From an uncultured Verrucomicrobiota bacterium (GTDB lineage Bacteria; Verrucomicrobiota; Verrucomicrobiia; Palsa-1439), in the NCBI GenBank assembly GCA_903847335.1, contig CAINDI010000136.1:1-42574 (forward strand): DNA of 42,574 nt, written 5' to 3'. The notes beneath the pieces are model-generated. The model made no database searches, had not been told where the DNA came from, and saw nothing but the letters and a program-made list of their open reading frames with translations. Below are positions 1 through 42,574 of this stretch, piece by piece. Position 1 is the stretch's first letter. The number at the start of each line of letters is the position of its first letter. A program made the position numbers and the translations under genes.

Positions 1-42
1 GACAAGGAGTTAGAGAAAATAGTGGAAATATTGCACAACTGA
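1..42 (+). CDS. Possible C-terminal end of a gene cut by the window edge
   Basis: Frame 1 is open from the first base to a TGA at 40-42 and encodes only 13 residues with a charged, helix-like pattern (DKELEKIVEIL). This could be the tail of a plus-strand gene that begins outside the window, convergent with the kinase gene that follows. Thirteen codons without a stop is weak evidence. The remaining bases up to 194 show no other coding signal, only a short AT-rich direct repeat around 60-80. Confidence 0.25.
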   Translation, partial: DKELEKIVEILHN

Positions 43-194
43 TACGTAACCAGTTCAGTAATAGGTAGTTATAGGTAATTAAATGGAATTTTGAGGTTCT
101 GCTCGAGAAATAGCTTCACAAGCTGGTGTGGGTGATGGTTTGTTAGAAAAGATTCGTTAGGAAAATCATTCGGCAAACTCTGTGACGCTTGCTC

Positions 195-1094
195 TTAATA
201 GATTTCCGGGACATACATTTTCTTAGGGATGGGGCCGCGAATGTATTCAGGGTTGTGAACACGCTCGGGCAAGATTACAGGATCATGCTCAACTTCCTCA
301 TACGGAATCTGACTGAGCAAATGATGAATACAGTTTAAGCGCGCCCGCTTTTTATCGTTGCCATCCACAATCCACCAAGGCGATTCAGGCAAATGCGTGT
401 GCTCTAACATCTTCTCCTTGGCCTTGGTATAAGCCTCCCAGCGGCGGCGCGACTCTAAATCCATAGGCGACAACTTCCACTGCTTCAGCGGGTCATTGAT
501 GCGCATCGTAAAGCGCAGGTTCTGTTCATCATCGCTTATGGAGAACCAGTACTTGATGAGAATCATTCCAGACCGAATCAACATTTTTTCAAATTCAGGA
601 ACCGTCCGAAAGAATTCTTCATATTCGTCATCGGAACAAAAGCCCATCACCCGCTCAACTCCCGCCCGGTTGTACCAACTCCGGTCAAATAAGACGATTT
701 CACCACCAGCCGGCAACTGGCTCACATATCTCTGAAAATACCATTGAGTCTGTTCCCGCTCACTCGGCGCTGGTAAAGCCGTCGCGCGACACACACGCGG
801 ATTTAACCGTTGGGTGATCCGCTTGATGGCACCACCCTTGCCGGCCGCATCGCGCCCTTCAAATAAGACAACTACCTTGAGTTTTTTCTGAACCACCCAG
901 TCCTGCAACTTCACTAGTTCGACCTGTAATCGGAACAATTCTTTGAAATAACTGAGGCGAGCTGCGCGTTGTTTCGCCGTCAATTGCGCATGGTTAAACC
1001 GCTCATCATCCATCTCCAGCTCTAGTTCTTCGTCATAATCATCCAGAGCTTCCTTGAGCCGGCGCTCCTGCCAATCTTTCTGCTTCTGTTTCAT
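195..1094 (-). CDS. ppk2: Polyphosphate kinase 2 family protein
   Basis: A PPK2-family phosphotransferase moving phosphate between inorganic polyphosphate and nucleotides in the cytoplasm. Residue numbers start from the chosen Met. A Walker A loop, GRDAAGKGG, lies at about 80-88. A Walker B-like FDRSWYNR lies at about 136-143. The basic lid segment with SPMDLESRRRW is at about 209-219. The 299-residue length fits a single-domain PPK2. An in-frame TTG lies seven codons upstream (at 1115), but the ATG at 1094 is preceded by GAAGAGG at good spacing, so I chose it. The sequence does not settle whether it is an ADP- or AMP-phosphorylating subclass. It stands alone, with no pst or ppx neighbour, although a PstS-like gene lies 35 kb away in the same window. 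Confidence 0.93.
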   Translation of the reverse strand: MKQKQKDWQERRLKEALDDYDEELELEMDDERFNHAQLTAKQRAARLSYFKELFRLQVELVKLQDWVVQKKLKVVVLFEGRDAAGKGGAIKRITQRLNPRVCRATALPAPSEREQTQWYFQRYVSQLPAGGEIVLFDRSWYNRAGVERVMGFCSDDEYEEFFRTVPEFEKMLIRSGMILIKYWFSISDDEQNLRFTMRINDPLKQWKLSPMDLESRRRWEAYTKAKEKMLEHTHLPESPWWIVDGNDKKRARLNCIHHLLSQIPYEEVEHDPVILPERVHNPEYIRGPIPKKMYVPEIY

Positions 1095-1540
1095 AGTTGC
1101 CTCTTCATTTAACAAAGGAAATCCTGATAACCAACATTACCTGAACTAAATCGACGTTATTACCCTAAACTTTAGTCCACAATCCTGCTGCCGTTCTCGA
1201 TTGTAAGTCGTTATCCCAATGTAATTCAAATTAAAGTTTCCTGTACGACGGTAATGCCTTGCATATTTTGATCGCGCGTTTCCCAATGGGGACGATTAGT
1301 TGATTTGACATTCGTTTTGCATTGTTGCTGCGCAGCAACAATTGGTTAAGAGTGGCTTTTTTGCGCTCGTTTACCCCGAATTGGGGACACTATCATTTCT
1401 AGAACTTTTCCCACTCTTCAGATTAAAACAAAGTTAAGTAAAAATATTTGAAGCTGGTGAGCAATTCAAGATGCTAATCTTGTTTGCCGTGGTATACAGG
1501 TGGCTCGAAAAAGCGTGGTCACGTCACTGGAAAAATAGAA
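1095..1540. other. Non-coding gap with short inverted repeats
   Basis: I see no gene here. The stretch holds a perfect 22-bp palindrome (1321-1342). It also holds a small C-rich/G-rich inverted repeat at about 1374-1386 and a 6-bp stem with a 4-base loop at 1467-1482. None is followed by a convincing T-run on the minus strand, so a terminator for the repeat protein to the right is not clear. The promoter of the kinase gene must lie at the left end of the gap. Confidence 0.6.
1321..1342. repeat. Perfect 22-bp palindrome
   Basis: The bases read identically on both strands across all 22 positions, centred on TGCGCA. With no unpaired spacer it could be a dimeric protein-binding site or, as RNA, a hairpin with a tight loop. 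It lies in the gap between the kinase and the repeat-protein gene, and no second copy was noticed in the window. Confidence 0.7.
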
Positions 1541-4500
1541 TTAATGAGCTGGCACAACGGTGACGCCGCCGATGAGATTACCATTTTGGAAAAATCCATA
1601 GCACGCGCTCTCCGCTTGCAAAAACAAACCTTGGAATGGAATTAATCGACTCCCAACCGTTGGCGCAAAACCCCAATCCGCGAAAAATAAGCCACTACTC
1701 ACCGTAATATCTACATCCATGGGATCAACACCGACTCTATTGCCTAGCCCGTCTAATGTGACCGTCTGCACTACGTCACTCACTAAGCCGCCACCACTAA
1801 AGGTTAGCGTCCACGTTTTATTCAATTGCGGACCGGTTGTGTACACCGAACCATCCAAACTTAAAGTTGTATTAAATGCCGCATATCCCTTGCTTGCCGG
1901 TGCAGACCAACTCACTGTTCCAGTGGCGGTACCATTGGTCAGAGTCACCCAGCCGATGCAGCCTCCGGTGTTCTTATAGAGACTGACATAAAACGGCCAG
2001 GTGCCGTGCGAAACTGGCACTTGGATGTTTAATGATGTTCCGTCACAGAGAGTTCCGGTTAGCTTCCCATTCCCTGATGAATTCACGGTCAGGATCGCAT
2101 ATCCATAGCCTTGTGGAAGGCTGGTGTCGGTTGCATCCGCTGGACTCAAAATCAGATTGTATTTTCCCGCCAACGTATTACCGCTAGCGTCGGGCAAATT
2201 CGCTAGAATCGTCGATGTGAATCCTGCTCCATTCACCGTCCCAGTGAGCGTACCGCCATCTGCCCCTAAACCCAAATGTAGCACCACAAGATTTCCCGCA
2301 ACGGTGTTCGTCGCATTTCCGCTCAAATCGAATTGCCCGGTGTAAGCGGTTTTTACTCCATTGAATGTCAGGTTCCCTGCGAAACTCCCGCTACTGGCCA
2401 CCACAATCTGAATGAATCCCGAATTCGCACTCGTCGGAGTACCGGTAGTCGGAAGAATCAAGCCGGTGTACGTTCCCGCCACCGGCGCAAACGTCGGTGC
2501 CGGGTCCACGATGGTCAGGCTGAACGATTGGCTCGTCGTTTGTTTAAGCTTCGCGGAATCTTTCACTGTGACAACGAAACTCATCGTTCCCAATGCTGTT
2601 GGTTTCCCACTGAGGACACCACTCGCCGATAAACTTAATCCTGCCGGTAGCTTCGTCGACGACCAACTATACGGTGGCGTGCCATTGAACGCCGCCAACG
2701 TTTGGCTATACGCCACTCCCTTCAACGCCGGCGGCAAAGTGCTCCCCGTCAAGATTGTCAACGGTAGCGGATGCCAAATCGTCAATGCCGCCGAGCCAAC
2801 CGCGCTATTATTCATGCCGGTTTTCACCGCAATCGCTTGAATGGTGGCAGAATTACTTAGGACAATTGCGCTGGTATAGAGCGTTGAACTCGCCGTCGGC
2901 GTCGAACCATCTGTCGTGTAATAAATCTTCGCACCGCTGGTCGCGCAACTCAACTTCACCGTCGCTGAATTCGAGAACGTTCCACCCGTCGGTAAAAATA
3001 CCGGCGTCGCCACCGTCGGCAACGGAAAGAGAATTGTGAAGCTAGCCGTTGCCTCGGTGCTCGGCGTGTAACCGGTCGCGTAACCAACAACCCGCAAGGT
3101 CTTCGAGCTTGTGATTGCGATTGGGCTGACATACGGAGTTGAACTTGCATTCGGCGCAGAGCCGTCGGTCGTATAGCGAATCGTCGCACCGGAGGTGCCG
3201 CACGCCAAGATGACGGAAGCTGAATTTGTGAACGTACCGCCGTTCGGCGAAATTGTCGGCGTCGCCACGGCCGCGCCGCTGCCGGACGCGGCAAGCGTAT
3301 TCACACCGCTAGTCGCGTCACTATTCACCGTCAATGTGCCGCTGTAATTGATTACAGCCACCGGAGCAAATGTCACCGTCACATTCGTGTAAGCTCCGGC
3401 GGCAATCGCGCCACTAAACGCGCCGCTGAAACCCGACGGATAACTGATGCTGCTCACAGTCAAAGTCGAATTGCCAGAATTGGAAATCGTTAAAATCGCG
3501 GTTGCATTGGTACCGGTAGCCACGCTCCCAAACGCCAGATTTCCGCTGACGCTAATAATGCGCGATGCTGTCCCGGTGCCGGAGACCGCAATCGTGTTGA
3601 ACCCACCGGTTGCGTCACTGGTAATCGTGATCGTGCCGCTGTAATTGGTCATTGCCACCGGCGTGAACGTGACCGGTATGCCCTGTGATGTTCCGGCCGG
3701 AATCGTTCCACTCACAGCGCCACTAAATCCGGCCGGGTAACTGATGCCGGTAATTGTCAGCGGCACATTACCGGAGTTGCTAATAGTCAACGTCGCCGGC
3801 GCAGTGGTTCCGATGGGAACATTGCCAAAGTTTAAATTTCCGCTGATTCCAATACTGCGGGTGGCCGGATTACCGGTTCCGGAAACGATGATTGAGTTGG
3901 AACCGCTCGTCGCATCGCTATTCACTGTCACCACTCCGCCGTAGCTAACGAGTGCCACCGGCGCAAATGTGACGACTACATTCTGCAAACCACCCGCCGG
4001 AATCGTCCCGCTGAACGCACCACTGAAACCGGACGGATAGTTGATACTGCTCACCGTCAAGGCGGTGTTGCCTCCGTTGGTAATTGTCAGCGTCGCCGTG
4101 GCAGTCGTCCCGGTGGCAACATTGACAAACACTAGATTCCCGCTCAACCCGATACTACTTGCCGTGCCGGTCCCGAAGGTGGAAATCGTGCTAAAGCCGC
4201 TGGTCGCATCACTATTGACTGTGATTGTGCCGCCGTAATTCGCCATCGCCACCGGCGCAAATGTCACCGTGAGATTCTGCGCAGTACCGGCGGCAATGAT
4301 TCCACCACCGGGACCACTGAATCCCGCCGGATAACTAATACTGGTCACCGTGAGGTCAGAGTTTCCGGCATTGGTAATCGTCATAGTGGCGGTGGCAGTT
4401 GTGCCGATGGTCACATTGCCAAAATTTAGATTGCCACTCACTCCGATGACATACGTTGGCGGCGGCGGCGCCACCACACCTTCGCCCGACATAAAAATCG

Positions 4501-4855
4501 TCCAGATCCCATTGGTCGTATCACTGACGACTGTCGCTGTGCCGCTGTAAGTGTGAATCCGCCTCGGAGTAAACAACACCGTCAAATCTTGCGAATTGCC
4601 GGCGGCAACCTGGCCGTTGTAAGACACGGTGAAACCCGGTGGGTACAAAATCTTGCTGACTGTTAACGTCGAGTCACCGGAATTTGTGATGGTCATCGTC
4701 GCCCGCGCCGTCGTGCCAGTCGGGACTGGACCAAACGCCAAATTGCCACTGACACCGATAATCGGCTCAGCGCGAACCACCGGAGTCAGGAGTCCGACAC
4801 TCGCAATCGTCAGCAGCACCAGCTTGCGACAACCTAATTTTATTGCGTTAATCAT
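1541..4855 (-). CDS. Secreted ASH-repeat (choice-of-anchor D) protein with chitobiase-like and Ig-like modules
   Basis: A large exported beta-rich protein, probably a surface or extracellular adhesin-like protein; no catalytic site is visible. After a signal peptide (about 1-30) come five tandem repeats of about 100 residues. Each opens with a G-x-SGNLxF-G motif and contains VTFAPVA and SGT-TVNSDATSG, as in ASH/choice-of-anchor-D domains. Two modules like the chitobiase/hexosaminidase C-terminal domain follow (IYYTTDGSTPT-type motif). Then comes a putative Ig domain (GTPPYSWS, LPAGLSL) and a ~310-residue C-terminal module shared with the next gene. I chose the ATG at 4855 because the protein then aligns with the paralogue's start; an in-frame ATG at 4867 lacks a ribosome site. 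It lies 115 bp after the paralogue's stop and may be co-transcribed with it. There is no PEP-CTERM or LPXTG tail. Confidence 0.85.
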   Translation of the reverse strand: MINAIKLGCRKLVLLTIASVGLLTPVVRAEPIIGVSGNLAFGPVPTGTTARATMTITNSGDSTLTVSKILYPPGFTVSYNGQVAAGNSQDLTVLFTPRRIHTYSGTATVVSDTTNGIWTIFMSGEGVVAPPPPTYVIGVSGNLNFGNVTIGTTATATMTITNAGNSDLTVTSISYPAGFSGPGGGIIAAGTAQNLTVTFAPVAMANYGGTITVNSDATSGFSTISTFGTGTASSIGLSGNLVFVNVATGTTATATLTITNGGNTALTVSSINYPSGFSGAFSGTIPAGGLQNVVVTFAPVALVSYGGVVTVNSDATSGSNSIIVSGTGNPATRSIGISGNLNFGNVPIGTTAPATLTISNSGNVPLTITGISYPAGFSGAVSGTIPAGTSQGIPVTFTPVAMTNYSGTITITSDATGGFNTIAVSGTGTASRIISVSGNLAFGSVATGTNATAILTISNSGNSTLTVSSISYPSGFSGAFSGAIAAGAYTNVTVTFAPVAVINYSGTLTVNSDATSGVNTLAASGSGAAVATPTISPNGGTFTNSASVILACGTSGATIRYTTDGSAPNASSTPYVSPIAITSSKTLRVVGYATGYTPSTEATASFTILFPLPTVATPVFLPTGGTFSNSATVKLSCATSGAKIYYTTDGSTPTASSTLYTSAIVLSNSATIQAIAVKTGMNNSAVGSAALTIWHPLPLTILTGSTLPPALKGVAYSQTLAAFNGTPPYSWSSTKLPAGLSLSASGVLSGKPTALGTMSFVVTVKDSAKLKQTTSQSFSLTIVDPAPTFAPVAGTYTGLILPTTGTPTSANSGFIQIVVASSGSFAGNLTFNGVKTAYTGQFDLSGNATNTVAGNLVVLHLGLGADGGTLTGTVNGAGFTSTILANLPDASGNTLAGKYNLILSPADATDTSLPQGYGYAILTVNSSGNGKLTGTLCDGTSLNIQVPVSHGTWPFYVSLYKNTGGCIGWVTLTNGTATGTVSWSAPASKGYAAFNTTLSLDGSVYTTGPQLNKTWTLTFSGGGLVSDVVQTVTLDGLGNRVGVDPMDVDITVSSGLFFADWGFAPTVGSRLIPFQGLFLQAESACYGFFQNGNLIGGVTVVPAH
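3280..4760 (-). repeat. Five ~300-bp tandem coding repeats (ASH domains)
   Basis: The coding sequence repeats at a period of about 297-303 bp, one ASH-like domain per unit, with the phrases encoding SGNL-F-G and VTFAPVA recurring at each period. The first unit is the most diverged and the later units are closer to each other. Such arrays can expand or contract by recombination. Confidence 0.8.
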
Positions 4856-4914
4856 GCTTCTTTTCATCTGGGAAAAACGTTTTCCTCAGATATAAATTAT
4901 CCGCAGTGGTGCGT

Positions 4915-4932
4915 TGGCTTCGCCACAAGCCA
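4915..4932 (-). other. Hairpin between the two paralogous repeat genes
   Basis: TGGCTT and AAGCCA are separated by six bases in the 115-bp gap between the two repeat genes. No T-run follows on the minus strand, so it is unlikely to be a strong terminator. It could be a processing or attenuation site if the two genes share a transcript. Confidence 0.35.
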
Positions 4933-4970
4933 TCACTGTAAAGCAGTGCAACGTGTCTCAACCGATAAAA

Positions 4971-7900
4971 TTATGGAACCAACTCAACCGTGACGCCACC
5001 GGAAAGGTTACTGGTCGTTTGGAAGAATCCATCACCAGTATCTTCCGCTTGCAAGAGCAGGCCTTTGAACGGAATCGCCCGCCCACCGACTACCGGAGTG
5101 AAATTCCCGGTAAACAAGCCACTGCTCACCGTCACTTTCCAGCCCACTGGATTCGCGCCGACCACCTTGCCCAGCGTATCTAACGTCACCGTCTGCACTA
5201 CGTTACTCACTAAGCCACCACCACTAAAGGTTAGCGCCCACGTATTATTCAATCGCGGGCCGGTTGTGTACAACGAACCGTCTAAACTTAAAGTTGTATT
5301 AAATGCCGCATATCCCTTGCTCGCCGGTGCAAACCAATCCACCACTCCAGTGGCAGCTCCACGGATGAACTCTCGCCCCGGAGCACGCGAGGTCAGCGTC
5401 ACCCAGCTGATGCAACCGCCGGTCTTGCCGTAGAGACTGGCATACAACGGCCAAGTGCCGGATTGCGAAACCGGTGCCTGAATGTTCAGCGGCGTCCCGT
5501 CAGCCAGAACCCCACTCAGACTCCCATTCCCGGATGAATTCACCGTCAAAGTCGCATACCCATAGCCTTGTGGGAGATTCGTCACCGTGACATCAGCCGG
5601 ACTCAAGACCAGCGTGTATTTCCCAGTCCACGTCTTACTCGTATCCGGCAATTCCGCTAAAACAGTCGATCTAAATCCGGAACCGTCAACCGTCCCCAGA
5701 ATTGAGCCACGATCTACTCCCAAACCGAGGTTCAGCGACACGAGAGTCAGGCCGACGATATTTGTCGCGTTCCCGCTGAGATCAAACTGTCCCCGATAGG
5801 AAGTCTTCACTCCATTCAAAGTCACGTTCCCGGCAAAGCTTCCTTTGTTGGCAACCACAATCTGAATAAATCCCGAACTCTCACTAGTCGGAGCGCCAAC
5901 CCGCGTCGGCGTCGGATTGGTCTGAAGAATTAATCCCGTGTACGTTCCCACCACCGGTGCAAAAGTCACGACTGGATTGGTTACCGTCAGACTAAACCAT
6001 TGGTTTGTGGTCTGCCGAATGGCTGCCGCGTCTCGTACTGTGACGAGGAACTCCGTCGTTCCCAACACAGATGGCGTTCCGCTCAGTTTACCGCTGGAAT
6101 TGACGCTCAATCCCGACGGCAACCGCGTCGCCGACCAAGTGTACGGTGGCGTACCATTGAATGCCGCCAGTTGTTGGCTATACGCAACTCCCTTCAACGC
6201 CACCGGCAAATCGCTATCCGTCGAAATCGTCAACGGTAACGGATGCCAGATGGTAAATGTCGCTGCGCCAACCAAGCTATTATTCAAACCTGTTTTTGCA
6301 GCGATGGCTTGGATGGTTGTGGTATTGCTCAAAACAATTCCACTGACGTAGAGTGCTGAATTGGTAGTCGGCGTGGAACTGTCGGTCGTGAAATAAATCT
6401 TCGCGCCGCTGTTCGTGCAGCTCAACGTCACCGTCACCCGATTCGAGTACGTTCCGCTGCCTGGTGAAAACGTTGGTGTCGCCGCTGTCGGCAATGACGT
6501 GCCGTTACCCGACGCCGCAATCGTGTTTGTTCCACCGGTCGCATCGCTATTCACTGTTACCGTACCGCTGTAGTTGGTCACCGCCACCGGCGCAAACGTC
6601 ACCGTGATGTTGGTCGAAGCACTCGGCAAAATCACGCCGCTGAAATCTCCGGTGAAAACCGCATTCGGATAACTGATACTACTAACCGTGAGATTCGTAT
6701 TGCCGCGGTTGGCAATCGTCAATGTCGCCGTCTTGGTCAGGCCCGTTTCCACATTCCCAAACGCTAAACTGCCGCTCAGCACAACGACCCGCGTCGGCAC
6801 CGGCAACCCGGCACCCGAAGCGGCGATGGTTACTGTGCCACTAGTTTTGTCGGAATTCACCGTCACCGTGCCGCTGTAATTGGTCACTGCCACCGGCGCA
6901 AACGTCACCGTGATGTTCGTCGCGCTACCGGCTGCAATCGCGCCGCTGAACGCGCCGCTGAATCCACTTGGATAGCTGATATTGCTCACCGTCAGCGCGG
7001 AGTTACCGGTATTCGAAAGCGTCAATGACGCCGTTGAAGTCGTTCCGGTAATGATACTGCCGAACGCCAAGCTGCCACTCAACCCAATGATGCGCGTCGG
7101 AACCAATGTGCCATTACCATCTGCGGCAATCGTGTTGGTGCCGCTGGTCGCGTCACTGTTCACCGTCACCGTGCCGCTGTAATTGGTCACCGCAACCGGC
7201 GCAAACGTCACCGTGATGTTCGTCGCATGACCGGCGGTAATCGTTCCGCTGAATGAACCACTGAAACCGGTTGGATAAGCGATATTGCTCACCGTCATGG
7301 TGGAATTACCGGTATTGGAAATCGTCAACGACGCCGTCGAAGTCGTTCCGGTCACAACGCTCCCAAAGGACAAACCGCCACTGAGTCCGACAATGCGCGT
7401 CGGTACCGGTAGTCCAGCACCCGAAATGGAAATCGTTGGCGTGCCGCTGGTCTTGTCGGAAGTAACCGTCACCGTGCCGCTGTAATTGGTCACCGCCACC
7501 GGCGCGAAAGTCACCGTAATGTTCGTCGCACTACCGGCCGCAATCGTGCCGCTGAATGCTCCGGTGAAAACTGCATTCGGATAACTGATATTGCTGACCG
7601 TCATCGTTGCGTTGCCGGTATTGGAAATCGTCAACGTCGCCGTCGAGGTTACACCAGTAATCACACTGCCGAATGCCAGATTGCCACTCAATCCGACGAT
7701 GCGCGTCGGCACCGGTAGTCCGGCGCCGGAAGCGGAAATCGTATTTAGGCCACCGGTGGCATCGCTGTTCACCGTCACCGTGCCGCTGTAGCTGGTGACC
7801 GACACCGGCGCAAACGTCACCGTGACATTCGTTCCATTGCCAGCGGTAATCGGCCCGCTGAACGCGCCGCTGAAGCCGGTCGGATAGCTGATGTTGCTGA

Positions 7901-9365
7901 CCGTCATCGTCACGTTGCCCAGATTAGAAATCGTCAACGTCGCAGTCGCAGTGGTTCCGGTAATGATGCTGCCGAATGCCAAACTGCCACTCAATCCGAT
8001 GATTTGCGTCGGCACCGGGATGCCGGCGCCGGAAGCGGAAATCGTGTTCGTGCCACTCGCCGCGTCGCAATTAATGGTCACCGTGCCGCTATAATTTGTG
8101 ATTGCGACCGGCGCAAAACTCACCGTCACGTTTGTCGCGCTACCAACCGCAATCGTGCCATTAAAATCTCCACTGAATCCGGTTGGGTAAGTAATGTTCG
8201 TCACCGTCATCGTCGCGGTGCCAGAATTGGTAATCGTCAACGTTGCCGTCGAGGTGACACCGGTGATTACGTTGCCAAATGCCAAATTGCCGCTGAGTCC
8301 GATCACGGGAATTGGGACTGTGCCGGTACCCGAAGCGGCAATCGTATTGGTGCCGCTCGTGGAATCGCAATTAATGGTAATCGTGTCATTGTAATTGCTC
8401 ACCGCGACGGGCGCAAAACTCACCGTCACATTCGTCGCGCTACCGGCGGCAATCGTGCCATTAAAATCCCCACTAAACACCGCATCCGGATAAGTAAGAT
8501 TGGTCACCGTCAATGTCGAATTACCAGAATTGGTAATCGTCAGTGTCGCGGTCACGGTTGCACCGGTGATTACATTGCCAAACGCCAAATTGCCGCTCAC
8601 TCCAACGATTTTTGACACGGTTTGAAAGAAAAGACCGTTTTTGGTTAAGACAAAATTTCCCAAGAGTGCCCCCGGGATTTGCGAGACAACCGATGGTTGC
8701 AACTCATAAAACTGCGCCACAACCTGACCACCGAGAGGAATCGTCGCGAGACTATCAATCGTTGGATTGAAAAAACTAAAACTGGTGCTAGGCGACTTAA
8801 AATCTTGATACGTCCAGCTACCGGCGGACGAATTATTAATGACAGTCGCGAAGGCACTATTCGTCGTGCTGGTGGCGCCCTTTAAAGGAGAGCCTGTGTT
8901 AAACAGTGGTTCAATAATCGCTGAGGCGCTCTGCTGGGCGTTGGCGCTTCCCCGCTTCCATGCGGCTGCGCCATTCGGTGCAGTCCCCCAGATTGTTTTA
9001 ACCGGTACGTTCACGACACCATTCGAATAGGCTGCTGCCCGGCCGGCAGTCGCGACTGCACCCCACGATAAATCAGTACGTGTGTACCAATTCGTTCCAT
9101 AGTTATCGCTGAGGTCGGCGACCGATAGAGCCGACAACGCAATATTTGTCCCAGGCGTCAGACCGTAAAATTGACTGACAGGACCAAGATCAACTTCCAC
9201 ATTTAACGTCTGCCCTGGACTTCCAGTCGCCTGAAATCCTAAAATTACATCGCCCATATTTGGGGTAATCGTCGCCGCTTGAACCACCGGAGTTAAAAAT
9301 GCGATACCGGCGAATGCCAGCAATGCTAGTTTCTGATAGCCCAATTTTGTTGCTTTGATAATCAT
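4971..9365 (-). CDS. Large secreted ASH-repeat protein (1464 aa)
   Basis: A paralogue of the protein on its left, with an added N-terminal module. Signal peptide about 1-30. Residues about 31-250 form a domain with GDVILGF, VDLGPVSQFYGLTPG and AAWKRGSANAQQSAS motifs, clearly homologous to the N-terminus of the HYR-repeat protein at 33070-35916. Seven tandem ASH-like repeats follow (about 251-955), then one chitobiase C-terminal-like module, one putative Ig domain, and the ~330-residue C-terminal module shared with the 1541-4855 gene. The start is supported by AAAGGAAAGT directly before the ATG. It has its own upstream region with the conserved 21-bp-spaced boxes described separately. The role is inferred as extracellular or surface adhesion; no enzyme motif was seen. 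Confidence 0.86.
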   Translation of the reverse strand: MIIKATKLGYQKLALLAFAGIAFLTPVVQAATITPNMGDVILGFQATGSPGQTLNVEVDLGPVSQFYGLTPGTNIALSALSVADLSDNYGTNWYTRTDLSWGAVATAGRAAAYSNGVVNVPVKTIWGTAPNGAAAWKRGSANAQQSASAIIEPLFNTGSPLKGATSTTNSAFATVINNSSAGSWTYQDFKSPSTSFSFFNPTIDSLATIPLGGQVVAQFYELQPSVVSQIPGALLGNFVLTKNGLFFQTVSKIVGVSGNLAFGNVITGATVTATLTITNSGNSTLTVTNLTYPDAVFSGDFNGTIAAGSATNVTVSFAPVAVSNYNDTITINCDSTSGTNTIAASGTGTVPIPVIGLSGNLAFGNVITGVTSTATLTITNSGTATMTVTNITYPTGFSGDFNGTIAVGSATNVTVSFAPVAITNYSGTVTINCDAASGTNTISASGAGIPVPTQIIGLSGSLAFGSIITGTTATATLTISNLGNVTMTVSNISYPTGFSGAFSGPITAGNGTNVTVTFAPVSVTSYSGTVTVNSDATGGLNTISASGAGLPVPTRIVGLSGNLAFGSVITGVTSTATLTISNTGNATMTVSNISYPNAVFTGAFSGTIAAGSATNITVTFAPVAVTNYSGTVTVTSDKTSGTPTISISGAGLPVPTRIVGLSGGLSFGSVVTGTTSTASLTISNTGNSTMTVSNIAYPTGFSGSFSGTITAGHATNITVTFAPVAVTNYSGTVTVNSDATSGTNTIAADGNGTLVPTRIIGLSGSLAFGSIITGTTSTASLTLSNTGNSALTVSNISYPSGFSGAFSGAIAAGSATNITVTFAPVAVTNYSGTVTVNSDKTSGTVTIAASGAGLPVPTRVVVLSGSLAFGNVETGLTKTATLTIANRGNTNLTVSSISYPNAVFTGDFSGVILPSASTNITVTFAPVAVTNYSGTVTVNSDATGGTNTIAASGNGTSLPTAATPTFSPGSGTYSNRVTVTLSCTNSGAKIYFTTDSSTPTTNSALYVSGIVLSNTTTIQAIAAKTGLNNSLVGAATFTIWHPLPLTISTDSDLPVALKGVAYSQQLAAFNGTPPYTWSATRLPSGLSVNSSGKLSGTPSVLGTTEFLVTVRDAAAIRQTTNQWFSLTVTNPVVTFAPVVGTYTGLILQTNPTPTRVGAPTSESSGFIQIVVANKGSFAGNVTLNGVKTSYRGQFDLSGNATNIVGLTLVSLNLGLGVDRGSILGTVDGSGFRSTVLAELPDTSKTWTGKYTLVLSPADVTVTNLPQGYGYATLTVNSSGNGSLSGVLADGTPLNIQAPVSQSGTWPLYASLYGKTGGCISWVTLTSRAPGREFIRGAATGVVDWFAPASKGYAAFNTTLSLDGSLYTTGPRLNNTWALTFSGGGLVSNVVQTVTLDTLGKVVGANPVGWKVTVSSGLFTGNFTPVVGGRAIPFKGLLLQAEDTGDGFFQTTSNLSGGVTVELVP
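6500..8615 (-). repeat. Seven ~300-bp tandem coding repeats (ASH domains)
   Basis: Seven consecutive units with a period near 300 bp encode near-identical domains. Several stretches, such as the one encoding VTFAPVAVTNYSGTVTVNSD, recur almost unchanged between units. This is more uniform than in the neighbouring gene, which suggests more recent expansion or ongoing homogenisation. The region is prone to assembly collapse, so the copy number should be treated with care. Confidence 0.85.
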
Positions 9366-9462
9366 ACTTTCCTTTAAGAATCCGGTGTCTGGTTACTTTT
9401 TAACTCTGTAAATGCTCTTCAACCGACGCATCTTAAAGGCGCACTGAAATGGCGACTGCCAG

Positions 9463-9494
9463 TTTTCGGCCATGCAATAACAGTTTTTGGACAT
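9463..9494 (-). promoter_or_regulatory. Paired 21-bp-spaced boxes upstream of the 1464-aa repeat gene
   Basis: On the plus strand TTTTC-GGCCAT begins at 9463 and TTTTT-GGACAT at 9484, the two GG positions (9468 and 9489) being 21 bp apart. The same 32-bp arrangement occurs at 27926, 32294 and 37361. The near edge is 97 bp upstream of the start codon of the 4971-9365 gene. I read it as two direct half-sites for one regulator on the same DNA face. Confidence 0.7.
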
Positions 9495-9574
9495 CAATTA
9501 TTTCTTCGTAATTCGTTACTCACCAACTACATCACCGGTACTGAAAAAAACAGAAGACATAATGAAAGCTGTCG

Positions 9575-9590
9575 TTCACAAAACCGTAAC
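9575..9590 (-). promoter_or_regulatory. Distal GTTAC motif upstream of the 1464-aa repeat gene
   Basis: Read on the minus strand it is GTTACGGTTTTGTGAA, matching the shared consensus GTTACnGTTnnGTGAM. Its GTAAC (plus strand) starts 97 bp from the second GGACAT box, against exactly 96 bp at the other three promoters. It lies only 22 bp past the end of the tpsA gene. Confidence 0.6.
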
Positions 9591-9611
9591 AGCGGCGGTA
9601 GCATTCAATTT

Positions 9612-12600
9612 TTAGCCTTTTCGGTCGTCATCGTCTCCGCCGCCATAGCCCAACACTTCGACCGAAATCAGCGAGGGAAGACTTTCCTGTGTGACTGAAG
9701 TTTCCCGCGCTTGTCCGATGGAATCGCTGGATCCGGTGGTAGCCGCCGCAGTTGCATTCGCGGCATTCATTCCACTCGTGTTTAAGGAAACGGTAAGCGC
9801 CGGCACACCGGCGCTCACTCCTTGAGCTTGAATATTGCCGACATTCAAAACCTGCGCCGCGGCAAGGTTGATATTACCGGACACGCGAATCCCCGCATCA
9901 CCGGCGTCAATGGTTCCCGTCGGCGCAATCAAATCAACATTCCCCGGAGCCACACCCGCAACACTGGTGAGCACACCAATTCCACCACCGGTGGCTAAGC
10001 CGGCGAGATCGGTTTTGACTTCGCCACTCTGCGGATCAACCAGCACCCGCGTCGGCGGAGCTGACTGCACAGTTTTCGAAGAAGCACCGGCAGCGATATT
10101 ACCGAGCGACGACCAGATCATGACGTTTCCGCCGCGCAATGTGAAAATCCGAGATGTTCCGACATTCACATTATCCCGAGTGAAAATCGAAATATTGCCA
10201 CCGTCTTCCGTCAAGATGCCTTGATCCACCGCTTGATTACCACTCAGGTCAATCCCCACCTGCAACTGCCCACCGGGCGCGAGCAGACTGATGTTCCCGC
10301 CGCTCGTTGTTTTGATTTCGCGGGAAGTGAGATCAATCGAACCATTCCACGGTGTGGCGGCGGGAAACAAAGCGGCAATCGCCGCAAATCCGGCATTGTA
10401 ATTTTTGTATCCCGGCGATTTCGAATCGTTGTGGTCGCGGCCAGCATCGCGCAATACCAGATAGAAAACATCCAGCGCCAGGCGGTCTTGTTGCTCAGCA
10501 TCCTTGTTCTTAAACGCAGTCCAAATTTGCGATAAATCACTGCCGGAGCTTAAACCCAACAGCGTCGCAACCTCCGGTAGATACCGCGGCGCATAAAGAT
10601 TCGCCGAAGTCGGATCCAAAAATTCGGTGATGAAACTCTGGAAGTTCAGTGTGCTTTGACTCAGCCCAACCGGGTCGCCAAGACCTGCTAATGCAATAAT
10701 GTCGGCTCCGGCAAACGGCAAACCCGGATTCCGCGCATTGCCGACGCTAGTGATTCCCACCGCAGTGCCATCGGTGTTGTTGGGACCAACGCCGAGCGTC
10801 AGGTTTCTACCAGCCAATACTTCCAGCGCGCCGGGACCGTTAATCTGAATATCGCCTGCCGTCGGTAAACCGAATTGTGATAAAAGCAGTTCGTTATTTC
10901 CGCTTTGTGCTGCCGTGCGCAGTTGCGAATTCGGATCGTAAGCAATGATGTCCCGACCCGCACTCACCACGCTCACATCACTCGCCGCGACATTCTGTAG
11001 ATAGAGCGCGATGTCGGTAATGTCTTGACCGGCGACCACGCGAGCTGATTTTCCGGAAAACAAGGTGAGACCGGAAATGTTCCCATCAAGCGCATAAAGA
11101 TAAACTGGGTTCGGATCACCGGCGTGGAGTAAATCAGGAGCGTGCAGTGCCAATTGCGTTTGCAAAACACCAAATGCTCCCTGCGAAGAACCAGATTCAT
11201 TAAACAAGATGTTGATATTTTCAAACACCCCATTAAAGACATTGATGCCCGGACTACTCCAGGCCGCTTTTTCTTGAGAAACTGTAGCCGCAACACCCAA
11301 ATAGGAAAGTGACAACGGTGAGGCAACACCCGGGATTCGATTGGGATTCGCATCCGATAGATTGATTTGGCTGGATCCCCACTGATAATTATGAGTTGTG
11401 GAATCAAGTCCATTCAGTTGCAGACCGTTGATTGATCCGGCCGCCATCAGGTCCAGTGTGCCGGTGGGTGACGGAGATAGCGTCACGCTTCCCACCACGT
11501 TGAAGTCACCGGAAAACGCCGTCGCCTGTAAGGTCGCCGGCATGAGCGCGTCCACCGTAGCAAATGGCGTCAATGTGATTTTGGTTTCAGCCAGTCTCAG
11601 CCACGGCTGCGATTTAGAAGCAAACGAGTTGGGATTCTGCGTATAGAGAAGAACGTTTTGATACCAACTCGCTAACGAACCGGCGGAACCATCGGAACCA
11701 GAATCCGCACTGTCTTTCAGTGTGATGGCACCGGTGAGCGATGCAATGTTGATCGCGTCGCTGAGGGCATAGGTTGAGAAATAGGATTTATTCCAGAAGC
11801 TATTGTTAATTCCTTGCGGCAAAAGAAATGGATTCGCTACCGGTCCCAGCAAGACATCGCCCTGAGCCGTAACATCAAAACTGCCTTTGCCTAAAAAGAG
11901 TGTGGTTGGCAACCACGTGGTTGAATCCGGAATAATATTATGAATCGCATCGTTATTAATCGTCATTTGATCCAACGCGGCTCGCGTCGGATTGGTACGA
12001 ATGGCATTTCCCGCTTGGAGAGTCCCCTGACCATTTTCAACGTAATAAACGCCGCCATTAATATCGTGACCGGCCAGAACTTGAAGATTTCCGCCACCGA
12101 ATTCCACCAAAGCGCTCGCCGCGGGAGTTCCTTTGGGCATCCGCGCATTGGTTGGAATTACCGCATCCACATTGCTCACATCGTGTCCAGCCGTCAGCGT
12201 CACGTTCCCACCACCAAGCGCGCCGACATCCATGAAGAAATTGGAAAAATCAACCCACCACGAAGTCGAAGCAACTTCGCCACCATTATGCGTAATCCCA
12301 AATTGGCCGGTGCCCGGATCAATGTAGCCCCGCCGGTAAAGCCAGTTCGTCGGCAGTTCGAGCGAGGAAATCGGCGAAAGCGAACCATCGTAATTCACCT
12401 GATAACGGACAATATCGTTTTGCGCCGCAAGCGTTACATTCCCACCGGCAAGACTATACTGCGCAAGATACGGAATGGAATATTGCGGTGTGCCGAGACC
12501 GGTGCCCGTGGGATAAGCAAGATTGGGTAAATCGAAATTCGGAAGCGGCGCGGCTTGAGTGCCGGCCGTATAAATCGTCGCCAGCGGACTTAAAAGTTGA

Positions 12601-15600
12601 ATGTCTCGTCCCGCTGAAATCTCAATGTCACCTGTTCCCGTCCGAATCGTTTGATAAAATCCGGGAATAATACTTTGCGCCGGTTGCGTCGAATTCAAAA
12701 ACGGCCCCTTGACCTGCGCATTGTTCCCCAAGAGAAGCGAACCTTGATTCGCGTTCAGCAGAGTCAACGACTGAACCTGAAGCGAATTGGCCGCACCAAA
12801 ATCCGCTCCGGCAACTAACCGGTACGACCAAGATTGATCGCCGACCGGTGAAAGAGCCGCCGAATATGCAGCGCTTACAAAACCATCACTCAGCGAAGCA
12901 AATTGGTGCAGTGCCGCATTGTAGTTAAAATCAAGATTCCCTGCCGCGCGTAAAGTGAGTACGCCCGGTTGATTCTGTGATCCAAAACGGAACGTCGATA
13001 AATTCCAAGTCGTATCCAAAGTTAAATCGCCACTCGAATTAATAATTTCCGCACCGGGACGAATCACCACCACCGGCGCAAGCGCGCTGTTATTCGCAAG
13101 GAGCCGGTCCATGATTGCCGCGCTATTACCGGCAAAGGTCGTGCCGTTGACGAAAACATTATTCTTTACCGTGCTGTCAATCGTCGCGCCGCCGGCGTTG
13201 TTGAGATTGAAAAGTTCGTAGCCCTCGATCACGATTTGGGAAGCGTTGACAATCGTTCCGTTGATTGGATTGATTTGCAAATCGAGATTGTTGGCCGTCT
13301 GCGGTGCGCGCAGATGTAAGGTACCGGTAAAGTCACCGGCGGCAGCGCTCACCGTTCCTAAATTAGCTGCGACCGAGAGATTAATTGTGGCGCCACTTTG
13401 AATATCCACCACCGCGCTGCCATTGATGTTGCCGTTAATCTCTTGGCCGGCCGCAATGGAAACGCTTCCACCTTTGCCGGCGCTATTGAAATTGTCACCC
13501 TTCACACTCAACAGCGCATTCGCTTCCAAAATCACGCTTCCGGAGGCGGCGAGATCAATCGCGCCACCGGTGGTACCGGAAGCATCAATGGTTCCGGTCA
13601 CCGTAATGTTCCCATTATCCGTCGAGAGAATGAAAGTCTGAGCGGTCGCTAAACCATCCAACAGAACATCGCCATTTCGGACGCGAATCGAGCGCGACAG
13701 TGTAAAACCATTCAAATTCAACGCCGCATTCAAAGAAGCCAGACTTGGGTTCGGCAGAGTTCCCACATCCAGCTGAAAGGTTCCACCCTGACCGGCCACT
13801 CCGCTGTTTCCCGATAGCGTTCCATTCAGTGAGAAACTTCCGTTGGGTGCGTGAATCGCGACGCTACCGGCATTCCCGCATTGCGTCGGCGCGGAGACAT
13901 TCACAGTACTGCCGGCGGCCACGACAACAGAACCAAGATCAGAAATTAAAGAAACGCGTCCACCACCCGTGTATCGCACTTGATCGTAAAAAGTTTTAGC
14001 GATTCCGCTCACATCAATCACACCCATATTTCCGATGACAACATCGCCGGCGGTCGCTTCCAGTTGCAGCGTACCGCTGGGTAATGCGATTTTGCTGTTA
14101 TCGGTAATGCTCGCTCCCACCAGAGTTAATTGCGCGCCAAGACCCGAGGAAAGCGTTGCGGAGGATGCCGCCGGATCTAGCGTGACATTACCGGTCGCAC
14201 GAATGGTTTGATTCGCAGCGGCAGCACCGGTGATTATCGGCGCAGTCATAGTGAGATCACCGGCCAGCGTGAAACCACCGGAACCTTGTAGGAGAATTCC
14301 TTTCGACGCATTCAATTCCAGTTGAGCGAACTGGTCGATTTGATACGCATTAGCACCGAGTGTGATGACGCCGGCATTAAAAACTAACGTTCCGCTACCG
14401 GCGTTCACCGCACCGGGCGCGGTACCGTTCGCGCTGTTATCGAGGAGAATGTTTTGCGCGACAAACTGGACGGTTCCAGCACCTTGATTAAAGCCGCGGA
14501 TTTCAGCGGCGTGCAGCGCCAGATTCGCCAGCGTGCTTTGACCGATTTGACCGACGCCGTAGGTGTCGATGGAGGAATAACTCAACAGCGATAACGATTG
14601 CGCACTGCCTTGTAAACTTTGGAGCGCCGTCCCGGAAAGAAGCAGCCCCCCCACCGATTGGAGATTACCGGGATCCGTGAGTGCCAAACTAATCTGACCG
14701 CTCGCAATCGCAATGGATTTCCCGTTCACAATCGCCGCCGGATCAATCGTGGTTAATCCGGTCGAGTCAAGGGTGATGCTGGTTCCTTTCAATTGCGCAC
14801 CGGCTCCAATGGAAAGAACCGGCTGCGTCGAAGAATTCACACCCGACCGACTACTCGTTGCGGTTGGGTCGGCGCTCACTCGCAATAAAACTCCATTGCC
14901 ACTTCCCGGAGTTGAATTCCCCAGCAAAATTGTTTCGGCGGTGCCGGACAACGCGCCGGAGGCTTCGATGTTGGCACCGGGCGCCAGTGTTAGCTGATGA
15001 TTCGCCACCAGAATAATGTCTGGGCCTTTCAACGGTGTGGCAGAATTATCTACGGTGATGTTGCCGGTTTGGACAGTCACTCGAGTTCCTGTCGAATCGG
15101 TTTGCTGAATGCCGCCAATCAATAAGCTGGCATTGAACGAACTTAATTCAGCCGCGCTGAGAACCAGCACTCCGGCTTGATTTGGTGTGCCAGCATTCGC
15201 AATGAGAATGTCTTCCGGCGAGCTGATTTCAACCAAACCCGCGAGACCGCCACTGCCTGCCGCGGCCAGCACATTCCCATTCAGGGACATCGTTTGCGTC
15301 GCCGAGAACACCAATTGGCCGGCATCGACGGGAAGACGCGGCGGGACAGTTCCCGCTGCGGTTGCGGCTTGGGCAAGAACGCTATTGGCTAAGAAATTAT
15401 TATACTGCGCCCGCGAATCCACCACCGTGGCCGACGCCACATTAAATTCGGCAATGAATGGTTGCCCACTGACATTCGGGTTCAAAGTATTCAAGCGATA
15501 CCCGGCCACCAGACTCGATCCATCCGGTAAAGTGACCGTGGCACCGCTGGGTGTTCCCGACATCGGAGTGACAAGAAATGCGCCCGGCAACAAAGCATAA

Positions 15601-18600
15601 CGCGCCGGTAATAAAGTATAGGTTCCGGCCGCCAAACCAGAACTAGCATTGAGATAAATCTGACTACCGACGGCCAAACTGCTGTTCACATAACCGAGAT
15701 CGGAACCAAAGATACCGGCGACCACCGGTCCCGGATTATACGGTGCGAAAGGCGCGTAATTCGCCTGATAACCCGGGAGAATGGCAAAGCTCGATGCAGA
15801 ACCCAAAATATCCTTTGAGCCACCGTTACCGGAAATCCACTGATACGCATAAAGGTCGCCGCCACCGCGAATGTCGATTTGCGCACTAGGATCCACCACC
15901 ACATTGGCGGCGGAAAGTTGAATTGATTTCGCCGGCGCACCACCACGCGTAATGTCGACACCGGTGGGATCAATCCAAGAAGTGCCATTGACTTCAATTC
16001 CGTACGGAATCACAACCGCCTGTCCGGTGATTGGATCAATGGCCGAAACCGAAGTGACGCTGTTATTTCCAAGAGTCAGTTGCTTGGTGGAGGCAAATGT
16101 CGCGCCGGACATAAGATCGCTCGGCGCAGTCCCGGTCCCATCCCACCCCAACTGGATGGTTCCGAACGGCGCACGCAAAACACCATCCTGATTAATCGTT
16201 GAGGCATAAATCGCCAGCGTGCCACCGGCGGAGAATGGAAGCTGACGACTGCCGGATGCTTCAATGGTGACTGAGCCGGATTGCAGGCTGTTATTCAGAT
16301 TGTAATCAAAAGCGGCAATCGTAAAACTCGTGGCGGTGGGCGGATAAATCTGACCGGCGCGGAGCGTCATATTTCCCGCCATCTCTAAAGTGCCATCACC
16401 GCGAATATCTCCACCGGTGGCGATAAAGTTTGCTTGACCAATATTTTGCAACGAGAGCGAGCCGATATCAATGAGACTGGTGGCCTGAACCGTCAGATTA
16501 CCGGAGCCATAAGTCGGTGAAAATTGGACCGGTTGATTCGCTCCATTGAGAAATGGCGGCTGAATTTGCGAGGCTTGCTGCGGAGCTTGGAATGGCGTTC
16601 CCAAATCAATATAAGGCGCGGTCAGAGTGACAGAAGAGTCCGCAAAGATCACACCGCCGACCACCGCAATCATTCGATTCGCTGTGAGATTCACTGGACC
16701 GGAGAATTGAACCGTCCCAGCTAAAGTCAACGAATCAAAACCACCCGCCTGAAATCGGTCGGCAGAAAAATGCCCGTACCCCGGAATCACTTGGGACGAG
16801 CTATCCAAAACCGGATAACCAATCGCAGTTTCTCCGACTGGATAGAGCGAGGTCGCCAGAACTAAATCCGGTTGCGAGATCGCCAGTGTAATATCGAGCG
16901 GAGTTTTCGAGGCGCTGCCAACCAGCGGCGAATAAAAGCGTCCGGAAGATACCGTGAGATTCCCGCCGAACGCGGTTGACCCACCGGCGGCTCCTTTCAG
17001 GGTGGCTTCGCAAATGAGTTCCTGAGCACCGGCCAAAATAATCGAACCGCCATTGCTATCAATCCGCGTGGGAACCAACGCTGTGCCACCGGAAGTTGAC
17101 GACGGACTTGTTCCCAAATACCCCGGCGCGACCTCAAGCATGTCAGTCGTACCGGAGACATCCAGCGTCGCCCCAGATTCCGCCAGAATATTACCGGAAA
17201 CTTTAATCGTGCCACCGGGGAGCACGGAACCAATCCGGTAATTCAGTAGATTCGGCGTCAGCACAGTCGTGCCGCTCGCCGATAAAACGCTATTCGGTCC
17301 CAAGTCCACTGTGATTAACGCCTGCTGTTGATCGGGAAATAGCGATGCCGAGTTCGCACCACCGGCAATTGTAATCGTGCCGGCCGGCGCGTAGACCGAT
17401 CCCAACACGGCCACAGTGTCGCCGCTGAAACTCACGGTTCCCAGCGGGTCGGTTTGAATCACCGCCCCTTCGCCCATAACCAAATCGCCGCGAACAACCA
17501 CTGGATTCGCCGCTAAATTATCTCGGACGCCACTCGCGCGGAACGATAAACTCACCGGTGTCCGCAAGCCCTCAGGCTTGAGAATTTTTTCTAAAGTTGA
17601 CACACCATTAGGACTCCCAACCGCCACGAGACTTTGCACCTCGGGCGCGATGATTGTATTCGGCGCGATAACCAGTCCCGGTAGATAGGAATCTGGCTGA
17701 GCGCCTTGGCTTCCGAGACCGGTGAGCGCAAAACTACTAAAACCTCCGGCACTAAAAAAGTCCGGCGCTAAAAGCAACACATCCGGATTCGCAGTGACCC
17801 CACCAATCTGAATCAACGGCGCCAGCACACTCAACGAACCGCCTTTCGCTCCGGAATAGGCACTCAAGTTCGCATCAAAAGTCAACGAACCGCCGATGAT
17901 GGCTGTAATATTCGGGTCTTGTCCTGCATTGATGGTGATATTCCCGCCGTTCCCATACGTCCGGCTACCGGTGGCACTCGTCAACACTCCACCGGAGGCG
18001 TCGATGGTGCTTCCTAGAGCTAAATCGACATTATAACCTTTGAGTGAGATGCTCCCACCGGCAAGATGAGTCGGCACCAAGTCGGTGGAATAGCTCAGCG
18101 CAATCGTTCCGGCGACACTCAAACTTGCTGCCGAACCAAGCGTCAATGTGCCACGCGTTGGGTCCGGTGCTGGAGTCGTCAACGAAGTTGAATTCTGCGC
18201 AGCGCGATTGAAATTATCCGGTGAATAATCATAGACCGTGAATTGCAAATTCCCACCGGGCGCATTTACGCTGCCTTCAATATCCAGATTAGCCGCGGAA
18301 AATTTGATCGAACCACCCACCACACTCGTCAGCACAACTTGCGCCGGAATCATGATTGAGCCATCGCTGTTTTCGATGCTGACGGAACCAAAACCATTTG
18401 GGCCGATTAAATTCGGTGACAAAATTACTTCTGTTTTCCGGGCGGTGGCCAACGGTAAAGGATTCCCGGAACCATCCAGTGCAAACGGAGCCGCCGGTGC
18501 CAAATCCGAACTCGCTTGAAATGAAATCGCCGGCGGCGTCGGCGAGAATGGCAAGAAGGAAGGCGTGCTGATGTCTTGGGTTTGAAACGTCAACGATAAA

Positions 18601-20732
18601 CTACTCGGATTCGGCGGCGTCTGTTGCTGCCGCAAACCGGAAACCGTATTGCCGACTAAATTTCCATCCAGCGCCATCGCCGGCGCCGTGATGCTCAGCC
18701 CGCCGCCATTAGCACCTTGAAGATAACCTTGTTCAAATTCCGAAGTAGTGACCGCGCTCTGATAAATCCGGTCCGGTGTCGCTTGGGCAGCCAGATAAGT
18801 TTGCCCTCCAGAAATCAGTCGTGTGACCGGGACCATCCCGCTCTGATAGTTGACCCATCCACCGGAGACATTGACCGTTGAACCGGGTTGCATGACTACT
18901 GACTCACCGGCGGACATTTGTACGGTTCCACCTGCGACAGTCAATTCTCCCACGGAACGTTGAATCAAATTCGCATAACCTGTCGCATCCGCCAACGGTG
19001 TTCCAACCCATGCCGAGCCGTTATAGATTCCGGTATTTCCAACATCGACGTAAATCGTTTGTCCGCGAAGCGGCCCATTCCGCAGCAGCGGCGAATTCGC
19101 TAACGCCGCAGCCGTTAATTGCACAGCCACGGTGTTTTCCGAAATCGGAACCAGCACATCCGTCGTGCCGCCCACATCAATTGCAGCACCGGTATCAAGA
19201 TAAATTTGGCCAAATCCATTGGCGTTCACAAAGGTATCAACCACAGTTGCACCGGAACCCGTCAAGTTCCAAACCCCAGCTTTCAGCGACACATTCGCAT
19301 TCGGTGCGAGGACGAGAGAATTCGGTGCGAGATAAATTCCCAGTCCTTGAAAGTTGATTTGCGACTGCAATGACAACGTGGTTCCCACAACGGTATCGGC
19401 GCTAGAAAGCTCCGGTAGGATTTGCGTCACACTGTCCGGTCCTAACGTCACCACGCCTGTAGTTTTGGGAAGAAATGCCGGTAAATTTGCGTATCCACCA
19501 CTGCCGACGGCATTGTAATCGGCTAAAAGATCAATCCGACCGTTGAGAGAAACCGATGTGGTGCTGTTAATAAAACCATTTTGGGTCACTGCCGCGCCTG
19601 CCATCGTCACATCACCGCGCGGCACATCGATGAGACCGTTATTGATGGCCGCTCCCGAATTCGCATCGACCGCACCGACATAAACATCCAAACCACGCAG
19701 ACTGGGATCGGTGGTCGGATGCGCAGCTAGACCGACTTGCAGACCGGCCGCAAGAATTGTTTGTCCGTCAGGAGTTGAAATTGCCCCCTCATTCTTCACA
19801 TTTGCCCCAATCAAAATAACGCGACCGCCGACGTGATCCGCCGTCGTTGGCGTCGTGATTTGCGCACCGGGTTGAACTTCGACATTGCCCGGCTCAGGAG
19901 TGAACAAAGCCGGCGGTGTGAATGCCGGTGTTCCATTGGCACCGGCAGCGAGCGGCAGAGATGAAAATAGGAATTGCGTGTCTGGATTATTGAGCAAGCC
20001 ACGATTGATTAAATTGTCGTTGATGGGCAATGCGGAGGCGACGAGCGTGTTGACGTTCACTTGTGCGGAGCCGCCAAATATGATGCCATTGGCATTAATC
20101 ACATACACTTGGCCCGGAGCCTGAATCATTCCCAAAATCTGCGAGGGAATTGCCGTTGGATCGTTGACTTTATTGAAGGCAATCCACGAAGTTTGCGCCA
20201 CACCATTGAGCGACTGATTAAAATTGAGTGTTGTTTGCTTTCCAATATTAAAGCTGGACCAGTTCAACAACGCTTGTGGCGCATTTTGCACGACTGTAAC
20301 TTCCGTTTGATTTCCAACAATCGATTGCTGCGGCAGACTGGCTCCTGACCACAAGGCTGAATTGCCCGCTACTGCTGGATCCACTTGCAACCCACCGGCA
20401 ACTAAACCGTTGGGAACATCCGGTAGCGTGGTTCCTGGATGATTCGGGTCAACCCCAAGATTATTGGCTCCTTGGACCGCAAGCGCATGAGCAGCCACTT
20501 GCATGGCTTGAACCGCTTGGAGTGCTTGAAGAGTTCGCGCCAACCGATTTTGTGGATTGGGTAAACTCGCCGGCGTGGCACTGCTCGAACTCGCTCCCGC
20601 CGAAATAGCTGGTGAGGAATTCGGCGAAAGATTTGGCCGCAGAATATCGCCGGCCACTAAATCACGCACCGGCATCACAACGAGCAGGATGCTCGCTGTA
20701 ACCGCTTTCACAAGATGCCAAAGTTTTTTCAT
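9612..20732 (-). CDS. Filamentous-haemagglutinin-type TpsA exoprotein (3706 aa)
   Basis: The secreted partner of a two-partner secretion system, expected to fold as a long beta-helix on the cell surface and act in adhesion or matrix formation. A signal peptide ends near residue 28. A low-complexity linker follows. The TPS/haemagglutination domain lies at about 120-290, with LLNWSSFNIG, LNFNQ and VINANGIIFGG, the usual secretion motifs. The middle is thousands of residues of beta-helix-like sequence rich in G-N-I and S-G-A turns. The region near 3270-3350 (LEVLAGRNLTLGVGP, NARNPGLPFAGADI) looks like the DUF3739 domain of this family. The tail is acidic and short (GGGDDDDRKG). It is the last gene of the operon and its ATG overlaps the stop of the coiled-coil gene by 4 bases. 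The matching TpsB is the first gene of the operon. No clear terminator follows. Confidence 0.93.
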   Translation of the reverse strand: MKKLWHLVKAVTASILLVVMPVRDLVAGDILRPNLSPNSSPAISAGASSSSATPASLPNPQNRLARTLQALQAVQAMQVAAHALAVQGANNLGVDPNHPGTTLPDVPNGLVAGGLQVDPAVAGNSALWSGASLPQQSIVGNQTEVTVVQNAPQALLNWSSFNIGKQTTLNFNQSLNGVAQTSWIAFNKVNDPTAIPSQILGMIQAPGQVYVINANGIIFGGSAQVNVNTLVASALPINDNLINRGLLNNPDTQFLFSSLPLAAGANGTPAFTPPALFTPEPGNVEVQPGAQITTPTTADHVGGRVILIGANVKNEGAISTPDGQTILAAGLQVGLAAHPTTDPSLRGLDVYVGAVDANSGAAINNGLIDVPRGDVTMAGAAVTQNGFINSTTSVSLNGRIDLLADYNAVGSGGYANLPAFLPKTTGVVTLGPDSVTQILPELSSADTVVGTTLSLQSQINFQGLGIYLAPNSLVLAPNANVSLKAGVWNLTGSGATVVDTFVNANGFGQIYLDTGAAIDVGGTTDVLVPISENTVAVQLTAAALANSPLLRNGPLRGQTIYVDVGNTGIYNGSAWVGTPLADATGYANLIQRSVGELTVAGGTVQMSAGESVVMQPGSTVNVSGGWVNYQSGMVPVTRLISGGQTYLAAQATPDRIYQSAVTTSEFEQGYLQGANGGGLSITAPAMALDGNLVGNTVSGLRQQQTPPNPSSLSLTFQTQDISTPSFLPFSPTPPAISFQASSDLAPAAPFALDGSGNPLPLATARKTEVILSPNLIGPNGFGSVSIENSDGSIMIPAQVVLTSVVGGSIKFSAANLDIEGSVNAPGGNLQFTVYDYSPDNFNRAAQNSTSLTTPAPDPTRGTLTLGSAASLSVAGTIALSYSTDLVPTHLAGGSISLKGYNVDLALGSTIDASGGVLTSATGSRTYGNGGNITINAGQDPNITAIIGGSLTFDANLSAYSGAKGGSLSVLAPLIQIGGVTANPDVLLLAPDFFSAGGFSSFALTGLGSQGAQPDSYLPGLVIAPNTIIAPEVQSLVAVGSPNGVSTLEKILKPEGLRTPVSLSFRASGVRDNLAANPVVVRGDLVMGEGAVIQTDPLGTVSFSGDTVAVLGSVYAPAGTITIAGGANSASLFPDQQQALITVDLGPNSVLSASGTTVLTPNLLNYRIGSVLPGGTIKVSGNILAESGATLDVSGTTDMLEVAPGYLGTSPSSTSGGTALVPTRIDSNGGSIILAGAQELICEATLKGAAGGSTAFGGNLTVSSGRFYSPLVGSASKTPLDITLAISQPDLVLATSLYPVGETAIGYPVLDSSSQVIPGYGHFSADRFQAGGFDSLTLAGTVQFSGPVNLTANRMIAVVGGVIFADSSVTLTAPYIDLGTPFQAPQQASQIQPPFLNGANQPVQFSPTYGSGNLTVQATSLIDIGSLSLQNIGQANFIATGGDIRGDGTLEMAGNMTLRAGQIYPPTATSFTIAAFDYNLNNSLQSGSVTIEASGSRQLPFSAGGTLAIYASTINQDGVLRAPFGTIQLGWDGTGTAPSDLMSGATFASTKQLTLGNNSVTSVSAIDPITGQAVVIPYGIEVNGTSWIDPTGVDITRGGAPAKSIQLSAANVVVDPSAQIDIRGGGDLYAYQWISGNGGSKDILGSASSFAILPGYQANYAPFAPYNPGPVVAGIFGSDLGYVNSSLAVGSQIYLNASSGLAAGTYTLLPARYALLPGAFLVTPMSGTPSGATVTLPDGSSLVAGYRLNTLNPNVSGQPFIAEFNVASATVVDSRAQYNNFLANSVLAQAATAAGTVPPRLPVDAGQLVFSATQTMSLNGNVLAAAGSGGLAGLVEISSPEDILIANAGTPNQAGVLVLSAAELSSFNASLLIGGIQQTDSTGTRVTVQTGNITVDNSATPLKGPDIILVANHQLTLAPGANIEASGALSGTAETILLGNSTPGSGNGVLLRVSADPTATSSRSGVNSSTQPVLSIGAGAQLKGTSITLDSTGLTTIDPAAIVNGKSIAIASGQISLALTDPGNLQSVGGLLLSGTALQSLQGSAQSLSLLSYSSIDTYGVGQIGQSTLANLALHAAEIRGFNQGAGTVQFVAQNILLDNSANGTAPGAVNAGSGTLVFNAGVITLGANAYQIDQFAQLELNASKGILLQGSGGFTLAGDLTMTAPIITGAAAANQTIRATGNVTLDPAASSATLSSGLGAQLTLVGASITDNSKIALPSGTLQLEATAGDVVIGNMGVIDVSGIAKTFYDQVRYTGGGRVSLISDLGSVVVAAGSTVNVSAPTQCGNAGSVAIHAPNGSFSLNGTLSGNSGVAGQGGTFQLDVGTLPNPSLASLNAALNLNGFTLSRSIRVRNGDVLLDGLATAQTFILSTDNGNITVTGTIDASGTTGGAIDLAASGSVILEANALLSVKGDNFNSAGKGGSVSIAAGQEINGNINGSAVVDIQSGATINLSVAANLGTVSAAAGDFTGTLHLRAPQTANNLDLQINPINGTIVNASQIVIEGYELFNLNNAGGATIDSTVKNNVFVNGTTFAGNSAAIMDRLLANNSALAPVVVIRPGAEIINSSGDLTLDTTWNLSTFRFGSQNQPGVLTLRAAGNLDFNYNAALHQFASLSDGFVSAAYSAALSPVGDQSWSYRLVAGADFGAANSLQVQSLTLLNANQGSLLLGNNAQVKGPFLNSTQPAQSIIPGFYQTIRTGTGDIEISAGRDIQLLSPLATIYTAGTQAAPLPNFDLPNLAYPTGTGLGTPQYSIPYLAQYSLAGGNVTLAAQNDIVRYQVNYDGSLSPISSLELPTNWLYRRGYIDPGTGQFGITHNGGEVASTSWWVDFSNFFMDVGALGGGNVTLTAGHDVSNVDAVIPTNARMPKGTPAASALVEFGGGNLQVLAGHDINGGVYYVENGQGTLQAGNAIRTNPTRAALDQMTINNDAIHNIIPDSTTWLPTTLFLGKGSFDVTAQGDVLLGPVANPFLLPQGINNSFWNKSYFSTYALSDAINIASLTGAITLKDSADSGSDGSAGSLASWYQNVLLYTQNPNSFASKSQPWLRLAETKITLTPFATVDALMPATLQATAFSGDFNVVGSVTLSPSPTGTLDLMAAGSINGLQLNGLDSTTHNYQWGSSQINLSDANPNRIPGVASPLSLSYLGVAATVSQEKAAWSSPGINVFNGVFENINILFNESGSSQGAFGVLQTQLALHAPDLLHAGDPNPVYLYALDGNISGLTLFSGKSARVVAGQDITDIALYLQNVAASDVSVVSAGRDIIAYDPNSQLRTAAQSGNNELLLSQFGLPTAGDIQINGPGALEVLAGRNLTLGVGPNNTDGTAVGITSVGNARNPGLPFAGADIIALAGLGDPVGLSQSTLNFQSFITEFLDPTSANLYAPRYLPEVATLLGLSSGSDLSQIWTAFKNKDAEQQDRLALDVFYLVLRDAGRDHNDSKSPGYKNYNAGFAAIAALFPAATPWNGSIDLTSREIKTTSGGNISLLAPGGQLQVGIDLSGNQAVDQGILTEDGGNISIFTRDNVNVGTSRIFTLRGGNVMIWSSLGNIAAGASSKTVQSAPPTRVLVDPQSGEVKTDLAGLATGGGIGVLTSVAGVAPGNVDLIAPTGTIDAGDAGIRVSGNINLAAAQVLNVGNIQAQGVSAGVPALTVSLNTSGMNAANATAAATTGSSDSIGQARETSVTQESLPSLISVEVLGYGGGDDDDRKG

Positions 20733-21433
20733 TTACTTGGCAATTTCGCACTGGGTTCCAACCGGAGCTTTTCCCGGTAAGACGCTAAATCTTTTTCACT
20801 TAACGTTACTCGGTCGCTCTGCAATTTATCTTGGTAATCTTGAACAAGATTTTGCAGCTTCACGCGAGTGATACCGATGAACGGCTCCCGCGCCATCAGC
20901 GCATCACCTAAGCCAAATTTTTCATATCGCTGAAGAATTTCACTCGCCGTCTTATACAAGGCGAGATTCTTCGTTTGGCGATCTACAATCAGTCGCTCCA
21001 TCCCATTGACAACTTCCTCCACAAGCTTGGCGTGTTCCGCCTCTTTGGTGCGGGCTAACTCTGCCGCTTGCCGAGTAGTCTCAATTGTTTCTTTGAACTG
21101 TGAATTTTCTTTTTCCAGATTAGCAATCTGAGCTTTAAGACCTTCCACAACCTGAGCGGTCAACTTGTTCTCATTAACCTGTTTGGTTAGCGCTAAATTT
21201 CTTTCGGTCAGCTTGCCTTTTTCGTCCGTCCATTGGGTTTGGGCGGCTTGAAGTGTTGCGCGCTCTGTTTCCGCTGTGCGCAATTGGAGCATGGTCGCTC
21301 GCAACCGCTCGCGCAATTGTGCCTCGGGAGTTTGCGTCGAATCTGCTGCCGGAGTCATTTGTGTTCCGAATAAGCAAAAAGCTCCGAGCATCAAAATCAA
21401 GTTTCGTTTCCGCGATAATTTGAGTGATTTCAT
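20729..21433 (-). CDS. Periplasmic coiled-coil protein in the TPS operon
   Basis: A 234-residue protein with a signal peptide (about 1-29) followed by a long charged helical region at about 38-135 with heptad-like patterns (KLTERNLALTKQVNENKL), and a more mixed C-terminal part. I do not recognise a named family. Its stop overlaps the TpsA start as ATGA, so the two are translationally coupled, and it starts 5 bp after the porin gene. The position directly before a 3706-residue exoprotein suggests a periplasmic chaperone or spacer that handles TpsA before export. That role is inferred only from context and shape. Confidence 0.75.
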   Translation of the reverse strand: MKSLKLSRKRNLILMLGAFCLFGTQMTPAADSTQTPEAQLRERLRATMLQLRTAETERATLQAAQTQWTDEKGKLTERNLALTKQVNENKLTAQVVEGLKAQIANLEKENSQFKETIETTRQAAELARTKEAEHAKLVEEVVNGMERLIVDRQTKNLALYKTASEILQRYEKFGLGDALMAREPFIGITRVKLQNLVQDYQDKLQSDRVTLSEKDLASYREKLRLEPSAKLPSK

Positions 21434-21437
21434 ATAA

Positions 21438-23165
21438 TTACCATTTTGCGTTTACATCAAACTGAAGCGTATCGGCTTTCAAGATGGGGCCGGCCACTTG
21501 ATCCGAACTCATCCAACGAAGACCAAATGAAATTCTAGAAGCCAGCGCGAGCGCCGCATTAATCGAGTAACCTTTTACGTTGGTCCCGCCGCCACCGAAA
21601 TCGGAATCACAAAAACCATCGACAACCGCATCGGATGCGACATAGCGATAATCGAGCCCAATGTTCCAATCCCAGCGTTTCTGCAATGCGACGTCGCCCA
21701 GTTTGATTCCGGCAATCCAGGCGGTATCTCCACCCACGAAGGAACCGGAAGCCCCACGGTTATTAATCGCAATGGCATTGATGCTTTTTTGATTAAACGC
21801 GATATTTTTTATGAATTCTCCAGTCAGAGAAATCGTGAAGGGTTCAAAATGCTTGTAGTCTAACCGCGCGGTGGCTGCGACATCATGAAAGGGTGTGGCT
21901 AAGCCAAAATATTGTGAATTTAAGACGGTCCCAGTCCAATCGTAGATTGGACGCAAGGGCGTATAGGTGTTTCCGTACTGCGCAAAGGATGGGCGTGTAT
22001 CGTCAGTATTCCCTAGAGTAAGCGCATCGTTGCCGGTGGACTTTTTCCCTTCGACGTTTTGAAAGTAATAATATGCGCCAGCCCCTTTAAAGTTGAAATC
22101 TTTGTTGATTTTCCAATCGAATCCTAGCTGTCCACCATACAACCATTTATCTTGGCTGGGATATTTAGCCGGCTGAGCGGAGGAGAAATTGAAGTCTGTA
22201 TTGAAAACCGGGAAAACGCCGGCGGCAAAAAATGGACTAACTCCCTCGACAACTTCTTTCCTACCTTGTACCACCATCCCATCGAATCCTAGATCGTTAG
22301 CCCAGATGATTGTCGTCGAGAAAAATGGATTATTAAAGCGGCCAACCGAAACTGCCAAGTTTTGCGAAGGCGATCCACCTAACTCATATTTTAAAAATGC
22401 TTGATCCAACCAAACCTGATACTTACTGAAGTTACCTCCTTGTACGCTGTTAGCCGCCCCCAAGCTTTGATTTTGCGTAACGGGTGAATTATTTTCACCG
22501 GTGGCTAAACGAAGTCCTGCAGTGAAGCCACTATCGAGATTAATCTCGGTGCCAAGCCGCGCACGAAGCCGTAATCGATTCCGCTCTTGATCGACATTCC
22601 GCTGTGGCGCAAATGCGGTTCCATTAGGATTATAAGGCGCGCTAGCAGTGTTGATGGAATTAAAGTTTGGAAACGCGCCGGTATTGTCATTACCTTTCGG
22701 AAACAAATCATCTTCATAGCGGAACCGAATATCACCGGTGATATTGAACCGCGAAACCCAAGCTGGAAGCGCATTCGCTGTCATCCAACGTTCAGCTCGA
22801 GCGTGTTTTAACATGTCGGCTTCGACTTCATCGCGGATTTGCGCTTTAACAATCTCAGGAACATAGTGAACGCTTACCGTATCGTTTGCAGTCTGGTCGG
22901 TTCCTGTTTTCGGCGCCTGAGTCCGAGCTTCAGCGGCATCATTTTCCGCTTGTTGAATCAGTTCTTGAGCATCGTCCGCAGAAAGCACACCACGCGCAAC
23001 AAGGCGATTGATCAGATTGATCGTTACATTCGGCGACTTTCCCTTCGGCGCAGAAGGCGTTCGGCCGTCTGTCTCGGCCGCCCATCCATGGGGAGAAACT
23101 AAAACAGCGGACAACCAAAGAAATTGTAAGAATAGCAACTGGATAGAACGCTTTGTGTTTATCAT
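21438..23165 (-). CDS. Putative outer-membrane porin
   Basis: A 575-residue outer-membrane beta-barrel of the putative porin (Porin_5-like) type. A signal peptide ends near residue 29. A short helical periplasmic segment follows (LINRLVARGVLSADDAQELIQQ), a feature I know from such porins. Then come a coiled or disordered linker and a barrel from about residue 135, with alternating aromatic strands and FRYEDD, RLRLRARLG and YQVWLDQAFLKY motifs. It ends in a strand, LQFDVNAKW, with a terminal aromatic residue as expected for BAM substrates. The start has AAGGT in good position. It is not TonB-dependent-receptor-like: I see no plug domain. The substrate is unknown; its place between tonB and tpsA suggests a surface-structure role rather than general nutrient uptake. 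Confidence 0.85.
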   Translation of the reverse strand: MINTKRSIQLLFLQFLWLSAVLVSPHGWAAETDGRTPSAPKGKSPNVTINLINRLVARGVLSADDAQELIQQAENDAAEARTQAPKTGTDQTANDTVSVHYVPEIVKAQIRDEVEADMLKHARAERWMTANALPAWVSRFNITGDIRFRYEDDLFPKGNDNTGAFPNFNSINTASAPYNPNGTAFAPQRNVDQERNRLRLRARLGTEINLDSGFTAGLRLATGENNSPVTQNQSLGAANSVQGGNFSKYQVWLDQAFLKYELGGSPSQNLAVSVGRFNNPFFSTTIIWANDLGFDGMVVQGRKEVVEGVSPFFAAGVFPVFNTDFNFSSAQPAKYPSQDKWLYGGQLGFDWKINKDFNFKGAGAYYYFQNVEGKKSTGNDALTLGNTDDTRPSFAQYGNTYTPLRPIYDWTGTVLNSQYFGLATPFHDVAATARLDYKHFEPFTISLTGEFIKNIAFNQKSINAIAINNRGASGSFVGGDTAWIAGIKLGDVALQKRWDWNIGLDYRYVASDAVVDGFCDSDFGGGGTNVKGYSINAALALASRISFGLRWMSSDQVAGPILKADTLQFDVNAKW

Positions 23166-23171
23166 GAGTAA

Positions 23172-23888
23172 TTACCTTGAGAGAGCCATTTGCGAGTGCC
23201 GTGCTGTGAGCCGTAAAACAATTGGCATTGGCATGCCATCAGGTGGTGGTTCCTGTAAAACAAGCCCGGCCAAAATTTCGTTGGTAATGGCATTGTCCAG
23301 CGCGATGTTACCGGTGGTTCCGGTCAGACGCGCCCGCTGGATCCGACCATTTTTGTCAGACCAAATTTGCACAACACTGCGAAAGTCAGAAGTTCGGGTA
23401 TTGGTGTTGTTTTGCAACGCCTGAGAAATCGAGCTTTGAACTTGGGTTGCATACCAACCCCAACGACTCGCCTGACCATGGCTGGCGGCTTTGCCGTTGC
23501 CGCCACCAAAACTATTGCCACCCCGCAAACCAAACCCATCCGGCGGCCCATCTCCTTGAATGCTAGTCCCTAAAACTGGCGAATCATTCACCGGAGTTTC
23601 GTCCGGTTTAGATTCCATTGCGTCTACCGGTTCTTGCTCAATCATCTTTTGCTCGTTCTCCATCGGAGGAGGCGGAGGTTTTTGCGATTGTGGAGTCGGC
23701 GGTGGCGGTAGAGGTGCCGGCGGTGGCAAATCAATCATGACCAACCGTTGGTCCTGACGTGATCGTGCATTCTCAAAACGACCTTTACCAAACCAGACCG
23801 CAATCCCAATCACGACAATGATACCGCCAACAATCGGCACACGATTTTTCTGAAAAAAACTTGGCTCGTCTTCTTGGTAGAAACCCAT
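23172..23888 (-). CDS. tonB: TonB-family energy transducer
   Basis: An inner-membrane-anchored periplasmic protein that carries energy from ExbB/ExbD to the outer membrane. One transmembrane helix lies at about 17-35. A proline-rich spacer follows (LPPPAPLPPPPTPQ, then KPPPPP, about 53-76), then an acidic linker and a Gly-rich patch. The C-terminal TonB-like domain is at about 140-238, with IWSDKNGRIQRARLTGTTGN and ALDNAI. The gene directly abuts exbD (the stop of exbD is at 23889). No TonB-dependent receptor is encoded in this operon or elsewhere in the window, so its outer-membrane partner is open. Confidence 0.88.
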   Translation of the reverse strand: MGFYQEDEPSFFQKNRVPIVGGIIVVIGIAVWFGKGRFENARSRQDQRLVMIDLPPPAPLPPPPTPQSQKPPPPPMENEQKMIEQEPVDAMESKPDETPVNDSPVLGTSIQGDGPPDGFGLRGGNSFGGGNGKAASHGQASRWGWYATQVQSSISQALQNNTNTRTSDFRSVVQIWSDKNGRIQRARLTGTTGNIALDNAITNEILAGLVLQEPPPDGMPMPIVLRLTARHSQMALSR

Positions 23889-24293
23889 TTATTTTCCCTG
23901 GGTTTTTGTGGCCAAACCGACTTGGGAGATTCCCAGTCGCCCGACGATATCGAGCACATCCATAATTTTTTGATATTGTGTGCCGCTATCTCCGGCGACC
24001 ACGACCGAAAATTCGGGAGTCTGTGTTTTTTGTTGGACGAGACGTTGTTGCAGTTCTTCCAAAGAAACCGGAATCGTATTAAGGAAGATTTTTCCCTCAC
24101 CGTTAATCGAGATTGCCTGAGTCTTCGGTTTTCCCAGATTGGCACCCTTACTAGCTTTCGGCAGATTCACTTTCATTCCTTGAATCGAAGCCGTGCACAT
24201 GAGAATGAAAATCACCAACAACACGTACGCCAAATCCAACATCGGCGTGATGTTGATATCGTCGTATGGTTTGCCGTCAGATTGCGCTTGCAT
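23889..24293 (-). CDS. exbD: ExbD/TolR-family biopolymer transport protein
   Basis: A 134-residue single-pass inner-membrane protein of the proton-driven ExbB-ExbD motor. The N-terminal cytoplasmic tail is followed by a helix at about 16-40 with the motif NITPMLDLAYVLLVIFI. The Asp in this helix is the conserved proton-relay residue. The periplasmic domain has the usual I-I-x-G-x-G pattern (ISINGEGKIFLN) and ends with QVGLATKTQGK. It starts one base past the exbB stop and runs straight into tonB, which supports a single energising complex. Confidence 0.93.
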   Translation of the reverse strand: MQAQSDGKPYDDINITPMLDLAYVLLVIFILMCTASIQGMKVNLPKASKGANLGKPKTQAISINGEGKIFLNTIPVSLEELQQRLVQQKTQTPEFSVVVAGDSGTQYQKIMDVLDIVGRLGISQVGLATKTQGK

Positions 24294-24294
24294 G

Positions 24295-26160
24295 TTAGTG
24301 TTTCTCGACGTCTTCGGTGACTACGTTTTCTTCGTTCTCGCCGCCGTAGTATTCGGCCATCTTCGTGACGAATTCGTCGATGAACACATGCATATCACTT
24401 GTGGCGTCTTTGATGCGGGATAACAAATAGTTGTAGCCAAACAGCGCCGGAATCGCGACGGCCAGACCTGCGACCGTTGCCGCGAGCGCGGCAGAAATAC
24501 CCGGGGCAATCGCGTTGACGTTCACTTCCCCTTGTTGCGCAATCGCCGCAAACGTAATCATAACGCCGACAACGGTACCGAGCAAACCAAGGAATGGACC
24601 ACCGGAGATCGCAATCGTTAACAAAACGATCAGGCTGTTTAGTTTTTGAGTTTCACGGATTAACCCACCATCCAAAGTCGCGCGAATGGCTTGTACCGAT
24701 CGTGCCGAAAGTGCCTTGGAAGCGCCTTGCTGTTTATCTTTCGCCAAGCGGTCGCGTAATTCCTCTACGCCAATCGTGTAAATGCGATAAATGGAAGCCC
24801 GGCGAATTATCCGAAAACTTTTTTCATCGATGCGTCCACCGAGAGTTTTGACATGCTCCAAATCGGTATGAATTAAAATCGAAAGATTCGAGGAAATGTG
24901 ATGCCAGGTCTGCATGAAAAGCGCATTACCTTGCGCCACTTGATTCAGGTACGAACCTTTACTAATCATCACCCACCAGCTGATAATTGACATGATGATA
25001 AGAATGCCAATGACAACCCAACCATCAAACGTCAGCGACTTAATAATCACGCCCACATAACCACCACTGAGCCAAGAGAGCCAGGTCGTGGCTTCTTCGC
25101 CGGGGCCAAACGTCAGCAATTTCATCCCCTTATCATTTTGACTGATGGCGGCGAGCTTGATGAAACCGGCCGATCTCGCGACTTTCGAGATTTGGAATTC
25201 GTCTAGTTCCCCACTAAAATTTTCTCCGCCGATTTGGATCGACCCATTCAACGCCGGAAGTGAGGCATGCAGCGAAGCCACCGGTTCGCCGTCGAGGTAA
25301 AGGCTAATCGTTGCCTGCGATGAAACAACCGCGAGATGTCGCCAGCTTCCGGTCGCGATTGGACTGAGTGGCGGACTTCGCTGGATATTGCCGGCGCGGG
25401 AGATTTCCACATACGGCACACCATTTTCAACGCCCACCACAAAATTTGTATTCCCATCGCGCCGGCTCAGGATGATCGCGTTAGCTGGCAGCGTCGCCAG
25501 CTTGACCCAAGTCGAGATCGTGACTGGAACAGCTTCGAGCCACCGGAGCGAGGGTGACGGTGGAATCGTCAAAACGGTCTTATCATCAAGCCGAATTCCG
25601 GAACCGATGAATGAACCTTCCACGGTGACACCGGCGTTCTGAGCCAGATTACCGTTACCAGTTGAGTCGAACGCCGGAGCATTGCGTTCATTAAAATGAT
25701 AAACCAACGCAGTCTCGGAATCATACGTCCCTTTCGCATCAACACCGGCATCCAACTTGGAACTTCCATTCCCGCAATAAAGCCAGAAACTGGTTTTGGC
25801 TCCGGGTTTTACATCGGGAACTTTCACCCATAGAAAAGCTTCCCCCATGAGCGAATCATATTTTTCGATGTGATAAGCGAGCAGCGTCTTGTTGTCTTCG
25901 GCGATAAACCGAAGATCGCCACCATCTTCTCTCGCTGCCGCAAACTGAAAATTACCAGCGTGCAATCGAACTAAAACCGGCGTCGTACCGATGGAGTCCG
26001 CAATGGCAACACCGGTGGCAGTCGTATCGATGGTAATCTTTTTGCGAGAAGACCAATCATCGTTCCACCAATTTGAAGCCTGAGCAACTCCGGACAAGAG
26101 CAGCATCATGATTGGGGCGAGTAGTCCCCGTTTTAACCGCATTGATGGTAATAGATTCAT
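24295..26160 (-). CDS. DUF2341-LamG-ExbB fusion: proton channel with a periplasmic sensor or binding domain
   Basis: A 621-residue fusion. Signal peptide about 1-28. A DUF2341-type domain at about 30-135 begins with WWNDDWSSRKKI. A concanavalin-like (LamG) domain lies at about 145-335 (VTISTWVK, GSWRHLAVV, LYLDGEPVAS, GELDEFQISKVAR). A transmembrane helix lies at about 375-397. The MotA/TolQ/ExbB channel domain is at about 430-600, with helices at about 508-540 (GPFLGLLGTVVGVM) and 551-578. The ordinary ExbB is about 240 residues, so the first 360 are an addition facing the periplasm. It lies 11 bp after tpsB and one base before exbD. The LamG part could bind glycans or a partner and gate the motor, but that is inference. 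Confidence 0.88.
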   Translation of the reverse strand: MNLLPSMRLKRGLLAPIMMLLLSGVAQASNWWNDDWSSRKKITIDTTATGVAIADSIGTTPVLVRLHAGNFQFAAAREDGGDLRFIAEDNKTLLAYHIEKYDSLMGEAFLWVKVPDVKPGAKTSFWLYCGNGSSKLDAGVDAKGTYDSETALVYHFNERNAPAFDSTGNGNLAQNAGVTVEGSFIGSGIRLDDKTVLTIPPSPSLRWLEAVPVTISTWVKLATLPANAIILSRRDGNTNFVVGVENGVPYVEISRAGNIQRSPPLSPIATGSWRHLAVVSSQATISLYLDGEPVASLHASLPALNGSIQIGGENFSGELDEFQISKVARSAGFIKLAAISQNDKGMKLLTFGPGEEATTWLSWLSGGYVGVIIKSLTFDGWVVIGILIIMSIISWWVMISKGSYLNQVAQGNALFMQTWHHISSNLSILIHTDLEHVKTLGGRIDEKSFRIIRRASIYRIYTIGVEELRDRLAKDKQQGASKALSARSVQAIRATLDGGLIRETQKLNSLIVLLTIAISGGPFLGLLGTVVGVMITFAAIAQQGEVNVNAIAPGISAALAATVAGLAVAIPALFGYNYLLSRIKDATSDMHVFIDEFVTKMAEYYGGENEENVVTEDVEKH

Positions 26161-26171
26161 AATAGTTTTTC

Positions 26172-27836
26172 TTAGTAAGTGGCCCAGACTTTGAAAGTCA
26201 TCCGCGGATCATAAGCCATTGTGTAACCGCCGGTGCGCTGACTGATAAGTGGAATACCCAAGTCCAGCGAGCCGTTGAAATGATCTAAAAAGTGAATCCG
26301 GCTCCCAACACCGCAACTCGCTAAGTCCCACTCTGAAATCGTCTGCGGTAGCGGTTGCAGATTGGTTAAGTAGCCGCCCTCGGAAAAAATATAAATTCGC
26401 CAGTCTGAAGTTTTGTTCCCAAAAAAACTGAAAAGCGATGGACTCCGCAGTTCGACTGCACCAAAAATCGCGTTATCACCAAACCGTTCGCCTTCGAAAT
26501 ACCCGCGAACCGTTCCGAGACCGCCACCGCCAAATTGCTCACCACTGACCAGTGGTTGCGCGGCCACCTGTCCTTGAATTTTTCCGAACAGTTGCAGACC
26601 GGCAGGAAGCTCGTGGGTTTGCGAGAGATCGCCTCGTACGTAAAAAAAACTACCGTCTGATCCAACCCGGCTGTTTGCAAAAGTGCTTGAACTACTACCT
26701 AATCCACGAAAACTAAAAGTCGGCCCGACATTGAGTTCAATCTGGTCATTCTTTGCAATCCACACGGCACTATAAGTCACACTCAACGGCAGATAATGGT
26801 AACCGGTCTGAATCGTATTGGTTTGTCCACTCGGCGTGACATTTTGCTGATTGCCTTTGTAGTCAAACCCGAAATTGAGCGTCTGGGAAAAATCTTTACT
26901 GCTCGGCAAAACGATTGCGAACCGGAGACCAATCACATCGCCGCGACCGGCGGTATCGATACCGGCGCTGCTGGAGACTGGAGTTGAGACCGCGCTATCT
27001 TGCTTCGTCCCTTGTAGTGTCAGGCTCAACCAACTCAACGCCGGAAAACGCGCGAGGTAATATCCCGAAAAAACTTTTACCTCGTTGGGGTTTTCCGGAG
27101 ATAATTGAAAACTACCACCGACCGAATGCTCCAGCTGCCAGAGATTGTCATAATTCAGCGATCCATTTAACCGAAGCTCGGTCGTATTTGCGCTCTGCCG
27201 GTTGTTCAACTCAAGGCTGCCGTGCAGAGGAAATTTATCCTTCACGTCCAAATCAACATCCACCGTCCCCGGTGTCGCGCCCTGACGCAGCGATGGCGTC
27301 ACCCGTTGATCCGGCTGTTGATTCAAGGCAACAATATCGTGGTTCACCTCGTTGAAATTAATTACTTTCCCCTCGGCAATCGATGGCGCCAGCGCACGAA
27401 TTTGACTCGATAAAAAATATCTCGCTCCATGCACTCGTAATTGGCCGACCGGTGTTTCGGTGACTTCTAAAAGAATGCTACCGGACCGCCACGGCTGCGC
27501 CGGAATTTGAACGGAAACCGTCTGGTAGCCTTTGCCTTGGTAGGTTTTTTCAAGAGCGGCCCGCGCTTTTTCCACATCGTCTTGCGTTCGCCCCGGGCCT
27601 AAATACGGATAAACCGCTTCTTCGATTTCCACCGTTGTCAATTGGCGCGCACCTTTAATTTTGTATTCTTGAATAAAAATTCGCGGCGTTGAAGCTTCGG
27701 CGACCACCGGAGCCAGCACCAAAACCATAAAAACAATTGGAAATCGTTGGATGAAATGAACCGCTCGAGTCGCCCTGTTGGGCAACCGAACAGCACATCC
27801 AATTTGCCAATCTTTTGTAGTTAAAAAATCCTTCAT
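26172..27836 (-). CDS. TpsB outer-membrane transporter (ShlB/FhaC/HecB family)
   Basis: The outer-membrane pore that exports the TpsA protein at the other end of this operon. A signal sequence with a long basic lead lies at about 1-47. A first POTRA domain follows at about 52-130 (EYKIKGARQLTTVEIEEAV). A second POTRA (ShlB type) at about 130-200 contains LNQQPDQRVTPSL and TVDVDLDV. The 16-strand barrel runs from about 205 to 554. The family VRGY motif of the lid loop is near 440 (GTVRGYFEGERFGDNA). The ribosome site before 27836 is poor, so a shorter start is possible. It is the first gene of the seven-gene operon, and the conserved regulatory boxes begin 89 bp upstream. Confidence 0.93.
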   Translation of the reverse strand: MKDFLTTKDWQIGCAVRLPNRATRAVHFIQRFPIVFMVLVLAPVVAEASTPRIFIQEYKIKGARQLTTVEIEEAVYPYLGPGRTQDDVEKARAALEKTYQGKGYQTVSVQIPAQPWRSGSILLEVTETPVGQLRVHGARYFLSSQIRALAPSIAEGKVINFNEVNHDIVALNQQPDQRVTPSLRQGATPGTVDVDLDVKDKFPLHGSLELNNRQSANTTELRLNGSLNYDNLWQLEHSVGGSFQLSPENPNEVKVFSGYYLARFPALSWLSLTLQGTKQDSAVSTPVSSSAGIDTAGRGDVIGLRFAIVLPSSKDFSQTLNFGFDYKGNQQNVTPSGQTNTIQTGYHYLPLSVTYSAVWIAKNDQIELNVGPTFSFRGLGSSSSTFANSRVGSDGSFFYVRGDLSQTHELPAGLQLFGKIQGQVAAQPLVSGEQFGGGGLGTVRGYFEGERFGDNAIFGAVELRSPSLFSFFGNKTSDWRIYIFSEGGYLTNLQPLPQTISEWDLASCGVGSRIHFLDHFNGSLDLGIPLISQRTGGYTMAYDPRMTFKVWATY

Positions 27837-27925
27837 GCCACTGAGTAAAAATTAAAAATTCCACCGACGAGGCCAACCTCCGGTGGCGGAGACTCTACAA
27901 GGATTAGCGGGTGTAGCTCACACAG

Positions 27926-27957
27926 TTTTAGGACATGAGCTTCTACATTTCGGACAT
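27926..27957 (-). promoter_or_regulatory. Paired 21-bp-spaced boxes upstream of the TPS/Ton operon
   Basis: Plus-strand TTTTA-GGACAT at 27926 and ATTTC-GGACAT at 27947. Both GGACAT cores are perfect, and their first bases (27931 and 27952) are 21 bp apart. This is the best-conserved of the four copies in the core. It lies directly upstream of tpsB and would control all seven genes down to tpsA. Confidence 0.75.
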
Positions 27958-28015
27958 TAAATTAGAAATTTTAATTCCTTAATAATACGGTCGTTACAAT
28001 AAGTAATCGCAATCT

Positions 28016-28052
28016 GTCACAAAATCGTAACACTGCGTCACTGAACAGTAAC
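28016..28052 (-). promoter_or_regulatory. Two distal GTTAC motifs upstream of the TPS/Ton operon
   Basis: Minus-strand GTTACTGTTCAGTGAC occupies 28052-28037 and a second copy, GTTACGATTTTGTGAC, occupies 28031-28016. The two are 21 bp apart, again two helical turns. The first copy has the 96-bp distance to the GGACAT pair seen at the other promoters. They sit just 16 bp or more before the 3' end of the barrel gene to the right, inside a 231-bp non-coding gap. Confidence 0.65.
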
Positions 28053-28067
28053 TTGGCGGAAAAAACG

Positions 28068-29318
28068 CTAAAATTTGATGGGATAGGCAATGGTAATTGT
28101 AAGCCCCGGCGAATCTTCAGTCAGCCCCATTGCAGCGGTGAAATTAAACACTGAGTTGCGAGTGACCGCCCAAGCAAATCCGAACCGAAACTGCGCCTCG
28201 TTGAGTGATGAACCTTGCACTGTGCCAACTCCGGTGAGTTCTGTGCTGAAGGTATAGCGCTCCAACACACCGAGATTAATGGCAAAGGATGGATTCATCG
28301 CGATTGCCACCGCCACTCCGTTATCGATACTACCGCCGGGCTGGTAGGTGGTGGTAATCACATTCGTTCCGGTGCTGGTAATTTGTTGTGCGGTGAGGTC
28401 TCGTCCAAAATTATAGGTGTATCCAGTATTAAAAATTAGAACTATCGGGTCCATAGTTTTAATCGCCGTGATCCCATTGCGCACACCCCAAACTCCCGCC
28501 CCTTGGGCGAGTTGGCTATTACTGTGAATATCAAACTGGCTCTTGCCAATCGGGGCGCGGCCGGTGGACTGAACGATGAGGTCGGGAACCCAACCGTGCT
28601 CGTGCAACAGTTGATACGACAATCCCAATTGCGGATCACCAATCCCTTGGTCATGCCGGCCAGACTCTTTGGGGGCAAGTTGTACATTGTTTTGGTAAGA
28701 CTGCGTCACATACCGGTCCGTCTCGGATTGCCACGGCACCGAAGCATCCACCTGTAGATTCGGTAAAATTCCGTATCGGAGTGCCAGTTGAGTCTGAAAA
28801 ACATCGCGTTCCACTCGTAGTGCTTGGATATTCCCGATAATCAGCACCGGTAGGATGGAAAATCCATCTACGTTGATAAAATTGCGAGAAGTGTGTGAAT
28901 AGGTAAAACTTGGTTCGACATCAAATTTTCCCTGCGGAAGTAATACACCACTGCGTTGCACACTCTGAATGGCACGCTCACGCTCGACGCGCTCCCGGTC
29001 CTTCTCAGCTTCAGTTTGTTCTTTCGGTGTCTCAGTAGGTGCGGGTGTTGGCGCTACCGGAGGCACTGGAATCACCTTCAGCTTTTCTTCCTGACGCGCG
29101 GCTTTCAATTGGTCAAGTTCGGAACGCGTCTGCTTCAATTCATCGGCGAGGTTTTGAATCAGCTTCAAAATCTCGGCTTTACCTAGATTGTCGAGATCGC
29201 CAACCAAGCCGGTGGAAGCAGTCGCTGGAGCAACATTGCTGTCGGTCGCCCCAAGGCATACTGAAGTCATCAGCAGCAACGCTAGCATGCTGAGAATACA
29301 AAGTCTGAACTGTGTCAT
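28068..29318 (-). CDS. Outer-membrane barrel with N-terminal coiled coil, FapF-like
   Basis: A 416-residue outer-membrane protein. Signal peptide about 1-23. A short coiled coil lies at about 40-78 (EILKLIQNLADELKQTRSEL), then a proline-rich linker (IPVPPVAPTPAPTETP) and a charged helix. The beta-barrel begins near 125 (GKFDVEPSFTYSHTSRNF) and ends in AYPIKF with a terminal Phe. FapF, the outer-membrane exporter of Pseudomonas functional amyloid, has the same plan (coiled-coil periplasmic part plus barrel) and similar length. It lies 94 bp after a FapD-like C39 peptidase. I infer it is the export pore for the small secreted proteins upstream. It could instead be a generic transporter-like barrel; homology to FapF needs a profile search. 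Confidence 0.78.
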   Translation of the reverse strand: MTQFRLCILSMLALLLMTSVCLGATDSNVAPATASTGLVGDLDNLGKAEILKLIQNLADELKQTRSELDQLKAARQEEKLKVIPVPPVAPTPAPTETPKEQTEAEKDRERVERERAIQSVQRSGVLLPQGKFDVEPSFTYSHTSRNFINVDGFSILPVLIIGNIQALRVERDVFQTQLALRYGILPNLQVDASVPWQSETDRYVTQSYQNNVQLAPKESGRHDQGIGDPQLGLSYQLLHEHGWVPDLIVQSTGRAPIGKSQFDIHSNSQLAQGAGVWGVRNGITAIKTMDPIVLIFNTGYTYNFGRDLTAQQITSTGTNVITTTYQPGGSIDNGVAVAIAMNPSFAINLGVLERYTFSTELTGVGTVQGSSLNEAQFRFGFAWAVTRNSVFNFTAAMGLTEDSPGLTITIAYPIKF

Positions 29319-29412
29319 CCGGTTCTCTTAGTTGGTCGGACATCAGCCTTGCGTCACTGTGTCGCAATCTCGTGGCAGCCGAGTGACGAATGCGTGACGA
29401 TTATCCGTAGGA

Positions 29413-30168
29413 TTAGAACTCGCCTTTGTAGTGTGGTACAAAGCCGATTCCCTCGGCCTGCAAGAGACTACGAGTCATGTCTTGAGAAACAAATCCCTGC
29501 TTGGTTGCATCCGGCTGCCAGTCAACTGGCACAAGTCCTTTTTTAGATTTCAGAACCATGCCGATTCCATTGCGCCAAATGTCCGTGAAATTGCCCGCCT
29601 TCATCGTCATATTCCCCACCATCGGATCGGTTAAGAAAACGCGGTCCGCTTGCACACCTCGAAACACGACGAAATGATCGTAGCCGCGAATCCGAATCGG
29701 AACGATGACTGGCGATTTCAGCTCGACAAGATCCGCGAGCGTCATCTCAGAATAGCCAATGGACTTGAATCCAATGGAGGCGGCAGCTGTTTTGAGATCG
29801 AGCAACGAAAATCCCTTTTTCTCTTTATAACGCCGGATCGCTTCCTCCTGTCCGTGCTTATGAATAATAAAGGCGACGACAGATTCTTCCGTCACGTTCA
29901 GTTTGTAATAGTATCGCAACAAGGTGGTCAGCGCGGCCGCTCCACAACTAAAATCATATTTCTGCCGCACCGCACGTTCATCTTTCAAATCTTTGAAAGT
30001 GCGAACTTTTTTGGAGATGTTCAATCCATACGGTAGACTCACTGACACATTTGGCGGTTGCTCCGGTGGAGTTTCGTTCGCAGCATGAACTGCCGGCGGA
30101 ACGCACCAGCTAATCGCAAGACACAGCCCACCTAACCAATGGGTTAGTGCTGAGCTTTGCCAAGTCAT
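29413..30168 (-). CDS. C39-family cysteine peptidase, FapD-like
   Basis: An exported cysteine peptidase of the C39 (bacteriocin-processing) fold. From the chosen Met, a signal peptide covers about 1-29. The active-site region RQKYDFSCGAAAL places the oxyanion Gln at 69 and the nucleophile Cys at 75. GYDHFVVFRGV gives His 165 and FLTDPMVGN gives Asp 181, so the full set is present. The GFSLLDLK motif is typical of stand-alone C39 proteins such as FapD. I chose the ATG at 30168, which follows GAGGAAATTTC; the longer reading starts at a TTG inside the terminator hairpin. There is no ABC-transporter domain, so this is not a bacteriocin exporter. Its neighbours are three small secreted proteins and a FapF-like barrel, and it probably processes or assists export of these. 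Confidence 0.87.
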   Translation of the reverse strand: MTWQSSALTHWLGGLCLAISWCVPPAVHAANETPPEQPPNVSVSLPYGLNISKKVRTFKDLKDERAVRQKYDFSCGAAALTTLLRYYYKLNVTEESVVAFIIHKHGQEEAIRRYKEKKGFSLLDLKTAAASIGFKSIGYSEMTLADLVELKSPVIVPIRIRGYDHFVVFRGVQADRVFLTDPMVGNMTMKAGNFTDIWRNGIGMVLKSKKGLVPVDWQPDATKQGFVSQDMTRSLLQAEGIGFVPHYKGEF

Positions 30169-30190
30169 GAAATTTCCTCGTAGAAAAACA

Positions 30191-30223
30191 ACCGGAGCCA
30201 ACCGCGCTGCCGCTGGCTCCGGT
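30191..30223 (-). terminator. Intrinsic terminator inside the amyloid-like operon
   Basis: A perfect 10-bp stem (30191-30200 with 30214-30223, ACCGGAGCCA and its complement) encloses a 13-base loop. On the minus strand it is followed at once by TGTTTTTCTA. It lies between the last small secreted protein gene and the peptidase gene, so some transcripts probably end here and the peptidase and barrel are made in lower amounts. Confidence 0.75.
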
Positions 30224-30231
30224 CGATTTCC

Positions 30232-30792
30232 TTAAGGATGAATCGTGGTGGTATTCTGCACACCTGTATTTTGTGTGCCGGTATTGCCTTGATTGACCGT
30301 TCCCACCGTCGAGTTGATATTAACGTTGAGATTCAACATTACCGAGATGGTGGAATTAACCGAGAGAATGTTCACCATCGAGGATAGATTTTGTTGGGCC
30401 TGATCACTGAGAGAGATGTTTTGGGTGCTATTGTCATTCAGCGTCATATTACCGGACTGGGTCATATCAAATGACCCGACAATTCCACCGCACTGCCCAT
30501 CCATTTCGTGATCATCCATCTCGCGGACCTTGTGCAGTGCAACTTTTGTTTCAGTTCGCACCGGTACGGCTTCATTGGAACTTTCGGCTTTCTTAGGCTG
30601 ATTCACCGGAGAATCTGGCACTGTTTTTTGTATGTCAGCCGATTGAGCTACCGGAACGGAAGGCTCCGGTACCAAATCACATTCATTCTGTATCTCGTCG
30701 CAAGGTTGAGCCTGCAAAAGCGGAATTGCGGCCCACACCAGTGCGACCGCAGCCATCCCAATCAAAAATCTTTTCCCGAAATTATTTTGCAT
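30232..30792 (-). CDS. Small secreted protein with N/Q-rich C-terminus (amyloid-like subunit candidate)
   Basis: A 186-residue exported protein, signal peptide about 1-29, then a disordered acidic linker of about 60 residues with two Cys. The motif DDHEMDGQCGG (about 92-102) matches the D-x-E-M-D motif of the two genes upstream. The last 80 residues are rich in Asn, Thr, Ser and Gln with beta-pattern repeats (GNMTLNDNSTQNISL, LNLNVNINSTVG), a composition like that of functional-amyloid subunits. The ATG follows AAAGGATGACAAA. No named family is recognised. Its place before a FapD-like peptidase suggests it is a substrate: a minor subunit, nucleator or FapE-like companion. This is inference. 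Confidence 0.7.
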   Translation of the reverse strand: MQNNFGKRFLIGMAAVALVWAAIPLLQAQPCDEIQNECDLVPEPSVPVAQSADIQKTVPDSPVNQPKKAESSNEAVPVRTETKVALHKVREMDDHEMDGQCGGIVGSFDMTQSGNMTLNDNSTQNISLSDQAQQNLSSMVNILSVNSTISVMLNLNVNINSTVGTVNQGNTGTQNTGVQNTTTIHP

Positions 30793-30842
30793 TTTGTCAT
30801 CCTTTCATACTCTGTGATTCCACTCTCTCTTTAACAGCCTTA

Positions 30843-30877
30843 CAGGAGTCCCTAGGCGCATTGCCTAGAGACCCCTG
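30843..30877 (-). other. Strong hairpin between two small secreted protein genes
   Basis: A 15-bp stem (30843-30857 with 30863-30877) and a 5-base loop form in the transcript. Two of the pairs are G-U in the minus-strand RNA. No T-run follows, so it is more likely an mRNA-stability or processing element than a terminator. It would protect the 3' end of the upstream 234-aa gene message, as expected where one subunit must be made in excess. Confidence 0.6.
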
Positions 30878-30912
30878 CTTTATTTTGGCTGTACGTCTCC
30901 GGATGGAAACGA

Positions 30913-31617
30913 TTAGTTGCTCTGAATGAGCGTATTGATTTGGCTGATCGAAGTTCCAAAGGAACCACCGATACCAAGGCCAACAACATTGCCACTGCCC
31001 GACGTCAATGAATCATTTGCGGCGTTGATTCCGACCGCAACGTTATTGAGACCGGCGGCATTCACCACACTCAGCACTGCAACGGTTTGCTGAGCGGTCG
31101 CGCCAACATCAACCGAATACACGCTGCCATCAGTCACTGTTTGATCGCCATGACCAATCTTGACAGTCCCTGCGGCCGTGATCGTTGTGGAGGCTAAGCC
31201 ACCAGTAACATCACCAGCAGTGGTTGAAACCGTTCCGTCAGTCCACGTTACACCATCAGCTGTAATCCCCGTGTTGTGCGTCTGTGTGATATCGTTGTTC
31301 TGTGTGGCATCCGCTGCATTGGCAGTCGGATCCACGTTCAAGGCGTTCACAGCCACGGCTACGTTGTTAACACCAGCCGCGTTGACAACGCTCCCACCCA
31401 CAACTGAACCTTGGCCATCCAAGGTCAAGGTGTATGCACTATTGTCAATAATGGTCTGCTCTCCATTACCGATATCGATCTGACCCGCAGCTCCGGCGGC
31501 GGTGGTCTGATCCATTTCTTGATCGTTCATCGACTTCGCTGCGAAGCTCGACGGAACTCCAACCAACAAGCTCCCACAAATTGTGAGGGCGCCAATCACT
31601 ACCATGTGCTTCTTCAT
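30913..31617 (-). CDS. Secreted repeat protein, candidate major amyloid-like subunit
   Basis: A 234-residue exported protein, signal peptide about 1-26, then the motif MNDQEMDQTTAAG. Two imperfect repeats follow, each with a GNGEQTI/GHGDQTV lead and a SVVNAAGVNNVAVAVN or SVVNAAGLNNVAVGIN core, separated by a Thr/Asp-rich linker. The NAAG-NNVA core is reminiscent of the repeat motifs of FapB/FapC-like and related fibre proteins, and the composition (Ala, Val, Asn, Gly, Thr; no Cys) suits a cross-beta fibre. A very good ribosome site (AAGGAG) and the stable hairpin after the gene suggest high expression. I infer a major structural subunit. A plain secreted beta-solenoid is the alternative. Confidence 0.75.
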   Translation of the reverse strand: MKKHMVVIGALTICGSLLVGVPSSFAAKSMNDQEMDQTTAAGAAGQIDIGNGEQTIIDNSAYTLTLDGQGSVVGGSVVNAAGVNNVAVAVNALNVDPTANAADATQNNDITQTHNTGITADGVTWTDGTVSTTAGDVTGGLASTTITAAGTVKIGHGDQTVTDGSVYSVDVGATAQQTVAVLSVVNAAGLNNVAVGINAANDSLTSGSGNVVGLGIGGSFGTSISQINTLIQSN

Positions 31618-31744
31618 TATACCTTCTCCTTTAGTTTAGTTTGTGTTTTTTCCATCTCAAAAACGTCAGCCATAGCGACCCGTTTCTGAATTTCCCCTTC
31701 GCAAATTGTGCGAAAGAAAATTGTTGTGACCGGAGCGTGATTCA

Positions 31745-32248
31745 TCAACGCATCCCTCCGATTCCTTGAACGCCGGAAAATGGATTGAACCCAGGCGGCA
31801 GCACTAGTTGATTCTGCTGTAAAGAATTCTGCACGCTTGGCAATGTTTGCATATTCACGTTGAGACTGCCGCTGATCTGCACCGTGCCATTCATTACTTG
31901 CACTTCCGTCGGAGAAATCGCAATCGGCGTGGCCCCGGATTTCGTCGGCACACCCACCGTCACCGGTGAGCCAGAGAAAACGGTTGTTTTCCCCGCTGAA
32001 TTTGGAATCACTTCCACGCTGATGGTTCCAGAGCCGCTCACCATGCCAAAGGAAGTTTGCTGACTAAAGCTAATCACTTGATTCAGCGTCACGGAATCCA
32101 CGCTGATTCCCGTTGAACCTTTAGCGCAGACTTCATCCATTTCTTCATCGGCCATCACTCGCGGTTTTGCTTGGAGCGCCGGCGCAAATATACAGAGCAA
32201 CGCCAAGCCGACCGGCACCACTGCAATTCGCGTTATAAATTCTCTCAT
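31745..32248 (-). CDS. Small secreted protein, first gene of the amyloid-like operon
   Basis: About 167 residues, signal peptide about 1-27, then VMADEEMDEVCAKGSTG, the first of the three related D-x-E-M-D motifs. The rest is a beta-rich Ser/Thr/Val sequence with SQQTSFGMVSGSGTISV and a Gln/Asn patch near the C-terminus (QNSLQQNQLVLPPGFNPF). No family is recognised. A GTG directly before the ATG at 32248 could also serve as start; no strong ribosome site precedes either. It is the first gene after the conserved boxes at 32294-32325 and is followed by two more small secreted proteins, the C39 peptidase and the barrel, all in one direction. Confidence 0.72.
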   Translation of the reverse strand: MREFITRIAVVPVGLALLCIFAPALQAKPRVMADEEMDEVCAKGSTGISVDSVTLNQVISFSQQTSFGMVSGSGTISVEVIPNSAGKTTVFSGSPVTVGVPTKSGATPIAISPTEVQVMNGTVQISGSLNVNMQTLPSVQNSLQQNQLVLPPGFNPFSGVQGIGGMR

Positions 32249-32293
32249 CACGATGCACGCAAACTACCGTTTGGCGGAAAAGTCTTCATTCAG

Positions 32294-32325
32294 CTTTCGG
32301 ACAATAAACTTCAGATTTGGGACAT
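32294..32325 (-). promoter_or_regulatory. Paired 21-bp-spaced boxes upstream of the amyloid-like operon
   Basis: Plus-strand CTTTC-GGACAA at 32294 and ATTTG-GGACAT at 32315, with the cores at 32299 and 32320, 21 bp apart. Both copies are preceded by CAG, as are most copies at the other promoters. The near edge is 45 bp upstream of the start at 32248, the closest of the four. The same gap also serves the divergent plus-strand gene at 32553. Confidence 0.72.
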
Positions 32326-32404
32326 GACTCAGTGTTATCTAATCCGTTTAATACAAGAGTGTTGCAATGTAATGCGATTGTTCTAGTCACTCTTTAGTCG
32401 AAAT

Positions 32405-32420
32405 GTGACGCAACAGTAAC
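32405..32420 (-). promoter_or_regulatory. Distal GTTAC motif upstream of the amyloid-like operon
   Basis: Minus-strand GTTACTGTTGCGTCAC, differing from the consensus GTTACnGTTnnGTGAM at one base. Its GTAAC (plus strand) begins exactly 96 bp from the second GGACAT core. It lies in the shared gap between divergent genes and might also act on the plus-strand gene. Confidence 0.62.
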
Positions 32421-32552
32421 TCTCGGCCGATTTCCACCGGTCACTTCCAACCTGTACCGGTGGATAACTGTCACTGCTTTGTCACTTTCCTGCCATGCGA
32501 TTGCGACAAAGCAATGCTTTTTTGCCTAGTCCAAATCTCTGGAATAAAAATC

Positions 32553-32879
32553 ATGCTAAAAAAGTTCATCTTCATTACCGCCAGCCTCACCGTTGGCTGG
32601 ACTGTCGCCATGGCGGGCGAGCCGTCACTCGCCGACCAGATTAAATCCATCGACAAACAACTTCAGGTCATGCGCCGGGCCGCACAATCTGACCCGGAAG
32701 TCAGCGCTGCCACCGCCGAACTAAAGGTCGCATTCGATAAGTTGAACGCCACAATCGATACGGTGGTGGTTCGCACCAATCCCAACGGAAAAGAATTAAT
32801 CGAAAAACGCAAGAAGCTGTTCTACCAATACACCGCCCAGCAAAAAGCCAAGGGCGTCCAAGAAAATTCTCCGCAGTAA
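32553..32879 (+). CDS. Small secreted helical protein of unknown function
   Basis: A 108-residue protein, the only clear complete plus-strand gene in the window. The ATG at 32553 begins an ordinary signal peptide (MLKKFIFITASL, cleaved near residue 23); the frame is open upstream, but the extra 31 residues are Cys-rich and unlike a protein start. The mature part is highly charged and helical (DQIKSIDKQLQVMRRAAQ; KELIEKRKKLFYQYTAQQKAK). It has no Cys and no recognised family. It is divergent from the amyloid-like operon across a ~300-bp gap holding the conserved boxes, so co-regulation is possible. A periplasmic chaperone or accessory role would fit; this is only a guess. Confidence 0.65.
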   Translation: MLKKFIFITASLTVGWTVAMAGEPSLADQIKSIDKQLQVMRRAAQSDPEVSAATAELKVAFDKLNATIDTVVVRTNPNGKELIEKRKKLFYQYTAQQKAKGVQENSPQ

Positions 32880-32979
32880 TCCTCCCGCACCGACTCGCTG
32901 CCGTTCGCGCCAGCCCACTCTGTGCAATCTTCGATTGCAATCCTGTCGCAACGAAACAATGTCCGATTCCAAAAAGAAA

Positions 32980-33010
32980 AAGGAGCAGGGGAGAACCGCC
33001 CCTGCTCCTT
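32980..33010 (-). terminator. Strong bidirectional intrinsic terminator
   Basis: A perfect 12-bp stem (32980-32991 with 32999-33010) with a 7-base loop. On the minus strand it is followed by TTTTTCTTTTT, an excellent terminator for the HYR-repeat gene that stops at 33070. The small plus-strand gene at 32553-32879 also ends towards it. Confidence 0.88.
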
Positions 33011-33069
33011 CACTTGCGATCAACGTCAGAAACCAAACTTAATGACGTCGATCTACTCCCATTGATTGG

Positions 33070-35916
33070 CTAATGACAGCCGATCGCCGTCTTCTCACCA
33101 TTCACGGCACTGGTCAACGCGGTCGCGTCGTTCGTGTTCATGATCTTGGTTGAGAGATAAGCACTGATCTTGGTGATCGCCGCAGACAATTGGGCACACG
33201 CTGCACTAATTTTCGAGTTCGCTTGAACTTGTGCAGTGGTCGCCTTTGTAGCTGCAATCTTCGCCGCATTCGTACCCACTTTGGTGCCGAGCGCGTAATC
33301 AGCCACCTTTACGGCTGTCCAGTAGGTATTCGTCGCTTGATACACCGCCGCTTGGCCTTCATACAGCTTCGCGTTGGTGAGGTTGGCAATGATGCCGTTC
33401 GCACGAGCAACACCCAACGTATTCGTGACACTCTTCTTGCCAATGATCACGATGTTCACATCATTCGACATCCCGCCCACTTGCGCAATGATGCCGTCAA
33501 TACCCGCACTGTTGACCTTCACAGTGAAGCTGCTGGTCGCAGTCCGGCTCGCGGCATCCGTCACCGAGCAATTCACGGTGGTGGTGCCGAGCTGGAACAA
33601 CGTACCGGAAGCTGGCGAGCAGCTCACGGAACCTGGTGTATTGCAGCCGCTAGCGGTCGGCAACGAGTAGGTAACTACTACGTTTGTCGTGCTCGCATTC
33701 GGTGTGTTGGTGGTGATGTTAGCCGGAGTCCCGCTGAGGGTCGGCGCATTCGTCGAAACAACCACAACGTGGAAGCTGTTGCTGCCAATCAGTCCTTGCG
33801 TATCAGCCTGTGTGCAGGTGACCAAGGTGCTGCCGTAGCTGAACGTCGAGCCGAAAGCCGGCGAGCAAACTACGCTACCACTGAGTGGATTGCAGTTATT
33901 GGCAACGGTTGGATTCGTACCGGTCACCACCGCGCTGCCGCAGGAGGCAACGATATTGGTGACTTCGGCATGGCTATTGATTGTCGGCGCAGTCGTCGAC
34001 TTGACCACAACGTGGAAGCTGTTGCTGCCAATCAGTCCTTGAACATCTGCTTGTGTGCAGGTGACCAAGGTGCTGCCAATGCTGAACGTTGTGCCGGAGG
34101 CTGGCGAGCAAGCAACGCTACCGCTGAGGTTGTTGTTGTGGCTCGCGACAGTCGGGGCTGAATAGGTCACCGCTGTGCCGCTGCAGGAGGCAGTGCTGTT
34201 GGTGGAATCCGCCACGCTGGTGAGGACCGGCGCAGTCGTTGACTTAACAACGACATTGAAGCTCCGGGTTCCCACGAGACCGTGAACGTCTGTCACCGTG
34301 CAGCTCACCGCAGTGCTGCCAACGTTGAACGTCGAGCCGGAAGCTGGCGAGCAGCTCACGCTACCGTTCAATGCATTGCAGTTGCTGGCAACCGTCGGGG
34401 CTGAATAGGTCACCGCCATGCTGCTACCCGCAGTGCTGTTGGTTGAATCCGCCACGCTGGTGAGCGCCGGCGCAGTCGTCGAATTGACAACCACGTGGAA
34501 GCTCGTGCTCGCAACCAGATTTTGAGAATCGGTCACTGTGCAGCTAACGAGTGTGCTGCCGAGGCTGAACGTCGAGCCAGAAGCTGGCGAGCAGCTTACG
34601 CTACCCATTGGCGTGTTACAGCCAGTGGCAACGCTTGGGGCCGAATAAGTCACCGAGGCACCACTGCAAGAGGCAGTGCTGTTCGTGGAATCCGCCACGG
34701 TGCTGAGCGTCGGTGCAGTCGTTGAAATGACTGTGACCGTGAAGCTGTTCGTCCCAGTCTGATTGATTGCGTCGGTGCCGATACAGGTGACAGTCGTCGC
34801 CGTTCCAACGTTGAACGTCGCGCCGGAGGCTGGCGAGCAGACAACATTCACTGGCGTCGCGCAACCGGTGCCGGTTGGGTTCGTGAAGCTCACGACCGCA
34901 GAGCAACCAGCAACATTCGTGCTGATGTTCCCGTGACTGGCAACCGTCGGGGCTGAGGCGGCAATGGTCACAGTCGCCACCGCGCTGGTGGAGAAACCGG
35001 AACCATCGGTCACCGTCAAGGTCACATTCGTCTGACCCACCGAGAACGGACCGGTGTTATCGAGAGCGAGCAAGAGGCAGTAGCCGGTCGAGCCGCCGTC
35101 AATATCATTCACCGTCACGTTCGCGGTGCAACCCACGCCCGCTTGAATCACGATGCTGTTTTTGACAATCGCAGCAGTTGACTGCGCAGCGATGAAGCTG
35201 AGACCGGTGTCTCGCAAAACAAGGTCGCCCAAGAAGGTGCCAGGTTGGCCACCGATGGCGTTCGGTTGCAGTTCGTACAACTGCGACACGACCACGTTTG
35301 TGCCTTGGTAGTTATCGATGGTCGGATTGAAGAAGCTGAAGCTTGTGCCGCCGCTCTTCATATCCTGCGCGAACCAGCTACCGGCCGCTGTCGCACTGAC
35401 AACAGTTGAGTAGTCGCTGTTTCCGGTGCTGGTGGCTCCTTTTAACGGAGAACCAGAGTTAAACAACGGCTCAATGATGGCCGAAGCGCTCTGCTGCGCA
35501 TTGGCGCTGCCGCGTTTCCACGCTGGCGCGCAATTCGGTGCGCTTGCCCACAACGTCTTGACTGGCACGTTCACGACACCGTTTGAGTAACCAGCTGCCC
35601 GACCCGCCGTCGCCACTGTGCCCCAGTACAAATCAACGCGATTGTACCAGTTGGTGCCGTAGGTGTTCGAGAGATCCGCTGTCGAGAGAGCCGACAACGT
35701 GTTGGTTGAACCCGGCGTCAGTCCGTAGAACTGGCTGATTGGGCCGAGGTCAACTTCCAAGCAGGCCACGGAAGAGTTAGTTCCGCGGAAACCTAAGATC
35801 AAATCACCATAATTGGGATTGATCGTCGCACTCTGCGCCACCGGCGTCAGCAGTGCGGCACTGGCGATTGCCAGTAGCGCCATCTTGAAATGGCTGCTTT
35901 TTGTTTGTTTCATCAT
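33070..35916 (-). CDS. Secreted HYR-repeat protein (948 aa)
   Basis: An exported modular protein. Signal peptide about 1-29. The N-terminal domain (about 30-245; GDLILGFRGT, VDLGPISQFYGLTPGS, AWKRGSANAQQSAS) is homologous to that of the 4971-9365 protein. A degenerate repeat at about 250-325 is followed by six Cys-containing repeats of about 80 residues. Each has a VSCSPASG-TF-GST-V-CTVTD pattern, as in HYR (hyalin) domains. The C-terminal ~130 residues are quite different: Ala/Lys/Asn-rich and probably helical (KVGTNAAKIAATKATTAQVQ), with a last Cys. AAGGAAAAT precedes the start. A strong terminator follows the gene. Most repeats keep their Cys; the third full repeat has lost one. A cell-surface or matrix role is inferred. 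Confidence 0.85.
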   Translation of the reverse strand: MMKQTKSSHFKMALLAIASAALLTPVAQSATINPNYGDLILGFRGTNSSVACLEVDLGPISQFYGLTPGSTNTLSALSTADLSNTYGTNWYNRVDLYWGTVATAGRAAGYSNGVVNVPVKTLWASAPNCAPAWKRGSANAQQSASAIIEPLFNSGSPLKGATSTGNSDYSTVVSATAAGSWFAQDMKSGGTSFSFFNPTIDNYQGTNVVVSQLYELQPNAIGGQPGTFLGDLVLRDTGLSFIAAQSTAAIVKNSIVIQAGVGCTANVTVNDIDGGSTGYCLLLALDNTGPFSVGQTNVTLTVTDGSGFSTSAVATVTIAASAPTVASHGNISTNVAGCSAVVSFTNPTGTGCATPVNVVCSPASGATFNVGTATTVTCIGTDAINQTGTNSFTVTVISTTAPTLSTVADSTNSTASCSGASVTYSAPSVATGCNTPMGSVSCSPASGSTFSLGSTLVSCTVTDSQNLVASTSFHVVVNSTTAPALTSVADSTNSTAGSSMAVTYSAPTVASNCNALNGSVSCSPASGSTFNVGSTAVSCTVTDVHGLVGTRSFNVVVKSTTAPVLTSVADSTNSTASCSGTAVTYSAPTVASHNNNLSGSVACSPASGTTFSIGSTLVTCTQADVQGLIGSNSFHVVVKSTTAPTINSHAEVTNIVASCGSAVVTGTNPTVANNCNPLSGSVVCSPAFGSTFSYGSTLVTCTQADTQGLIGSNSFHVVVVSTNAPTLSGTPANITTNTPNASTTNVVVTYSLPTASGCNTPGSVSCSPASGTLFQLGTTTVNCSVTDAASRTATSSFTVKVNSAGIDGIIAQVGGMSNDVNIVIIGKKSVTNTLGVARANGIIANLTNAKLYEGQAAVYQATNTYWTAVKVADYALGTKVGTNAAKIAATKATTAQVQANSKISAACAQLSAAITKISAYLSTKIMNTNDATALTSAVNGEKTAIGCH
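33471..35166 (-). repeat. Tandem ~240-bp coding repeats (HYR domains)
   Basis: The coding sequence repeats with a period of about 234-243 bp, six full units and one degenerate unit. Phrases encoding ADSTNSTAS and GLIGSNSFHVVV recur nearly unchanged between neighbouring units, a sign of recent duplication within the array. Confidence 0.8.
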
Positions 35917-35968
35917 ATTTTCCTTAAATGCTTTCGTTTTGAGTTATTTTTGTTTTTGAACACTCAGA

Positions 35969-37138
35969 TCAATAAGGGCTGCCAGCCGTGACGACCGCGC
36001 CTTCGCTTTGACGACCGACATTCATGCCGCTGAGGAGAACGGCTGCGTCTGTGTCATGAATCTGCTTCGCAATCTTGTCCGCAACAACTTTCTGATTGCC
36101 AGCCAAGCCGCTGCGATACATCAAGTGCTCATAGCACCAGAACGTATATTGACCGTTTTGCACGCCTGCGAGACTGTAGGGGAATCCATTCCAGTTCATG
36201 AACGTTGCACCGGTAGCCAAATTGGTCGCCGCTGCACCATCACCCGTCGAGAGATAGGCAACCACAAAGCCGAGTCCTGCGCCCACTGGGGTGCCGACTG
36301 CGCTGGCAAGTGTGCCACCGCTGCTATAGCCAGAATGACCAACGTCATAGGTCGTGCCATTGACGGTGTTGACCGGCCAAGCATTCATCGCTGTGATCAA
36401 ACCACTGGCACCAAGAGTACCGGTTGGTTGATATTGGAACGGCGCGCCGAAAATCCCGAAGCCAGATTCAGCAAACGCACCTAACCGTGTGCCGGAATCT
36501 TCATCGCGACCAAAAACTTGAACATTGACAGCCGCATCGGCTGGGTTAGCAGTCCACTGCGAGAGTGGAGTCTGACCCGCGAGCACGGTTTGAGCCAACA
36601 GAGTCGTCATATTGACCATGTTGGATGGGGAGCCAGCACCACGAACCCAGGTGAATGGCGCTACGCCAACAACCTGATCAACCAAGGCTGGCGTCGTGAA
36701 CGCAGTCGCGCCCTGGAATGAGTCGCTCATCGCCATGTCTGCCGTCACGGCTGAGTCATGGATACTGAGGTTGTTTGCACCGGTGCCGCCGCTCAAGTTC
36801 GTTGCTGTCAACCAATTGGCGATGGTCAAGTTTTTGGTCAAGTTTTGAACGCCACCGACTGATCCGGACCATGAGGTCTGAATGATCACCGGAATCGCAC
36901 CGGCGTTGACTGTGCCTTTGAATACTGCCTGACCGGCGCCACTGATCGTCGCACCGGCACCAGCATAACCGAATGTATAACCCGCATCTAGGATATGCAG
37001 GATTGCGTTATGCGTCTGATTCCGGTACGCGGTGGAACCGGTGAGACGCAGGGTGATGGTTTGCGCGGAAGCCGAGCCAGCAATTGTTAATGCTGTCACG
37101 CCCGCGATCATTGTTGCTACACACTTCTTCATACTCAT
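35969..37138 (-). CDS. PstS-like periplasmic substrate-binding protein
   Basis: About 389 residues, signal peptide 1-26 (TALTIAGSASAQ). The mature start, ITLRLTGSTAYR, and the later GRDEDSGTR (about residue 209) are the two loops that hold phosphate-like ligands in PstS/PBP-like proteins. The reading frame extends upstream to 37294, but the ATG at 37138 follows AGGAGGAAGAGAGT and gives a proper signal peptide, so the shorter form is used. No pst permease or ATPase genes are adjacent, so it may act as a ligand carrier or sensor rather than as part of a classical transporter. The gene is under the same paired boxes as the surface operons. Phosphate binding is likely by family but not proven; related proteins of this style may have other roles. 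Confidence 0.75.
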   Translation of the reverse strand: MSMKKCVATMIAGVTALTIAGSASAQTITLRLTGSTAYRNQTHNAILHILDAGYTFGYAGAGATISGAGQAVFKGTVNAGAIPVIIQTSWSGSVGGVQNLTKNLTIANWLTATNLSGGTGANNLSIHDSAVTADMAMSDSFQGATAFTTPALVDQVVGVAPFTWVRGAGSPSNMVNMTTLLAQTVLAGQTPLSQWTANPADAAVNVQVFGRDEDSGTRLGAFAESGFGIFGAPFQYQPTGTLGASGLITAMNAWPVNTVNGTTYDVGHSGYSSGGTLASAVGTPVGAGLGFVVAYLSTGDGAAATNLATGATFMNWNGFPYSLAGVQNGQYTFWCYEHLMYRSGLAGNQKVVADKIAKQIHDTDAAVLLSGMNVGRQSEGAVVTAGSPY

Positions 37139-37475
37139 ACTCTCTTCCTCCTGATTAGTTTTGTTTTTATGTTTCTGACAATTTCTCTGAGCCCGCTCTG
37201 CCCGCGGCACCCCGATACAATCGAGTAGCCAGCAGTCGGCCGCGGGTCTGGTCGCTAAAATTGTGCTCTTCATCAGTGCACTTTCTTCCGACAACCTTGG
37301 GCACTTCTACTTCTACTCACGTAGCGCACTATACGTTTGCGACGAAATAGCTACTTCCTATTTTCGGACAAGCAACGACAGTTCGCAGACATCTGTAGCG
37401 TCAATGTAATCACTTGATGCCGAATGAGATGGGAGAGATTGAACCGGTGAGACATCTAACCTTGCGGTTGGTTCA
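37139..37475. other. Long non-coding leader of the PstS-like gene
   Basis: This 337-bp gap holds the paired boxes at 37361-37392. Between the boxes and the start codon lie about 220 bp, much longer than at the other three promoters, so a long 5' untranslated leader or an additional promoter is likely. I see no clear riboswitch fold by eye, and the in-frame extension at 37139-37294 has no protein-like signal. Confidence 0.55.
37361..37392 (-). promoter_or_regulatory. Paired 21-bp-spaced boxes upstream of the PstS-like gene
   Basis: Plus-strand TTTTC-GGACAA at 37361 and TTCGC-AGACAT at 37382, the cores (37366 and 37387) 21 bp apart. The second copy is the most diverged of the eight half-sites, but spacing and the preceding ACAG are kept. 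Confidence 0.65.
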
Positions 37476-37487
37476 CTAAACTGTAAC
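37472..37487 (-). promoter_or_regulatory. Distal GTTAC motif overlapping the end of the small unknown gene
   Basis: Minus-strand GTTACAGTTTAGTGAA, matching the shared consensus, exactly 96 bp from the second box. It overlaps the last codons and the stop of the 37476-37799 gene (Val-Thr-Val-stop), so the site is embedded in coding sequence. Confidence 0.6.
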
Positions 37488-37799
37488 GCGCCGGCGAAGT
37501 GATTCGGAAGCTGAACTACCGGTGGCAGGTACCGGTGGTAATTGCGCGGTGAAATATTGCTTTTTGACGACGTCGAATTCCGCACCGTAATCGTGAATGA
37601 ACACTTCCAACTGCGTCTCGCGAGACTCATTGTAAATCACCTGATTGTCCAACTCGGTCCAATAGCCCAGCAGTACATTTCCGACACGGACCTTTTCGCA
37701 GCCGAGCAATTCGAAAACGGTGATTTCACCGGTGGTCGTCTCCGCCGCAATCAGGCTCGTGTCTTTACAAACAAGGATGACTTTCGCTTTCGTTTTCAT
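37476..37799 (-). CDS. Small protein of unknown function
   Basis: 107 residues from the ATG at 37799; a GTG at 37817 would add six residues and overlap the ankyrin gene. No signal peptide or membrane segment, so probably cytoplasmic. The first 65 residues alternate in a beta-barrel-like pattern (KAKVILVCKDTSLIAAETTTGEITVFELL, given here only as positions 4-30, then VRVGNVLLG). The tail is basic and probably disordered. I do not recognise a family. It is the last gene of the run that begins with the AraC-family regulator, following the ankyrin gene with only 7 bp between. A regulatory or nucleic-acid-binding role is possible because of the small beta-barrel look, but this is speculation. Confidence 0.65.
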   Translation of the reverse strand: MKTKAKVILVCKDTSLIAAETTTGEITVFELLGCEKVRVGNVLLGYWTELDNQVIYNESRETQLEVFIHDYGAEFDVVKKQYFTAQLPPVPATGSSASESLRRRVTV

Positions 37800-37806
37800 A
37801 TTCCGC

Positions 37807-38814
37807 TCACTCACCACCCTGTTGCTTCAACCAGTCCGCCACCTCCGGAAAGTTGCGTTGCGTGGCCGACTGGAATGGTGTTTTCCCATCGTTATCTTTG
37901 GCGTTCACGTCCGCCTGATTCGCGAGCAGTAATTCCGCAACCGCTTTATTGGAGGCCCAATGCAATGGCGTCTGACCGGCGTTGTCTTTGGCACTCACGT
38001 CCGCTTTGTTTGCGAGTAGCGCTTGGACTACCTCCGGACGGCCAAACATTGCCGCGGCATGCAACGGCGTCTTTCCATCTTTATTCTTGGCATGGACATC
38101 CGCGCCGTGCGCCAACAGTAATTCGGCAATCTCTTTGTCAGCGGCCGAGTGTAAGGGCGCGCCGCCGGTTTTATCTTTGGCATTCACATCCGCCTTGTGC
38201 GCCAGAAGAAACGTGACTCCGTCTTTATTTCCGCCGGCGGCCGCCAAGAGCAATAGCGTCTGGTCAAAGTTATACTTGGCATTGATATCTGCTCCGTGCG
38301 CCAACAGTAATTCGGCGACTTCCGGATGATTACGTCGGATTGCCTCATACAACGGCGTGAAACCAAGATTATCTTTGGTCTCCACCTCCGCACCGGAGGA
38401 CAGCAGAATTCTCACGACCTCTGTTTTTCCAAATACCGTCGCCGTCAGCAATGGCGTCAGGCCGCGTTTCGTCTTGAGATTGACCTCCGCCTTGTTTGCC
38501 AGCAGTAATTCCACCACTTCCTTGTGACCACGCTGCGCTGCCCAGAACAACGGCGTTAACTCTTGATTGTCTCTGGCGTTGACCTCCGCTTTGTTCGCCA
38601 ACAACACTTCCGCCACCTCCTTGTAGCCCAGCATTGCGGCCGTGTGCAACGGCGTCCGGATGCCGATGTCTGTGGCAGTCACCAACCCGGGATTGGCTGC
38701 CAAAAGTGTCTTAATCTTGACCACGTCACCCGCTTGCACCGCCTCGTGAATTTCGTCACCAAAGACGGAGCATCCGAGCGCCAGCATCACCAAGAATCGA
38801 GAAAGAATTTTCAT
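37807..38814 (-). CDS. Secreted ankyrin-repeat protein
   Basis: 335 residues, signal peptide about 1-19 (MKILSRFLVMLALGCSVFG), then about ten ankyrin repeats filling the whole mature protein. TPLHTAA, LLLANKAEVN and LLLAHGADVN motifs recur every ~33 residues; two repeats are shortened (PLHSAADKEIAELL and PLHWASNKAVAELL). The ATG at 38814 overlaps the stop of the upstream gene as ATGA, so the pair is translationally coupled, and a longer TTG reading from 38829 is not needed. Ankyrin repeats bind other proteins; in the periplasm it may scaffold surface-protein assembly. The partner is unknown. Confidence 0.85.
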   Translation of the reverse strand: MKILSRFLVMLALGCSVFGDEIHEAVQAGDVVKIKTLLAANPGLVTATDIGIRTPLHTAAMLGYKEVAEVLLANKAEVNARDNQELTPLFWAAQRGHKEVVELLLANKAEVNLKTKRGLTPLLTATVFGKTEVVRILLSSGAEVETKDNLGFTPLYEAIRRNHPEVAELLLAHGADINAKYNFDQTLLLLAAAGGNKDGVTFLLAHKADVNAKDKTGGAPLHSAADKEIAELLLAHGADVHAKNKDGKTPLHAAAMFGRPEVVQALLANKADVSAKDNAGQTPLHWASNKAVAELLLANQADVNAKDNDGKTPFQSATQRNFPEVADWLKQQGGE

Positions 38815-39581
38815 AATGATTTGTCCCAACCCAACAAATGGCCAATCGTAACTACGACTTCCGGATCATCTGGAAAGATGACCGGTAGCTCTTTGGTCCG
38901 CCGAAACTGTTCACCCAACCGCCGGCACATGATTTTGACCGGACAACCGCAGGCGCTGTAGAAAAATGTCACCTGCCGCTCAACACCGTCCGGCCAAAAT
39001 TCCCGCAACTGCATTCCTTGATCCGGAACCACCGCTTCCAAAATCGACTGCGAAACTCCTGAGCCATTCAATAAGTGATCGGTGCCTTGAGCATCCGCAA
39101 TCATGATGTCGAGATTCTTTTCCAGATTCTTCCCGGCGAACGACGACCGCACGGGATGCGTCGCTGGCACGATTCGGGAATGCCACAATATCTGGCCGGT
39201 CGGACGAAAGACGAGAGCACCACGCCCGGTTTTCTCGCTGCTGACATGCATCGAGATATGCAGCTTTCCATCCGCCGTCGGCTCGCCATACGCGTCCAAA
39301 ATCGCAAACGTTCGCCCTTGTCCATCGTCGGGTTGGTACCGGCGGTCAACGGAGCGTAACGCTTCGGCGATGCTCGGAGTTTTCGCTCCAAAATCCAATT
39401 CCACCGTGACCATTACCGCTTCGGCTACTTCCATCGTCGAGACGCCGGAGGCCGGCCAAGTGAATGCGCGAATTTCAGAGGCGACGACCGCCACCGGTGC
39501 CGTTTGCGATTGCCCAGAGGAACTCCCCATCCAAATCACAATTCCAAAACTCAGTAATGCGAAATTGAAACGTCCATTCAT
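38811..39581 (-). CDS. Exported protein of unknown function
   Basis: 256 residues with an N-terminal signal peptide (about 1-25). The middle has alternating strands and a segment VVRSS-like after ILWHSRIVPATHP. The C-terminal part contains a Cys pair (FFYSACGCPVKIMCRRLG) and ends with VVTIGHLLGW. The CGC motif plus a third Cys could form a disulfide or bind metal, but no family is recognised. It is coupled by a 4-base overlap to the ankyrin gene and follows the OmpH-like gene by 61 bp. Together they look like a set of periplasmic assembly factors controlled with the AraC-family gene. Confidence 0.7.
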   Translation of the reverse strand: MNGRFNFALLSFGIVIWMGSSSGQSQTAPVAVVASEIRAFTWPASGVSTMEVAEAVMVTVELDFGAKTPSIAEALRSVDRRYQPDDGQGRTFAILDAYGEPTADGKLHISMHVSSEKTGRGALVFRPTGQILWHSRIVPATHPVRSSFAGKNLEKNLDIMIADAQGTDHLLNGSGVSQSILEAVVPDQGMQLREFWPDGVERQVTFFYSACGCPVKIMCRRLGEQFRRTKELPVIFPDDPEVVVTIGHLLGWDKSL

Positions 39582-39642
39582 CGGCTCACAGGTAACGAGA
39601 CCATGTTACGGTTCGGCGAACGGAATGTTACACTTCAGCGAA

Positions 39643-40284
39643 TTATTTATTCGCCGGAGCGACCGGCGGAGTAGCTGGTTTCTTTTCCGGAAATGCTTTC
39701 TGTAGCTCGTCAATGACTGCATCCGTAATATCGGCTGACTGCGAATCGAAATAGATCAAATTATCCGAGGCGGCCATCACCACAGTTAAGCCATGCGCCG
39801 CGGCAACTCGCCGGGCGGCCGGACGAATCTTTTCGCGATAACTTTGGATGAGACTCGCGCGCCGATTCTGTAAGGCCTGTTGATAGTTAGTGAGCGCCGT
39901 TTGCCAAACCGTATTCGCCTTGTTCGCGGTTTCTAAAAGTTCTTGACGCTGGTCCTTACTCAGCGGCAACCCATCTATTTCGTGCTGATCTTTGGCATTG
40001 ATGAGTAATTTATTTTGCTCGTCCGTGAGTTTAGCTTCGGTCGAGATTCGCTTCTTCCCATCGTCGATGGATTTCAGCATGCCACGATGAACTTCTTCCA
40101 ATTGATTTTTCAATTCGGTGTTCGTCGCTTGAATTGATTTCGACATTTCATCCATCCAGCCCATCGCCGTCGTGACTTTGTCTAAATCAAGGATGGCTAA
40201 ACCACCGGTGGTTGCGGCCTGCGCTTGAGAGGCGGTGGCCGCCAGAAGAAACATCAATACACTTAAGATTATTTGTCGATTCAT
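39643..40284 (-). CDS. OmpH/Skp-family periplasmic chaperone
   Basis: 213 residues, signal peptide about 1-23, then LAILDLDKVTTAMGW, the strand that opens OmpH/Skp proteins. A long charged coiled-coil middle (about 45-150) and the closing strand block with AAHGLTVVMAASDNLIYFDSQSADITDAVI follow. Skp trimers hold unfolded outer-membrane proteins in the periplasm. It ends in a Pro/Ala tail. The gene lies 66 bp after the AraC-family regulator and away from bamA or lpx genes, the usual skp neighbourhood. This suggests a dedicated copy for the surface proteins of this region. Confidence 0.82.
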   Translation of the reverse strand: MNRQIILSVLMFLLAATASQAQAATTGGLAILDLDKVTTAMGWMDEMSKSIQATNTELKNQLEEVHRGMLKSIDDGKKRISTEAKLTDEQNKLLINAKDQHEIDGLPLSKDQRQELLETANKANTVWQTALTNYQQALQNRRASLIQSYREKIRPAARRVAAAHGLTVVMAASDNLIYFDSQSADITDAVIDELQKAFPEKKPATPPVAPANK

Positions 40285-40350
40285 AATAGTTCTCAGATTC
40301 CTGTTAGTTTTTCCTTTGAATTAGCCTGTGCCTGTCGCGACCGAAGATTA

Positions 40351-41196
40351 TTACCTTTTTTTCTTGCCGGTGGCTTTCACCGGCTGCCCATGGCGTTTGC
40401 GCCATTCCGAAGGTGTGCACTTGAAGTGCTTCTTAAAGCGAGATGTGAATAAGCCAACGCTGTTGAACCCACTATCCATCGCCACATCAATAATCTTTGC
40501 ATCGGACTCTTGGAGAAGTTTTTTCGCTTTATGCAAAGATAACACAATGCGTTTGGTGCCAAGTGAATGCCCAAAATGCATCCGAAACAGCCGACTGAAA
40601 TGGCGCACACCACAACCGCACTGCCGGGCTAGTTCATCAACCGTTTGATGTCGCCATTGCCCCTCCACCATCTGCGTGACCAACGCTTCAAACCGCTGCT
40701 TTGCAGTCAGCACATAGTTCGGTTTTGGATCCGGTGGTGGTAAATGGTCGGCCAAAATCAACGCCGCGAGATGGAGTAGTTCGCAGCGGATTAACATCGT
40801 CTGACTAGTGTTCGCTTGTTTGCTGAGGATTGCGAACTGCTGAGCAAACGGACTCACGGCAGCCTGAAGTAATGGAAAAGTATTTTCCTGTTGCGCGGCG
40901 TCCTTTAAAGATTGTTGCTCCGAGGTGCTAATCGTCCCGGTCAACAATTCTGGGAAAACCTGAAAGAATTGCACTCGAAGTTCACCGAGTTGGCTCGCTC
41001 GTAATTGGCAGGACCGGCCCGGCGCATGCACTAAAGTATCGCCTTCACTGAGCTGGAGCGGTGCTTTCTTCCCAAAGGCGTACCCTTCGCCCTGAAGAAC
41101 ACGCAAAAACAGCCAGCCTTGCAAATTTACGCTCCATTCAGTGGCTGGCTGAATGCTCGTATCGTGAAAAACGAGGTGACTATCATTAAACATCAT
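40351..41196 (-). CDS. AraC/XylS-family transcriptional regulator
   Basis: 281 residues. The N-terminal half (about 5-90) looks like a cupin-type sensing domain (GWLFLRVLQGEGYAFG, LSEGDTLVHAPG). The C-terminal ~100 residues are the double helix-turn-helix of the AraC family: TVDELARQCGCGVRHFSRLF for the first, and IIDVAMDSGFNSVGLFTSRF followed by FKKHFKCTPSEWRKRHG for the second. A basic KATGKKKR tail follows. Two adjacent ATG codons are possible starts. Family members commonly bind two direct half-sites spaced by 21 bp. This is exactly the spacing of the paired boxes found at four promoters in this window, so this protein is the first candidate for their regulator. Its ligand is unknown. Confidence 0.92.
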   Translation of the reverse strand: MMFNDSHLVFHDTSIQPATEWSVNLQGWLFLRVLQGEGYAFGKKAPLQLSEGDTLVHAPGRSCQLRASQLGELRVQFFQVFPELLTGTISTSEQQSLKDAAQQENTFPLLQAAVSPFAQQFAILSKQANTSQTMLIRCELLHLAALILADHLPPPDPKPNYVLTAKQRFEALVTQMVEGQWRHQTVDELARQCGCGVRHFSRLFRMHFGHSLGTKRIVLSLHKAKKLLQESDAKIIDVAMDSGFNSVGLFTSRFKKHFKCTPSEWRKRHGQPVKATGKKKR

Positions 41197-41430
41197 GAGC
41201 CTGACTGTTATGCACTTCTGTGACGACTTAACTGCTAAGCTGTGAAGTTTCTGTTACAAATACATAGATGAATGCTTACTTTTTCATACCATCTGTACCG
41301 CTATTTTTCTGGTCCACTGGCTCCATGTGACATGACCTCGCTATTTAGAGCCACCTGTGGTGTTGGTCTGAGGCGTAGAGACAGGACTCAGAATGAAAAT
41401 AAGCGGTTATATATTCTGACCGCTAACAAA

Positions 41431-41446
41431 AAGAGCACCCGCTCTT
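41431..41446 (-). terminator. Intrinsic terminator of the VWA gene
   Basis: AAGAGC and GCTCTT with a 4-base loop. On the minus strand TTTTTG follows the stem from its last pairs, 14 bp past the stop of the VWA gene. The rest of the gap up to the AraC-family gene (41197-41459) holds no gene I can see. Confidence 0.7.
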
Positions 41447-41459
41447 CTTGTTTTACAAC

Positions 41460-42574
41460 CTAACTTCTCGGCCGACCCATTCTGCTCAACAACTTCACCG
41501 CCTTGCCCATGTCCTTTTCCTGGGCAATCTGGTGACGACGGGTTAATCCCACGCACTCCAGGGTGTTGATCGCACTCATCCTGTCGTGTACACCTGTGAC
41601 CTGGCCATCGCTGACCCAGATCCTCGGCTTGGCTTGCTTGCTCAGCCATTGTAGTGCAGGCCCATCAACCACATTGGCACCACCAGCAGGCGCACCAATG
41701 AACTGCTTATCCACCTGCCGACCATCTTGAGCCAGCACACGCAGCACACCGTCATGGGTGTTGCCTGAATACACCGCGACGGTACATCCAGGAGCCGCAT
41801 TCAGTATCTTCTGGATATCCTCATTGCCCAGCTGCATGGAACCGCTGCCATCGATCAATACAGCACCACCACGACCTCGGCGGGTATGACGGAATATCTT
41901 CCCGTCAATCAACAGCCGATGTAGCTGCCGTGGATAACTCCCTTCATCCGTCGACCGATTTCGTTTACCCAGGTAACCCGCGACTCGATGATTCCTGGGT
42001 GGATGATCAACCACCAGCTTGCCCCAGGGGATCCGCCGCGTGGACCGTCGTGATGTGCCTTGCTCCTTGGCGATCATGAGCACCGAGACCAGACCTGCAC
42101 CACCATCACTTGCTCGCGACATCCCTGGCATTCTGGGCATTGGTGCACTGCCTGCATCAAGTAATGCCTGCAGCCATTTGCTGACACGGACGGTATCCCT
42201 GAACTTTGGCACCGACGTACTCCACATGGCATTGCGAGCCAGTCGCGCAATCTCCAACGCTGAAGCCCCGATGGGATCATCTTGCAAGACCTCACCGAAG
42301 ACCGCTTCCATGACACCACTACCAGTTGCCGCCACTGCCATCAGCACCAGCAACCGTGCATCCTTGCGACGCAGTACATCCTTGGCCAGTGCAGTACATA
42401 CAGGCTTGGACCAACCACCAGCACTGGTATCAACCCCTGATTCACTCAACTTGGTATTGACCCGCAGGTCTTCCACGGCTGCCAGCACATCAGGACTGAC
42501 CTTATGCTTGATCGCTTGCTGGTCAGGACGCTTTGGTGACCAGTGGACGTGCCCCAGCTCATGGTCTCGCATGA
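41460..42574 (-). CDS. VWA-domain protein with HELGH motif, start probably outside the window
   Basis: At least 370 residues. Close to the window edge it has DHELGHVHWSP, an HExxH zinc-binding pattern, which is normally internal, so the true N-terminus is probably beyond the edge although a Met falls at 42572. The C-terminal part contains a von Willebrand A-like domain with the MIDAS motif DGSGSM at about residue 240 and a later WVSDGQVTG. Zinc motif plus C-terminal VWA recalls the predicted VWA-like metallopeptidases that pair with MoxR-type AAA ATPases, but I cannot see such a partner. Codon use is unlike the genes to the left (strong AAG, CTG and GGT preference), and it is separated from them by a terminator. 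It may be acquired DNA, such as phage or plasmid. Not related to the surface systems by any sequence I see. Confidence 0.7.
   Translation of the reverse strand, partial: MRDHELGHVHWSPKRPDQQAIKHKVSPDVLAAVEDLRVNTKLSESGVDTSAGGWSKPVCTALAKDVLRRKDARLLVLMAVAATGSGVMEAVFGEVLQDDPIGASALEIARLARNAMWSTSVPKFRDTVRVSKWLQALLDAGSAPMPRMPGMSRASDGGAGLVSVLMIAKEQGTSRRSTRRIPWGKLVVDHPPRNHRVAGYLGKRNRSTDEGSYPRQLHRLLIDGKIFRHTRRGRGGAVLIDGSGSMQLGNEDIQKILNAAPGCTVAVYSGNTHDGVLRVLAQDGRQVDKQFIGAPAGGANVVDGPALQWLSKQAKPRIWVSDGQVTGVHDRMSAINTLECVGLTRRHQIAQEKDMGKAVKLLSRMGRPRS

Follow-up and report, generated by a model that had tools for sequence, protein, structure and literature searches.

Four minus-strand surface-gene operons of the window, the whole stretch of 42,574 nucleotides analysed here (one whole contig, C136), are each preceded by a pair of similar boxes exactly 21 bp apart. 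We consider it probable (about 0.8) that these pairs are operators of an AraC-family factor, most likely the product of the AraC gene of the same window (Table 1), which co-activates the surface operons; in the absence of binding or expression data, both the binding and the activation are inferred. An earlier note on this DNA had listed four 32-bp sites with cores exactly 21 bp apart, all upstream of minus-strand transcription units. The sites were found at the coordinates that it claimed and the downstream genes are as it described; its reading can be extended, as a candidate regulator can now be named and an element about 95 bp further upstream had been missed.

Each of the four confirmed sites spans 35 bp and contains two ATGTCCnAAAnCTG-type boxes. 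Read in gene direction, the site is RTG(T/G)C(C/T)nAAAn(C)TG - N7 - (A/T)TG(T/G)CCnAAAnnTG, that is, a 14-bp repeat unit, (A/G)TG(T/G)C(C/T)nAAAn(C)TG, present twice with a 7-bp gap. The CAG reported before the boxes belongs to this unit. The four sites have 0, 0, 1 and 3 mismatches to the consensus; in 200 Markov simulations of the window, no more than three matches with up to 3 mismatches appeared, all of them at 3. Across the whole 2.35-Mb genome, the only sites with two or fewer mismatches are those of the window, and the final model, R3, at E<=0.2 returned four matches, which are exactly the four window sites. The absence of a similar pair elsewhere, stated in the earlier note, holds genome-wide at these thresholds. 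As a search pattern, plain GGACAT-N15-GGACAT proved too strict, with one match in the genome.

Table 1. Putative operators, upstream elements, proposed target genes and candidate regulator in the window
Feature	Position	Strand	Remark
Operator 1, ATGTCCAAAAACTG-N7-ATGGCCGAAAACTG	9460..9494	-	upstream of HYDIN1464-HYDIN1108 genes
Operator 2, ATGTCCGAAATGTA-N7-ATGTCCTAAAACTG	27923..27957	-	upstream of ShlB-ExbB-ExbD-TonB-Porin5-u234-FHA operon
Operator 3, ATGTCCCAAATCTG-N7-TTGTCCGAAAGCTG	32291..32325	-	upstream of Fap-like amyloid operon
Operator 4, ATGTCTGCGAACTG-N7-TTGTCCGAAAATAG	37358..37392	-	upstream of PstS-like and HYR genes; weakest, 3 mismatches
GTTAC-N6-GTGAA	9575..9590	-	96 bp upstream of operator 1
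GTTAC-N6-GTGAC	28037..28052	-	95 bp upstream of operator 2; further copy 28016-28031
GTTAC-N6-GTCAC	32405..32420	-	95 bp upstream of operator 3
GTTAC-N6-GTGAA	37472..37487	-	95 bp upstream of operator 4
HYDIN-type repeat protein, 1464 aa, N-terminal GDVILGF-type domain	4971..9365	-	proposed target of operator 1
HYDIN-type repeat protein, 1108 aa	1541..4867	-	after the 1464-aa gene
ShlB/FhaC-type TPS outer-membrane pore	26172..27836	-	first gene downstream of operator 2
ExbB with LamG, ExbD, TonB, Porin_5, u234, 3706-aa TPS/DUF3739 exoprotein	9612..26160	-	remainder of operator 2 operon
Fap-like amyloid operon: three small secreted proteins, C39 peptidase (FapD-like), FapF-like porin	28068..32251	-	
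PstS-like secreted protein, then HYR-domain protein with N-terminal GDLILGF-type domain	33070..37294	-	proposed targets of operator 4
AraC-family regulator, HTH_18 at residues 189-268, conserved N-terminal domain with LRASQLG	40351..41196	-	candidate binder of operators 1-4

The extents of the operons downstream of these sites are inferred. The 1108-aa HYDIN gene is probably co-transcribed with the 1464-aa gene, as judged from their spacing, and the operon behind operator 2 comprises seven genes. The TPS pore of this operon has its closest named relatives in MAGs of Spartobacteria, Akkermansiaceae and Verrucomicrobiaceae, from which a verrucomicrobial origin of the genome is inferred as probable. 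Its ExbB-type protein (621 aa, 24295-26160) carries N-terminal DUF2341 and LamG (concanavalin-like) domains in the same chain. The Fap-like operon matches the NCBIfam models FapF (E=2e-40, 139 bits) and FapD (E=2e-35, 122 bits) below their curated cut-offs of 700 and 330, respectively, and its three small secreted proteins have a D-x-EMD-type motif in common. A small signal-peptide-like ORF (32460-32879, plus strand) is divergent from this operon, with operator 3 in between. The TTG start of the PstS ORF is probably wrong, and MSMKKC near 37138, about 220 bp after operator 4, is the likelier start. HYDIN1464 and HYR948 have a common N-terminal GD(L/V)ILGF domain; the window targets share the GDLxLGF N-terminal domain and lack PEP-CTERM tails.

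The AraC protein of the window has a C-terminal AraC DNA-binding domain with two helix-turn-helix (HTH) motifs (Pfam HTH_18, E=3e-20; HTH_AraC, E=5e-15), and its relatives in the PDB are RamA, Rob, MarA and SoxS. It is the sole member of its subfamily found in its genome. A profile search located this subfamily in 35 of the 384 genomes of the class, and in many families of the class the homologues adjoin genes for ShlB, FHA, ExbB, ExbD and PstS. Across the class, the homologues are only about 26-47% identical to the window protein, and not all of them are orthologues.

The geometry of the sites is that of AraC-family operators. The exact 21-bp spacing is kept in 24 of 24 sites of alignment A5, and in held-out AraC loci a half-site matrix found 14 pairs at 21 bp, whereas most other spacings yielded about 4. 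An additional peak at 42 bp in these loci was discarded as noise, consisting mostly of weak unrelated stretches in which the middle copy does not match. Classical AraC/XylS operators (araI1-I2, XylS at Pm) are made of two direct-repeat half-sites two helical turns apart, with two HTH contacts per half-site, and are located upstream of the promoter. The window sites share with them the direct-repeat pair and the two-turn distance, but differ in sequence, targets and phylum. GGTCGC-N15-GGTCGC, a direct repeat, is bound by the AraC-family protein CdhR, whose footprint covers 34 bp (PMC5806209). Like the CdhR/GbdR-type operators of Pseudomonas aeruginosa, the sites described here are direct repeats whose 6-bp cores are separated by 15 bp, giving a 21-bp period, TGTCC(G/C)-N15-TGTCC within 35 bp compares with the 34-bp CdhR footprint, and the gene of the regulator, here a candidate, adjoins its target (PMC5806209). 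In contrast, the core is TGTCC(G/C) rather than GGTCGC, the targets are genes for surface proteins rather than carnitine genes, and 14 genomes encode the AraC protein as a fusion with an outer-membrane pore. The earlier note knew of no described site with this sequence, and this statement needs to be divided: the kind of site is not unknown, because direct repeats spaced by 21 bp are an AraC-family operator geometry (PMC5806209), whereas the sequence and the regulon are undescribed as far as we could find.

On the proposed mechanism, an AraC dimer would place one monomer on each 14-bp half-site. The two HTH motifs of each monomer would enter adjacent major grooves, at TGTCC and at the TG that follows eleven bases later, which would place both monomers on one face of the DNA, two helical turns from each other. 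From a position about 40-220 bp ahead of the start codon, AraC would jointly switch on the TPS pore with its energising proteins, the giant exoprotein, the Fap-like amyloid and the HYDIN, HYR and PstS-like secreted proteins. In relatives, the same type of site may serve genes for PEP-CTERM proteins.

Sites of this type recur before surface genes in other genomes of the class. In G004, which belongs to the same genus, the two best sites (G004:C22) adjoin the orthologue of the window AraC gene, both of them shortly upstream of a start codon of a secreted protein, and no others with two or fewer mismatches were found in that genome. The first sequence model, built from seven sites (window genome G000, G004 and G379) and searched in 384 class genomes, revealed one new strong held-out match, in G166 (E=1.3e-4). 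This site lies within an AraC/PstS/ShlB/FHA/ExbB/ExbD cluster, upstream of a gene ending in VPEPGTWKLLGMSLVGFAVVLRRK. Weaker matches of this model in G157, G068 and G283 are pairs at exactly 21 bp, located some 100 bp upstream of genes for PEP-CTERM or secreted proteins, and a second model trained on 14 sites added further sites in G157, G215, G082, G332 and G004. Held-out exact 21-bp pairs come from G157, G283 (four paired sites within 18 kb), G068, G215, G082 and G332, many of them before PEP-CTERM genes, and the held-out matches mostly lie 70-160 bp upstream of start codons of secreted proteins. PEP-CTERM tails were seen by eye in the site targets at L127, L085, L089, L130, L128, L147, L150, L152, L153 and L158; other targets in relatives include response regulators, a prepilin-like protein and an AraC paralogue. 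Paired sites precede similar small response-regulator genes at L140 (G215:C10) and L143 (G082:C8), which suggests that the regulon includes further regulators.

Since models trained on other genomes place held-out sites before secreted and PEP-CTERM genes, the proposal of one regulator for a surface-building regulon gains support. The outcome named beforehand as refuting, a matrix that matches random or coding positions, was not met for the strong matches. Matches within genes were few and weak; those of R1 and R2 (L129, L133, L146) were judged to be due to chance, as was a match with 4 mismatches upstream of ShlB at L040. Conservation at orthologous promoters was confirmed only in part: the site recurs in other genomes of the class, but is absent at the orthologous TPS promoters L038-L041 and L043 (Akkermansiaceae-type and Spartobacteria MAGs).

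The distribution of the sites follows that of the AraC subfamily. The subfamily occurs in every one of the nine genomes that have a site at E<=0.01 and in 11 of the 14 with a site at E<=0.05, versus 35 of 384 overall. Four of the seven non-training genomes with a site are AraC-positive (P=0.0007), as are 10 of the 38 site genomes obtained with the first model (P=0.0004; both hypergeometric, with phylogeny ignored). With R3, 32 sites were detected in the 35 AraC-positive genomes, many of them training sites, versus three weak sites (all E>0.13) in 35 AraC-negative genomes, controls that were not matched for PEP-CTERM content. Site and AraC gene occur on the same contig in the window and in G004, G379, G166, G332, G215, G157 and G283, and in G332 one site is located immediately upstream of an AraC paralogue. 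The AraC genes of G157, G283, G215:C10 and G332:C191 form a separate well-supported clade on the tree. No site was detectable with R3 at E<=0.2 in 21 of the 35 AraC-positive genomes, where the binding sites may have diverged or the link between AraC and the site may fail. The association could also stem in part from common possession of surface clusters or from common ancestry.

The element missed earlier is GTNAC-N6-GTNAC, mostly in the form GTTACnGTTTnGTGAC, with up to one mismatch accepted. Ten cluster promoters carry it, among them the four of the window, with its start 94-98 bp upstream of the paired site. It has 19 matches in 29 upstream regions, versus a mean of 2.1 and a maximum of 7 in 200 shuffles. 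Outside the window it was observed at L057 (near 6025), L127, L085, L097 and L089. A palindromic form, GTGACAGGANNGTCAC (GTGAC-N6-GTCAC), precedes ShlB of the TPS operon at L039, L040, L041 and L043, four Akkermansiaceae-type loci without the paired site, so the element is probably the site of another protein. Located about nine helical turns upstream of the paired site, it would probably bind a second DNA-binding protein. A conserved -10 element downstream of the paired site could not be defined across all promoters.

This arrangement leaves room for a different role of AraC, which might read the sites yet act as a repressor, or merely as a partner of a GTNAC-binding protein that is the real activator. 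The fixed position of the element in the ten cluster promoters and its occurrence before ShlB without the paired site are compatible with this role. However, the PEP-CTERM-type promoters of G157 and G283 carry the paired site without the GTNAC element, and AraC-family proteins are mostly activators; we regard this alternative as unlikely, though it keeps some weight. It is improbable that another regulator occupies the sites, for example a PhoB/OmpR-type response regulator binding in tandem steps of 10-11 bp (pho-box-like), with the AraC gene a mere neighbour. TG dinucleotides do recur at 11-10-11 bp steps, and the window encodes PPK2 and a PstS-like protein. However, the four quarter-sites are dissimilar, with only TGTCC and the far TG conserved and the 7-bp gap unconserved. 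A true Pho box, with tandem near-identical 11-bp repeats, is not met, as the quarter-sites differ and the conserved units repeat at 21 bp. Moreover, the sites track the AraC subfamily and its contigs, and neither the PEP-CTERM genes nor the other targets show an obvious connection with phosphate. That the pair belongs to the core promoter of an alternative sigma factor can hardly be maintained, since its fixed orientation and spacing close to start codons are offset by two facts: the boxes are nearly identical direct repeats, which -35/-10 or -24/-12 pairs are not, and their distance from the start codon varies widely.

The first PEP-CTERM proteins to be recognised came from a Verrucomicrobium. 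For Proteobacteria, control of PEP-CTERM genes by PrsK/PrsR-RpoN, through a sigma-54 promoter and a PrsR site, has been described, and Verrucomicrobium spinosum, with 65 PEP-CTERM proteins, was without PrsK/R/T in the same survey (Haft et al. 2006, PMC1569441). As in that system (PMC1569441), a cis-site that recurs ahead of PEP-CTERM genes points to a regulator of their own, but here it is an AraC-type paired operator in a Verrucomicrobia-like class. The conserved columns of our sites contain no -24(GG)/-12(GC) pair, and a PrsR/sigma-54 site was rejected. A literature search found no description of a PEP-CTERM regulator outside Proteobacteria, including a verrucomicrobial counterpart or a link to AraC.

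In the window genome, AraC and ShlB are separate genes. At 14 of 38 AraC loci, from 14 genomes and seven families, the AraC frame runs without a stop into the ShlB/FhaC-type TPS pore of the same surface cluster (L085, L086, L087, L091, L094, L095, L098, L205, L208, L210, L212, L214, L219, L220). The fused ORFs are 877-974 aa as read, and HTH_18, POTRA_2 and ShlB were identified by Pfam in a single ORF in all four fusions tested. Immediately behind the HTH, a basic stretch with 4-8 K/R in 20 precedes a hydrophobic segment, after which a small-x-small site is often found. L098 contains no possible start codon from the HTH to the hydrophobic segment, and several other fusions have none before the hydrophobic core, so that in these fusions a normal pore precursor is unlikely to be translated on its own. 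At least six changes of the fused state are needed on the AraC tree, two of which are forced by well-supported branches. An AF2 model of a fusion has a mean pLDDT of 63.5, a low confidence, and was used for the domain order only. The literature search for AraC fused to TPS or POTRA domains returned no relevant paper.

In such a fusion, the AraC domain would be cytoplasmic, followed by a signal-peptide-like segment and then by the POTRA domain and the barrel. The active regulator would be released or membrane-tethered, and pore production or failed export could set its amount; signal-peptidase cleavage followed by AraC release or tethering is a guess. We propose only tentatively, and with less than even confidence, that a class-wide surface regulon is controlled by an AraC protein made in many lineages as one polypeptide with its own pore, so that pore making or failed export could set the level of active regulator. 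If true, the fusion would couple the expression of surface genes to secretion capacity. Irrespective of this, the architecture itself, a DNA-binding regulator in frame with an outer-membrane pore, is striking. Now that a site has been defined, with a candidate regulator and a set of targets, it becomes possible to test how these mostly uncultured bacteria control their production of matrix, amyloid and giant adhesins.
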